NCBI GenBank assembly: GCA_030765065.1
Contig: CM060975.1
Span: 195,467,507 to 195,531,506, forward strand
Origin: Deroplatys truncata
Lineage: Eukaryota; Arthropoda; Insecta; Mantodea; Mantidae
DNA: 64,000 nt
Reading direction: 5' to 3'
How positions within the stretch are numbered: position 1 is the first letter of the stretch; every line of letters begins with the position of its first letter. The notes beneath the pieces are model-generated. The model did no database searches and was not told the DNA's origin. It saw only the letters and a list, made by a program, of their open reading frames with translations. This document shows positions 1 through 64,000 of this stretch, piece by piece. A program made the position numbers and the translations under genes.

Positions 1-66
1 TCGTGCATTTCCAGGAAATCTCCGTATTGAATTTTTGTGTACTATAGGTATGTAATAGAGAAAGTC
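1..66 (-). mobile_element. HINE-like element, 5' end only, cut by window edge
   Basis: The first bases match the reversed 5' end of the HINE-like family: a TGCATTTCC..GAAATCT block, ATTGAATTTTTG, a shortened ACTATAGGTATGTA palindrome, then TAGAGAAAGT. About 15 bp around the usual ACTTCCCCTACTTAC segment are missing. The rest of this copy lies left of the window. Confidence 0.6.
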
Positions 67-1300
67 ATAATATTTGCACTTGTAAAAGAATGCATAGTTT
101 TATCGAGTAGGTTTGGTTTTCATAAATTAATAGACTTTCAAAGCAGTAAGCTCATAGGCTCTGAATTAAGCCAGTCCGCCGCACAAACTTTGTCTTTATA
201 CTCGGCACGAGTTGCCTAAGTGGCTATTAAACGTAGTTATTGTACATGACGTAATAATTTTCCAAACATAATAATTTAAGACCAATGATCGCTCCGTTAA
301 AGTTATTCGCATCCTTTAATTGCAACCTAGGTTTATATTCATAAGATTGATTCAAGACTCAAGTACCCATATTAGAAGCTTGTATAGCGGCACTGCTAGC
401 TTCTAATTAAACTAAAATGCACTTGAATAAGGAATTCTAGTGTCGAAGTTCTAACGCTGGGTAGTAAACCACATAATTAGAGGATTTAAAAGCCAGAGGG
501 AATATAACCCTGAAATTCCTTCCAAAGGCATTTCCGCCTATGTATTACAGCATCCAAAATGTGCTGAAACATTTAGTCTCTCAATTTCATTATGCTACTT
601 TTTGCTAAGAAAGAAAGAAAGAAAGAACACATCAAAGAAACTTAGAACGTAAGTAATATGAACTATTTAAACATCGCAGCTATTTCACCCGTCCGTACTC
701 ATGATCAAACGTGGAGATTTGGACAGCGAGCGTAAGAAGCTAGCTGCATCGCAAACCTACAGTGTCACCACTCAAAAATCATTTGATTTTCGATAAAATG
801 CAATTAAATCTTTACGACACAGAAACAAATATGAAATTTAACATTTCCATCCAATTGTTTATTTTATCCTGTAATATACCTCCTTTTGTAACTGAAGAAG
901 TTATATTACACGATAAAATAAACAATTTGAAATGTTACATTTCATATACACTTAGTTATACAAGAAGAACCGAGGTATAGTGAAGGTGGGGAAGAAGCTA
1001 TCAACCCCGTTTCCCACGTCAAAAGGTTTGAGGCAAGGATGTAGTATTTCCCAGCCCTTTTTAAGATATATCTGCAACAAATTTTAGAGATGGAATTAGT
1101 ATTGTAAAGGTATGGAAATATCAGTTGGATGAGGTACAATGCACTGCCTTTTCTTTGCTGATGCTAATTACTCAGTGTCGCGAAGATACGAAATATATGA
1201 TGAGGTCCGTGAAAGCCTTCGACATTGTCGCGGTATAGTTCGTGTTATCTTATTTGCTGAGCGCCTGTCATTGTTTTACTATTTTGAATTTTGAGTTCTT
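67..1300. other. Unassigned AT-rich sequence
   Basis: I recognise no gene or repeat here. A short (GAAA)n run lies at 610-627. The open frames are short and show no family motif. Confidence 0.5.
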
Positions 1301-1988
1301 TGTCCTTCGGCTAGCTATTATTACTCAGTCGAGCAAATCTCTTGAACAGGGTGTGTAAACGGAAAGGAGTTGTTACTAAAAGATAAAAGAATTTGTTTTT
1401 ACACTTTTATTGCCGTCACATTTTATTGATTTCACATATTTACTCTTGATACACGCCCGACTGAAACTGTTATATTTTCGAATGTAACTATAATCACTTA
1501 TTTGCGCACATTATTAATTCGAGTATTTCACATCTTTTAACTAACTTTACGACGCGAGAGATTCTGTAGAACTGCGCGACGTGTAACCCGTGGATGATTC
1601 TGTTGAACTGTGCGTTACTTGTCTCTGGCACGGAATTTATACTCCCTCACCCCGATATGCCTAAACATTATAACAGAGCTGCTATTGGTTAATAAAGCGC
1701 GCCAACATTAGTGTCTATTTTTATATCCAATCAAAATTACGAACACATATGCTCTAGGGAAGATATTCCCTCCATTTCTAAAGAAAAGCGCGCTACTCTG
1801 ACGTCATTTGCTTGTCTCTTCTAATTAATAATCAACTCACCCCCTCTCTACTTTGTTACCCGCTCCTATTGTCAGTTTCAGTGAGGCCGTGTAAACTTAT
1901 TTCCTAACAATGCTTATAATTAACAAACATCCCAAATCATTGTCATACAATAATGTTAATTTACACTACAATCACTCTGGCATTTACA
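1301..1988 (-). mobile_element. LTR of family B (solo or truncated), minus strand
   Basis: Read on the minus strand, this stretch aligns along its length with the plus-strand LTR at 42504-43235. Shared blocks include TGTAAAT at the start, ATAGACACTAATGTTGGCGC, CCAATAGCAG, TTTAGGCAT, a TATA-like GTATAAATT near 1636, and AGCTAGCCGAAGGACA at the end. It begins TG and ends CA, as LTRs do. No target duplication is visible and no internal retrotransposon sequence is attached, so it is an old solo or truncated LTR. Retroelement superfamily (Ty3 or Bel) cannot be told from the LTR alone. Confidence 0.75.
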
Positions 1989-2024
1989 ATGTTGTGATAT
2001 AAAATACTGCCTCAACATATGAAG

Positions 2025-2592
2025 CCTTCAGATCAACACAAATAAAGCTGAATACCTGGTTGTGGGAGGTAGGTGAAAATACATTAAAATACCTCAGGGA
2101 ACAATTATATCTATCCGTAAATTTAAATACTTGGGATCCATTGCCCATAAAAGTGGAAGATGCGAAACGGATGTGGACTATAGGATACAACAGACCAGGA
2201 GGGCGATAAAGATGTTGAATGGGGTTTTGTGGGGTGGAACTATTTCTAGGCAAATGGAGAAAAGAATTCAAGTCTAGTTGAATCAATATAAACATATGAT
2301 GGAAGGGTCCGTGATAGAAAGGGCAGAGAAAAGAATCCCTTAATGGTATGGACACGTGAGAAGAATGAAAGGAGAAAGATAGCCAGGCATTATTCTGGGG
2401 TGGTCACTGCGTGGAAGAAGGAAACGTGCACGACCAAGGTAAACGTGGAAAGCTTTGAGTAAACCAAACGATGAGTGAGTGATGTATGCAGATGGATAAT
2501 TGAAAAGATCGAGAAAGATGGCAGGAGGGAATTAAAGGCCACCGCTGAAAAATGGAGAAGTCCACAAAAGCAAAAAGTATTATAACTTATTG
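2025..2592 (+). pseudogene. LINE reverse-transcriptase C-terminal fragment
   Basis: Plus-strand translation with frameshifts gives the order typical of the end of a LINE ORF2. First comes INTNKAEYLVVGG, then KFKYLGSIAHKSGRCETD with RIQQTRRAIKMLNGVLW and ISRQMEKRIQV, and finally WYGHVRRM and GRRKRARPR. These match the thumb/C-terminal region of insect LINEs (the FKYLGS ... WYGHV.RM ... GRRKRGRPR pattern). Stops interrupt it after RIQV and elsewhere. The catalytic YADD region is missing. It touches the LTR at 1301-1988, whose insertion may have truncated it. Clade is not settled. Dead copy. Confidence 0.75.
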
Positions 2593-2731
2593 ACACCAAT
2601 CTGCTTCAGTTTCAGTTAACTGTTTAGTCATAAAAGCTGGAAAATAAGGTTAAATAAAAAAGTGCATTGTAGCATTGCCGGTGTGGTTGAGGAAAGTATT
2701 AGTATAACTGAGTACATTCATATCAGCATAT

Positions 2732-3252
2732 TGTGACGCAGTGGCCTATGACCCAAGGTTATCGGGAAGTCGGGGCAGGGCGGTCCGAGAAATAACGATA
2801 AGTAGCACTCGCGCCCGCGTAAACACCAGGAGCGTTATCGGCAGATAACCAAAATTTTCTTGAAGTTTCTTTTCCCCACCTCCAGAATATGTCCAGATAG
2901 TTCTAGAATGTCATTGTGGAAGATTCTATTAGCTATATAAGCAAGCGTTCTGCGAGGAGACAGTGAATAAGTCAGTCAGTGAGCGAGCAGACGGGTGTGT
3001 TTCCGATGCATTCGGAGGTGCCATTCTCGAGCGAGTTTGTAGCGACTGTTGTGGAGCGAAAGATTGTGAAGATCTTGTGTTCGACTCCTCAGCGAGTGAA
3101 CCGTCTGGAAGAAGAGGGTGCGTTACGAAGGAAGTGAATGACGGATATTGAACTAGTTCACTTTAGTGAATTCTCGGTCAAAGTTGATAAAAACAGTCAG
3201 GTGACATTGTGAACTTAGAGAAGTGACAGTTGAAAAACTGGACTAAGTCACA
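2732..3252 (+). mobile_element. LTR of family A, copy 1
   Basis: Begins TGTGACGCAG right after ATAT and shares with copies 2 and 3 the blocks CAAGGTTATCGGG, AGATAAGTAGCACT, a heat-shock-like cluster, GCTATATAAGC (TATA box at 2934) and CGACTCCTCAGCGAGTGAACC. The 3' end is set at GTCACA by comparison with copy 2 and is not certain, because no ATAT follows it. No internal coding region is attached. A 62-codon open frame inside it is LTR leader sequence, not a gene. Confidence 0.75.
2852..2940 (+). promoter_or_regulatory. LTR promoter: heat-shock-type units plus TATA box
   Basis: AAAttTTCttGAAgtTTC at 2852-2869 is three perfect and one near-perfect alternating GAA/TTC units at 5-bp phase, the binding pattern of heat shock factor. 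Further pairs follow: TTCtaGAA at 2901-2908 and GAAgaTTC at 2919-2926. TATATAA is at 2934. Function is inferred from sequence only. Confidence 0.55.
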
Positions 3253-4421
3253 GGTGTTCCATAGCTATTTTTTATTATTCAGACAACTAACTATAAGTTG
3301 TAAGTAGGATTTCACTGTTAAGTTAGTAGATCACACATTTTGAATAAGTTCAGCTAATTACTTAGGATAAGCACTACACTTAAAACATGCGCTTGAGTTT
3401 AATATTTTTTCACCTTCATTCAGTTTTAAGCATCATTCGTATTTTAGAAATCACCAAATATACTGCATATTAAGCCACCAGTTATTTATATTTCAATTTA
3501 GCATACAATTAGTGATTTTATTTTGGAATATGCCTGTCATGGCATAATGACATTGGGTCTATCTGTTTATTTGTACAAATTGGTGGAAGTTCAATTCCAT
3601 GCCGTTTACAGACACCTTTCTTCCTTTGTAATTCACGTTGAAACAGTTGTTTACGCTGCAGTTTTAAGTTGCCAGTATGCTACAAAGGTTCGACACTCAG
3701 CCTGGCAGCAGAGAAAGGAAGAGCCGCGAGGAGTATGCTCACAAAGTGGAACAGCCAGCTAGCGCGAGAGTGGAAACTTTGCTGCATGGAGGCGCACAGC
3801 AAACGTAGTCATTTCACACACAACAGTCTGTCTGTAACAGAGGCATTTCGTATATACCAGTCTGGCAGTCCAAGGGTGTTACTCATCGGACATTTCATGT
3901 CGACCAGTTGTAGCCAGACGTTCATCATGATCACAACACCGATTAGCATCGCTGCTGACTAACATATAAGGAGAAGAATTCTTTGGTCTACGCCGAGAAC
4001 TTCATACGGCATTTGCATTTGCATCTTTCTTACCAACTCCCAACATTTTAATGTCATTCCAAAGCATTGTCCATATTTGTTGAAAAATTCTTCCCTAATG
4101 CTGCAGAGAGTTTAGGTTATACATACCCTAATAGCACTGTTAAGTATGGCAGCTTCTGTGTGCTCAAGCCATGTGTCATTCTTTGCTGATATAAGCGAGT
4201 TTTTCTCCATGTTTGGATTTTAACAGCTTTTTCTATGAAGGACGTTTTCTGATCCGTTTTCTCAGAATCTATTGAAGAGCTAAATTACATTTTACGGTGA
4301 TAAAAGCAAACTGTAAGTGCTGTTATACACTTCAGTTTAATAACACGCTTGGTATTTAAAACAAGATGGATAAATTTTAATCAAATTATTTTATAATTAA
4401 GAAAATGCTCCTAACTTCCAT
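3253..4421. other. Unassigned sequence
   Basis: No recognisable gene or repeat. The short open frames at 3523-3962 show no motif. Confidence 0.4.
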
Positions 4422-5035
4422 ACCGAGCAAGGTGGCGCCGCGGTAATCTGTGCGACTTGCATTCGGGAGGTCTCGGGTTCGATCCCTTGTAACCACCCAC
4501 TGTTATCCAAGGGTTTTTCATAGTTCCCCGGATCGGCAAGCGAATGCGGGCTGGTCCATTTTCTACCACAACTTTCATACCCCTAATTTCCTATAATCAT
4601 CACTTTCCTTGTTATCTATTTCAGGGTTGTAGGACCATGCGACGGTGTTCGGCGGGTTGTGGCAGGGCGGTTGTTGTGCACTCTGTAGTGTTTCTTCCCT
4701 GGCGTCGTTGCGGGACTGTTAGTTAGGATCCGCCTCCGGGTGCTCTCGGGCGGGCGACCCTTCGGGAGACTCCGGGGGTTAGGGTCTTGTGAGGGCCAGG
4801 ACGTGTCGGGTGCATTCGATCTGGATACGTTATGGACCAAGTACATGCTTGCGCCCGTTGTCATCCGGATCTGGTCGCACTTCGTCTCTCTTCGCTCATC
4901 CCTCCCTCCCAGGGGTCACGGTAGAAGCAAAAAGGGCCCTTGTGGCCTATTTGCGGTGATCTGCCGCGGTTTCGGGAGCCCCTTTGTTCGTCTGTACCTG
5001 TACATTTACCTATCTTCTTTAATAAATAAACATGT
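4422..5035 (+). mobile_element. tRNA-derived SINE, family 1 (long body)
   Basis: The head ACCGAGCAAGGTGGCGCCG carries an A-box-like region near 4431 and a B box GGTTCGATCCC at 4476-4486, the internal RNA polymerase III promoter of a tRNA-derived SINE. A GC-rich body of over 500 bp follows, containing GGATCTGGTCGC, CGGTAGAAGC, and TCGTCTGTACCTGTAC at the tail. The same body recurs at 41418-41950 (+), 37527-38096 (-), about 31470-31961 (-) and 33403-33570 (-). Open frames inside are chance products of the GC-rich body. Confidence 0.8.
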
Positions 5036-5233
5036 TGTATAAAGGTAGATCAGTGAGCTTAGAAGACATGCATCTACATCGTGTAAATTTTCAGTCTGAT
5101 ATCCCAAATAGTTTGTCTAAAAATTTAGTAGATTTAACGTTAATGGGATAGAACTTTTAATCTCTTCCTAAATTATAGCACCGCATACACACATAGGTGT
5201 GCTAGCTGGTTTTTCTATAAACGCTTTTTTATT

Positions 5234-5884
5234 ACTTTCTCTACTACGTATAGTAAGTAGGGGAAGTATTGTATTCTACCCAAAAATTCGATACCGAGAT
5301 TTCACCGGAAATTCATGTTTTGAGACACCCTGAATTCAAAAAAAGCATTTTTGGAAACATGTCCGTGTGTGTGTCTGTGTGTGTGTGTGTGTGTGTGTGT
5401 CTGTGTGTGTGTGTGTCTGTGAACAGCATAACTCAAAAACGAACAGTCGGATAAACACCAAACTTGGTATTTAGGTTCAGTATCTTCCAGTGATGCGACA
5501 CGAAGCTTTTCAAGAAAATCCCCCCACCACAGAGTACCCTTTACATGGAACATTTTTGAAAATTTTAATTTTCTCAGAAATGGCTCTAACGATTTTGATT
5601 AAAATATCATATGTTTAAGATATTGTCATGACAAATAAACTGTATATCTTGAATTTTCTGGGAATGTCTCCAAAAGTATTCTTCATTGTGAACGACTTTT
5701 GGTAAACTGGTAAACCATAAGAGATAGACCAAATTTTACTACACAAAAGATGTAGATCGCGTTAAAATACACAATTTATGTCATATACATTTTTGTTGTT
5801 GAGTGAACCATTTTCGAGATATTGCTTGTATTCCCTTAAATTTTTCAATACTTTTCTCAAATGGGAATTCGTTATTCATTTTTT
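5234..5884 (+). mobile_element. HINE-like element, tandem unit a (5' portion)
   Basis: Starts at ACTTTCTCTACTACG and runs through the conserved core: ATTCGATACCGAGATTTCACCG, the CCAAAAA..TTTTTGG-type hairpin, a GT/TGTC microsatellite at 5364-5420, ACCAAACTTGGT and GGTAAACCATAAGAGATAGA. It stops at GGGAATTCGTTATTCATTTTTT, where the next unit starts. It therefore lacks the TGTCCTGG... 3' part and 3' stem-loop. It is non-coding; (GT)n-derived frames on either strand are not genes. Confidence 0.85.
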
Positions 5885-6532
5885 ACTTTCTCTACTACGT
5901 ATAGTAAGTAGGGGAAGTATTGCATTCCACCCAAAAATTCGATACCGAGATTTCACCGGAAATACATGTTTTGAGACCTCCTGAATCCAAAAAAAGCATT
6001 TTTGGAAACATGTCCGTGTGTGTGTCTGTATGTGTGTGTGTGTGTGTCTGTGTGTGTGTGTGTCTGTGAACAGCATAACTCAAAAACGAACAATCGGATA
6101 AACACCAAACTTGGTATTTAGGTTCAGTATCTTCCAGAGATGCGACACGAAGGTTTTCAAGAAAATTCCCCCAACCAGACTACCCTTTACATGGAAGATT
6201 TTTCGAAAATTTTAATTTTCTCAAAAATGGCTCTAACGATTTTGATTAAAATAACATATGTTTAAGATAATGTCATGAGAAATGAAATGTATATCTCGAA
6301 TTTTCTGGGAATGTCTCCAAAAGTATTCTTCATTGTGAACGACTTTTGCATAACTGGTAAACCATAAGAGATAGACAAAATTTTACTACACAAAAAATGT
6401 AGATCGCGTTAACATACACAACTTATGTCATATACATTTCTTTTGTTGAGTGAACCGTTTTCGAGATATTGCTTGTTATTTCCTTAAATTTTCCAATACT
6501 TATACTTTTTCTCAAATTCGTTATTCATTTTT
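5885..6532 (+). mobile_element. HINE-like element, tandem unit b (5' portion)
   Basis: A second head-to-tail copy of the same roughly 650-bp partial unit, with the microsatellite at 6015-6068. It ends at TTCGTTATTCATTTTT just before the next ACTTTCTCTACT start. It is closer to unit c than to unit a, sharing for example CCTCCTGAATCC and the spacing ACTTATACTTTTTCTC. Confidence 0.88.
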
Positions 6533-7433
6533 ACTTTCTCTACTACGTATAGTAAGTAGGGGAAGTATTGCATTCCACCCAAAAATTCGATACCGAGATT
6601 TCACCGGAAATACATGTTTTGAGACCTCCTGAATCCAAAAAAAGCATTTTTGGAAACATGTCCGTGTGTGTGTCTGTGTGTGTGTGTGTGTCTGTGTGTG
6701 TGTCTGTGTGTGTGTGTGTCTGTGTGTCTGTGAACAGCATAACTCAAAAACGAACAGTCGGATAAGCACCAAACTTGGTATTTACGTTCAGTATCTTCCA
6801 GAGATGCGACACGAAGGTTTTCAAGAAAATCCCCCCACCCCAGACTACCCTTTACATGGAAGATTTTTCGAAAATTTTAATTTTCTCAAAAATGGCTCTA
6901 ACGATTTTGATGAAAATATCATATGTTTAAGATAATGTCATGAGAAATGAAATGTATATCTCGAATTTTCTGGGAATGTCTCCAAAAGTATTCTTCATTG
7001 TGAACGACTTTTGCATAACTGGTAAACCATAAGAGATAGACAAAATTTTACTACACAAAAAATGTAGATCGCGTTAAAATACACAACTTATGTCATATAC
7101 ATTTCTTTTGTTGAGTGAACCGTTTTCGAGATATTGCTTGTTATTTCCTTAAATTTTCCAATACTTATACTTTTTCTCAAATTCGTTATTCATTTTTTTA
7201 TGTCCTGGACATGCAAAGAGAATGGAATGCGCCACATAGCAACCAGCGTTAAAATATTTGACTATCGCTTAAAAGCTACCATATTCCCCTTGCATCTACA
7301 TGAATATTACCAATAAGATTGACATCTCGATATCTCGATTAACATGAATCATATGGAGAATAAGCGTTTGTAAAATTAGATTGTACAAGAGTAGAGAAAG
7401 TCATGTGAGTGTAACACATCAGATTTTTTTATG
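6533..7433 (+). mobile_element. HINE-like element, tandem unit c (complete)
   Basis: A complete unit, used here as reference. The 5' inverted-repeat arm ACTTTCTCTACT is followed by the near-palindrome CTACTACGTATAGTAAGTAG. Then come core blocks, the microsatellite at 6664-6731, GAACCGTTTTCGAGATATTGCTTG and TTTATGTCCTGGACATGCAAAGAG. The 3' end holds GTACAAG, the 3' arm AGTAGAGAAAGT, a stem-loop ATGTG-AGTGTAA-CACAT, and CAGA. The 3' arm lies about 20 bp inside the end, so the inverted repeats are asymmetric, as in Helentron-type HINE/DINE-1 elements. No protein is encoded, so any Rep/helicase would be supplied in trans. Confidence 0.85.
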
Positions 7434-7664
7434 TCCTGGACATGCAAAGAGAATGGAATGCGCCACATAGCAACCAGCGTTAAAATATTTGACTATCGCT
7501 TAAAAGCTACCATATTCCCCTTGCATCTACAAGAAAATTACCAATAAGATTGACATCTCGATATCTCGATTAACATGAAGCATATGGAGAATAGGCGTTT
7601 CTAAAAATAGATTGTACAAGAGTAGAGAAAGTCATGTGAGTGTAACACATCAGATTTTTTGTCT
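7434..7664 (+). mobile_element. HINE-like 3' segment, tandem unit d
   Basis: A repeat of only the last 230 bp of the element, from TTTTTTATGTCCTGGACATGC to the 3' stem-loop and CAGA. It is nearly identical to the end of unit c, pointing to a recent tandem addition. Confidence 0.85.
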
Positions 7665-7932
7665 TGGATATGCAAAGAGTATTAATCTGTGGCAAAGGGA
7701 ATAGTGCTGCACCTAGCAACCAGCTATTAAGAGATATGTATGTGCTTAAAGGCTACTGTATTTCTATATTGCTCTTGTAAATATATATTCCCCTTACATC
7801 TACAAGAAAATTAGCAATAAGATAGAGTCTGCAAATGTTTATCTCGATTAAGATGAGGTAGATGGAGGTTAAGCGTTTGTAAAAATAGTTTGTACAAGAA
7901 TAGAGAAAGTCGTGTGAGTGTAACACATCAGA
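7665..7932 (+). mobile_element. HINE-like 3' segment, tandem unit e (variant)
   Basis: A third consecutive 3' segment from a divergent subtype. It has TCTTGGATATGCAAAGAGTATTAATCTGTGGC in place of TGTCCTGGACATG and an inserted TTGCTCTTGTAAATATATATTCCCC. It ends with AGAGTAGAGAAAGTCGTGTGAGTGTAACACATCAGA. Confidence 0.8.
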
Positions 7933-8690
7933 TTTTTTACTTATTCGGTATACCTCAATACATGAAAAAATATTGAAATTTAGGCTGGAATACAATATTC
8001 CTCTACCTGTTATAGGTAGGTGGTGGAGAAAGCAAAAAACAACTGTGTCAGAAAACAAATATTTTACTCGAATAATAAAAGTACTTAAGTTGTTTTCTTA
8101 AGGCATTAGGCATGTTTTCTTTGTGTACAGGTGTAGCACTTTTCATAAAAGCATTTTGTAGTTTTTAGTTAGTAATAACAAACAATGCGTACTGCAGCCA
8201 AGCCCTGTTTAGCTGCTTGCTAAGATGACTAATTAATAACCACGAGGTCAACGCCGGCACGAGTGGATGCGTTTGGCACTTGTCTTTGTTTTATTTCATG
8301 CTAACAGACCGCAGTCATGCACAACTGTGGAATCCCGCCATTTAATCAATGTCTGGAACATTGTTTATTGCTGAATGTGGTGAATACGTTTTTCTAGGAC
8401 ATCGTCGTGGTTGAATACTCAAATTATTCACCTTCCACAGTGTTCGGGCTCAAAGCGTTATAAACGGCAAGTGACGATTTGCAAACTTCCAGCTTTTGAA
8501 CGGTTGGTTGAGAATATTTGTAAATGAATTTAATCCGTAGAATCCCTTTTTGGTTCCATAATGGTATTTGCCATATAAGTGTGGCAAGTGCATCATTGGA
8601 GAACGAGACGAAGTCAAGTATTTTCTATTTCTACATACTATTTTTTGACGATAGTGAATAATAGGAATACTGGGACTTACATGAAAATAA
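7933..8690. other. Unassigned sequence
   Basis: Nothing recognisable. The open frame on the minus strand overlapping 8450-8878 runs into a SINE head and is not a gene. Confidence 0.4.
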
Positions 8691-9213
8691 ACCGAGCGGG
8701 ATATTTCAGGCATCAACGTCTGTGGCCAGCATTCGGGAGTTCCCTGGTTCGATTCCGGTGACTCATAACATGGTTTTTTTCTGATTTTCCCCTGGTCGCC
8801 TAGGCAAATGCCGGGGTGCGGTATTCTGCCGCGATTTTTTCTTTCCCCATTTCCACTCATTTCATTTCTCCCTTTCACGTTTCAGGAATGTCCTGCAGAT
8901 GGACAGAATGTCCGGTTTCGGGCAGATGGCGTAGTTGCTTGCGCATTGTAAAGATTTCTCACCGTAAACGCCAGGGTGTCATGTCCCGTCCGTTAGGGTT
9001 GTTTCTCGGGCTTCTTGGCCTCTACCAGTGCGCGGATGTTAAAACTGGAAATATTAAGGATTTCTGCGCGTCTCTGTTGGCCTGTCTGCCAGCGGGCCGA
9101 GGCGTCCTATGGCTGCTTCACTTCATTCCTGCCTCCCGGGGGGTGTAGCCACAATAGATCAAACTGGTCGCAGTGGTGAGGTGTCCCCCTCCGATACACA
9201 CATCCTACATCCT
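8691..9213 (+). mobile_element. tRNA-derived SINE, family 2
   Basis: Head ACCGAGCGGGATATTTCAGGC, B box GGTTCGATTCC near 8749, then TTTTCCCCTGGTCGCCTAGGCAAATGCCGGGG. The body ends TGTAGCCACAATAGATCAAACTGGTCGCAGTGG ... CACATCCTACATCC. A closely matching copy lies at 21217-21737. The head resembles family 1 but the body differs. Confidence 0.8.
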
Positions 9214-9481
9214 AAACGAAAAGAAAATTAATTACTAAAGCTGTTGAACATAGCGGTTCCAGTAGTAAGGTCACCAACATTACGCTTAGTGGCGAACTGG
9301 CGATCGATTTAACCACGGCTGGTTTTTTACCTTAAGAAAGCAATATCTTGCAGCTCTTCCTTATCTGCTGCATGGATTAAATCGTAAATAAATATTAACA
9401 AATAAAAAGGACTCAAGTAAAATGGTAAACAATTTCATTATCAAATATGATTATATTCCACGATTGCAATAATAAATATAT

Positions 9482-10033
9482 TGTGACGCAGCGGCTATTG
9501 CTCAAAGTTATTAGGGGGCCGGCGTCGGCTATTCGGAGATAAACAAAGATAAGTAGCACTCTCGCCAGATAACCAGTATCCTCTGAAAGCTGCCCTTCTC
9601 TCTGCCTTCAGAGTGTGTGTCCATAAAGCTCTAGAATGTTCTGTGGAAGATTCCATGGGCTATATAAGGGAACGTTCTCGCGAGTGTCAATTGAGTTGTT
9701 GAGTTAGTGCGTTTCTGCTGCAACGAAAAATTCTGTTCTGCTAGCGAGTGTGTGCCTATTGCTGTGACGTGCAATGACTGCTGCTTTCGCTAGATATAGG
9801 AGAAGTCTTGTGTTCGACTCCTTAGCGAGTGAACCATCTGGAAGAAGAGACTATGTCGTGCGTATTTCGTTACGCTGCTACGTCACGAAGAGAGTGAAGT
9901 GATAACTAAGTGAAGTGACAGTGAATAGTTGAACTAAATCACATTAACGAAGTGGCAGGAATGGTTGAACCAGATCACACTAACGAAGATACAGAACTTG
10001 TAAAGTAACAGTTGAAAAGTGAACAAAATCGCA
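9482..10033 (+). mobile_element. Solo LTR, family A, copy 2, with ATAT target duplication
   Basis: Begins TGTGACGCAGCGGC and ends AAAATCGCA. It is flanked by ATAT on both sides (9478-9481 and 10034-10037), the 4-bp target duplication expected of a solo LTR. The TATA box TATATAA is at 9661. Shared leader blocks include TCGACTCCTTAGCGAGTGAACCATCTGG. This copy fixes the family ends: 552 bp, TG...CA. No internal region is present, so it arose by LTR-LTR recombination. Confidence 0.88.
9634..9667 (+). promoter_or_regulatory. LTR promoter: GAAnnTTC pairs plus TATA box
   Basis: GAAtgTTC at 9634-9641 and GAAgaTTC at 9646-9653 precede TATATAA at 9661. These are weaker than the arrays in copies 1 and 3, consistent with decay or subfamily difference. 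Confidence 0.4.
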
Positions 10034-10184
10034 ATATCAAAAGCTAGAGAATTTAACATACTTCATGCACATAAATGCAGCAAAACAGACAAAACACCCA
10101 GGTTACCAATACCAATACAGGAAATTCAACTTTCCGCCATGACAGCATAAACGGAAATAGGATCAAAGCACATAGTCGAAAAAA

Positions 10185-11039
10185 TCTGATGTGTTACACT
10201 CACATGACTCTTGTCTTGTACAAACTATTTTTACAAACGCTTATTCTCCATCTACTTCATGTTAATCCAGATAAACATTTACAGAAACTATTTTATTCCT
10301 AATCTTCTTATAAGTGCAAGGGGAATGTGGTAGGCTTTAAGCGAGAGTAAAATATTTTAAGAGTTGGTTGGAGCATTCCATTCTCTTTGTATGTCCAGGA
10401 CATAAAAAAATAAATACATAAAAAAAGAAGCGAATAACGAATTCCCATATGAGAAGAAGTATAAGTAATGGAAAATTCAAACAAATAACAAGGAAAATCT
10501 CGAAAATGGTTCATTCCACAAAAAACATGTATGACATAAATTTGTGTTTTAAAGAGAGCTGCATTTTTTGTGAAGAAAAATTTTGTCTATCTCTTACGGT
10601 TTACCAGTTATGCAAAAGCCATTCAGAAAGGACTTTTGGGGACATTCCCAGAAAATTGAAGATATATGTTTTATTTTTCATGAAAATATTTTAAATATAT
10701 GACATCTTAATCAAAATTGTTGGAGCCATTTTTCAGAAAATCAAAATTTTCCAAAAATTTTCCATATAAAGGCTATTCATTTATTCTGAGATTGGGAGAT
10801 TTTCTCGAAAACCTTCGTGTCGCATCTTAGAAATATACTGAACCTAAATATCAGTTTGGTATTTATCCGACTTTTCATTTCTGAGTTATGCTATTCAAAG
10901 TCGCACACATGGACCTTTTCCTAAAAGTGCTTTTTTGGATTCAGGGAGCCTCAAAGCATGTATTTCCGTGAAACCTTGGTATCGAATTTTTGGGTAGAAT
11001 ACAATACTTCCCCCACATACTATATGCAGTAAAGAAAGT
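10185..11039 (-). mobile_element. HINE-like element, minus strand
   Basis: Reads in reverse from TCTGATGTGTTACACTCACATGAC (3' stem-loop side) to the AAAGAAAGT 5' arm at 11039. The 3' arm lacks the central TCTCTACT (CATGACTCTTGTC), and the palindrome is degraded (CCACATACTATATGCAGT). The microsatellite is almost gone, reduced to GTCGCACACATGG near 10900. A run of six A precedes the TCTG end. An old copy. Confidence 0.82.
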
Positions 11040-11668
11040 AATAATATAGTATGCAACTCGTATATAAGCTTTGTTATTCCATTCTGAATATTAATCTCAC
11101 GTGCTATTTATCCACTATGCCACAATCTAAAAGATTAAGTATTTGTGGCATATATCAGCACCAGCTCAGGAAAGTTTCTTCTCCAAGAAAGTGCTTAGCA
11201 ATCTTAATTTAGTAACTTAAGTATAGAATACTAAGCTTGTTTTTAAAGCATACCTTTATTTCTTTAAAAGGAAGCATTTAGTTTACGAGTAGGATACCAT
11301 AAATGAAGAGAGCGATTGAAATATTTAATGTTTTGTCTTTGCCTTGAGCGTTATGGGCGACTTGTTACCCTTCTAGCAATTAACAGAATCCACAGTTCTG
11401 CTCGCGTTATTGCTTTAAATTCGGAGATTTTTCTCCGTCTCTCTCTCCCGCTTTTCCATTGTTTTTCTCACTCTCCCCTTTCTTCTCCTTTTAGGCCAAG
11501 GACCTTTTACGGACTCAAAGCTGAAGTTTCCAACCATCGCTTCTTACGGCGCCCCAAAGATCGTTTCCCTCTAGGATGGCAATTAAGCGCCTTAGGGATC
11601 CTACTAGAGTGCATTCGGTATATACCTTTCTTCCAGTTGTTCAGTTACTGTTTGATATATTGAATTAC
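11040..11668. other. Unassigned sequence
   Basis: No recognised gene. Part of 11510-11668 may belong to the LINE 3' relic that follows. Confidence 0.35.
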
Positions 11669-11893
11669 AGCTAGAGGTAATTCAACGGTAATTTCGGGCG
11701 TAAAAATCCCTAGCATGCCATCCTTCGAAAGGGGAGTAAAGCCGGTGGTCTCGTGCCGTAGATTTACGGCACGTAAAAGAACCTCAAGCCTGATAAAGAG
11801 GCCTCTGAGCAAAATTACCGGTCTTTCACTCCCAATATAGAATGGGACGCTAAGGAACACAGCAGTTAAAGAGCGTCCATAATCAAATAAAAA
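11669..11893 (+). mobile_element. LINE 3'-end relic with terminal hairpin
   Basis: Contains AAAGCCGGTGGTCTCGTGCC with a GTGCCGTA/TACGGCAC inverted pair at 11753-11772. It ends GGGACGCTAAGG..AGTTAAAGAGCGTCCATAAT, where GGACGCT/AGCGTCC form a stem, then an A-rich tail. The same terminal block recurs at 54774-54822. A stem just before an A-rich tail is common at LINE 3' ends. The parent LINE is not identified. Confidence 0.5.
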
Positions 11894-11896
11894 CAA

Positions 11897-12309
11897 TACA
11901 GGAGGCTACAGGCCGTAGAGAGACAGGTCACAGAGAGGCGCGGAAGTCGCTAACATTTCCAAGCTCGCAGATCCGTCCCACTGAGGGAGAGGGTGAAGAA
12001 CGACCCACCAACAAGCACCCCTCTGGTGTCCACGGAGAATACTCTTTCCATTGAGTATGCCACCGCGCCATCTGTCGATACCGCCATATGCCACGAAATC
12101 TAGAAGCACACTTTAAAGATGAAAAGGAAACGGAATGAAAGGAAAATGATGAGAAAGAAAGCTGGCAGAGAAGATACCAAGCTCAGCATTTACCTTTCGA
12201 CCCCGGAGGATCCACGACAAATCCATGGGTCAGTGGGCGGCCGCCGGGAATCGAAACCCGGACCTCCCGAATGCGAGTCGCACACATTACCGCGGCACCA
12301 TCTCGCTCG
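11897..12309 (-). mobile_element. tRNA-derived SINE (family 1/2 head, family 2-like body), minus strand
   Basis: On the minus strand the head GAGCGAGATGGTGCCGCGGTAATGTGTGCG is followed by a B-box-like GGTTTCGATTCCC. The body includes GCGAGCTTGGAAATGTTAGCGACTTCCGCGCC, which resembles AACTGGAAATATTAAGGATTTCTGCGCG in the copy at 8691. Confidence 0.7.
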
Positions 12310-13200
12310 ATTATACTTGCAACTTGCAACTCCTTTAGCACTCCTTCATTGTGTTTGTGGTCTCATGATGTATAGTCAACTGTTGAACGCATAAATCTCA
12401 TTCCATTAGTGGCTGCTTTGTTTTCAACTTTACTTTTCATTGTCCATGCCTCGCTACCATAAGACCAGTCCCGCTATAATCTTGTAGAGGCGTAGTTTAT
12501 ATGCCTCCACCGTACTCTTGAGGTTTTCATTGTGTTATCATCACCATGGTTCTGGTGTACCTAAAAATTTTATCTGGTATACCTACATCATCCACAAAGG
12601 ATTCTTATAGCCAAAATATCAAAATTAATTTACTTTTTCGAGTAGTTTATTTGTTAGACAGATTTTATCTGTCACAAAAGCATCAATTTTTTTATTTACA
12701 AATTTGTCCATCTCTCTGCCTCTATTTTTCTCCTTATTTCTCCCACTCTTTTTCCGTTTCTATTCTCTCAATCTCTTCCCTTCCATTTTAGTTGCCGAAC
12801 TTTATCCTCTGTCCAATTTAAATGCATGTAATGCTTTGAAAACAGGTGGTAAACTATTTTTCTAGACTTAAACAATTAAAACATTAGTAAAATGCTTAAG
12901 TCCACAGAATCCCTACTCTTCCTTAGGTTTGCCATGTAATTGAAACTCGTGGTAATCTGCGTGCACACAGGAATACTATTAAAAAAAAGTAGGTATAACA
13001 TCTTAAATATTCATTGTATGGAAATCATGTAAATTGAAAAACTTTTATAAACGTCATTCTTACAAACTTTTGTTGCATAACATATTTAAAAGGTTTGAAT
13101 AACAACGATCTTTTTTATTTTGAACACTAGAAACTCCCACCTTCCTGAGGTAGAATAGATGGCTAAGTTTTCGCTCGTTATTATTGATGTTTTACATTTA
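12310..13200. other. Unassigned AT-rich sequence
   Basis: No gene or named repeat recognised. A pyrimidine-rich tract lies at 12705-12790. Confidence 0.4.
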
Positions 13201-13204
13201 TATG

Positions 13205-14028
13205 GCATTCTCTACCCTCTATCGCTTACTAGTGGATATACCTACAAATTATTCTTATGAAAGTTTATTTTCCCGTCTATTTATTTTAATCGAGATAAAC
13301 TTTTCCGGAAGTAGCTGCCCACAGATTTCGTTATAGATACTAAAGGAATAGCGACAGTCAAATGTTTAAGATCTGGGCTCTATATGCTCGCCATAAAATA
13401 TCATACTCTTTTTATGACATGACAGAGAAACAACTGAAAATCGACAGGACTTAAAAATACCTAAGTGTTGAACAATTCGAACCATTAATTAAGGATACCT
13501 CGGAAATGGCTGATGCCACAAAAAAGTTATTTGAAATAAATGTGTGTAAAGAAATCTATATTTTTCGTGTAGTACGTTTTCGCTATCGCTTAACTTTTAC
13601 CTACCAGTTGCACAAGGTTGTACAAAATTTCTTCCAAATGAACAGAACTTCACAGGCTACTCCAAGAAAATTCAAAATATACATTTTCTTTATCCTGTAA
13701 ATATTTTCAATATGTGGTATTTTAATCAAAATCTTTATAGCCATTTTAAGAAAATAAATTTGATAAATGTTCCATGTGAAGGGTAGTTTGGGTAGATTAT
13801 CTTGAAAATCTTCGTGTCGCAGCTTTGAAAGATACTGAAGCGTTTTTGAGCTATGCTGTTCACACACATACACACGTACACACACAGAACCTGTTTCTAA
13901 AAATGCCTTTTTCGGGTTCGGTGGGCTTCAAAACATACATTTCCAGTGAAATCTCGACCTCGAATTTTTTTAGTAGAATACAATACTTCCCCTGCTTACT
14001 ATACATAGTAGAGAAAGTAAAAATGTAT
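13205..14028 (-). mobile_element. HINE-like element, older subfamily, minus strand
   Basis: Ends at the 5' arm TAGAGAAAGT (14019-14028) after CTGCTTACTATACATAGTAGAG. It carries ATTTTCGAGTTTCACCGG-type, ACCAGTTGCACAAGG and TCGTGTCGCAGC core blocks in reverse. The other end reads CTCTACCCTCTATCGCTTACTAGTGGATATACC. This marks a subfamily seen also at 19797-20664, 48433-49281 and 62456-62541. The terminal stem-loop is missing. Confidence 0.75.
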
Positions 14029-14364
14029 AGTAAGAAGCAAACGCATACATTGCAGAGAAACTATAATGACCGAAAATAGGAGCGCAATCGCGAATGAATC
14101 GATATTAAGTTTGTCTTATTTATTGTTCTTAAGTTGACGATGTTTGATGACCATAGAAAATTGTTATTACTTATAATAAAGATAGTTTAAGATTAAATTT
14201 AATCATTCTGTTATTGTATTAATAAACAACAAAGAAAAAGAAGAAAAATCAGGATTGGCATTTCATATGTCAGCTGTCGTTATTGTAGACAACCCGCAGG
14301 ACACAAAGTTAGAAGTCCTAAATCGTGAAACGTGGATGAATATCTAATTTCTAAGTCTTTTTTT
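14029..14364. other. Unassigned sequence
   Basis: A spacer between two HINE-like copies; nothing recognised. Confidence 0.4.
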
Positions 14365-15178
14365 ACTTTCTCTAGTACGTATAGTCAATAAGGGAAGTGT
14401 TGCATTCCACCCAAAATTCGGTACCGAGATTTCACCGGAATACATATTTTGAAGCCCCCTGAATCCAAAAAAAAAACATTTTTGAAAACATGTCCTTGCC
14501 TGTCTGTCTGTGAACAGTATAACTCAGTATTTGAATTTAGTATCTTCCAAGGATGAGACACGAAAATTTCAAGAAAATTCCTTCACCCCTAACTGCCTTT
14601 TACATGAAATAGTTTTCAAAAATTTTGATTTTCTCAAAAATGGCTCTAATGATTTTTATTAAAATATATATGTTCAAGATATTTTCATGGCAAATAAAAT
14701 GCATATCTTGAATTTTCTAGGAATGTCCCCAAAAGTCCTCTTCATTCTGAATGACTTTCCATAACTGGTAAACGGTAAGAGAGACAAAAGTTTACTTCAC
14801 CAAAAATGTAAATCTCGTTAAAACACACAACTTATGCGACATACATTTGTTTTGTCGAGTGCACCATTTCCGACATATTCCTTGTTATTTGTTTGAATTT
14901 TCAAATACTTATATCTTTCTCAAATGAGAGTTCGTTATTCTTTTACGTCCTGGACATGCAAAGAGAATGAAATGCTCCACATAGCAAGCAGCTCTTAAAA
15001 GAATTGACTATCGCTTAAAGTTCTTGCACCTTATTCCCCTTGCACCTACGAGAAAATTAGCAATAACTTAGTTTCTACAAATGTTTATCTCTATTAACAT
15101 GAAGTAGATGAAGAATAAGCGTTTGTAAAAATAGTTTGTACAAGAGTAGAAAAAGTCATGTGAGTGCAACACATCAGA
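14365..15178 (+). mobile_element. HINE-like element, complete but diverged
   Basis: Starts ACTTTCTCTAGTACG in a T-run and ends TCATGTGAGTGCAACACATCAGA before TTTTT. The microsatellite has shrunk to CCTTGCCTGTCTGTCTG near 14495, and the CAAAAACGAACAGTCGG block is deleted. Both asymmetric arms and the 3' stem-loop remain. Confidence 0.85.
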
Positions 15179-15221
15179 TTTTTGAAGAGGCTGGATGACT
15201 GGATGTGCGGAGTGTGTGGAT

Positions 15222-15965
15222 TAGATTAGATTAGATTAGATTAGATTGCATTCTGTGAGTTCACTAGCAGCCATAAAGGCTTGTGAACATAGAACATGTC
15301 AAGGAAATGTACAAAAATTATATATAAACATAAATATTACATAGAATATGGAACATTTGAAATAAAATACACATATTATATGCGTGTTAAGGAAATGTAC
15401 GATAAAGTTACATATATACATAAATATTACATAGTATACAGAACATTTAAAATAAAATAAAGACATATTATATACAAAATGAAACAAATCAAGTGTAATT
15501 TTGTACAGAGTTGAATACCTCCTTACTGTTATAAGGTTAACATACGTATAGGCAAGAACAGTTATTTTAACATTCACTAGGATTTTACCTTTGTTCTATT
15601 TGATTTGTAATGCATAGCATTTACTGTCAGTTCTTAATATACATACATTTAAATAGCTTCATTAATTCTAAAGCAGGTATCAAATATGACTGGCAATTGT
15701 CATTAATATTTACTAATACTACTTACAGAGCTATATAAGTATTATCATCAGGATAATCTGTCATTCAGATAATCTTGTACAGAATAATATGCTTTTGAGC
15801 ATAGGTACTCTTTAACAGCAGTTTTAAAGACATTGAAATTGTCAACTTTTCTCTTAAGATCATTAGGGAGAGTATTAAATATTTTTATGGTCTCGTAATA
15901 TACACCTTTCTGGAAGCAAGAAAGCTTTGTGGTGATCGTATGTGAAGTTAAATTTACTTAGTAGC
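15222..15965 (-). mobile_element. LINE 3' end with pentanucleotide tail, minus strand
   Basis: On the minus strand, a coding remnant at about 15965-15750 is followed by an AT-rich 3' region and a tail of repeated AATCT units (plus strand TTAGA x5 at 15222-15248). The 3' region includes an imperfect 88-bp direct repeat (15299-15387 and 15388-15475, each starting T.AAGGAAATGTAC). Tandem-repeat tails are typical of several LINE clades. It may belong to the same element as 16725-18960 or to a different LINE. Confidence 0.6.
15750..15965 (-). pseudogene. LINE ORF2 C-terminal fragment
   Basis: Minus-strand translation gives a KGVYYETIKIFNTLPNDLK segment, then VDNFNVFKTAVKEYL and YYSVQDYL. This is the pattern that closes ORF2 in CR1/Jockey-like LINEs (FN.LP..IK ... 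F...LK.YL ... FYS...YL). No reverse-transcriptase core lies upstream; at about 15965 the match stops and unrelated sequence runs to 16725. Confidence 0.65.
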
Positions 15966-16724
15966 ATTTGTTTCTGTTATGCTGCGGAGGTGGGGAAATG
16001 GGCACATTTTAGTTCTATTTGTCGCCATGTGCGGCACCAGGAGAGCTGATTGAGGATTGTCCTAGCTGCTCTGTGACGAAGGGATTGGGTGTGTCCTTTC
16101 AGCTCTTGAGGTGCACACGTCGATGATGGTGAGTTCTTCCATGGCCTAGCACCGCTGGGTTTCTATTTCTGATCGCGATCTTCCGGGTGCCACTGTTATA
16201 TTTATTCGAAAGCAGATTAACGTTTCAAGTTTATTGATAACGTGTATTCGGCAGTCAAACGAGTTTCAGGTCATATTATTTCTCATGTATTGGTGAAACT
16301 TGAGGAAAACTGCTATTATACATGCTAAATTCCATTCCGTGTCTCAATTTTGGCTGCGAGTTCTTATTTTCACTTGTTTATTCTGAATGCATTGGTGTTT
16401 TAAATAGTGTATTCTTGTTATTGCGTGCTTAATATCTTTGGATGGTTAATGCATTAGAGATTATATAACTGTTTATCCTTTCCAAGTGTATTCTACGTTA
16501 CGTGTATTCAAGGATACTGTCAGATTGTCTTCAGATTATTGTGCTGTCGCGCGCGTTATGGCCAGGGACTTTCGTTTACGATGGGACAAACATTTTAAGG
16601 ATAATCGCACTCAATATATACCATTAGCCAATGACAGAGTGTGCAAGTCAATTGACCAATCAAAGCTGCAGCGATGCCAGGGAAGATGGCGTCTTCCTCA
16701 AATTTGTTGAAAAATCCTGTGTAG
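15966..16724. other. Unassigned sequence between two LINE segments
   Basis: Replaces the place where a reverse-transcriptase domain would be expected if the two flanking LINE pieces were one element. No RT motif was found. Near 16683-16700 is a GGAAGATGGCGTCTTCC palindrome. Confidence 0.4.
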
Positions 16725-17800
16725 CATTCTCTTATTTTGCGAATGTTGTACCATATAATTTTTTGGGGTATTTGGTGATTCATAGATGACAAGAATTTTA
16801 GTCAAGCTTCTTTTTTGCCGAGCTTTACTACTTGACGTGCCTTTGCACTTAATTTTAATAACTCAATTTTATTATGTGTTGTGAGTTGACGTTTATACTT
16901 ATAATAAGCTTTATTTTTTGCTGCTATAGCTGTGTTGTAGTTTTCGTTCCACCAAGGAACGCGTTTCTTTAAAGTTACTGTTATAGAAATCACCTGATTG
17001 GAGTATAACATTTGTAAACGCATTTATTATTTGGTTTTCACTGGATTGGTGAAACTTCTGTGTTGAGGTTAACTGACACAACTGTTTGGAAATATATGTC
17101 TTAAATTCATTCCAATTTTCATGTTAAAGATCCCATTTTTTTTGTGGAATAACCTTTAATTGAGTGTTATTAACGTGACTAAATATTATGGGATAGTGAT
17201 CGCTGTTGTAAAGTTCTTTTGACTCTGTCCATCATAATTTTCGAAGATATCTGGAGTGCTTAAAGTTAAATCTATAGCACCTGCAGTGCCATAGGCAATG
17301 CTAAAGTAAGTTGGAGAAGAATCATTTACTAAATTTAATTCTTGGTCTTCTATAAATTGTATTATGTTACCTCTTTTTTTTGGTGAACTTACCACCCCAT
17401 ATAGAGTTGTGACTGTTAAAATCTCCTAGCAGGATGAAAGGCTTAGGTAGTTGGTGCGTTAGTTATTGTAGTTCTTTGAGATTTAGTGGAGTTTTGTTCG
17501 GTAAATAAAGGTTGCAGATCGAGATTCTAGATGACATGCGACCGCTTCAAGTTGAGTGTTAAGGATTATGGGTTTATGTGATAGTTAGCTACACCTCCAC
17601 TTGCATGAACGCAGTCGTTTCTGCTCTTGTGGAAAGGGAGGTATCCTAGTAAAAGAAAGAGTATTCTTGTTTGAAATTTGTTTCCTGAATACAAATTATA
17701 TCAGGGTTGTGTTTCACAATTGAAATTTTGAGAAATTCATAGTCAGAATAAAAGCCATCAATATTCCACTAAAGGAGTTTCATTTTTCGGATGAGAGCTT
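16725..17800 (-). pseudogene. I-clade LINE endonuclease domain and start of RT linker
   Basis: Apurinic-type endonuclease that nicks target DNA for LINE retrotransposition. On the minus strand, across several frames, motifs appear in the right order. WNIDGFYSDYEFL is near 17770, FILLGDFNSHNSIWG at 17440-17398, SPTYFSIAYG..AIDLTL near 17310, and SDHYP near 17200. After these come the linker WNENYNTAIAAKNKAYYKYKR (16950) and AKARQVV. The catalytic D (GDFN) and the SDH motif survive, but frameshifts and stops break the frame. The match ends at about 16725 after WYNIRKIREC, before the reverse-transcriptase core. Confidence 0.78.
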
Positions 17801-18960
17801 AAGTAGAAGATCAGATCGGAGTATTCTTGCTATGTGAGAGATTCTAGCTTTTATACTATGATCTTTGAGGTGAAGATGAAGCTTTTTAGCGTACGTGAAA
17901 GCTTCTCCAAGTCTGAGGTATAGTTAAGGGCTACAGCATTGATATCGTGTATCCCTACTGCGTCCTTTAAGAAACTCGAAAGTTGTAGCAAATTCAAACA
18001 GAATTCCTGAGGAGAGTTCTTTATTACTTCCTTAACTGACATTAGCATGTTACTGATTATAGGAGGTTTATTCTTTGGTTTTGAAGTCTTTGTATGTAAT
18101 GTCAACTTCTCATTTGTTTTCTGTTCGTCACTGCTACTTTCTGATGAGTAGCAATGTATCTCAGTTTCACTATTAGATATTAAGCTTATTTTCTAAGGTG
18201 TTTGCATAGCAGATGAACCACTAGTGCTTATTGGAAGATGGGCCAGTTTTCGCTTCTTCGGTGCAAGTTACACTTATTTTGTATTATTTATGGAATCTTC
18301 CACTGTTTGTGTTTCATATGGTTTGTCTTTTGGAGCTGATGGACTCCCCTTAGCTAAGTGGCCTGTTTGCTTGCAAAGAAAGCAAGTGGGATTTTCTGAG
18401 GAGACATATACCCAGTTGTATCTTCAAAGGTAATCTCTAACTTTTCAGGAATTTTCTCAGAATCTGTGAGTCAGACGTACATTTGCCTGCGAACACTCTA
18501 AATGTGAGAAAATCCCGGTTCAGTGATTTCTGCTTTGATATAGGTAATTTGGGAAGTATTTGTACTCTTAACTCGAATAGCTTTTCTTGGAAAGTATGCT
18601 TAGGTATGACAGGGCAAACGTTGGATGGGATAACTGTTGTGTTCTTGGTAATGAGAGGTCTAAAATCTAGAATAGTTTCATTTATTGTAACTGAATCATA
18701 CTTTTGGGTCAGATCATTTACGATCGTCTTATCTGATAGAAACATACAAATTCTAACATTTGGAATCCAAGATAAAAAGCGTATGTTAGCAGGATCTGCT
18801 AGTTTACAATTGCTAAGATGCAGTCTTTTAACATTATAGCATCATTAGATTCTATCACTATAGCTTGATCTTTGTTAGTGGCTGTCTGTGTTATTGATGC
18901 ATAACTACGAACCTTAGTTTCAGTAGCTAACTTAGGAAAACTGTTGGGTTGAGTATTATC
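17801..18960 (-). pseudogene. I-clade LINE ORF1 (gag-like) remnant
   Basis: RNA-binding ORF1 protein of an I-type LINE. The minus strand gives NIRFLSWIPNVRICMFLSDK, LDFRPLI, IPSNVCPVIPKHTFQEKL and then, near 18375-18335, CFLCKQTGHLAKG. This is a zinc knuckle of form C-x2-C-x4-H in which the last Cys reads Ser. The order (RRM-like segment, then CCHC) matches I-element ORF1. A further open frame at 17851-18105 is its C-terminal part. Stops and frameshifts make it non-functional. Confidence 0.7.
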
Positions 18961-19796
18961 TTGAACTCATCTAGTCAGCAGCCAAGGAAAAGTGATAACA
19001 GCAAAAAACGCTTGGAATCCAATTCTTCTTCTTCTTTTAGCACTACTATTAGTTAAATCGAATTGGTTTACACTATTTTAGGTGCAATTAACCGATTTTA
19101 TGATAATAATTCACCAAAATATAGATGTAAATTGGTAGAACGATTTAATAGCCACCATGGCCTAGCTGATCCCCAAGGTCTATCATGAAAAGAAGCATTC
19201 ATTAACCTCAACGAAATTTTCGTAAAATTATCAGCACTAGTGCTACTACTGTTGATAGTTTTCAGTTTAATCTCGTTTACTGCATTTATCACAACTGTAA
19301 TTCAGTAAATAATTAGAGTTAATATAAGTACTGGCCTTGTCGTTCCCCCAATATTACGAACCGAACGTTTCATGGTATTGGTACCTCCAGTTTGGTAATT
19401 CAAAATGTGAGCAAAAGCAACTATTAAGTTATTACCGAAGATATCTAAACGGAGGTAAGTGGTGGGAAGAAAACTGTGTGAATATTAATGATAAGAGTGT
19501 CTTGGTGTATTTCGCTCTAAGAAACGAAATTAAATTTAAGTCTCCAGGAAGTTTGTGGTCTGAGTTTTCGATGCCTAAAACTATAATAAAAACAAAACAT
19601 GGAATTGGAGGAATTGATAGATAAATATTTGAAAATAAATGTATTGTGATGATTTTACTTACAGCACTGGCGTTAACTGCCATTTATTCAGTATTTTGAC
19701 TTTTGTCTTCACAGCAATGATATTACGTGTAGGAATGTCAAATTACAATCCATGACAACAGTAACTGAAAATTAGTTATATCGTGAAAAACAAATT
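18961..19796. other. Unassigned sequence
   Basis: May include the LINE 5' end (a minus-strand open frame at 19098-19292 has no motif). Two overlapping 80-95 codon frames on opposite strands at 19337-19683 also show no family signature. Confidence 0.35.
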
Positions 19797-20664
19797 TCTG
19801 ATACGTTACATTCACATGACTTTACCCTCTCTCGAGTATTAATGGATATAAAATATTCTTATTAAAGCTAATTTTTTGACTACTTAATTTTAACCGAGAC
19901 AAATCTTTGCAGAGGTAGCTACATTACAAATTTCGTTATAAATGCAAAGGAAATAGCGACAGTGAAATGTTTAAGAACTGGACGACTATATACAGATCTT
20001 AAAATTTCATACTATTTCCTTGCAACCGCGAGAAACAACGGAGTATTGACAGGACCTTAAAAGAATGACAAAGAATGCAACAATATAAATATTATTAACG
20101 GATACATCGATAATGGCTGATGCCAAAAAAAAGGTATTCGAAAAAAATTGTGTGTTTTAAAGATATTTGTGTGAGTTTTCGTCTATGTTTAACGTTTACC
20201 AGTTATAAAAGATTATAAAAAATTCCTTTTGAGGAGGATTTCACAGGCTATTCCCAGAAAATTCAAAATGTGAATTTTATTTGTCACGTAAATATCATTA
20301 ATATATGGCATTTTAATCAAAATCGATAGAGATATTTTCGAGAAAATAAAAAATGTTGACGAGCGTTTCATGTAAAGGGTAATTAGAGATGGCGGAATTT
20401 CCTTGAAAAGCTTCGTGACGCATCTTTGGAAGATACTGAACTTAAGTACCAAGTTTGGTATTTATCCAACTTTTTGTGTTTTAGTTATGCTGTTCGCATA
20501 CAAATACACTAGTACACGCAGGCACGGGCCTTTTTCTAAAAATGCTAATTTTAGATTCAGGGAGCTTCAAATGTGCATTTCCGGTAAATCTTCGTATCAA
20601 ATTCTTGGGTGAAAAGCAATAGGTATCTTACCCTTCTACCTACTCTGTACGTGGTAGAAAAAGT
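19797..20664 (-). mobile_element. HINE-like element, older subfamily, minus strand
   Basis: Reads TCTGATACGTTACATTCACATGACTTTACCC (3' stem-loop ATACGTTACATTCACAT, degraded) to GTGGTAGAAAAAGT. The internal variant TATTAATGGATATAAAATATTCTTATTAAAGC is shared with the 13205, 48433 and 62456 copies. The microsatellite remnant is ACAAATACACTAGTACACGC near 20500. Confidence 0.8.
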
Positions 20665-21216
20665 AAAATACAAATCAGCTTTATATATTTCCTAATTCGC
20701 TATTGTCCCGAATAGTTAAAAAGTACATTTTTACACGCCATTTCCTTGAAACAAAGAAAATGAATAATGGCCTGCAATTAGGATAAACACTACCATATTG
20801 TGATAAATTTATGGTTGCTCCTTTAAGACGGGCGGCTAATGGTCCCTAATGGATAACATGAATCATCGTGATTCCGGAAATGCAATATTGTAAACCACTG
20901 TCGTTGCAAAAACGGCGCTTAAGTATTTTCGATAAAAACCAATGGTTTGTTTACCGGCCACAAACTTCTTTGTTTTATTGTTTCTGCTGACCGAGCTTGA
21001 CCTGATCCTAATGATCCGGACGATTGATTCCTCAATCGCTCACTGGAAAACGCCGCTAAATTCTTTCCCACGTATTACATGTTCATCTGCCACTTCCATA
21101 AACAAACAATAGGGTTATGAAACATGTACTCTATTTCATAACCACCTCTTTCCTCCCCTTCGCTTTCAAAATTAGGCCTTAAGGCGTTTCCTTCCCTTAT
21201 TTGCCTAGTCACCCAC
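20665..21216. other. Unassigned sequence
   Basis: No gene or repeat recognised. Confidence 0.4.
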
Positions 21217-21737
21217 CAAACGGAATGGCACAGCCAGCAATGTCTGTTGCCCGCATTTGGAAGGTCCCGGCTTCGATTTCCGGATGACCGCCCACTCTGA
21301 CTATGGGCTTTCCGTGGTTTTCCTCTGGTCGCCTAGACGATTGCCGGGGTGGTATATTCTACCACGCTTTCTCCTTTCCCCTATTTCCTCTCACTTTATC
21401 TCTCCCTTTCACGTTTCAGGTGTGTCTTCGTGTCCTGCGAAGCTGGCGGTGACGGGCAAATGACGTAGTTGCTTGCGCATTGGAAAGACTTGTCCCCCCG
21501 TTAGGGTCGCTTCGGCGCCCTCCTTCGGGTTTCTTCATCTTTACTGGTGAGTGGGTGTTCAAACTATTAGGAACTTCTGCTCGTCTTCGTGGGTCTGTCT
21601 CCCTGCGGACTTAGGACCTTCTACAGCTCCTTCACCTCATACTGCCTCTCGGGTGGTGTAGCCACAATAAATCAAGCTCGTCGCAGTGGCGAGGTGTGCC
21701 CCTCCGCCAACACATCCTACATCCTACCTCGCCAACC
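21217..21737 (+). mobile_element. tRNA-derived SINE, family 2
   Basis: Head AAACGGAATGGCACAGCC, a degenerate B box GGCTTCGATTTCC, then CTCTGGTCGCCTAGACGATTGCCGGGG. The body ends TGTAGCCACAATAAATCAAGCTCGTCGCAGTGG ... CACATCCTACATCC. It matches the copy at 8691-9213 over its whole length. Confidence 0.8.
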
Positions 21738-23215
21738 CGACTCTAAAAGGTTGTTCCTATTCTTATTTTCCCTGCTGGTTTATATTTGTAAATCTTATAT
21801 GAAGCGTGAATATAGCCTCTTCCAAACCTCAATCGTACTCGTACATTGTGCTAGCTGTATTATTCGACATTGCACAGGTGAATTTTATAAGGACTGTAGC
21901 AAAATGGTATTCCTCCATTTGTAGCGTAGCTTTCCTCCAAGTAGCCGGTGAACATGATTTAAGAAATATGCGTCTGGAGAAGTTTTATTCCCCTAGTATT
22001 GCTCTTTCTACAACTATACTTACAGTAGTCATGGATAACACACATGTACGTCAACCTTCTTTAGCATTCAATTCCGGATGTGCTGATGTATCCATGGAGA
22101 GTTTCCTGTTGTATCATAGCTTCGGCATTATAGGCATGAAGGTTCTCTGCATGTTGCAGCGAGGTTCCATACAAAGAGCTTTCAAATGCTTGTATAAATG
22201 AAAGTGTAAAAACTGTAAAGGGAGATTCTGGAGGCCAAGAATTAGGCGGATTTATTTCCAGTTATCAAGGAAGACATGATTTGATACCGACGAAAATTGA
22301 CGTTAAAATGGGCAGCAGTACAAACTACGTGTTTTGTTATATTGGTTCTAACAGAACGCTTAGTTGGAAGAACACGAAAATTCGCCATCAGTGTCTGACC
22401 AAACGTACATGTAAACAATGCATTGCAATAAATAAATATAAATACATATAGAAGATATGGTATTTAACCAAATCGTTGGTCAGTTTTGAAAAATAAAAGT
22501 GCTCTATTTAAAGGTTATTTTATGTATGTGTGAGTGAATGTGCGACACTTTAAATCAGACAGAATGTTCACGATGGGTGATCAGCCAGTGCCTGGTATGA
22601 GAGCGAGGAAGTACAGTGCCTTCGTTTTATGCCAAGGCCACAACTGCCTTATGTGCGCATCGGCCGAGACAGCAATGACCTTGGTATTATGCCACTGCTC
22701 AGAAGCGGTGCAACACGTGTCAAAGGTAAGTTTATCAGCTGTTGTCTCAGTCATTGCTTTGTCTTCGTGCTGTAAAGCATTTCGACAATACGTGTTGTGT
22801 GCTGGAATGTTATTCTCTTATTAATCCATGGGAATGCTTGCCAACAAATTCACGCATGAACAGCGAATTTTTATGTACGATACATATGTGAATACTGAAT
22901 AATGTAGACAGGTATGTAAACAATTTCAGCAGCAATTTTCTGGTTAACCAGTTCTGGATAGAGACACTGCAAGTTTGGTCAATAAATTTAGAACAACGGG
23001 ATCGCAAAGCGCTAAAAATAAAGTTTATAGGAACAATCCCCATACCATAGCCGAACTTAAAGAGAATATAAAAACAGAAATTACGAACATTACATGTGAA
23101 TGGTAATTTCATCCGATGATGTCAAGATGGACACCACTTTCAACAACACTTATAACAAGGTTAATAGTCATTACATATATGTTACTAACACTAGTGAGTA
23201 ACCGAACGAAAACCC
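21738..23215. other. Unassigned sequence
   Basis: Open frames of 95-131 codons at 21589-22201 start in SINE DNA and have no recognisable motif. The region holds one arm (22617-22638) of a perfect 22-bp inverted repeat with 23262-23283. Confidence 0.35.
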
Positions 23216-23219
23216 CACA

Positions 23220-23472
23220 GTGTTGTAGACTGTAAGGGAATCCGCATTCGCGCGATCCGCAGCCTTGGCATAAAACGAAGGCAATGCAGATGATGTGAAA
23301 TGGATGAAAGGAAAGGAGGTGATGGAGCAGTTGGTAGAAGTAATGGTGGGGAAAACCGGAGAAAACCCGCCCAGACAGCCGCTTTGTCCACCATAAATCC
23401 CGCATGCGAGTCCCTGGGATCGAACCCGGGCTGCTTTGGTGAGAGACGAGCAGTCTACCACTCGGCCACTAT
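23220..23472 (-). mobile_element. tRNA-derived SINE, family 3, minus strand
   Basis: On the minus strand, A box TGGCCGAGTGG (23469-23459) and B box GGTTCGATCCC (23427-23417) are followed by TGGTGGACAAAGCGGCTGTC, GGTTTTCTCCGGTTTTCCCC and TGCCTTCGTTTTATGCCAAGGC. The head resembles a Ser/Leu-type tRNA, but there is no pairing acceptor stem, so it is a SINE and not a tRNA gene. Confidence 0.65.
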
Positions 23473-23967
23473 GTTAAATGGTTACACTAAAGTTAAATTT
23501 AACTATGGAATTTTACTTTCATCCCAACAAATTAAAAATATACATTCACACCTTTTCCCACGTAACAGTTATGATGTGAGAGTTTCGTGTTAATCACTGT
23601 AATTACTGCGACATTTTAGTTCCCGAGTTAGTTATCGCGCAAATATCTTTAGCTTACATATTTCATTCACACTTTTCACAAACTTTATATTACCAGGTAA
23701 GTATATTCTTTATCATTTATAACTTGATTCTGAGAAAAGATTAGTTTTATATGTTTTGGCGTGTACTCATTATGCTAACTAGCGCAGACAGTTGTGTGTA
23801 AAATTGGAGATCACTTTGGCTTCCGTCTTTTTCAAGCGTATATACACTACTATTCCAGAATACTCCACAAGTTCCTATAATTTCATTGGTTAAATTGACG
23901 TGTCTCCTACACTCAAATTTAACAACTACGCAACTGTTTTCCTATAGGCTAGAATCAATCATAGGAC
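23473..23967. other. Unassigned sequence
   Basis: Nothing recognised. Confidence 0.35.
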
Positions 23968-24293
23968 GTCTAACTTGACCTTTGAATCATCATCGTCGTT
24001 GAAATGCATTCCACCAAGGAATTCCTTCAGATGAAGAAACAGATACAAATCGCTTGGTGCCAAATCCGGACTGTTGTGAAACAAGAAGTGCAGACCTGGC
24101 TTACATCAGAGGCGGCATCATTCTTTGACGAGAGCATACAAAAAGTGGTTTCCCGTTACGACAAGTGCCGAATAACGGGGTGACTATGTGGAGAAGTAGT
24201 GTAAGGTAATGAATGATAATAAAGTGTTTGGAAAATGATGTGTTATTTTTTAAAGAATTATTGATACTTATTTTAAAAACACCCTCGTATTTT
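23968..24293. pseudogene. Mariner transposase C-terminus with internal inversion, plus one TIR
   Basis: DNA cut-and-paste transposase relic. On the minus strand, 24078-23968 encodes HNSPDLAPSDLYLFLHLKEF followed by LGGMHFNDDDD, the region around the third catalytic Asp. On the plus strand, 24079-24208 encodes EVQTWLTSEAASFFDESIQK, then RYDKC and, after a frameshift, GDYVEK plus stop. That is the part that should follow on the same strand. The two halves are adjacent but opposite, so a segment has inverted with a breakpoint at 24078/24079. The end ..AAAAACACCCTCGTA at about 24279-24293 is the mariner terminal repeat. The 5' TIR is not seen. Confidence 0.75.
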
Positions 24294-25005
24294 TTCTATA
24301 CCACTAAACATACATTAATATAAAATACGACAATAAGAAGTATATAATTTGTCTTTGATTAGACTACTCTCACTATAGGTTTTATACTTAATTTAACTAT
24401 ACTTTATTATTAATAGTGATGGCTAATTTGATTTGATTACCATTAAATTAAGTATCCTGATAAAATTTCAACTTCAAACTAAATAGTTAATTAAATTATT
24501 TCTACAGCGATTTATCTTGATTACTAAAAATCAGATAAAAAACTAAGCTTTTATAGAAATAGTTTGTAAAGCCAAGATAAATGATAGCGAATAGAGATAG
24601 TAATGTGAATGTAATACGAGCTCTTTCTTTAATGGTATTCCCTTATAAAAAAGCAATAAAATTAGCTAAACTAATACTGAAAGAAATACTTATTACTACT
24701 TACGTAATAACAACTTTTTTTATTTGCTTAAAACATATGAATAATGTTAAATGTGCACGAAACAATGTTTGAGTACGAAAATGTAAATTTTATTGTACAT
24801 GTTTTTGTATATTTTCGATTTTGTGTAATTGCATAATATTTAGAGAATGTCGTTAAAATTATACATATTTTCGATTTTTCACAGGAAAATGTTTAAGAAA
24901 TGTAATTGATTACGTATTTCAAAACAAATTAATAAAATAAAATAAAATAAAGCCTGAGACAATAAACGGCGAGCGGTAGGTATCGCATTTTCAAAGAGTT
25001 TCCGA
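24294..25005. other. Unassigned AT-rich sequence
   Basis: At 24545-24625 a weak match to the 3' end of the older HINE-like subfamily is visible (GCTTTTATAGAAATAGTTTGTA ... TAGAGATAGTAATGTGAATGTAATAC). The rest is unassigned. It may include the 5' untranslated part of the hAT that follows. Confidence 0.35.
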
Positions 25006-25388
25006 TTGTTAACGCGGCGAGTATTATATCAAAGAACTGCCGATGTAAACTTATTCAGTGGGACGATAATACAGAGGCAGTTTGGTTTTGTTTATGCGTG
25101 TAGAGTGATTGTGTTAACCTCCAGCGCAGATAAAATTCCACCAGTGAAATCTAGTTTATCTACTCAATTAAATATATTTGTACGTGAAAACGAAGTTGTG
25201 CTTACTACAAATGGAATAGTTTTATTTGGTGTTGCGTGTGAAAGGCGTATAAGTGTAGACACTCGTTTCCAAGTGACGCAACATTTAAAAACAACAAAAT
25301 ATTTTAAAAATGTTTCGTTAAAAAGTGCTAAACAGTCAATGCTAAATGTCAATACGGGTATCCCAAATGAAGCAACTTCAGGCCCCCA

Positions 25389-26908
25389 CAGGGGGAGAGA
25401 GATGTATTACATACCCTATACTTTTCCCCAAACTGCGGCAAAATTGGCGTTCATTATAATTTTGTGGTACACAATCGTTCTAATGCCATTAAAAATCGAA
25501 GTTTCTTAAATATTATGATTTGAATTCGCGCCATGCTGGAATAACTTGAACGCAGTCTCCATTGAAACAAAGCTCTGGTAAAGACACCTGCCGTCAGCTG
25601 GAGGAAACTGGTGTTGTGTGCTTGACCCATGGTAGGTACTGAGTTGGAGTACATCTCGTGTTAAAAATCATGCTCATACTATTGCGCTTATAAACGTGAA
25701 TAGAGAGTAAATCGCGAGTTTTTTGTTTCTTGTATGTGTGTTTCTTCAATTGTGAAAATTTGAGCTTGCTTTGGACACTTGGTTACTCACTATCAAAGCA
25801 AATGTAGGTTAAAATTTGCGCTGGTTCTGGGAGAAAAGTATGTACATAGCTGAAAAGGAAGATGTAATTAAAACAGGTCCTCCAAAGCCCGTACTCAGTA
25901 TTACAACTAACATTAAAAAAATGTGTAAGGCATTTCAACATCAAAGTTTATGAAAGTGAGTCATGGCTGTGCGGTTGTAGAACCTTAAGCAAACTGTTTT
26001 GTTGGTCATGCCTTTTTTTTTCAAATGAAAGGTGCATCTGGAATTCCAGTGGTTATGAAGATTTAAATAACGTTTATAAGGCAACCAAAAAAAACACAAC
26101 TATTCTTGTAATCATGTAATATGTGAAAAACAACTAAAATCTTCGGGAAAACTCCCAGAATAGGATTTTCATTGAATAGTCAGTATAAACTCTCAGTTGA
26201 ACAGCATAACAGTGAAGTGAAAAAGAATAGAGCTTTACTTTCTCACTTTATACAGGCCGTATGCTTTTTAGGAAAAGAAGCACTTGCTCTTCGTGGTCAC
26301 AATAAGAAAGAAGGATCTTTAAACAGTGGTAACTATATTGAGTATTTAAATGGATTACCAGTATATGACACCTCTCTGAAAGAACATTGGAAAATCGACT
26401 GTTTTTCGTGCAACTTCATCTGATATTGAGAATGAAATTAAGGAAATTTCTGTTACCTTGTTTGTTTCACTGATATTAGATGAAACTCCTGACATAAGTA
26501 ATAAACAGCAACTCTCTGCCGTTTTACGATACATAACTATTGACGGAAATGTTGGAGAGGTTTATATGCTTTACAGATGTAAGCTCTGACAGAAAAAGAG
26601 ACTTTCTCTTGAATCATGCTGTCTGTATTATTAACTTTTGTTGTTCAAAAAAACATAACATAATGATAACATCATGATCCTAAAGTATGTTATTAAACTA
26701 CCTTCCAGTGTATCAAGCATGCGTTAATGAATTTACTAGGTAATAATTCTAAATTGTATAATGAAAATCTTGTTTACACTACATGTTGTCTAACTGAGAT
26801 TAAATATGCTGATATGGACAATTCTGCTTACTTTGGGTAACATTTTAAGGAATTTTACAATATACGTTGAATTACATACCCGAGTCTGATAATCAGGCTA
26901 CGCCACTG
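25389..26908 (+). mobile_element. Second hAT element (TTF/DUF4371 type) inserted in the first
   Basis: A 1.5-kb insertion flanked by CCCCCA on both sides (25383-25388 and 26909-26914). It starts CAGGGGGAG and ends GGCTACGCCACTG, whose reverse CAGTGGCGTAGCC is a well-known hAT TIR of the TTF-zinc-finger group. Removing it restores the host transposase reading frame exactly. hAT target duplications are usually 8 bp; only 6 match here, so mutation or slight misplacement of an end is possible. Confidence 0.8.
25940..26582 (+). pseudogene. TTF zinc finger and DUF4371 fragments of inner hAT
   Basis: The first block, about 25960-26130, reads WLCGCRTLSKLFCWSCLFFS and then EDLNNVYKATKKH. It corresponds to the TTF-type zinc finger of ZMYM/hAT proteins. 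The second, about 26190-26580, reads LGKEALALRGHNKKEGSLNSG, NYIEYLNGL, then SLILDETPDISNKQQLSAVL and RYITIDG, the DUF4371 hAT core with its first catalytic Asp. A frameshift lies at about 26393. The remaining transposase (hAT C-terminal domain) is absent, so the inner element is internally deleted and defective. Confidence 0.78.
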
Positions 26909-28399
26909 CCCCCAGTTGTCAACCTTTAATAAGAACCTATGTGAAGCTTTCGCTTGTGCTGACATTCCTCTCTATAAATTAGAACATCCTAAATTACGTG
27001 CATTCTTAGAAACGTATATAAAACAGGCTACATGAGTCTACTCTTCGCAAACATTATGTTCCATTACTTTATGAAAAAACAATACAAGAAATTTGTGATT
27101 CTATTAAGGATAATCTAATCTGGGTTTGCATGGATGAAACTCCAGATGCGTGTAAACGATCTATATGTAATGTAATTGTCGGTACGCTCGGTGAAAATGG
27201 ACTGTCAAAGGCTTATCTTCTAACAGTGGAAGAAATAGCAACGACAAATCATTCAACAATTGCGAAAATATTCAATAGTGTAATATTGCTGTTATGGCCA
27301 GAGGGAATTAGATATGAAAATGTAGTTTTGTTTTTAATCTGACGCAGCCCCATATATGGTTAAGGCGGAAGGGGGGTTAAAACTGCTTTATATAGACTGA
27401 TTCATGTAACAGGCTTGGCGCATGCAATGCATCGCCTGAGTGAAACTGTGCTCTTAAATTTTCCTACTGTTAATAGCTTAATACCAAGCGTAAAAAAACG
27501 CTTTCCTTAAATCTCCGAGTAGAATCAGGTTGTTTAAACAGTTGATGAACCGATCATTACGAGATGGGGGACCTGGTTACAGGCTGCCATATATTATTGT
27601 AACAATTTTGACATCGATAACATACTTCAAAAACTAAATGAAAACGAAGCAGAAGGCATTGTTGAAGCGAAGGGTGCTATAATTATGTAGGGATGGGATA
27701 AAGGAGGAATTAATTTACATTAAGTCACATTTCAATTGCAATTTCTACACCCATCAAGCGCTCGAACGAAATGACGTACCACTTGTCACAAACTTAACTC
27801 TCTCACTAAAGCTAAAATCTGCGCCAGGTCAAGTTGCAAACAAAGTAGTTGAAAAATTTGAATATGTACAACAAAAGAATCCAGGGTACCATACATTACA
27901 ACATATTGCAAATACCATTTCTGGTAAAACGGAGAGAAAATTGTTGGACATTGAAGAAACATTGTCGCTGGAAGAAATTGTAAAGTTTAAATCTGCACCT
28001 ATAACGTTTTTTTGTTGCCGAACGTTGTTTTACTCAGTACAAATCAATTCTCAGAAGCAACAAAGAATTGTTTCTGTTTTCAAACCTTAAAATGGTTACT
28101 GTTATACAATGCAATTGGAAGAATTAAGTTCACTTCAGCAGCAGCTGTTCCAGTCCACAAATTCGATGAGTTTTACTCGTACATTAATTTATTATTTTGG
28201 TGGATTATAATGTTAACTTGTATTTTCCAATATAACGAATATTAAATGAACTCACAATGTCACAATTATTTCACCATTTTTGTGAGGTTTTGGGTAGCAC
28301 ATATTTTCTAGGTTGTTAATGCATATATCGCTGTTTTAAACCGCATATTACATACATATTTTACGTTTTTTAATGCATAACTATCCGAGCCCTACTTAT

Positions 28400-28770
28400 T
28401 ACACTAAAAGTTGTGCCGATGGCACAAATTGTGAATGGTAATTCCTTGAGATTACGTCAGGTGGCCTTACGCTCTTCGCAATTTAATATCTCTCTGCGGG
28501 TAGTGCTTTGGTCAAAACTTAGGTTTTGGTCTAGCTTACCTCGACGGACGCTTCACGTTGGGCGGAGGAGTCTTTCTTTATTTGTGCCAGCAGTCACATC
28601 TGCAACTTTGGTGAGTTTCTGAACGGCTTGTTATTATGAAATTGTTTTTGTCTAGAGGGTTTTTGACTGGTACATTTTTTTCATCGGGCTTGGCCGTTGT
28701 GTTTTGCTGCCTACAGTCCGCTATATAGGTGGGGAAATTTAACGGAGCCAGAGTCGAGATTTGCTGTTTT
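28400..28770. other. Unassigned sequence
   Basis: No gene or repeat recognised between the hAT and the HINE cluster. Confidence 0.35.
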
Positions 28771-29292
28771 ACTTTCTCTACTACGTATAGTAAGTAGGGG
28801 AAGTATTGTATTCCACCGAAAAATTCCATACCGAGATTTCACCGAAATACATGTTCTGAGGCCCCCTGAATCCAAAAAAGCATTTTTAGAAACATGTCCG
28901 CGTGTGTGTGTCTGTGTGTCTATGAACAGCATAACTCAGAAACGAACAGTCGGATAAACACCAAACTTGGTATTTAGGTTCAGTATCTTCCAGAGATGCG
29001 ACACGTAGGATTTCAAGAAAATCCCCCCACCCCATATTATCCTTTACATGGAACATTTTTCGAAATTTTTAATTTTCTCAAAAATGGCTATAACGATTTT
29101 CATTAAAATATCATATGATTAAGATATTTTCATGACAAATGAAATGTATATCTCGAATTTTCTGGGAATGTCTCCAAAAGTATTCTTCATTGTGAACGAC
29201 TTTTGCATAACTGGTAAACCATAAGAGATAGACAAAATTTTACTCACAACAAATGTAAATCGCGTTAAAATTCACATTTTATGTCATATATT
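28771..29292 (+). mobile_element. HINE-like element, tandem unit (5' portion)
   Basis: Starts ACTTTCTCTACTACG; microsatellite at 28900-28920. It breaks off after AATTCACATTTTATGTCATATATT, where the next ACTTTCTC begins, about 130 bp earlier than in the 5.2-kb cluster. Confidence 0.85.
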
Positions 29293-30162
29293 ACTTTCTC
29301 TACTACGTATAGTAAGTAGGGGAAGTATTGCATTCCACCCAAAAATTCGATACCGAGATTTCACCGGAAATACATGTTTTGAGACTCACTGAATCCAAAA
29401 AAAGCATTTTTGGAAACATGTCCGTGTGTGCGTCTGTCTGTGTGTCTGTGTGTCTGTCTGTGTGTCTGTGAACAGCATAACTCAAAAACGAAGAGTCGGA
29501 TAAACACTAAACTTGGTATTTAGGTTCAGTATCTTCCAGAGATGCGACACGAAGGTTTTCAAGAAAATCCCCCCACCCCAGACTACCCTTTACATGGAAC
29601 ATTTTTCGAAAATTTTAATTTTCTCAAAAACGGCTCTAACGATTTTGATTAAAATATCATATGTTTAAGATATTGTCATGACAAATAAAATGTATATCTC
29701 GAATTTTCTGGGAATGTCTCCAAAAGTATTCTTCGTTATGAACGACTTTTTCATAACTGGTAAACCATAAGAGATAGACAAAATTTTACTACACGAAAAA
29801 TGTGGATCGCGTCAAAATACACAATTTATGTCATATACATTTCTTTTGTTGAGGGAACCGTTTGCGAGATATTGCTTGTTATTCCCTTAAATTTTCCAAT
29901 ACTTATACTTTTTCTCAAATTCGTTATTCATTTTTTTTATGTCCTGGACATGCAAAGAGAATGGAATGCGCCACATAGCAACCAGCGTTAAAATATTTGA
30001 CTATCGCTTAAAACCTACCATATTCCCCTTGCATCTACAAGAAAATTATCAATAAGATTGACATCTCGATATCTCCATTAACATGAAGCATATGGAGAAT
30101 AAGCGTTTGTAAAAATAGTTTGTACAAGAGTAGAGAAAGTCATGTGAGTGTAACACATCAGA
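29293..30162 (+). mobile_element. HINE-like element, complete
   Basis: A full unit with the 5' arm, the palindrome, a (TGTC)-type microsatellite at 29423-29469 and TTTTATGTCCTGGACATGC. It ends with the 3' arm AGTAGAGAAAGT, the stem-loop and CAGA, followed by a T-run. Confidence 0.88.
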
Positions 30163-30487
30163 TTTTTTTTTATTGTTGAGTGAACCATTTTCGAGATATT
30201 GCTTGTTATTCCCTTAATTTTCCAATACTTATACTTTTTCTCAAATTCGTTATTAATTTTTTTATGTCCTGGACAAGCAAAGAGAATGGAATGCGCCGCA
30301 TAGCAACCAGCTCTTAAAAGATTTGACCATCGCTTATAACCTACTATATTCCCCTTGTATCTACAAGAAAATTAGCAATAAGATTGACATCTCGATATCT
30401 CGATTAACATGAAGCATATGAGAACAACCGTTTATAAAATTAGTTTGTACAAGAGTAGAGAACGTCATGTGAGTGTAACACATCAGA
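30163..30487 (+). mobile_element. HINE-like 3' segment, tandem unit
   Basis: An extra 3' piece beginning TTGTTGAGTGAACCATTTTCGAG and ending AGTAGAGAACGTCATGTGAGTGTAACACATCAGA. Its start differs from the 3' segments at 7434, so the tandem additions do not share one breakpoint. Confidence 0.85.
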
Positions 30488-31469
30488 TTTTTTGTTTATT
30501 TTGTGTAATTGTAATTCTGTCATCTTTATTAATATGATTAATCTGGAATACATGACCCTTAATTATTCACGTAATTCTACTGAGAGTTTTGAATCATTTT
30601 AAGTTCCTTTAAATGCTTTTATTTAATTGTGCATGTGATATTTATATATTTGTAGCTGGGTGGTTATGGGTAACATAAATCGGCTGATTACTGAAATTGT
30701 TAATGTTTCAAGGGTTTATGAAATTATTTTATCTGGAATAATTGTTTATTCAGGATTACTTTATATATAATTTATTTATTGTCCCACAGGGATTTGTCAA
30801 GCAGTTTTTTCCTACTAGGCTAGCTTAAGGTGAATATTGTGAACATACGCTTTGTACACTTGCAATTTCAGTGCAAGTAAGGTACCCTTATGCTATCTTG
30901 TTCGAGTTAATTTTGTATTCTTGCCATGGATGTAAAGAACAGAACCCAGAACTTACGAATTGATTTCTATTTCTATTAAATGTTTTAGGGATCATTCCTA
31001 GTCTTCACTCAGGGATTAGCCGTTACTTCTAAGCCTTAGTCCGTAGTTTCCTTTGAACTCTTACATCTTCCCCTAGAAGAGGTTTACAATAGCGAATTAT
31101 GTAAGAGGTAGCCTAGGGTGGTGCAAAGTAATGTTAATACTGAAGTCTTAATACAAAAGATCTGGAGTGCATATTTTCAGTAAATCACAAATACGTGTAA
31201 AAACCATGCAAAGAAGCATTTGAAGAATATATACTTTTGGAATACTGTTCGCGTTGGACGGGTAGGTAAGGTTTGCTTTACAACAGAAGCTGCGGTGTGA
31301 TTTCAACAATTGGCTGCACCTTTTGTTGGTAAAGTTCATTTCCTCGACAGTCCTTAGAGAACTTACAGCGATTTAACGGAAGGAACTAAAGACGAAATAC
31401 TTGCTTTAAGTTTGAGAGAAGAAGGGAAAGAAAATGAATACTCAAGCATTTATTTATATGCCTTAAGTA
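30488..31469. other. Unassigned AT-rich sequence
   Basis: Nothing recognised. Confidence 0.4.
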
Positions 31470-31961
31470 GAAACGAAATAGGTAAAAGTATTGACGAACA
31501 GAAGCGACCCGAAGGGCTACTAGATCCGGATGACGACGGGCGCAAACATGGACGGGTTCCCTAATGTTTCCAGGTAGAACGCATCCGACGCCATCCAGGT
31601 CCACCCACAAACCCAGAATTTCCGGGGGTCCCCCGAAGGAGAGCCTGCCGAGAGCTGCCAGAGGCGGATCCTAACTAAACTGTCCCTGGAAAGAGGTTTC
31701 CTCTTTCAGAAGGAAGCCTTTACAGAGCACACAGCCACCGCCCAGCCGCAATCTGCCGAGCAACCTTGAAACAGATGACAATGAAGTAGATGATGGGTAC
31801 AGGAAATGAGAGACAGGAAAGTCGTCGTAGAAGACGAACCACCCCAGCATTTGCCTATCGACCCGGGGAAACCATTAAAACCCCATGGGTCAGAGTGGGT
31901 TGTCGCCGGAGATCTAAACCGAGACCTCCTAGATGCAAGTCGCACATATTACCGTGGCGCC
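31470..31961 (-). mobile_element. tRNA-derived SINE, family 1, minus strand
   Basis: In reverse: head GGCGCCACGGTAATATGTGCGACTTGC, GAGGTCTCGGTTTAGATC (B box damaged), CCCCGGGTCGATAGGCAAATGCTGGGG, and CAGATTGCGGCTGGGCGGTGGCTGTGTGC. The tail has GGATCTAGTAGCCCTTCGGGTCGC. It joins directly onto a minus-strand HINE fragment. Confidence 0.75.
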
Positions 31962-32130
31962 ATTCAATCTGCTACCATCTTCTATCTACTTCATGTTAAT
32001 TAGCATAAATTTTTGCAGAATTAGCCTCTCTAGACATTTCGTTGTAGATAGAAGGGATAATGGAATCCGGATCGATAGTCCGTGTTTGAAAGCTCGCTAT
32101 TGGCTTTAAAATTCATCTGTCATGTTTACA

Positions 32131-32231
32131 GACATACATACATACATACATACATACATACATACATACATACATACATACATACATACATACATACATA
32201 CATACATACATACATACATACATACATACAC
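32131..32231 (+). repeat. (TACA)n microsatellite
   Basis: About 25 perfect ACAT/TACA units inside the minus-strand HINE copy, at the place where other copies carry GT/TGTC repeats. Confidence 0.95.
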
Positions 32232-32298
32232 GTTCCTTTTTCAAAAAACCCTTTTCTTAGATTAAGGGGGAGTTAAATATGAGTTTCCTGTGAAATCT

Positions 32299-32845
32299 AC
32301 GGAGCGGAATGGCTCAGACGGTTAAGTCCTGGCCCGCATTAGGCAGGTCGTGGGTTCGATTCCCGTGGCTGACCTTCATGGCTAATGGGTTTTTCAGGGG
32401 TTTACCGGGTCGCCGGGCGAATGCTGAGAAGGATTCTCACATCCCTCGAATTTCCTGTCCTTTCACTTCATCTCTATTCTCATTTCATTCCATCTTTCGT
32501 CCATTATCTCTTTCAGGGTTGGAAGTGTCGGCGATGGTGTTTCGATGCAGTGTGGCAGTTGAAAAGGATGTTCTTTGTGACTCTCCGTCCCTCGGGTTTC
32601 GGTTGACTGCCGGGGGTATCTGAACCCCCTTGAGGGATGTTGGACCCCTCTGTGCGGGGTGGAGTCCCCGGCCTGCCTGTCCATCTGTCGGGGAATCTCT
32701 ATCTGGAAACTTAGGGATCCTGGTTCCGGTTGCCCGGTGTCTTCTCTCGCCTTTTGCTTGCTCCCGGGAACGCCTCATTGGGGACGTAGGTGCAATATCC
32801 TCTATGTGGATCAGTGCCGAGTCCCCTCCGTAGCCAATTCAATCC
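32299..32845 (+). mobile_element. tRNA-derived SINE inside a HINE-like element
   Basis: Head ACGGAGCGGAATGGCTCAGACGG with A box TGGCTCAGACGG and intact B box GGTTCGATTCC, then TTTTTCAGGGGTTTACCGGGTCGCCGGGCGAATGC and a GC-rich body. Flanks TCCTGTGAAATCT (left) and TCCGGTGAAATTT (right) are an 11/13 match to each other and to the HINE core. They form a target duplication of about 13 bp and prove insertion into that element. Confidence 0.8.
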
Positions 32846-32923
32846 GGTGAAATTTTGACGTTGAATACAATACAATACAATACAATATCTCCTCTTGCCT
32901 ACTATACGTGTAGATAAGAAAGT

Positions 32924-33402
32924 AAAAAATTCACCTACTTTAGATTTATTGAATACAAATAAAAGCAAAGAAGTGTCTTATTTCGTTATTTATTGGGTTA
33001 ATATACAATTGAATATATTTTCTTTAAACGTTTAATAGACGATACTAAAAACTAACCTGTTATTCAAACCCAGGATAAAAGAAAACCAAAGACTTGACGT
33101 AATGTATTAGTCGTGCTTTCTGCAGAGAATGATGCCTCGAGTATCAAGCGTTCAACCTAATTACACCCTATTATAACTCTCACAAAAATTATGCTTTGTC
33201 TGAAACAAAAATTGTAGATAGTTGAGAATCTAAGCACTTAGACAAGAAAACAAAACAAAAAAAAAGTCTGGCCTTAAATGTTCCATCTTTGAACTAGGTT
33301 CCCACAAAATAAATGCAAAAAGGACTATTTTCTACTGAAATAAGAGCTCAAAGATTAAAATGGTGATATAAACCTTCCTTCTCTATACTTAAAATCATTA
33401 CT
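32924..33402. other. Unassigned AT-rich sequence
   Basis: Nothing recognised. Confidence 0.4.
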
Positions 33403-33570
33403 TAAAGGTAAAAAGACACATACTACGGAGGAACGCCCGAAACCGGGTCAGAGCATCCCAAGTAAGCCATACAACGTGACCTTGGGAGAGAGGGATGAGG
33501 GGAGAGATTCGAAGGGTAACCAAATCTGGGAGACGACGTGCGTAAGCATCGACGGGGAGGACTGGAGGAC
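33403..33570 (-). mobile_element. SINE family 1 tail, 5'-truncated, minus strand
   Basis: Reverse of the family 1 3' region: GGTAAAAAGACACATACTACGG, CGAAACCGGGTCAGAGCA and AGAGAGGGATGAGGGGAGAG. It matches the left part of the copy at 37527. It abuts a second SINE head at 33572. Confidence 0.65.
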
Positions 33571-33571
33571 T

Positions 33572-34030
33572 AAGCGAGATGGATCCGAAGTAACGTGTGA
33601 GGCCCACATTCGGTAGGTCCTGGGTTCGATTCCCGACGGTCACCCACTCTGACCTTGAGTTTTTCGTGGTTTTCGCTGGTCGGTAGGCGAATGCTGGGTT
33701 GGTTTCTCATCTACCACGATTTCCTTTCTATAATTTCGCTTTCCTTCTCAACTTTCATGTGAGTTTCTAGGTTTCGTGGTATTAACGGTGCCGGACAGAT
33801 GTCGCGGATGCTTGCTGTAAACTAGACGGCTGCTTGGTCAACGCGTCGTTCATCGCTCTCCCTGGTCAGCTCCAGTCTTCGAGCCTGAAACTGTTAGAAA
33901 CTTCCGCGCGTCTTTTTGGCCTGTAGCTTCCTTTGGTTCTTTCACTTCATCCCTTCCACAATACTGGAAGGAATTTCCGTGTAGGTCGCAATGTACGAGG
34001 CGTCTCCCTCCGTTATATAGCCTATAACTA
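33572..34030 (+). mobile_element. tRNA-derived SINE, family 2
   Basis: Head AAGCGAGATGGATCCGAAG, intact B box GGTTCGATTCC near 33620, CACCCACTCTGACC, GGTCGGTAGGCGAATGCTGGG, and a body with CTGAAACTGTTAGAAACTTCCGCGCGTC. It ends CGCAATGTACGAGGCGTCTCCCTCCG. Confidence 0.78.
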
Positions 34031-35603
34031 TGTCATGAACTGTCAAGGTATCAAAAGAGTATTGTATTCTCTAACGATTTTCATTTATTGTAGAACCTAG
34101 TGCACAAAATCAAGCTTAAAGAAAATGAATATATCAATAGGAAATATGTTTTATAAATCCACTTGCCACCTTACACTGACTATTAGAGAAAGAGAAAGAA
34201 CAGGCAACAAGAAAACCTGTTTGTGAGAACAACTTAATTAAGGTTTCCCGTTTTGTAACAAAGTGTAATTTTCTGAACAGCGTTCAGAAGTTTGTATTTC
34301 AGTATGAAGCACATAAATAACTAGTTCCTTAAATATCAATTCAGACAGGGAAAGTTCCACTCTAATCAAAATGGAAAAGATTTCAATTTTTAAGAAGGGG
34401 CATTTGGCTTTAATAAGATTTGGAACACACAGAACCATTCCCAAAACAGTATACTGCGATATATGTGTGTGAAGTCCATTATTACAGAATCGAGGAATAG
34501 ATTGAAAAGACGAGACGAAGTCTAGCCGTTCTGTTTCCGGGATTCTGTTGTGCATTTCACACACTTGGATTGCTCACTATTTTAGCACGATTGTGCGTTT
34601 TATTATTTTGAATGAATTATAATTAAAAAGTAAAAGTTTCTAGTGAACTTATCCATTCCATTTTCGATTTCCGGTAACGTAATATTGCCAATTCAACAGC
34701 TATAACTAATACAATAGCTTAGTAAAATACTATAATTTAGGAGACTTTGAGTCAATCGTTTGAAGGTCAATGACGTGACTCAAACCAAATGTTAGTAAAT
34801 AATGTGGACGATAATAGAGATTCATTATTTCAAGAAGAATTTGAAGTCGGTGAGACGGAGATATCAGTATTACAGCGACCAAATTTATGTTGGTAGACAT
34901 GAGTTTCCTTGGGAATGAATTCAAGTGTTGGAATTCTAAATCTCCTTCTGTGCAAATATCATCGGAAAGACGTTGAAAGCACCCCATCCTGCAGAAACGA
35001 TACATAGAATGCTCAAAGCTAGTGTTTTAAAGTCGATATTAACAACCGAAAAACATTGTCCAGAACACTGTGTAACCTCAAATAGAAACCACTTCTCTTC
35101 CCGGATGGCGCTTTTGAAAGAGCAATTGGTCAATTGCACAAACACGGGAGGCGACGGGAGCACATCAGAGCATCTCAATGCAGTTCGAACGAAATAATTA
35201 AATGAAACGTTTTATTTCCATTGAAGACTGCAAGAAGAATGTGTCGTTCACAATACCAACATTACCAACAAAATTAGTTCTGGTAATTAATTGTTCTTTC
35301 ACACAAGCAATATTGAGGGTTGTTCACGATCTATGGTAATAATATCAGAGAGCACAATATCTCCGCGCTGAAACACATGGAACCGAATGAAAGTTCAACA
35401 GTATGAATGTATCACTATGTTTGCTCAGCTGTGTGCTCCTGTTCTTGCTGCATCAAATGGCGTCAAAAATAGAACCATTCTGATAAGGGTACACTATTGC
35501 CCTTTCCGATACAAAATATTTGTATTCTAAGATTATTAAGCAGTGCAAGAGGCGTGGTTTTACCATACCCAAGAAAGTGATCTCATGTGCGCTCAACAAA
35601 AAA
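34031..35603. other. Unassigned sequence
   Basis: Frames of 80-108 codons on both strands (34238-34564 and 34730-35197) show no recognisable motif and overlap antisense, so I do not call them genes. Confidence 0.35.
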
Positions 35604-36481
35604 TCTGATGTGTTACACTCTCAGGACTTTCTCTACTCTTGTACAAACTATTTATACAACCGCTTATTCTCCATATGCTTCATGTTAATCGAGATATCGA
35701 GATGTTAATCTTATTGCTAATTTTCTTGTAGATGCAAGGGAAATTGCTAGCCTTTAAACGTTAGTAAAATATTTTAAGAGCTGGTTGCTATGTGGAGTAT
35801 TCCATTCTCTTTGCATTACCAGGACAAAAAAAATGAATAACGTATTTGAGAAAAAGTATGTATTGGAAAATTTAAGGGAATAGCAAGCAATATCTCGAAA
35901 ATGGTTCACCCAACAAAAAAAATGCATATGACATAAATTGTGTATTTTAACGCGATCTACATTTTTTGTGTAGTAAAATGTTGTCTATCTATGGTTTGCC
36001 AGTTATGCAAACGTCGTTCACAATGAATACTTTTGAAGACATCTCCAGAAAATTCAAGATATACATTTTATTTGTCATGAAAATATCTTAAACATACCTA
36101 TGATATTTTAATCAAACTCGTTAGAGCCATTTTTGAGAAAATAAAAGTTTTCGAAAAATGTTCCATATAAAGGGTAATCTGGGGTGGGGGGATTTTCTTG
36201 AAAACCTTCGTGTCGCATCTCTGGAAGATGCTGAACCTAAATACCAAGTTTGGTGTTTATCCGACTGTTCGTTTCTGAGTTATGTTGTTCACAGACAGAC
36301 AGACAGACAGACACACACACACACACACAAACACATACAGACACACACATGGACATGTTTCCAAAAATGCTTTTTTTGGATTCAGGGGGTCTCAAAACAT
36401 ATATTTCCGGTGAAATCTCGGTATCGAATTTTTGGGTGGAATACAATACTTCCCCTACTTACTACACGTAGTAGAGAAAGT
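35604..36481 (-). mobile_element. HINE-like element, complete, minus strand
   Basis: Runs from TCTGATGTGTTACACTC (preceded by AAAAAA) to TACACGTAGTAGAGAAAGT (followed by AAAAA). The 3' arm is GACTTTCTCTACTCTTGTAC. Microsatellite: CAGACAGACAGACAGACACACAC... at 36293-36349. The flanking A-runs on both sides fit insertion into a homopolymer. Confidence 0.88.
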
Positions 36482-37526
36482 AAAAAGGTAAGGTCACATC
36501 AAGACTCATTCCAAAGGGCAAGAAACAGGGAAAATCCAGGATCGCCACCAGTCGCAGAACGGAGGTAATTTGAAAGGTGAAGATCCATGACTCTGAACCA
36601 AATCTTGCAACTCAAAGGGCCATTGCACTGTAATTAGGGATCTTTGTTACTACTGTGAACACCATAATCAACCAGGATTTGAATCTAGAAAAGTACCATA
36701 AGAGCCGGGGGTATAAGCTGTTGCCTAACATATTGCAGAACGTGCCGCTAACAGCTGTATGAACGATACCTAGCTGGTGAAAAATGGATGGTTGTTTTTT
36801 TTTTTTTTTTTTTTTTAGCTGAGGCATATGTGACTGCAACAAATCCTGGGCTATATATTACCTACCAAGGGGAGAAAAAATTGAAACTAACGAAATTTTC
36901 CTCAATGGTTTCATTGTAAGAGCAAGGTACAGTTACGATGGCAAATTAACCATTTGACGCGTACATAAAATTGTGAAAATCAGCTCGGCATGTTATCAGA
37001 CCAACATCCTGATAAACTTTTCCATACAAAAATCCCTGCTCTCTATGGTGCAGATGTAAATAAAGTCTCCTTCAACCTACAAATTTTTGGAGCGACATCC
37101 GTGTTAAGTCATCTGATGCATCACTGATGGAGTTTTGTGCATTTGGGTTACCGAAAATGTGTGTGTGGTCCAATGATTAAAACCCAAAGTTTACTAGAAA
37201 GCCAACGACAAGCGAATACGAGTGAACACCATTGTCTATAGACAATAATATGTTTCAAAGGAAGGGCCTCCGATAAAACCACTGTGGTTAAGGTAGTGTA
37301 TAAATGGAACTTAAAAAAACAAAAGTAAAGTAGACAGAAGAATAAGCTTTTGTAGGAATAGTTTGTAGAAGACAGAGAATCATGTGAATACAAAATATCA
37401 GATTTTTCTCTAATGTATTGCTAGACACCACAGTCTTTGATAGTGTCAGAAACACTGTCTTTCTTCAAATCCTGTGTTTACTATACATTTAGCCATAAAC
37501 TCTGTAGACGCCTAACTAATTAGTAA
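36482..37526. other. Unassigned, with a short HINE 3' fragment
   Basis: 37335-37407 matches the HINE 3' end (ATAAGCTTTTGTAGGAATAGTTTGTA ... CATGTGAATACAAAATATCAGA). The plus frames at 36640-37140 vaguely recall a Tc1/mariner helix-turn-helix (INQDLNLEKYHKSRG) but are too decayed to call. A 21-T run lies at 36796-36816. Confidence 0.35.
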
Positions 37527-38096
37527 AACGGTAAAGGTACGTATCACGAGAGGCCCCGGAACCGGGGCAGAGCACCGCACGCAGGTCAGACGACCCTTTA
37601 TGCTTCCAATGTGACCCCTGTGAGGAAGGGAGGGAGGGATGAGGCAGAGACCCCAAGGGCGACCAGTTCCGAATGCCGTCAGGCGCAAGCAGGTGTCCCT
37701 AGTTTCCGGATAGAACGCATAGGACGTCGCACGGTCCCTGCCCACAAGCCACCAAACTCCAGGATCCCCTGGAACAGAGTCCCACGCTGCGGAGAGAGCT
37801 AACTGAGCGGTACCGCAGCGACGCCAGAGAAGAAACCTTTACAGAGCGCAAGCCACCGCCCAGCCTCAACCCGCCGAACACCGTCGCCTGGTCCTACAAC
37901 CCCGAAACAGATGAAGACGGGTACAGGAAATGAAAGGAAAGAGAATCGTAGTAGAAGATGAACTACCCCAGCATTCGCCTGGCGACCCGGGGAAACCGCG
38001 AAAAAACCATGGGCCAGAGTAGGCGTCGCCGGGATCGATTCGGGACTTCCCGAATGCGGGCTACAGACGTAACCGCCTGAGCCATCCCGCTCGGTC
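37527..38096 (-). mobile_element. tRNA-derived SINE, family 1, full length, minus strand
   Basis: Reverse-strand head ACCGAGCGGGATGGCTCAGGCGG with a clear A box. The B box is damaged (GAATCGATCCC). CCCGGGTCGCCAGGCGAATGCTGGGG, the long body and the tail CGTACCTTTACCG follow. It is the best-preserved head of this family here. Confidence 0.8.
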
Positions 38097-38207
38097 TGAC
38101 TAATAAGTAGACAGATGGCAAAGTTTGGTGTCGCTCTCATTAATGTAGAAAACAACGAAGAGTATTTATGTATAGTACATAACTTGTTTTCCTAGTTGAT
38201 TTTCATT

Positions 38208-39044
38208 ACTTTCTCTACTACGTATAGTAAGTAGGGGAAGCATTGTATTCCACCTAAAAATTCGATATCGAGATTTCACCGGAAATACATGTTTTGAGGA
38301 CCCTGAATCCAAAAAAAGCATTTTTGGAAACATGTCCGTGTGTGTGTATGTCTGTGAACAGCATAACTCAGAAACGAACAGTCGGATAAAACCAAACTTG
38401 GTATTTAGGTTCAGCATCTTCCAGAGATGCGACACGAAGGTTTTCAAGAAAATCCCCACAACCCAGATTACCCATTACATGGAACATTTTTCGAAAATTT
38501 TAATTTTCTCAAAAATGGCTCTAACGATTTTGATTAAAATGTCATATGTTTAAGATATTTTCATGACAAATGAAATGTATATCTCGAATTTTCTGGGAAT
38601 GTCTCCAAAAGTATTCTTCATTGTGAACGACTTTTGCATAACTGGTAAACCATAAGAGATAGACAAAATTTTACTACACAAAAAATGTAGATTGCGTTAA
38701 AATACACAATTTATGTCATATACATTTGTTTTGTTGAGTAAACCATTTTCGAGATATTGCTTGTTATTCCCTTAAATTTTCCAATACTTATACTTTTTCT
38801 CAAATTCGTTATTTATTTTTTTGTCCTGGTAATGCAAAGAGTATGGAATACTCCACATAGCAACCAGCTCTTAAAATATTTGACTATAGCTTAAAGCCTA
38901 CCAAATCCCCTAGCATCTACAAGAAAATTAGCAATAAGATTGACATCTCGATATCTCGATTAACATGAAGCATATGGATATTAAGCGTTTGTAAAAATAG
39001 TTTGTACAAGAGTAGAGAAAGTCATGGGAGTGTAACACATCAGA
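38208..39044 (+). mobile_element. HINE-like element, complete
   Basis: Starts ACTTTCTCTACTACGTATAGTAAGTAG and has a very short microsatellite (38336-38352). The 3' variant TTTTTTGTCCTGGTAATGCAAAGAGTATGGAATACTCC is shared with 47216-48064. It ends AGTAGAGAAAGTCATGGGAGTGTAACACATCAGA before a T-run. Confidence 0.88.
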
Positions 39045-39713
39045 TTTTTTTCAGTAGTGTGAGTGAACACCGACTGAATTCTGTTTAAACAACGGAAATC
39101 CTTCTTGACCTTAAACGTTGCTTAATTAGACAGTATCTAAAGCTAATCCTTTATGTAATCTACCCACTTTTTCCCAGTTACGCTCACGTTATAACTTGCA
39201 TAAATCTTGGTGGTTGAAAGGATGGATTCCTTTAGAGGTTTACCCAAAATTTCAGGTAGTTTTATTGCTAATTATGCCGTAAATATCTTCCAAGCAATAT
39301 TTCTTTTCCCCACACACGAAAACCTATCAGCTTAGTTCCAAGCTATTCTTTCCACTCTAGAGGAGAAGATAATTGGGTAGATTGCGAAAGTGCATGTTTT
39401 GGCTGGTTAAAGTGCTTTAAATTGCAAGTGTACTGTAATGCTTGTAGTTGCAACCACACTTGTAGCACTGTTGTATCACGCAAATTAGAAATGGGTTTGT
39501 GGCTATCAAGATTGTTGCATCAAACCACACAAGCTTGTTTACATGAGAACTGAAGGAACCAAATGTGCACTTCCAATTTTGCGATAAATATCCAGTTTTC
39601 ATCGAGCTATGTTCTTATGGCGTAAAGAAGCAGCCGTACAGAATGAATCTGTTATTTTGTTAAGCTCCTTGTACACGATCAAATTTGTGTCAAATTCAGT
39701 ACTTTACAAGACT
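39045..39713. other. Unassigned sequence
   Basis: Nothing recognised. Confidence 0.4.
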
Positions 39714-40010
39714 TTATGCTCGACCACGTCAAAATGCAGTATTTATACGACTGGTAGCCTCATTAAAGTACACCTGTTCATTAAAGTATTGGTATTCGGC
39801 CAATCAGAAGTGCCCACGTTACAATTGAAAGAGCAAGTATCGATTATTCTGCGTAGTACGTCTCACAACGCTAGCAACTTTGTTTGACACGGGTGCTACA
39901 AGGTCATTGTATTGTAACCATAGATAAAGAAATAACGATTGTAACACATCACTCAAACCAGAAGCGAATACTTATGAAACCTTTAATTTAGATACATGGT
40001 CGAGCATAAA
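39714..40010. repeat. Inverted-repeat-bounded segment (MITE-like?)
   Basis: TTTATGCTCGACCACGT at 39714-39730 and ACATGGTCGAGCATAAA ending near 40010 are inverted copies differing at one base, about 297 bp apart outer to outer. No target duplication is evident. A short perfect hairpin TTAACCGAGC/GCTCGGTTAA sits just beyond, at about 40063-40094. Confidence 0.45.
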
Positions 40011-40250
40011 CCGTCGTATGAAACTTGACTACAATGGTGATTTAAACGCTCGTATGATAATTGTTAACCGAGCAAGCGAAGCGGGCTCGGTTAATAATAA
40101 TACTCACGTTTTAATTACTACCATTATACTCCGTTGCATAATATACTATTTCAAGAGTTGTTAGCACTTCACAACTTTTCTTGTCAAGTTGCTTCCAGTA
40201 CTTTTAAAGTCATTGAAAGTCTTGAAAGTAAATAAAGACATGCCCTAAAC

Positions 40251-40999
40251 CATAGGTCTCCAAAATACGGCCCGCGAGCCAAATCCGACCCGCTAGTGCC
40301 ATCAATCCGGCCCACGACAGCTAATAACCAGTGTGATCAATCCGGTCCGCGACAGCTAATGGCTTATTGTTATTGTTGCTGTGATAAGTTGGATAAAAAA
40401 CACAGGATGATAATAATGGGTTTTATTTACTTGCTAGGTAAATCTTAATGACAAGTATAATACGCAGAAAATTTAACTTAAGCATAATAACTAACAAATA
40501 ATTGAAATGAATCCCACTAACGTTATAAAATAGTGAACATCCCGCGGTTTCACCCTGCTGGAGTAAAGAGTGTCGTGTATGTATGTATACCGATGTCTGG
40601 AATGTATGCATCCTAAATCACACACATGATTTTAATCCTGAAAATCCCCCAGGAGTGAAAAAGCTAAATTAGCGCAAATGAAACCGCGGGGTGTTAACTC
40701 GTAAAAAATACTAATGAGATTTATGTAACTGTGATTTTTCACAGATAATAGTTTGTAGTTGTGGACCAATTTTACTTGTACCACTTATTAAAAGAGATTT
40801 AAGGTGCTCATCGGTTAACTTAGATCTGTAAGCATTCTTTGTGTACTTCATTTTGGAGAATGTTTTCTCACAAATCGCGCGTACTCGGCGACTACTCTAG
40901 AAACTATAGATAATGCCAGGAAAATTCAAACGGTTTTGGCCCTTGAACTTACTAGAGTAATCAGTACGGCCCTAAGGCTGGAAAGTTTAGAGATCCCAG
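40251..40999 (-). mobile_element. hAT relic (SCAND3/GTF2IRD2-like), with 8-bp target duplication
   Basis: The ends CATAGGTCTCCAAAATACGG (left) and, reversed, CTGGGATCTCTAAACTTTCC (right) are imperfect terminal repeats of hAT type. Left flank CCCTAAAC (40243-40250) and right flank CTCTAAAC (41000-41007) match in 7 of 8 bases, the hAT target length. Near the left end is the tract CGGCCCGCGAGCC, common in this group of hATs. Most of the transposase is deleted. Confidence 0.78.
40740..40885 (-). pseudogene. hAT transposase C-terminal dimerisation fragment
   Basis: Minus strand reads CEKTFSKMKYTKNAYRSKLT followed by DEHLKSLL. This is the C-terminal signature (C-E-x-x-F-S-x-M-K ... R..L...HL) of the SCAND3/ZBED5/GTF2IRD2 group of hAT transposases. 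Only this last part remains inside the 749-bp deletion derivative. Confidence 0.75.
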
Positions 41000-41007
41000 C
41001 TCTAAAC

Positions 41008-41417
41008 GACCAAAGATGACAATGATTTGATGGCTTTGGCCAATGAAATGCGAGTATTCACAGTGTGTCACGAAATCTGCAACATGGCTCAAAGCGAAAA
41101 GTAAACAAAAATGGCTACCCGGCCAAGGTATGTCGTATGCGAACTGATTAGGTTATACATAAGCTGACCATGGGTGGTATTAATAAAAGCGAGCCGTGAC
41201 TCATGAGCCATGTCTTGTAGCATAACCGATTCGTCGGTAGCAGCGAGTCGGGAATCACAGATTTAGTATTAATAAAAACTTCCCCTCCGTACTGAGCCTT
41301 GGCTCTATGATTGCGAGTCTCTGACTCTGTTTCCCCTCTTCCTGATAACAAATGCATTATTGTCGAGTGGCAGTAAACATTCGATTCAGTATGGCAGTAT
41401 ATCCATCAGAAATGACG
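41008..41417. other. Unassigned sequence
   Basis: Nothing recognised. Confidence 0.35.
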
Positions 41418-41950
41418 TATTGGTTTTTCGTGGTTCCCCGTGTGAACAGGCTAATGCTAGGGTGGTTCAGCTTCTACCACAACTCTCCTGCCCCCCATTC
41501 CCCTCATTATTAATACCTTGTCATCTGTTTCAGGGTTGTAGGAGCAGGCAACGGTGTTAGGCGCGTTGCTGCTGGGCGGTGGCTGCGTGCTCTATGGAGG
41601 TTTCTTCCCTGGCGTCGCCCAGAGACCGCTCGGTTGGGCATCGCCTTTGGGTGCTTTCGGACAGGCCTCCTTTGGGGACCCTCTGAAGGCGGGGCCCAAT
41701 CGGTGCGCTCAGGCGGCGTTGGAAGCGTTCTATCTGGAAATGTTAGGGACCCGTCCGTGCTTGCGCCCGTCGTCACCCGGATCTGGTCGCTCTTCAGTCT
41801 CTCCCCTCATCCCTCCCTTTTAGGGATTACGGTAGAAGCACAAGAGTGGTATGGCCTGCGTGCGGTGCTCTGTCCCTGTTTCATGGCCTCCTTCCGTTCG
41901 TCTGTACCTTTACCTTTTGTTTTCTTTGTTCGATTATTTATTTCTTCAAC
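41418..41950 (+). mobile_element. SINE family 1, tRNA head missing
   Basis: Starts in GGTTTTTCGTGGTTCCCCGTGTGAACAGGC, past where the A and B boxes would be, then follows the family 1 body closely (TTTCAGGGTTGTAGGAGCAGGC, TTCTTCCCTGGCGTCG, GGATCTGGTCGCTC, TTACGGTAGAAGCAC). It ends TCTGTACCTTTACCTTTTG. Several 66-109 codon frames here are products of the GC-rich body. Confidence 0.78.
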
Positions 41951-42054
41951 TAATGCCCTTTAATGATCCCGATATCATCGATGACTTTGTTACCTGTTAT
42001 TTTACTTCTGCAATTAAATTCCTTTTGCTAGTAATATTACCACCCAAGTAACAA

Positions 42055-42490
42055 ACTCATTACCCAAAAATTCGGTTTCGGGATTTCATAGGAAATCTTT
42101 CTTGAAGTTCCCTGAATAAAAAAAGGACGTTTTAGAAAAGTGATGTGTGTGTATGTGTCTGTAAACAGCATAACGTGAAAACGAAGATAAGTGGATAATT
42201 ACCAAACTTAGTATTTAAGTTTAGCATTTTCCAAGGATGCAACGAAAATTTTCAAACAGTGCCGTTATTCTTCATTTTTAAAGAAATTCTCTAATGAAAA
42301 CGCATTAAAATTCTCAAATTCTGATATAAGTAAAATGCAAATCTTGGGTTTTCTGTGAATATCCTGTGGTTTCCTACATTCTTATTGGATTTTGTATAAT
42401 GTTTTACAACTAGGAAACCTTAGATAAGAGATAGACAAAGCTTGCTAGAGAAAAAATGTAGAACTCATTATGATACGGTAATTTGTATCA
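42055..42490 (+). mobile_element. HINE-like element, internal fragment
   Basis: ACCCAAAAATTCGGTTTCGGGATTTCATAGG, AAAAAGGACGTTTTAGAAA, a short GTGTGTGTATGTGTCTG tract, AACAGCATAACGTGAAAACGAAG, ACCAAACTTAGTATTTAAG and AGATAAGAGATAGACAAAG appear in family order. Both ends are missing. Confidence 0.7.
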
Positions 42491-42503
42491 CAAATTACTT
42501 AAA

Positions 42504-43235
42504 TGTAAATAATGATTGTAATATGAATATGTATTTTTATGTGACATTGATTTCAGAGGTTTATTAATTGTAATTATTATTGGTAAATAATAATATACGG
42601 CTTTACTGAAACTGTCAATAATAACGCAATAATGCAGCGAGGGAATGAGTTGTTTATCGTTATTGGGAACAAGGAAGTTACGTAATGTTCGCGGGTTTTC
42701 GGTAGAAATTTCTAGAATGTCTCCTAAAGCAATATGTATTCGTGGTTTTCATTGGATATTAAAATAGACGCTAATGTTGGCGCGTTTTATTAGCCAATAG
42801 TAGTTCATTTATAATCTTTAGGCATGTCGAGGAGTGGGAGTATATAAGCCAGGTCCGAGGTTGATCGCCCCGCAGTTCAACAAAATTCTCAATACCTTGC
42901 ACGTTGGTCGCCCAGTTCATCAAAATTTCTAGCACGCTGTCTTCAGTTCGTCATAAGTTACGAGCAGCAGAATTACGAGAATCTAAAGTATTATACAGTT
43001 AAATATACACAAAGTTGAAGTACGTGAGTTAAAAGTGAGAAGTTATTACAAACAGTTTCAGTTTGGCGAGTATTTACATCAATATGTAAAAGTGTTAGTG
43101 CACGTGTTCGACAATAAAAGATTATAAAAACAAATTTCGTCATTAAGTGTAATTTCTGGATAAAAGATTCCTTTCCGCTTCACAACTGATACCTGTAGAG
43201 ATACCTGTTCGATCCAAACAGCTAGCCGGAGGACA
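42504..43235 (+). mobile_element. Solo LTR, family B, with CTTAAA target duplication
   Basis: Begins TGTAAATAATG and ends AGCTAGCCGGAGGACA. CTTAAA lies on both sides (42498-42503 and 43236-43241). The TATA box TATATAA is at 42841, and a polyadenylation signal AATAAA lies near 43111 in the expected R/U5 region. It aligns with the minus-strand copy at 1301-1988. It is a clear solo LTR, and the duplication sets the family limits at 732 bp. Confidence 0.87.
42705..42848 (+). promoter_or_regulatory. LTR promoter: three-unit heat-shock element and TATA box
   Basis: GAAatTTCtaGAA at 42705-42717 is a perfect three-unit heat-shock element, about 125 bp upstream of TATATAA at 42841. The minus-strand copy at 1301-1988 keeps only degenerate units. 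Confidence 0.5.
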
Positions 43236-43266
43236 CTTAAAATAAATTATTTCAAAACTGATACAA

Positions 43267-43567
43267 ATTGCTACGCCAGATGGAGCTACAAACCAAAACA
43301 AGGAGTGACGTCACAAGATGGCAACGCGTGAAGTAAGCAGCACAACATGATCTACAAGTTCTAATAACTTACGCTACACAAACTACGTAAGAAACATTAT
43401 TCACTCGCAAATTGGCTTCCACAACATGGGGCTACAAATACACAAAAACATACTACGTAAGCATCTTCCGTTGCATATTGGCTCCCAAACGTGGGGCTAC
43501 AATTAATTTGAAGTAAATACAACATTAATTCTACTTCAAATTGGCTCCACAACGTGGGGCTAACAAA
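43267..43567 (+). repeat. Four degenerate copies of an ATTGGCTCCACAACGTGGGGCTAC motif
   Basis: Related motifs start near 43267 (ATTGCTACGCCAGATGGAGC), 43409, 43478 and 43539 at irregular spacing (142, 68 and 61 bp), each embedded in an AATTGGCTnCC.AACGTGGGGCTACAA context. The wording resembles retroelement primer-binding sites (TGGCnCCCAACGTGGGGC). They lie just after the solo LTR's target duplication, outside it. Confidence 0.5.
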
Positions 43568-45837
43568 TAACAAAAACATTATACAATTACCGTCGCAATT
43601 AAAATACACCATTAGAGTAAAATAGTTTAGCTTTATTCGTTTTTTAAGTATTCCATACTGTATTCTAAATAGTATTGTCTCATCTCTCGGAAGATGCCTG
43701 AACCTTTCGGATTCTTCCTTTTTCTTTCCTTCAAGACGCCACTACTATGATTTCTGAATATATTCCTCCTTGTTGCCCATGAGCATTAAACCTTTTCCAT
43801 ATTGTATATATAGTACATAGTGTTTACCTAATTTGAAATGTCTAGACAAAAATGTGTCGTGAATAACCTTTCGTGGCTAGAAGAATTAGTTTCGAAAAAT
43901 ATTAGGTTCCTAATACCGTTCCAAAATAAGTCAGATACGTTCATAAGCATTTATGCGTAATTGTAATAGTAGGATACTCTTGGTACACAGTTACTGCATT
44001 ATAGTCTTGCCCGAGAACGGGGCCGCACATAAACAATGCACACAGTATCACTCCGAGCTTGACATTTCGTGAACGCATGGTTGAGCTTCTCTCTTCCACC
44101 CGGCTGTTTACTTTCGGGAGCTCAAGAAACTGTCGTCATCACCTCCAAATTTTATATTAACCATGTGCTCTCTTTCATTGCACCTGTACTGAGTGTTACA
44201 GAATTACATACCCCTACGCTTGTTAAACTAAATGTACCTATTCAATTATGGATGAATAAATGTTACGAAACATATTTTATTATGTTTACTACAGAAAGCA
44301 CATTAACATGATAGGGGTTCATTGCTTAAGAAAAAGCTATTCACTTTGGCACGTTTCACAAAAACGTCCATTTTGTCTAAAAATCTGCACTTCGATTGCT
44401 TTTCTTTCTCGGTATTCTCAGAGTTCCTGCTTCCTTCACTTCTTTCCTCGCATTGGAAGCATCATTTTCAGACTACCAGCTCCTTCCTATGTTAATTTAA
44501 TGACATCTTTAATAATGATACTCAAATAGTTGAATACATTCAAAATAATGGCTTTGCCACCTACGATATATGCTTAATCAGACTGCTCTTAGCTGCTAAC
44601 TTGTGAAATGAATTATAATTATTCCAGAAAGACATGTAATTAAGAACGTAGTTTCAATAATTACATGTAAACCGTAAAATCCAGTGGCTACAAAAAAAAA
44701 ATTATCCAAAAACTGAGAAGGGGAACTTTAAGAGCATTAAAAGGAATAATGTATATAGGTGGTCAAAAACCCTGCAATGATCGCGACATAAGCAACAATG
44801 TTTAGCACGACCGTTGCTTCGCTCCAGTAAATAACGCAGCAATACCGATGATTTCATGGCTATAATAAGAAATAGAAGCTAATTGTTTAAGTTAGGTTTA
44901 AATGAAATGATTAAACTACTATGCTTATTCACGCCTTTATTGTTTGAAGTACAGAGAAGGGCGATAACATCTAGTGTGGTAACGAACTATTTTATTCACT
45001 TCAAAGGCGCGCTGTGGCGAAGGCAAGTACCCTTTCGTAGATACTATAAGCTGTTTCTTGCTCTATTTTAATTGCAGGTATATACAATGCGTTCACTTTC
45101 GAAATGGAGCTTTTGGCAATGGTGACATTGTTTTATTTGTGTAGCCTAAATAAAGATAGTATCTAAAGTAAACAGCTATAATGTATGATTTTATTTTTGA
45201 AGCTCCATATTAACTGCAAAATTGAAATACTGAATGTTATTTGGCTTTTCAGGATCTTAAAATCCATTTTTAGACCAATTAAATACATTAACGGACCAAT
45301 AGATTACGTGTTCATAATCATTTGTACAGTGTGCATAACAATCGTAAATTTGAGCATATAACACCCTTACGTAAACTGTTGAGGATTCAGTTGAAGACAC
45401 GAAGAATTTCACACTCGCTTGCCTTTCTATACAGAATCTTTCATTCCTTCCTCTCGATTTGTATTCCAGAAAATTTATTCAGTACCCATTCCTTGCCATC
45501 ATTCAGCTTCTTGGCATTTGGAATTCTCTCCCTGTCTTAACCAGAGACAGTAACATATATTTAAGGGAAGTAAATTAAAGCATTGCAGAAACTACGGTTA
45601 AAATCTGTCATGTTTGTTTTCATTTTCCTTATTTTTATGAATAAACAATTGAACCGTTAACTATTATAACAACGCTTCATAATGTGTTGTAGTTGTTCAA
45701 AATATTGCTTCTTTTCAGTCAATTTGTTATTTCTTTTTATGTTACTCCGTGTTATCTTTCGTGTTTCATTCTTGTATCTTTACTTCATCATTGTCGTATT
45801 TTTTGTGTTTTCATTGGTAGTAAAAAAAAGAAGGTAT
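43568..45837. other. Unassigned sequence
   Basis: No gene, LTR or SINE recognised in this 2.3-kb AT-rich stretch. Open frames of 62-96 codons show no motif. Confidence 0.4.
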
Positions 45838-46250
45838 TGATGCAGCAGCTATGGTCCAAGGTTATCGGGAGGTTGGCGTCGGGTTGTGGAGAGGTAAATA
45901 AAGATAAGTGGCGCTATTACCTAGCGTAAACACCGGCGACGCAATCGAGAAATAACAGAATCTTCTGGAACTTTCCCTTCCTAGAACGTTTTGGTACTCT
46001 AACCAGCTGCTATATAAGCGAGCGTTCTGGCGAGTCAGCAGATTTGTCCGTGAGGGTGATTGCTCCGTCAGTTGCGACGTACAGAGTGTACTACAGAGCG
46101 AGAGATTGGAGAAGCCTTGTATTCGACTCCCCAGCGAATGACATGGACCAAAGAAAAGGCTATGTTGTACGTATTTCATTAGGCCGCGAAGTGGCAAGAA
46201 AAATCCAAGCGTATATTGAAGTCACAGTGGACATTGGAACTGGATCAGAT
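45838..46250 (+). mobile_element. LTR of family A, copy 3
   Basis: Begins TGATGCAGCAGC after GTAT and shares CCAAGGTTATCGGG, AGATAAGTGGCGCT, GCTATATAAGCGAGCGTTCTGGCGAG and TTCGACTCCCCAGCGAATGA with the other copies. The 3' limit near GGATCA is approximate, and no target duplication is visible. Frames on both strands inside it are LTR sequence. Confidence 0.72.
45958..46017 (+). promoter_or_regulatory. LTR promoter: four-unit perfect heat-shock element and TATA box
   Basis: GAAtcTTCtgGAActTTC at 45958-45975 is four alternating GAA/TTC units at exact 5-bp phase, ending 35 bp before TATATAA at 46011. Twelve fixed positions in a row are very unlikely by chance. Heat-shock-factor control is inferred. 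Confidence 0.6.
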
Positions 46251-46329
46251 TATTAAAGGAAAGAAATAACATACGACAGAAAAGTTTAAATACCGAGATG
46301 AGTTTCGAAGGTTGAGTAAGTCGTCGTTT

Positions 46330-46655
46330 CTAACGCTCCTTATATGGTCTATGACCTTCGGGGGATACCTCATTCCACTAAACGATGACTGGATCCATTT
46401 CTAAGACGGAGGCATCTAGTGGGCGGAATCCGTTGCCTCCGATGATAGGGTGGTGATGAGGATAGCGGTGGAATGAGAGAACCTACAGCTTTTACCGTGG
46501 ACTCCGAACAACGTTGGGGCTTGGAAATACTTCACGAGCAAGTCAGAGGTGAAGGAGTGGATAGGGCTAACTTAAAATCGTGATCTCAGAGCCGAGAATC
46601 GAACCCCGGACCCTCCGTCGGAAACGAAACCACTGCACTATCCTGGCGCCCAGGC
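46330..46655 (-). mobile_element. tRNA-derived SINE, family 4, minus strand
   Basis: On the minus strand, CTGGGCGCCAGGATAGTGCAGTGG (A-box region) and GGGGTTCGATTCTCGG (B box, plus-strand position 46595-46610) are followed by CTGAGATCACGATTTTAAG and a body with CCACTAGATGCCTCCG. Unlike families 1 and 2, its body shares no visible blocks with the other SINEs. Confidence 0.65.
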
Positions 46656-47215
46656 GGAGTAAATGAAATGGCTGAAAAAGATTGCAAAAATCTCATCTTA
46701 AATTGAAATCTTAAATACCCACATTAACACAGATTGTTTTATGAATTCGCTAACTTTCTACTGTTTGAGGTAGTTCATGAAAACGTTCATTTTAATGGAA
46801 TTTAACCAAATTCCACTGGTGTATCCTCCAACAGAACTAATCTCACTAAGAAAACTTTCATTTATTCCTATATCTATTTAAATATAAAACTTAAAAATGA
46901 GTTTCTTAAATTCTCAAGAGAAAATCGTTCCTTGGGGCTGAGCAATGACGCAACTAGTTGCATAGAATCTCTTTGAGCGAGAATGAAAGCTAATCTGATA
47001 ACGTTAAACCTTACAGACGGAGAGAGTTGCATGCCTTCAAGGAAATAGAAACTGTGAAATTAAAATCTATGCTAATCGCAGAAGCGGAAATTACGCTTCC
47101 TACATGGTATCTCATCTTCCGTGTCTTAAGGAGTAACGCACAAAAAGTATTGTGTCATAAACACGCAGTACAAAATATGAAGTACGAGTTATGCAAATTA
47201 ATAATGTTTTTTTTT
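46656..47215. other. Unassigned sequence
   Basis: Nothing recognised. Confidence 0.4.
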
Positions 47216-48064
47216 ACTTTCTCTTCTTCGTATAGTAAGTAGGGGAAGTATTGCATTCCACCCAAAAATTCGATACCAAGATTTCACCGGAAATACATGT
47301 TTTGAGGTCTCCTGAATCCAAAAAAACGTATTTTTGGAAACATGCCCGTGTGTGTGTGTGTGTGTGTGTCTATGAACAGCATAACTCAGAAACGAACAGT
47401 CGGATAAACACCAAACTTGGTATTTAGGTTTAGTATCTTCCAGAGATGCGACACGAAGGTTTTCAAGAAAATCCCCCCACCCAGATTACCCTTTACATGG
47501 AACATTTTTCGAAAATTTTAATTTTTTCAAAAATGGCTCTAACGATTTTGATTAAAATATAATATATTTAAGATACCTTCATGACAGATAAAATGTATAT
47601 CTTGAATTTTCTGGGAATGTCTCCAAAAGCGTTCTTCATTGTGAACGACGTTTGCATAACTGGTAAACCATAAGAGATAGACAAACTTTTACTACACAAA
47701 AAATGTAGATCGCGTTAAAATACACAATTTATGACATATACATTTTTTTTGTTGAGTGAACCATTTTCAAGATATTGCTTGTTATTCCCTTAAATTTTGC
47801 AATACACTGTTCTCAAATGGGAATTCGTTATTCATTTTTTTTGTCCTGGTAATGCAAAGAGAATGGAATACTCCACATAGCAACCAGCTCTTAAAATATT
47901 TGTCTATCGCTTAAAGCCTACCAATTCCCCTTGCATCTACAAGAAAATTAGCAATAAGATTAACATCTCGATATCTCGATTAACATGAAGCACATGGAGA
48001 ATAAGCGTTTGTAAAAATAGTTTGTGCAAGAGTAGAGAAAGTCATGTGAGTGTAACACATCAGA
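47216..48064 (+). mobile_element. HINE-like element, complete
   Basis: Starts ACTTTCTCTTCTTCGTATAGTAAGTAG in a T-run. Short (GT)n at 47349-47371. 3' variant TTTTGTCCTGGTAATGCAAAGAG as in 38208-39044. It ends AGTAGAGAAAGTCATGTGAGTGTAACACATCAGA plus a T-run. Confidence 0.88.
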
Positions 48065-48432
48065 TTTTTTTTCTTTAGGGAATAATTGTATGAGAACAAG
48101 CATTGAGTCAGTGTCTTTATAACCTCAACTAAGTGCTACCGCGCAAAGAGAAACAGTTACGTGTGGAATTGTGGGCCGCCAGATGGCTCTTATAAGTAGT
48201 ATGTGGATCAGCTGAGCTTTTCAAGAAACTCTTAAGAAGAAATAAACATATTGTAATCGTGCTAGTGGTGCAGGAATCTTTTTAACAAGGGAAATTAAAC
48301 ATCCTGCATGTCGACCAAACCGAAGTTATACGAGAAGAAGGAAGAATTAAACATCTGGCATTTACATGACTTTCCCTACTTATTCTTCTAAACACTACTT
48401 ACAGGAGCTTATTCTTTTGTCTACTTCTTTTT
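48065..48432. other. Unassigned, ending in a short inverted HINE end
   Basis: At 48356-48432 a reversed HINE 3' end (TTTACATGACTTTCCCTACTTATTCTTCTAAACACTACTTACAGGAGC) stands immediately before a plus-strand HINE 5' end. The rest is unassigned. Confidence 0.4.
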
Positions 48433-49281
48433 ACATTCTCTACTATATCCATAGTAGGTATAGAATATATTGCACCCCTCTCAAGAAATTCGATACCGAT
48501 TTCACCGGAAATATGTGTTAAGGCTCCCGGAATCCAAATAAAGTATTTTTGGAAACATGCTCGTGTGTGTGTATGTAAGTCTGTGAACAACATAGCTCAG
48601 AAACGAAAAGTCAGATAAATACCAAACTTGGTATATGAGTTCACTTTCTTCAAAATTTTGAAGAAAATTCTTCACCTTCAACTACCCTTTACATGTAATG
48701 TTTTTCGAAATTTTTTATTTTCTAAAAACTGGCCCTAAACGATTTTGATTAAAACACTACATAGGAAAGAATTTACATGGCAAATAAAATGTATACCATG
48801 AATTTTCTGTGAACAGCCTGGGAAGGCCTCTTCATTCGGAAGGATTTTGTATAATCATGTATGGCTAGCAAACATTAAGCGATGGACAAAACGTACCACA
48901 CAAAAAATATAGATCTCATTAAACACAGAATTTATTTAAAAAAAGTTTTTGTTGCATAAGCCGTTTCTGAGATATACTTTATTAAAGGTTCGAATTGTTC
49001 AATCCTTCTTTTTAAGTCCCATTGATTTTCAGTTGTTTCTCGCGATTGCATGGAAAGAGTATGGAATTTTAAGGCCAGCTTATAGCGTCCAGTTCAACAT
49101 TTGACCATCTCTGTTCTCTTTGTATCTACACACATAATGAAATGTGTAATGTACTATTTTTGCAAAGGTTCATTTGGATTAAAATGCATTAGATAGAAAA
49201 ATAAATTTTAATAAGAATAGATTGTATACCCACTAATAAAGATAGAGCGTAGAGAAATTCTTGTAAATGTATCACATCAGA
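48433..49281 (+). mobile_element. HINE-like element, older subfamily, complete
   Basis: Starts ACATTCTCTACTATATCCATAGTAGG (palindrome altered but still self-complementary) and ends TAGAGAAATTCTTGTAAATGTATCACATCAGA. It carries the subfamily marker TTTTAATAAGAATAGATTGTATACCCACTAATAAAGATAGAG. Core blocks ACCAAACTTGGT and GGCAAATAAAATGTATACC are conserved. Confidence 0.83.
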
Positions 49282-49796
49282 TTTTTCCCTAATTGTTAAT
49301 GTGCTCAAACACTGTCCTGATTGCATCTGAAAGAATGCACTGCAATATGTTCAGATCTCAACCCTCTCTGCAATTGCTTCATCAGGAACTAGACCATGGT
49401 GGTTACTAGTTTCAGTGAATGTCAATGACTGGAAGAAATGAAGATGGAGAAAAAAAATATGGAGAGTGACATTGACATTACTGAGAGGGGATTTTAGGTG
49501 TTGTCAAAAGCCGAAATTGCGTCGTCTGACTTGTCATCTTTCAAGAAACAACCGTGGGAACTTTATTTCGCCGGGTATGAACATCTGAAGTAGTTCCCCT
49601 TTAGGGGTAAGATATATTCCGAAAAAGCTCTTCCAGAGAGTGTATAAAAGGTGCCACGCAGGTGGTTGCACATAGCTCACAGGGCACTGTGTTGAGATGA
49701 TGGACTTTTCTATCAGGTTGTTTATTATGCAAATGTGGGAGGGAAATAAAGTGTAAATAAATGCTTATAGTATGTCCCGTGTATGATAAAGGATTT
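49282..49796. other. Unassigned sequence
   Basis: Nothing recognised. Confidence 0.35.
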
Positions 49797-49798
49797 TG

Positions 49799-49930
49799 AA
49801 CATGCTTGTACTTGCAGACGGCTTAGTTCTAATCTTCGACAAGGAAAAGGCACTGCAATAAGGTAAAAGTCTAACATGAAGATCTCCGTAAAGAAAATAA
49901 AAATTATGACCAGGCATAAGAATTCTTAAG
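49799..49930 (+). pseudogene. LINE reverse-transcriptase palm fragment
   Basis: NMLVLADGLVLIFDKEKALQ, then after a stop and frameshift MKISVKKIKIM. This is the catalytic loop and following strand of a LINE reverse transcriptase (usually YADD/FADD.. LVLI ... MKIS..KTKIM). The second catalytic Asp reads Gly (LADG), so even without the stops it would be inactive. It resembles the lineage of the fragment at 2025-2592. Confidence 0.62.
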
Positions 49931-50807
49931 CAGTTGGCTTCAAGTTTAAAATCGCCCACGATATGAGTGTGTGCAGTGTAAAGAGGAACTAAACAGTTAG
50001 GAACAAGGGCGAGGGGTTGGAAGGACAGCCAAGTAAAGAAAAATCATCGTTGCCAACTGTAGCGGAATTCTACTACGCGTAGTGATATTTGAGCCTTCGG
50101 GAGACATTGCCGCGAAAAAAAAGTGAGAAAATGTAACGAAAAAATAAATTTGTAATCATTGCTAAAATATACATGTAAAAAATGTCAATTATATTCTGCA
50201 TGATTATTTTAGTAATTTTGAGTATTACCAATTATATAATAGGACAATGTCAAAAGATGAAAAGAAAGCGAGAAAACGGTTGTTTTCGGTTGAAAAAAGA
50301 TATTTTTTTCGAAATGGTTACAACCGTTAAATAAGACAGTGCAAAAGCAAAGTACAGAGCATGTAATATTGTTTTGAGGGCAAAAAGAAGTGATTTTGAA
50401 ACGCCGTGAACGCCAGAAATATATGAACATAAAAGTTACTGACAGCACAGACATTTCTCAAGTAATTAGTAAATGAATTTATTTACATTTTACTAAGAAA
50501 TGTACAATGATTAAATTCATTTTAACTTATTTATTCACTTAATAACCGCCACTAAAATAGAACTAATTACCAACAGAAACCATAACAGCTTTTTCTATGA
50601 CTTATGGTATAATATAGTGTTTTCGTAGCGGAATTGTTCGACCTATAGCGAGATTCCATTTTTTCCTTTTTTCGGGGGGGGGGGTTAGCAACTCTGGAAA
50701 AAATCGTAGTTTGGAGTTGCATTTATTAGCGAGGCTGAGGCTGTTTTCATTGTGCAACTGCACATTTCCTTATCGCTTTGCCCCGCACGATCTCCGATCC
50801 TACTCTG
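49931..50807. other. Unassigned sequence
   Basis: Nothing recognised. A short G-run lies at 50676-50684. Confidence 0.4.
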
Positions 50808-50809
50808 TA

Positions 50810-51773
50810 TTCACTCTTAGGTTGATCCGCGTCAAAACAAACCCCAGGTAACCAGTGCACCGCTATAATGTATCCTTCCGCCATTTGCACTTGAAATACT
50901 GTCACACTTTCAGACCATGTGGCGAGTACAAGCGGCACGTAGTCCAAAAAAGAAGAGTCATTTCGAGAACTGAAACGGTGACTAGCATATTCTGTTAAGG
51001 GTTAAAGATGATAAGATTGATAGTTGCAACAAAATAAACGTTTGCACATATAATAATAGTTAATTCTAAAATAAATATGTGAAAAATAAAGTAACAGGTA
51101 TGCGATAACCTAATTTATTCGCTCTCTGGAAGCGGCACTTTATTAACTGTTGGCGGCTCAGTTTAAAAAAGAAATTGTGCACTGTTACGCGAATTGCATT
51201 CTTCTTAAAATCACTACATTCTTGCATCGCGTATTTCTTATGCTTTCTTTTTTTGCGGGTGTAGCCACTTTTCTCGTTTCAGATTTTCTGCACAAGCACT
51301 GTTTATACTTGTGCTCGAAACACCGGTGAACTCAGAAGTTAATTTCACCATTTCTTTCGCGGAAAGTGTTGAATATTTATCACATAACTTATAATAAACA
51401 TTCAACACTATTGTTTTTTCACCACTAGTCAATGCTAACGTAATTCGACGAAAACACAAGAGCAAATTCACGTCCGCCATGATACTAAACACAACTGCTG
51501 GTTTCTGGCTGTAAACAATATTCTGCGCCTACCCGGATGTCAGGTGACTCATACGAATTGCGTCATGGGATTTGTAGCTCTGTTTTACGGTATAAATTAG
51601 CGTTAAATAAAACCTTAGGTATTGGTATAGAATATTATAATATTTAAGGATAAATTCATTCTAAAATTCAGAGATTAGCATGGGACTACTTTCCTGAGCG
51701 CATTGCTACCTTGTTGCACCACGGTGCACTGACCACTTGGGTTTGTTTTGCCGCGGATCAGCCTAAGAGTGAA
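50810..51773 (-). mobile_element. Tc1/mariner-like deletion derivative with ~50-bp TIRs and TA target
   Basis: The ends TTCACTCTTAGG(T/C)TGATCCGCG... at 50810-50862 and their reverse at 51722-51773 match over about 50 bp with few differences. Each end abuts TA (50808-50809 and 51774-51775), the target duplication of the IS630/Tc1/mariner superfamily. The 964-bp interior holds only the N-terminal part of a transposase, on the minus strand. The rest of the gene is deleted, so the element is non-autonomous. Confidence 0.83.
51238..51492 (-). pseudogene. Transposase N-terminal helix-turn-helix fragment
   Basis: An 84-codon open frame beginning 280 bp inside the element. Central part: SGEKTIVLNVYYKLCDKYST, EMVKLTSEFTGVSSTSI. 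It resembles the N-terminal DNA-binding region of insect IS630-type transposases (GE+..ILNVY..L ... V...S..TGVS..TI). The catalytic DDE domain is absent. The frame ends in a basic HPQKKKA. Confidence 0.6.
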
Positions 51774-51944
51774 TATAGTTCAGGCCTTGATGACATTCGC
51801 ATTGTCAACAGAAACACTGGCGCCCTCCTCTAGTCGCACTCATATTGTGGCCGACTAGTACACTCAAACCAAGAACGCAAACAGAAGCCAAGGGTCACTG
51901 ATGGCAGGTAATACACGGCCTCATGAGTGGTGTCTGCAAACGCC

Positions 51945-52190
51945 AACAGACTGTACGAGGGATGGGGCGGATTTATCTACGACGCCATAACGTAAAGTCC
52001 AGTAACAGTTCCCTTTCATCATCACCATCAGCAGCAGCAGTGGCGCACGGCCTTTAGACGTTCCGGTCCCTTCAGAATTGCTGGTTCCAACGTTATCTAG
52101 GACGACCAACATTCTTCTCCCTGTTGGAGGATAGTCTAAAACTCTTTTTGGGATGCGCGATTTGTCCATTCTTCCCAAGTTTTCCATACA
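51945..52190 (-). pseudogene. LINE ORF2 C-terminal fragment
   Basis: Minus strand encodes MENLGRMDKSRIPKRVLDYP followed by PTGRR, then in another frame NVGRPR. This is the RM...RIPK..L...P.GRR..GRP+ end of a LINE ORF2, similar in kind to the end of the fragment at 2025-2592. A CAG/CAT-rich tract (52020-52040) follows. Confidence 0.6.
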
Positions 52191-52317
52191 GCTATTTTGG
52201 CGGAGTTAATTCCTTTTCTTTAATGCCTGGAAATTCCTATACCTGGTTTGTGACGTTCTAAAATAAGGAATTGTCACTCGTATGAATAAAGACAGCTTGT
52301 GGACCCTTTTATAAAAT

Positions 52318-52425
52318 GGTTTTAGTTGGTTCAGGGGTCTCAAAACATGCAATTACGGTGAAATCTCAATACCAAATCTTGTGTAGAATACCTCTACCTA
52401 CTTAAGGTAAGCGGTAAAAAATGTA
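52318..52425 (-). mobile_element. HINE-like element, 5'-end fragment, minus strand
   Basis: GTTCAGGGGTCTCAAAACATGCAATTACGGTGAAATCTCAATACC, TGTAGAATACC and CTACCTACTTAAGGTAAGCGG are the reversed first 105 bp of the family. The terminal arm is degraded (TAAAAAATGT). Confidence 0.65.
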
Positions 52426-53096
52426 AAAATAGGGTAGAAGTATTGTGAGTTAAAAGAGATGAGAAAAATGATGCGCGTTTGATTTTTTTTAAAAAATAAA
52501 AAAGAAATTAACACATTAGATTCAAGTAAATAGCAAGTCTATAGCAGAGGTGACGAAAACGGGACTCACCGTTCCCTCTCTGCCATTGTCCCTTTGTTTT
52601 TCACATGCTGCTGAGTGATGCAGTGCGTTTTGCATATTTGGTGACTCGCGGAAGGAAGGCGTTTTCGCCACCCTTGGTCTATAGGATCTTAAAAGTTTAA
52701 ATATATATGCTAGCTGCAACAGAATATCCGGGTTACATTTTCCATTTTGTCTTACTTTTTAGTAGAATGTATTTCTTGAACAAATTGTAGCATCATTCTT
52801 TTCCATTCATTAAATTGCCCGACTTAATATTTTTATAATGAATTACTAAACAATATAAAGCCAACCCTAATCTATCTCGTCCTATAAGCACTCGTGTAAT
52901 TGTGTTTATTGCAAAGAGTTTATGGTTGTCAATTTCAAAGAATCGATTCATTCTGAAGAATTACAGATGAGTAAAATTTGCATATTTCAAGACTTAACGT
53001 GGCTGTAGAATAAAAATACCTGGGCAACACACCACTCACACGACTGCCTATAATAGGTTAGATGGGGTTGCTGTCCTCTTGGCAATATCGCGCGCA

Positions 53097-53134
<38 letters not shown>

Positions 53135-53519
53135 TGTGTGGGGGGGGGAAGTTGCGTAATTCGAGAAAGACGAACCGATTGCTATGATCTCGGTGTGCAA
53201 AGATATTACGATATATACCTAATAATTTATGTTATTGCTGGTGATAAGTACAATATTAAACAGTCCAAAATATAAAATTATGAGAAAATACAAAATGCAT
53301 ATCTTAATGCCAAAATATCCTTGTCCCTAAATCTTTATATCAGATTTGTCACTATTTAGTGAAAATAAATTTTTAGCTTAAGTTTTGTCCATGACCAATA
53401 ATAACGACACCAAATTAAACTAAATAAATAAAAACAATTGTATAGCGTTTTAACATCATGAAATTCAAATCGATTTTGCTGAACTACTTACAATACAGTA
53501 CAAGTAGCCTTAAATAATT
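52426..53519. other. Unassigned AT-rich sequence
   Basis: Contains a (GT)n tract at 53100-53138 followed by a G-run. The text after it (TAATTCGAGAAAGACGAACCGATTG) does not clearly match the HINE core. Confidence 0.35.
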
Positions 53520-53870
53520 TTAATGAAAAGTTGCATGTTCTCTCAGTATTGTTTTGTTTGATGAAAAAGTTCGTTTCGCATCGCATGATGGCAGTATTGC
53601 GCTACATTTGTAGCTTAATGTTTGCTTGTTACATTCAAGTATCTTATTAACTTGCCAGAGAGTAGAGTGTGATAAGATTCTTTCCAACAGCAAATCAAAT
53701 TTAGTAGAAACTTTTTTCCAAAATAGCCTATTAACTTCGTGAATTATTCTCTCATATGTTGTAGCTATATGCTTGAGTGGTGTGGACAGTTTTCCTGGAA
53801 AAATGTCTGGATATAAATCTGGAATGTCCGGCTCGTTATTAATGAATGTAATAACGCAGGGAGAAAACAT
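53520..53870 (-). pseudogene. Possible hAT C-terminal fragment
   Basis: A 116-codon minus-strand frame ending LPSCDAKRTFSSNKTILREH. It resembles the hAT dimerisation signature (S.D.ERTFS..K.IL...R..F) seen in the CGBP1-like element at 28015. The upstream part (KFDLLLERILSHSTLWQVNK) is not distinctive. Tentative. Confidence 0.42.
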
Positions 53871-54773
53871 AGCTCCAAATATGAAAATAAACCTGTTTTT
53901 AAAGTTTAAAACTGTATCTTTTATTAAGTAATACGAAGATATTCATGAAATGTGAACATTTTATCTCAATATGTAATATTGTTGAGTTTTACGTACTGCA
54001 AATCGTAAAAAGCTTTTGTCTTACAGCCGCTGCAACCCTGGTTTAGACTTTGAAATTTCATACTTTGCTTTAGAGTAGTAAAAATGTCGTATAATAGCGT
54101 ACACCAAAACGCATGGTATAATGGTGCATCAATTATTATAGTATAATACTGATAATACACGCAACTAGTGGTGGGACGATACCACTATTTCTTGATATTC
54201 GATTATAAAAAACTAAGGGTTTGTTCACTAAATTATTAGTAGTTTACTGTGTATAAACGCATGTATCCAATTTTGTATTGTATGCTAATTCCGAAACTAT
54301 CCCTGGTTGACGTACTCCAACTGGCATAATTGTTATATCTTGATAATGCCACATGTTATATATCACTTATTGATAGTCAAGGGTAATAACAATAATAATA
54401 ATAATAATATCTTTGCTTCTCTTTTTATGTAACTAAATTATTTGCCGAAGACTTCCTTTTACAGGATTTTATATCCATATCATGGAAATAAGTCGTACGT
54501 ATCCTACCTGTAAGCTACGCTCGCGATCCGAGTTTGAGTTGCGTAAACACAAGCCAGATGGAAGGAAAGAGTAAATATTTTCATGCGCTGTATTATCTCA
54601 GGTTCTGATTTGTTTCTGCTGGATTCACAGATTTTGGTCACCGGAGTAGGTGAATGATATGGCTGAGAGTGAGTCATCAAGCCAGGCTATTGCAGAAACG
54701 TGACTTATTTAGTGCATCAGCTAAAGCAGCTTTATTCTTAACTCAGTTAACGCTGCACGTTACATGGGCACCT
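53871..54773. other. Unassigned AT-rich sequence
   Basis: Only an (AAT)n run at 54389-54411 stands out. Confidence 0.4.
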
Positions 54774-54822
54774 CGGGACGCTAAGGACCATAATAGTTAA
54801 AGAGCGTCCATAAATAAAACTC
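54774..54822 (+). mobile_element. LINE 3'-end relic
   Basis: GGGACGCTAAGGACCATAATAGTTAAAGAGCGTCCATAAATAAA repeats the terminal hairpin block of 11847-11893, with GGACGCT/AGCGTCC as the stem. Confidence 0.5.
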
Positions 54823-56705
54823 AATTTATTTATTTACTTCCCCCCCCCCCCGTTGTTTTGCACGTTTTCGTTGCACACAAGAGTCTATGGTATGTTGCAT
54901 TGATTCACCCACATTAAACGCAGTTAAGGTCTATCAAGAACTACAGTCCAGCAACACTTAGGTGACACGTGCGAGGCAATAACGTGGTCTCGACTCCTTT
55001 TATTCCTTATCTAGCATAAAGTTAAAGCAACAAATTTCAACAATGCAAAACTTAAACATTTAAAACTATCGAATGTTTATCTCAAAGTATTAGACACTTC
55101 AATATCACTGAGTATCGAGGTATTGGGTGGAATGCATAAAGTCAAGCATAAGCTTTACCTTGCTAATTTTCAAGTGTAATCTTGGCTTTTAATGCATAAA
55201 ACAGCTTCGACTTGACTTAAGTTTAGCATTTGCTTTGGAGCCAGCTAGCTGCCTAGCTTTAGCTTGAATTTTCCAGCAATGACTTGACTTTAAGTGCAAA
55301 TCCGATGCATAAAACAAGCGAAAGCTTAACTTCCTCTAGATTAATCTTGACTTTTTTCAAGCTACCTCAGTAGGTGACTTGATTCATACAAGAGAAGTCT
55401 TAAGAGTTGTTTTATCACACAAAATGGCACAGTTCATGAATATCCGTCAAAGAAAAGTGTAAAAAGTTAAATTAACTGTAACTTTAGTATGTATTTGAAA
55501 GTACCAAATTAAAAAATGTCGTGTTAGAAGCTCCCTATAACGGAAGAAGCAATAATGCATACTACTCAACAGCGCTATTGAAATGTTTGCCTCTAGTTTT
55601 CAACTATTATTGCGGCATGTAAACATCACACGTTTCAGAAATGCAACCGTTATGTATAACCACCAGGCGAAATGTCCATCTTTAAGCAACGGCAAGAGGA
55701 TGACAGTGGAATAATCGTCTCTATGTTAGCTGAATTTAAATCTATGATGCACCAAAATCAGTTGAGAATCAACAACTGTAATTGTCTCATTAAGAGATCC
55801 ATTAATATTGGGAATTGTTGAATAAAATTTGTCTGTGCACCTTTTCATTGGTGAGCAGTGATTATCTACACTTTTTGAAGGACTTTCTTGACTGCTCTTA
55901 ATAGAAACGTCACTACTCTGGCATAAAACATTCTAGTTTTGCTTTCTGTATTTTCATGAAATCAATTGTGAAAAAATAACTAATGTTATCTTTGCTTTCT
56001 TTTGCATGAAAATGTGCACTTATTTTTCATTAAACTATAAACATATAAACATCGTGCAAAATATTGCAGTAGTCATTTTATTTTGATTTTTGTTTTATTA
56101 ATATTGCTACTTATATTTAATTTAGTAGTAAATAATTAATTTGTGTTTCCTTGGGGTGTATGTATGATAAAGCTATAATACTATTGGCGTGACGAAATTA
56201 ATCTCGTTTTTCAAACACGAAATGCTCATATTCATTCATGTCGCCAATCCAACTATTGTTAACAAACCGTGTAATATCCCGATTGGGTATCTGCCAAAAA
56301 TACAGCCTGGCTTTAAATAATGTCTCATTTCTACTTTGCCTTTCTAATTATTTTGAACTATTGTGAATGTCAATTCCGTTATGAAGTACTGTAACTACAG
56401 TCATTAATAGTATTGTAACAAAGAGAACCTCGCGCGCGGTCACAGTATGTAGACTTGCTCTTAGATGCCACTACTGAACGGGCTGAACTTTTAATTCACA
56501 ACATCACCGTTAGATAGCACAAGGATATCTGCCAGAACGACAGAGAAACGATACACCAGTGCAGCGCCATCTAACGTGAGTCTGTGTATCAGAGTTGCCC
56601 TCTGGTGGTAAAGGAACCAACCTTAAATGTTATCACATCTCGGTTGGTGTGGTGGATTTGTATAAATTCAAAGCTTTAAAAGACAAAAGTTGATTTGTTT
56701 ATGTT
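54823..56705. other. Unassigned; internally repetitive part at 55115-55400
   Basis: A C-run lies at 54841-54852. In 55115-55400 the words ATGCATAAA(AC) occur three times, at about 55131, 55191 and 55308. Near-copies of TTGACTT/AAGCTT lie between them, giving a MITE-like appearance without definable ends. Elsewhere nothing is recognised. Confidence 0.35.
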
Positions 56706-57039
56706 TTAACCACATTTAACGATCAAAAGAAAGAAGAATATCTTCCAAGAATATGAAGCTTATACAAACCTTTAACTTTTATCTGAGAAATACGAAATAG
56801 CCTGGTTGCAAACAAACGCAGTCGTTTATGTATATGTCGTAGGCACGTGGGCAAATAGTGAATTCAGTCTTGTTTACCAAATGCCGACAAATTATTAATG
56901 AGATATTCATTCTGTAACTTGACTGGTAACATTTCAGACATGCTAAAAAAAAAAAAAAAAAAAAAGCCGGAGTCTGTCAGATTGTAAAAAAAAATTGATT
57001 TTCTCTATTAAAAACATTAGCTATGTATGTAATTTGATT

Positions 57040-57281
57040 GGTTATCATTAAAAAAAAAGTCGAGTCGAGAGTTGAAAAGTCGGATAAAAAACTTCAATAT
57101 TTTCATAATGGTGATAATGTCATTGTGGCTGATCCAAAGGTTAATGGTGGCCCACCGAACCATCAAAACATTTTCCGAAAAGTGAAGGATTGCAGAAATG
57201 GAGTGCATCAAGTGAATACTGCTGTCGGTATCGTTAAACCTTGGTTTACACGCACTGATTTACAAATTTGTACTTTCCATA
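57040..57281 (+). pseudogene. KRBA2-like integrase-type transposase, C-terminal fragment
   Basis: Plus-strand frame with HNGDNVIVADPKVNGGP, NGVHQVNTAVGIVKPWF and TRTDLQICT. This matches the region after the integrase core in KRAB-A-domain-containing-2-like transposon proteins (GDNV....P.VDRG ... NG.YQ.GT..G..K.WF.R...Q.C). The integrase catalytic domain itself is not present. The mariner TIR begins at 57282-57284, so insertion of that element may have cut the gene. Family assignment is from motif memory only. Confidence 0.55.
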
Positions 57282-57355
57282 TACGAGGGCTGTCCCAGAA
57301 GTACCCCAGAGCTAACAAAGAAAACACAAAAATGTTGGGAAAATACATTTTTATT

Positions 57356-59250
57356 TTCTACATAGTCTCCTTTCAGCTCGATACCTGCTTATAGTGAGAA
57401 CCGTCGTGTTCTGCAAAATAGCCATCAACTGCAGACTCCACCTCTTCATTGTTGGCAAATCTTTTACCACCAAGTCATTTCTTGAACTTTGTAAACAGAA
57501 AATAATCTGACGGGGCTAAATCTGGCGAATAGGGTGCATGAGGAAGCAATTTGAACTTTAACTCATTGATTTTGGCCATGGCGATAATGGATGTGTGAAC
57601 TGGTGCATTGTCTTGATGAAACAAAACGTTCTTTTTCGCTAAATGCGGCCGTTTTTGCTTGATTTCATCATTCAAACGCTGCAATAAGTTCGCATAATAC
57701 TCGCCATTGATTGCTTTTCCTTTTTGAAGATAATCGATGAAAATTATCCCATGCGCATCCCAAAAAACTGACGTCATGACCTTGCCTGCAGATGGAACTG
57801 TTTTCGCCTCCTTTGGAGCTGATTCTCCCCTTTCAATCCACTGTTTTGACTGTTCCTCGTCTCAGGTGTGAAGTGATGGACCCATGTTTCATCCATGGTT
57901 ATGAATCGACGCAAAACTCTGCTTTATTGCAGCGAAACATCGCCAAACACTCAACTGAAACATCTTCGCGACGCTGTTTTTTACTTTCTCTACTACGTAT
58001 AGTAAGTAGGGGAAGTATTGCATTCCACCCAAAAATTCGATACCGAGATTTCGCCGGAAATACATGTTTTGAGACCTCCTGAATCCAAAAAAAGAATTTT
58101 TGGAAACATGTCCGTGTGTGTGTCTGTGTGTGTGTGTGTGTGTGTGTGTCTGTGTGTGTGTCTGTGTGTGTGTGTGTGTCTGTGTGTGTGTCTGTGAACA
58201 GCATAACTCAAAAACGAACAGTCGGATAAACACCAAACTTGGTATTTAGGTTCAGTATCTTACAGAAATGCGACACGAAGGTTTCCAAGAAAATTCCCCC
58301 ACCCCAGACTACCCTTTACATGGAAGATTTTTCGAAAATTTTAATTTTCTCAAAAATGGCTCTAACGATTTTGATGAAAATATCCTATGTTTAAGACAAT
58401 GTCATGAGAAATGAAATGTATATCTCGAATTTTCTGGGAATGTCTCCAAAAGTATTCTTCACTGTGAACGACTTTTGCATAACTGGTAAACCATAAGAGA
58501 TAGACAAAATGTTACTACACAAAAAATGTAGATCGCGTTAAAATACACAACTTATGTCATATACATTTCTTTTGTAGAGTGAACCGTTTTCGAGATATTG
58601 CTTGTTATTTCCTTAAATTTTCCAATACTTATACTTTTTCTCAAATTCGTTATTCAATTTTTTTATGTCCTGGACATGCAAAGAGAATGGAATGCGCCAC
58701 ATAGCAACCAGCGTTAAAATATTTGACTATCGCTTAAAAGCTACTATATTCCCCTTGCATCTACAAGAAAATTACCAATAAGATTGACATCTCGATATCT
58801 CGATTAACATGAAGCATATGGAGAATAAGCGTTTGTAAAATCAGATTGTACAAGAGTAGAGAAAGTCATGTGAGTGTAACACATCAGATTTTTTTCCTTG
58901 TAAGTGTGCACAGTTTTCGCATGTCAAATTTTCAGTCAGTATGCAATGCACAGCACTTTTTTAAATTCCCACGATGTCTGCTAGCTCGCGCACTCTCAGT
59001 CGACCGTCATCTAATACCATTTTGTGGATTTTCTTCACAATTTCTGGCGTGGTCACCTCATTTGGTGACTGCGATGTTCGTCTTGGCAACTCGTACTACC
59101 TCGCTTAAACTCTGCCACCCAATATTTTACTGTTGTAAACGAAAGAGCAGTCTCCCCCAGAGTTGTATCTAACTCAGCTTTAATATTAGTTGGACTAATA
59201 CCTTTGAAATGAAAGTATTGTATCACATAACGATGATCAATTTTATCCAT
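57356..59250 (-). pseudogene. Mariner transposase, D,D34D type, split and frameshifted
   Basis: The start is taken as MDKIDHRYVIQYFHFKG at 59250. The N-terminal paired helix-turn-helix (TVKYWVAEFKRG, then RVRELADIVG and HCILTENL) runs to about 58895. After the HINE the frame resumes with QRREDVSVECLAMF. Catalytic motifs follow: MDETWVHHFTPE near 57885, HQDNAPVHTS near 57610, YSPDLAPSDYFLF near 57520. The two last Asp are separated by exactly 34 residues. Then come FKK-stop-LGGKRFANNEEVESAV and, near 57356, GDYVEN. Besides the insertion there are point stops and frameshifts, so it is dead. Confidence 0.88.
57983..58888 (+). mobile_element. HINE-like element inserted in mariner transposase
   Basis: A complete copy: ACTTTCTCTACTACG..., the longest microsatellite of the window (58111-58196), the full core, and ending AGTAGAGAAAGTCATGTGAGTGTAACACATCAGA. 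Both junctions lie in a T-run that was a lysine-rich A-run in the transposase gene (before CAGCGTCGCGAAG on the minus strand). This is the best evidence for the element's exact ends and for insertion without a distinctive target duplication beyond T residues. Confidence 0.92.
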
Positions 59251-60078
59251 TTTATCCTCGTACTTACTGGAGATGTAATTGAGAAGCACATTGTGTGAAG
59301 CCATTACAAAGTTATCATCTTTTGGGGGACAAGGCTTTCGAAAGTGTTTATGTAAGCCATGAAAACTCTTAATACAAAAGTAAAGAACGTGCATGTTTTT
59401 AAAAATGGACAACAATACAGTTCCAAGTGTCATTTTGGTGTGGCTTGCATAAATAAATAGAGACATATTAATTCAATTTGCTTTCAATTAATTCTAACCA
59501 CGAATCTGTTTTTGCTGCAGTCTGACTGACTTTATTCCGGTTTTTGAAATATTCCTGAAGGGTAACCAGTCAAATTACACAGCTAACGTTTTAAATAGAG
59601 GTAACCAATTTTTTTACAATCTGATTGATTGTTTTTTTACAATTTTTGATAGATTTTTACAATCTAACCAGTCAAATTACGCAACCAATTTTTTTCCTCT
59701 GGCTCACTCCGACATCTTTATGATATGCCTGAAGGGTAACCAGTCAAATTACACAGTTAACGTTTTCATACAGCTAACCAATTCTTTTACAACCTAATTT
59801 ACTCTATTCCGGAATTTTTAATATGCCTGAAGGGTAACCGGCAAATTACAGAATGGATGTTTCATTAATAACTAGTTGGGTTTTTTGTAAAAAGACTGAA
59901 TTCACAATTTGCCTGCGACATATACATTATCGATTGCGTTGCTTGCAACCAGGATATTCGTATTTCTCAGATAAAAGATAAAGATTCCTCCGAGCTTCAT
60001 ATTCATGGAGGACATGAATGAATTTTGAAGCTTTTTGTTCTTTCTTTTGCTCGTTAAATGTGATTAACAACGTATTGC

Positions 60079-61610
60079 AAATTCAAATTGCAGAATTTAT
60101 GTTACATGAATAATTTTCCGGCATAGTGTAAAAAGCATGGAAATTTTGTAAAAAGACTGAATTCACAATGTGCCTGCTACTAATATTATTTCGGAACCTA
60201 TTAACTCACATTCTGTTTTGCTGTTTCTTATTCACATTCACACAAGATGCAAATACTCGAGCGATTATTAATAAAGGGTTCTTTAAAACAATATGCGATA
60301 TACTTTTTCTTAAGTATTACATAATTGAGATGTGTATTAAACCAGCTTTCAAATACTGCGAAGAAATATTAATTACTTCAAATGTGGAAAACTTAATATA
60401 TTAAAAACCAAATTCGTTTAATAATAGGACTGTTAAAACTGCTCCACTACTTTCTTTGCAGATTTTAGCAAGTAATTAAAAACTTAATTTTCCCACTGAA
60501 GAATAGTTCTCTTAAAAGTATGAATAAGAACACTCCATAAAACTGGGAAAAAAGAAAACAAAGTGAATTTAAAAAGCCAACAAAACTTCTTTATTAAATT
60601 TCAAGAAGTCAGATAGAAATTAAAATTTCACTGTGCAACAGATCAATCCTTTTACCTATTAGACCTATTTAATTTGACATTATCTACAGCTAGTAGAATA
60701 ATACAAAAGCTCCAAAACTTCTTTCTGTGTTTTGAAACAAATATCTCTAGGAATAACAAATTTAGAATATCCTGCTTTGAATGGCTAAGTATATGCTTTC
60801 ACTGGTAGATCCGGCTTATCAAATAATGGTACCATTGGTGGTGAACACCCCACAAAACATTAAATTTAAATTCCACAAATGTTGATGCTTAAATTTTAGC
60901 AATCTCTCTCAGCTTGCAAAATATTTATCAGATAAACACATTTAAGAGAGTTGTAATAATACCTTATTAGCTAATCATATGTAAAAGAACAATTTTGTGC
61001 ATGCATACATGCTTTTAGCTAATGCTTACAAAATGAATGTATGCACCTAACAAAACTGAAACATTTTAATAAAAATTATAAATTTAGAATTGAGCACCTG
61101 AGTAGAGCAAAAATTGTACTGTGAACAAGAGTGCACAGTTATTTCTGTATAAGTTCAATAGTTGCTGTTAAATTTTTTCAATCGAATACCTTACTTACGA
61201 AGCCCTCGAAACATTTTCTAATTATTTTTTTCAGAAGCAATAAAAATAAAAATGTGCATATTTAAAACAATGTTTAATCAAATATAACGAAAATTATACA
61301 TTTTGGTTAGCCACCCATCTACAACTATCCCATAAAATTTGAACCGATCCACTATTTTAAAAGGTTTCAAATGCTAGTCCCAGTGTCTCTTAAGCTCTCC
61401 TGTAAATTAAAAACGCTAGTAAGGTAGTATGCAGAGCATTTTGTACAGCAAAAATTCCAGAAAAATTGCTAAGAAAAGTATACTTGAGGTTTACCATCGT
61501 ACTTTACCTTTATGGTACAGGGAAATTCAATGCCCTATGAATTGTAAAAATTTAAGAAGAGATTACGAAAACAATTATGTAGCATTAAAGTATAAGAATA
61601 TGACAAAAAA
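60079..61610. other. Unassigned AT-rich sequence
   Basis: 60142-60180 repeats the GTAAAAAGACTGAATTCACAATnTGCCTGC word of the right inverted-repeat arm (59884). The rest shows nothing recognisable. Confidence 0.4.
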
Positions 61611-62455
61611 TCTGATGTGTTACTCTCACATGACTTTCTCTACTCTTGTACAAACTATTTTTACAAACTCGTATTCTCAATCTATTTCATATTAATCGAG
61701 ATAAACATTTGCAGAAACGATCATATTGCTAATTCTCTTTTAGGTGCAAGGGGAATATGGTAGGCTTTAAGCGATAGTCAAATTCTTTAAGAGCTGGTTG
61801 CTATGTGGAGCATTCCATTTTCTTTGCATGCTTAGGACATACAAAATGAAAAGAAAGAAAAACAAAACGAATAACAAATTCCCATTTGAGAAAAAGTATT
61901 GGAAAATTCAAACAAATAACAAGGAATATGTCGGAAATGGTTCCCTGCACACAAAAAATGTATATAACATAAATTCTGTGATTTGTGGTAAAATTTTGTA
62001 TATCTCTTACGGTTTACCAGTTATGCAAACTTCATTCAGAATGAAGACGACTTTTGGGGACATTCCTACAAAATTCTAGATATGCCTTTCATTTGCATTG
62101 AAAGTGTCTTAAAATATTATATTTGGATCAAAATCGTTAGTGCCATTTCTGAGAGAAAAAAAACTTCGAAAAATGTTCCATGTAAAGGGTAGTCTGGAAT
62201 GGGGAGAATTTCTTGAAAACCTTCGTGTCGCATCTTTTAAAGTTGCTGAACTTAAATACCAAGTTTGGTATTTATACGACTTTTCGTTTTTGAGTTACGC
62301 TGTTCACAAACACATAAACACACACACGGGCCTTTTTTTAAAAATGCTTTTTTTTTGCATTATGGGGCTTCAAAACATGTATTTCCGGTGAAATCTCAAT
62401 ATCGAATTTTTAGGTGAAACGCAATATTTCTACTTACTATACGTATTAGAGAAAG
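61611..62455 (-). mobile_element. HINE-like element, complete, minus strand
   Basis: From TCTGATGTGTTACTCTCACATGACTTTCTCTACTCTTGTAC (preceded by AAAAAA) to TACGTATTAGAGAAAGT. The microsatellite has decayed to ACACATAAACACACACACGG. Core blocks are in order. Confidence 0.87.
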
Positions 62456-62541
62456 TAATAAGCTTAAGTAACAATACTTTGTATACCCATTAATAAACGA
62501 TAGAGGGTAGGGAAAGTAATGTGAATGTATCACATCAGAAT
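62456..62541 (+). mobile_element. HINE-like 3' end, older subfamily
   Basis: ATAAGCTTAAGTAACAATACTTTGTATACCCATTAATAAACGATAGAG then GGAAAGTAATGTGAATGTATCACATCAGA. It directly abuts the 5' arm of the preceding minus-strand copy. Confidence 0.75.
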
Positions 62542-62786
62542 TTTTTTTCTTCTAGTTTACTGCTTTGCTGGAAACACGTGCTGCCTCACTTGTACCTCAA
62601 TTTTAGCCTTATCGAGTGCACTTCCGCTCGTTAATCACACCTTGCTTTATCCACATACATCAGTACTTCCGTTCGTATATAATCATATCTTTGCTTTCTG
62701 TGTTTTGGTTTTCGGTATCCTTGCTTGTATTACAAATATAATTTTGATTGTTATTACGTTCTCATTTCTCTTACGCCCACAGAATA
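62542..62786. other. Unassigned sequence
   Basis: No gene or repeat recognised; the 102-codon plus frame here is hydrophobic but has no motif. Confidence 0.35.
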
Positions 62787-63572
62787 TTTTTTTATGTTCT
62801 TCACATGCAAAGGGAATTAGATTTTACACATAACGACTAGTTCTAAAAATATTTGACTATCGCTTAAGGCTTACTATGTTCTCCTTGTTTTGTATTTGCA
62901 AGGGAAATTTAGAAATACAGTAGCCTTTAAGCATAGACATATCTCTAAATAGCTGGTTGCTATGTGCAGCTCCATTCTCTTTGCCACAGATTAATATTCT
63001 TTGCACATCCAAGACAAAAAAATGAATAACGAATTCCCATTTGAGAAAAAGTATAAGTATTGGAACATTTAAGGGTATAACAAGCATTATTTCGAAAATG
63101 GTTCACTCCACAACAACAAAAAATGTATATGACATAAATTGTGTATTTTAACGCGATCTACATTTTTTGTGTAGTAAAATTTTGCGTATCTCTTATGATT
63201 TACCAGTTATGCAAAAGTCGTTCACAATGAAGAATACTTTTGGAGACATTCCCAGAAAATTCGAGATATACAATTCATTTGCCATAAAAATGTTTTAAAC
63301 TTATGGCATTTTATTAAAAAGCGTTAGAGCCATTTTAGAGAAAATTAAAATTTTCGAAAAATGTCCCTTATCAAGGGTTATCTGGCGTGGGGGGATTTTC
63401 TTGAAAACCTTCGTGTTGCATCTCTGTAAGATACTGAATCTAAATACCAAGTTTGGTGTTTATCCGACACACACACGGACATGTTTCCAAAAATATTTTT
63501 TTTTGGATTCAGTAGGCCTCAAAACATGCATTTCCGGTGAAATCTCGGTATCGAATTTTTTAGTGGAATGCA
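62787..63572. mobile_element. HINE-like inverted pair
   Basis: 62787-62900 is a plus-strand 3'-region fragment (TTTTTTATGTTCTTCACATGCAAAGGG ... TTTGACTATCGCTTAAGGC). From about 62901 to 63572 the same family continues on the minus strand (GTAGCCTTTAAGC, TAGCTGGTTGCTATGTGCAG, CACATCCAAGACAAAAAAATGAATAACG, through to TTTCCGGTGAAATCTCGGTATCGAATTTTTTAGTGGAATGCA). The 5' terminal palindrome and arm are missing. Confidence 0.78.
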
Positions 63573-63739
63573 CCCCGTTTGCAAATTAATATACATCATC
63601 ATTATTCTTAGGGTAATATTTAAGCCTTTTATCAACATTTGGCTATGGTAGATTTTCTATATTCTTTGATCGGACGTGAATTAAAAAAAACGTGAGAAAC
63701 AAATGAATAGTTACTTATTATTTAAAAATAATTACGTAT

Positions 63740-64000
63740 TTAAAAATTCAAACCAATATCATCATAATCTCGGAAATACTTAATGCCAAAAATAATTTAA
63801 TTCAGTGCTTTAACGACATCTACATGTTTATGTAGTAAGTTTTTGTTTATCTCATGGTTCACAAGTTATACGAAAATATATATCATTTATTCAGAATGAA
63901 GAGCACTTTACAGGCTATTAGCAAAAGCTATGTACATCTTATTTTTCATGAAAACGGTCTTAGGGTATTTTAGTAAAGATTATATGAAGTCAGTTTTTGA
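63740..64000 (-). mobile_element. HINE-like element, highly diverged, cut by window edge
   Basis: In reverse: CATAATCTCGGAAATACTTAATGCC, GCTTTAACGACATCTACATGTTTATGTAGTAAGTTTTTGTTTATCTCATGGTTCACAAGTTAT and AGAATGAAGAGCACTTTACAGGCTATT follow family order. It continues past the right edge. Confidence 0.6.

What the first reader, a model, noticed from the sequence alone, without database searches (positions are those of the whole stretch)
5234..63572. Abundant HINE/Helentron-like non-autonomous family, about 20 copies in 64 kb
Seen: complete copies share a 5' end ACTTTCTCTACT, an inverted 3' partner AGTAGAGAAAGT about 20 bp inside the 3' end, a terminal stem-loop ATGTG..CACAT plus CAGA, an internal GT/TGTC microsatellite, and T-runs on both sides. 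Known: asymmetric terminal inverted repeats, a 3' stem-loop, a microsatellite and T|T insertion are the marks of Helentron-derived HINE/DINE-1 elements. Inferred: this is such a family, making up about a quarter of the window, mobilised by an unseen Helentron.
Basis: partly seen in the sequence, partly recalled or inferred. Interest (0 to 1): 0.85.

Follow-up and report, generated by a model that had tools for sequence, protein, structure and literature searches.

The report
Helentron-driven repeat family, partner found
The window is rich in a short non-coding jumping-DNA family of a known kind, and a search of the same genome found a very large number of its ends together with a few dozen copies of a protein-coding element that shares those ends and probably moves it.

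Summary
In detail: 27 near-exact copies of the 12-bp subterminal repeat (0.43 expected), ten complete elements of 814-906 bp plus nested and broken ones, 23% of the window. All ten lie between T-runs with at most 2 bp duplicated beyond the Ts. The 'unseen' partner was found: 66 sites of one Rep sequence. The copy read in full has a 2,387-aa frame with tegument-like protease, Rep, PIF1 helicase and endonuclease, and the Helentron signature RGSPH. Its 5' subTIR is identical, and its last 33 bp are 91-94% identical to window copies. So this is a HINE family with its Helentron. Ten of 11 Helentron copies examined carry a HINE 5' half stacked before their own 5' end, and five of 11 abut the HINE 3' half at one internal T-run, where HINEs also nest in each other (14,769 exact junctions, 69,831 empty sites). 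Stacked 5' ends from self-insertion were already proposed for Fusarium Helitrons. The kind is known; the family appears new, but was not checked against Repbase/Dfam.

The parts
1..65 (-). decayed 5' end cut by the window edge
5234..5884 (+). 5' half of the outermost HINE of a three-deep nest (3' remnant 7655-7932)
5885..6532 (+). 5' half of the middle HINE of the nest (3' half 7424-7654)
6533..7423 (+). complete innermost HINE, 891 bp
7424..7654 (+). 3' half of the middle HINE
7655..7932 (+). 3' remnant of the outermost HINE; its start matches the Helentron 5' region (88% over 134 bp)
10185..11039 (-). complete diverged HINE, 855 bp (77% to consensus)
13185..14018 (-). divergent (type B) copy with decayed 3' end; 3' limit set by eye
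14365..15178 (+). complete diverged HINE, 814 bp (78% to consensus)
19797..20664 (-). divergent (type B) copy; 3' limit set by eye
24590..24623 (+). decayed 3' end
28771..29292 (+). 5' part of a HINE interrupted by the next copy
29293..30162 (+). complete HINE, 870 bp, nested in 28771/30167
30167..30487 (+). 3' part of the interrupted HINE
35604..36481 (-). complete HINE, 878 bp
37339..37400 (+). isolated 3' end
38208..39044 (+). complete HINE, 837 bp
42062..42476 (+). internal fragments
47216..48064 (+). complete HINE, 849 bp
48433..49281 (+). complete type B copy, 849 bp
52313..52424 (-). 5' fragment
57983..58888 (+). complete HINE, 906 bp, inside a mariner transposase gene
61611..62456 (-). 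complete diverged HINE, 846 bp (78% to consensus)
62506..62539 (+). type B 3' end
62787..63572 (-). piece matching Helentron positions 37-862 (83%), past position ~674 where the main HINE consensus stops aligning to the Helentron

Best explanation
The repeats are HINEs: non-autonomous rolling-circle elements of the Helentron group, with a DINE-1-like layout. They are most likely mobilised in trans by a Helentron that is present in the same genome and shares their ends. Shown: shared ends, coding content of the partner, T-run targets, lack of duplication beyond the Ts, copy numbers. Inferred: that the Helentron protein recognises the common 5' subTIR/IR and 3' subTIR/hairpin; that its endonuclease nicks T-runs (proposed by Thomas et al.); that a strand is peeled from a 5' end to the first 3' end met (proposed for Fusarium Helitrons in PMC5148889) and copied into the target.
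For: Anatomy with chance controls. 284,682 5' ends and 285,292 3' ends in the genome, 0 in reversed-pattern controls. Helitron_like_N in the own genome: 152 matches, with 150 of 291 candidates scored. Of the 30 loci kept, ten form a 96-99% identical group, five of them in open frames above 2,000 aa. One copy read in full has a 2,387-aa frame with Herpes_teg_N 5.3e-10, DUF6570 4.8e-17, Helitron_like_N 1.7e-28, PIF1 6.8e-27, Exo_endo_phos_2 1.3e-5. RGSPHEH in 10 of 10 of this group; in the other 20 loci the motif could be read in seven, all RGLPHAH. HINE consensus 2-674 matches the Helentron 5' end at 92%; the last 33 bp match window copies at 91-94%. 55 of 66 Rep sites have the Helentron 3' end downstream on the same strand, 49 of them within 4,350-4,483 bp. 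A HINE in a mariner, with 40 of 40 scored paralogous sites uninterrupted (4,388 candidates).
Against: Helentron and main HINE type share only ~33 bp at the 3' end; the last 60 bp are 69% identical, under the 80% that Thomas et al. ask of one subfamily. The endonuclease match is under Pfam's curated cut-off (25.5 vs 27.4 bits), and that region found only a chance match among solved structures. The 3' stem is weak in three of the four window copies folded. No RPA gene was recognised. 11 of 66 Rep sites had no Helentron 3' end within 20 kb. No movement was observed.
Confidence: 0.95

Rival explanations
1. MITE: deletion derivative of a cut-and-paste DDE transposon.
For: Short, abundant, inverted repeats near both ends. 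DINE-1 was presented as a MITE in 2008 (PMC2374699, start of abstract seen in a listing).
Against: Asymmetric ends; at most 2 bp duplicated beyond Ts; the coding partner found is a Rep-helicase. The one palindromic ~11.8-kb repeat read that carries HINE modules has no frame above 130 aa. A DDE element with these ends was not sought genome-wide.
Confidence: 0.01
2. Derivative of a canonical Helitron rather than a Helentron.
For: A Helitron-type group (RGLPHAH) is also in this genome.
Against: T-run targets, the subTIR pair and the CAGA end do not fit the TC...CTRR ends and A|T insertion that Thomas et al. give for Helitrons. The element found with the same ends has the S-type signature. Full-length RGLPH copies were not read, so their ends were not compared directly.
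Confidence: 0.03
3. Retroposon (SINE-like) on the opposite strand, with an A-tail.
For: Reverse-complemented, most 5' ends read AGT plus an A-run.
Against: A-runs at both ends and nothing over 2 bp duplicated beyond them; near-equal numbers of 5' and 3' ends genome-wide; a coding partner with the same ends.
Confidence: 0.01
4. For the nested ladders only: 5'5'5'...3'3'3' arrays come from slippage or end-bypass replication, not from insertion of one copy into another.
For: Stacked 5' halves of near-constant length occur, and some Helentron units have two 5' ends and one 3' end. Thomas et al. mention bypass arrays for Helitrons.
Against: Junctions lie at T-runs, and the paired halves in the window rejoin to sites seen empty in other copies. 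Nested 5' and 3' junctions are similar in number (14,769 and 13,005). C4b and the copy 29293 sit at other T-runs of a HINE. Self-insertion is the reading given for Fusarium Helitrons (PMC5148889, passages).
Confidence: 0.2

Closest known systems
HINE families of Metaseiulus occidentalis and Culex (Thomas et al. 2014, PMC4067079; parts 1-4 of 8 of the main section and passages seen)
   Same: SubTIRs of 12-15 bp, 3' palindrome, T-rich targets without target modification, variable number of Ts, microsatellites, no coding, Helentron partner with shared ends
   Different: Here the 5' subTIR has the DINE-1-type flanking inverted repeat; the main HINE and the Helentron share only ~33 bp at the 3' end; about 285,000 ends in one genome
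DINE-1 of Drosophila (Yang and Barbash 2008, PMC2374699; passages)
   Different: No DINE-1 sequence was compared here; 334-6,297 copies per species in that paper (by its own search criteria) against about 285,000 ends here
Composite Helitrons with several 5' termini and one 3' terminus in Fusarium oxysporum (PMC5148889; passages)
   Same: Self-insertion, stacked 5' ends with a single 3' end, explained there by nicking at the leftmost 5' end and stopping at the first 3' end
   Different: There the duplicated 5' piece is typically under 200 bp and there is no endonuclease domain; here it is a ~640-670-bp HINE 5' half in front of a Helentron with open-frame copies
Helentrons (Rep-helicase-endonuclease elements)
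   Same: Rep with RGSPH signature, PIF1 helicase, C-terminal endonuclease match; an N-terminal protease-like domain (Thomas et al. name OTU proteases; here Pfam names Herpes_teg_N)
   Different: No RPA gene recognised; in 10 of 11 copies examined a HINE 5' half is stacked ahead of the element's own 5' end

Membership tests
HINE / DINE-1-like | 12-15 bp subterminal inverted repeats, 3' copy inside the 3' end | tested here: met
   12 bp; 27 places at up to 1 mismatch vs 0.43 expected; the 3' copy starts 34 bp before the end of CAGA
HINE / DINE-1-like | Short palindrome near the 3' end | tested here: inconclusive
   ATGTG..CACAT is in the 3' ends, but of four window copies folded only 62506 beats its shuffles (z -2.6); the others gave -0.9, -0.9 and -0.02
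HINE / DINE-1-like | Partial inverted repeat beside the 5' subTIR (DINE-1 type) | tested here: met
   AGTAGGGGAAGT in the main type, 10 of 12 complementary; hairpin z -3.2. Altered in several diverged copies
HINE / DINE-1-like | Insertion in TT/T-rich sites without target duplication | tested here: met
   10 of 10 complete window copies between T-runs, 0-2 bp duplicated beyond T; nested and mariner empty sites. A net gain of about 4-5 T cannot be told from a T-run duplication
HINE / DINE-1-like | No coding capacity; microsatellite inside | tested here: met
   Longest listed frame overlapping a copy is 143 aa; five frames overlapping copies gave no Pfam match better than E 0.05; microsatellite
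HINE / DINE-1-like | Autonomous Helentron with the same ends (at least 11 identical bp of subTIR = same family, Thomas et al.) | tested here: met
   5' subTIR 12 of 12, 3' subTIR 11 of 12 identical
[quoted passage not shown]
   69% for the main HINE type; 68% and 75% for two type B ends
Helentron | Rep (Helitron_like_N) with S in RG(S)PHxH | tested here: met
   E 1.7e-28; RGSPHEH in 10 of 10 group-2 loci. The nearby triplet reads YQR where Thomas et al. list F/Y, w/l/y/k, R: only a partial fit
Helentron | PIF1-type helicase in the same ORF | tested here: met
   PF05970 6.8e-27
Helentron | C-terminal AP-type endonuclease | tested here: met
   PF14529 E 1.3e-5 over profile positions 2-117 of 117, but 25.5 bits against a cut-off of 27.4; region open and nearly identical in 5 of 5 further copies; no relative among solved structures
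Helentron | RPA gene (listed by Thomas et al. among additional ORFs) | tested here: not met
   No frame of 80 aa or more outside the main ORF region in the copy read; an additional gene, not treated as required
Helentron / HINE | Rolling-circle movement by the element's own protein | not testable with these tools
   needs experiment

The most novel reading that the evidence does not exclude
The amplifying autonomous Helentron is a composite whose working front end is a recently acquired 5' half of its own non-autonomous HINE: it starts at that outer HINE 5' end and stops at its own 3' end. In addition, Helentrons and HINEs strongly favour one internal T-run of HINEs as target, so that HINEs act as landing pads that keep generating such composites.
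Probability: 0.5. Interest if true: 0.5.

Novelty: new member of a known kind. Interest (0 to 1): 0.42.

Why it matters
It gives a matched pair in one genome: a Helentron with open-frame, nearly identical copies, and a HINE family of about 285,000 ends. For oyster HINEs the authors could not relate any autonomous Helentron to them (PMC7492417, passages). The pair makes Helentron questions testable: how T-runs are chosen, which ends are used in nests, and how 66 coding sites relate to thousands of times more non-coding copies. The stacked-end mechanism itself was already proposed in Fusarium (PMC5148889); here it would apply to a Helentron with a full HINE half as front end.

Tried and rejected
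Rejected: MITE, retroposon and canonical-Helitron readings (see rivals). Viral-contig scans with the 3' end and with the core, and one genome-contig scan with the core, found nothing. tRNA and Rfam searches of the window found nothing. A text search of papers for core and end sequences found three papers that look unrelated by title. I suspected from recall that the internal core resembles that of Drosophila DINE-1; not tested. My first reading, that H1's upstream HINE half was merely its target, was revised when further copies showed the same outer module. The expectation that the outer-inner junction would be specific to the Helentron failed: 3,206 places against 66 Rep sites; the one set examined lies in a palindromic repeat. 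The ten Helentron copies besides H1 were taken from the long-frame rows, not at random; 11 of about 66 were examined, and only H1 end to end. Phmmer of the endonuclease region gave a chance match only. Host species not identified.
Full report
Observation. With one mismatch allowed, the 12-bp subterminal repeat occurs 27 times against 0.43 expected, and the 34-bp 3' end with three mismatches 12 times against none in 100 shuffles. Ten complete copies of 814-906 bp start with ACTTTC or ACATTC after at least two Ts and end in CAGA before at least five Ts; beyond the T-runs the flanks share 0-2 bp. Loci L001-L008 were drawn by a 14-base pattern. Of 20 subTIR matches in them, which include 3' ends read in reverse, 8 were paired automatically with a 3' end, at least one probably wrongly; in these eight the duplication beyond T was 0-1 bp. 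The consensus alone covers 21% of the window, and 23% with a type B copy and the Helentron ends added; the reversed window gave no match to the consensus.

Next to the 5' subTIR of the main type is an imperfect inverted copy, AGTAGGGGAAGT, which folds with it (z -3.2). Yang and Barbash describe such a partial inverted repeat and a GTCY-rich microsatellite for DINE-1 (passages); Thomas et al. say that mite HINEs lack it. So the layout is DINE-1-like. The 3' stem is weak: z -0.9 for two main-type copies, -0.02 and -2.6 for two type B ends. There are at least two sequence types, A and a more diverged B. Frames overlapping the copies reach 143 aa, and five of them have no convincing Pfam match.

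Nesting and empty sites. The cluster 5234-7932 reads as three elements inserted one into another at the same internal T-run: three 5' halves, then three 3' parts. The interrupted T-run has 5+7 Ts in one case and 6+6 in the other, against 7 or 8 in five copies where the site is empty. Copy 29293 sits at another T-run of copy 28771. Copy 57983 interrupts a mariner transposase gene. A query joining its two flanks matched 40 of 40 scored places (4,388 candidates) without interruption, at 83-87% identity. Six were aligned: the HINE lies in a short T-rich stretch and no other duplication is seen, but at this divergence the exact junction is uncertain. The net gain of about 4-5 Ts in the nested cases may belong to the element or be a T-run duplication.

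Genome-wide count. The window lies in an unnamed 4.29-Gb genome. A 34-base 5' end with up to three mismatches occurs at 142,111 + 142,571 places, and a 36-base 3' end at 141,869 + 143,423; both reversed-pattern controls are zero. At ~870 bp each this would be near 250 Mb or 6% of the genome, an estimate that assumes full-length copies. Some of these ends belong to a tandem array with a ~3.4-kb unit near one end of contig C1.

The autonomous partner. Helitron_like_N gave 152 matches, with 150 of 291 candidates scored. The 30 loci kept fall into groups. One group of ten is 96-99% identical; five of the ten lie in open frames above 2,000 aa. One copy (H1, C10:233,545,800-233,564,299) was read in full: a 2,387-aa frame with a tegument-like protease domain, DUF6570, Rep, PIF1 helicase and a C-terminal endonuclease match. 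The endonuclease score is under Pfam's cut-off but spans the profile, and the region is open and nearly identical in five further copies. The Rep motif is RGSPHEH in 10 of 10 of this group; of the other 20 loci it could be read in seven, all RGLPHAH. By the criterion of Thomas et al. the first is Helentron type, the second Helitron type. The group's Rep 40-mer occurs 66 times and its 3' end 81 times; 55 of 66 Rep sites have that 3' end downstream within 20 kb on the same strand, 49 of them within 4,350-4,483 bp.

Shared ends. The Helentron's own 5' subTIR is identical to that of the HINE, with 92% identity over ~670 bp; its last 33 bp match window copies at 91-94%. By Thomas et al.'s rules this is one family (11 or more identical subTIR bases) but not one subfamily (69% over the last 60 bp). 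No Helentron body was detected in the window, but 62787-63572 matches Helentron positions 37-862 at 83%.

A composite autonomous element. I read the ends of ten more copies, named here by contig: C8, C13a, C5, C4a, C9, C1, C10b, C3, C4b, C13b. In ten of the 11 (all but C3) the Helentron's own 5' end is preceded by a HINE 5' half with a shared variant (CAAATGCG). C3 has a plain, more diverged HINE half there and may be an older form inserted in a HINE. Nine outer halves were measured (C8's was not): they differ by 0.2-2.2% from each other, and H1's is 0.5% from window copy 6533. Outer and inner halves of one element differ by 5.6-7.3%, except 3.3% in C13a. Six copies run from the outer 5' end to the Helentron's own 3' end and then leave the HINE 3' half behind: C9 and C1 with no HINE match in the 5' sequence fetched upstream; C10b beside a diverged minus-strand HINE stretch; C4b inside a minus-strand HINE; C4a and C13b directly after another HINE's 3' end, C13b also with HINE sequence downstream. 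So the unit that moves most likely starts at the outer HINE 5' end and stops at the first 3' end. The same event, self-insertion followed by nicking at the leftmost 5' end and stopping at the first 3' end, was proposed for Fusarium Helitrons with several 5' termini (PMC5148889, passages). Cut-and-paste is not excluded by this alone. A caution: the same outer-inner junction exists at 3,206 places, and the one set examined belongs to a palindromic repeat, so the junction is not unique to the Helentron and its origin is not settled.

A favoured target. In five of 11 Helentron copies (H1, C8, C13a, C5, C3) the 3' end is followed by the HINE 3' half, cut at the same internal T-run as in the window's nest; C8, C13a and C5 also have an extra plain HINE 5' half upstream. 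Those target halves differ by 2.2-3.1%, while the outer halves of C13a and C5 differ by 0.7% and the inner halves of C8 and C13a by 0.0%, which favours separate insertions. H1 may be a moved composite and not an independent hit. Genome-wide, exact patterns give 14,769 nested 5' junctions, 13,005 nested 3' junctions and 69,831 empty sites. These counts include nests copied as a unit, so they are not numbers of insertions. Binomial estimates for 4 of 10 copies at such a site run from 8e-7 to 1.5e-3 for assumed shares of T-runs of 0.8-5.5%; these shares are rough, and the copies were not a random sample.

Conclusion. HINEs, Helentrons and self-insertion composites are known kinds; the family, its size, the HINE-fronted Helentron and the shared T-run target are what this report adds.

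Noticed in passing
L073 + L074 (G000:C1:13832500-13844800): A near-perfect ~11.8-kb palindrome (99.6% self-inverted), longest frame 126 aa, with ~76-bp tandem repeats and HINE modules in its arms. Sets of four junction hits at many places on C1 suggest that it is dispersed; only one was read, and an assembly artefact is not excluded.
   Followed up: partly
L062 (G000:C1:20000-24500); hits C1:20511-119396: HINE 3' ends about 3.4 kb apart near one end of contig C1; the unit repeats at 99% identity and contains a HINE, so a HINE seems to have become part of a long satellite.
   Followed up: partly
57475-59472: Mariner transposase remnants (PF01359 and HTH_48) on the minus strand, split by the HINE at 57983-58888; other mariner copies exist in the genome.
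   Followed up: yes
27683-28090: Open frame with a weak match to Effector-associated domain 8 (24.3 bits, cut-off 27).
   Followed up: no
4424-5007, 31501-31962, 37550-38095, 41413-41917 and shorter stretches: A second dispersed repeat family, up to about 500 bp, 69-77% identical between copies, found after masking HINE matches.
   Followed up: no
L009-L019: A Helitron-type group, about 89-97% identical between loci, in the same genome; RGLPHAH could be read in six of these eleven loci, and most matches contain stops.
   Followed up: partly
15297-15473 and 32127-32230: A two-copy 90-bp tandem repeat and a 26-copy TACA array.
   Followed up: no
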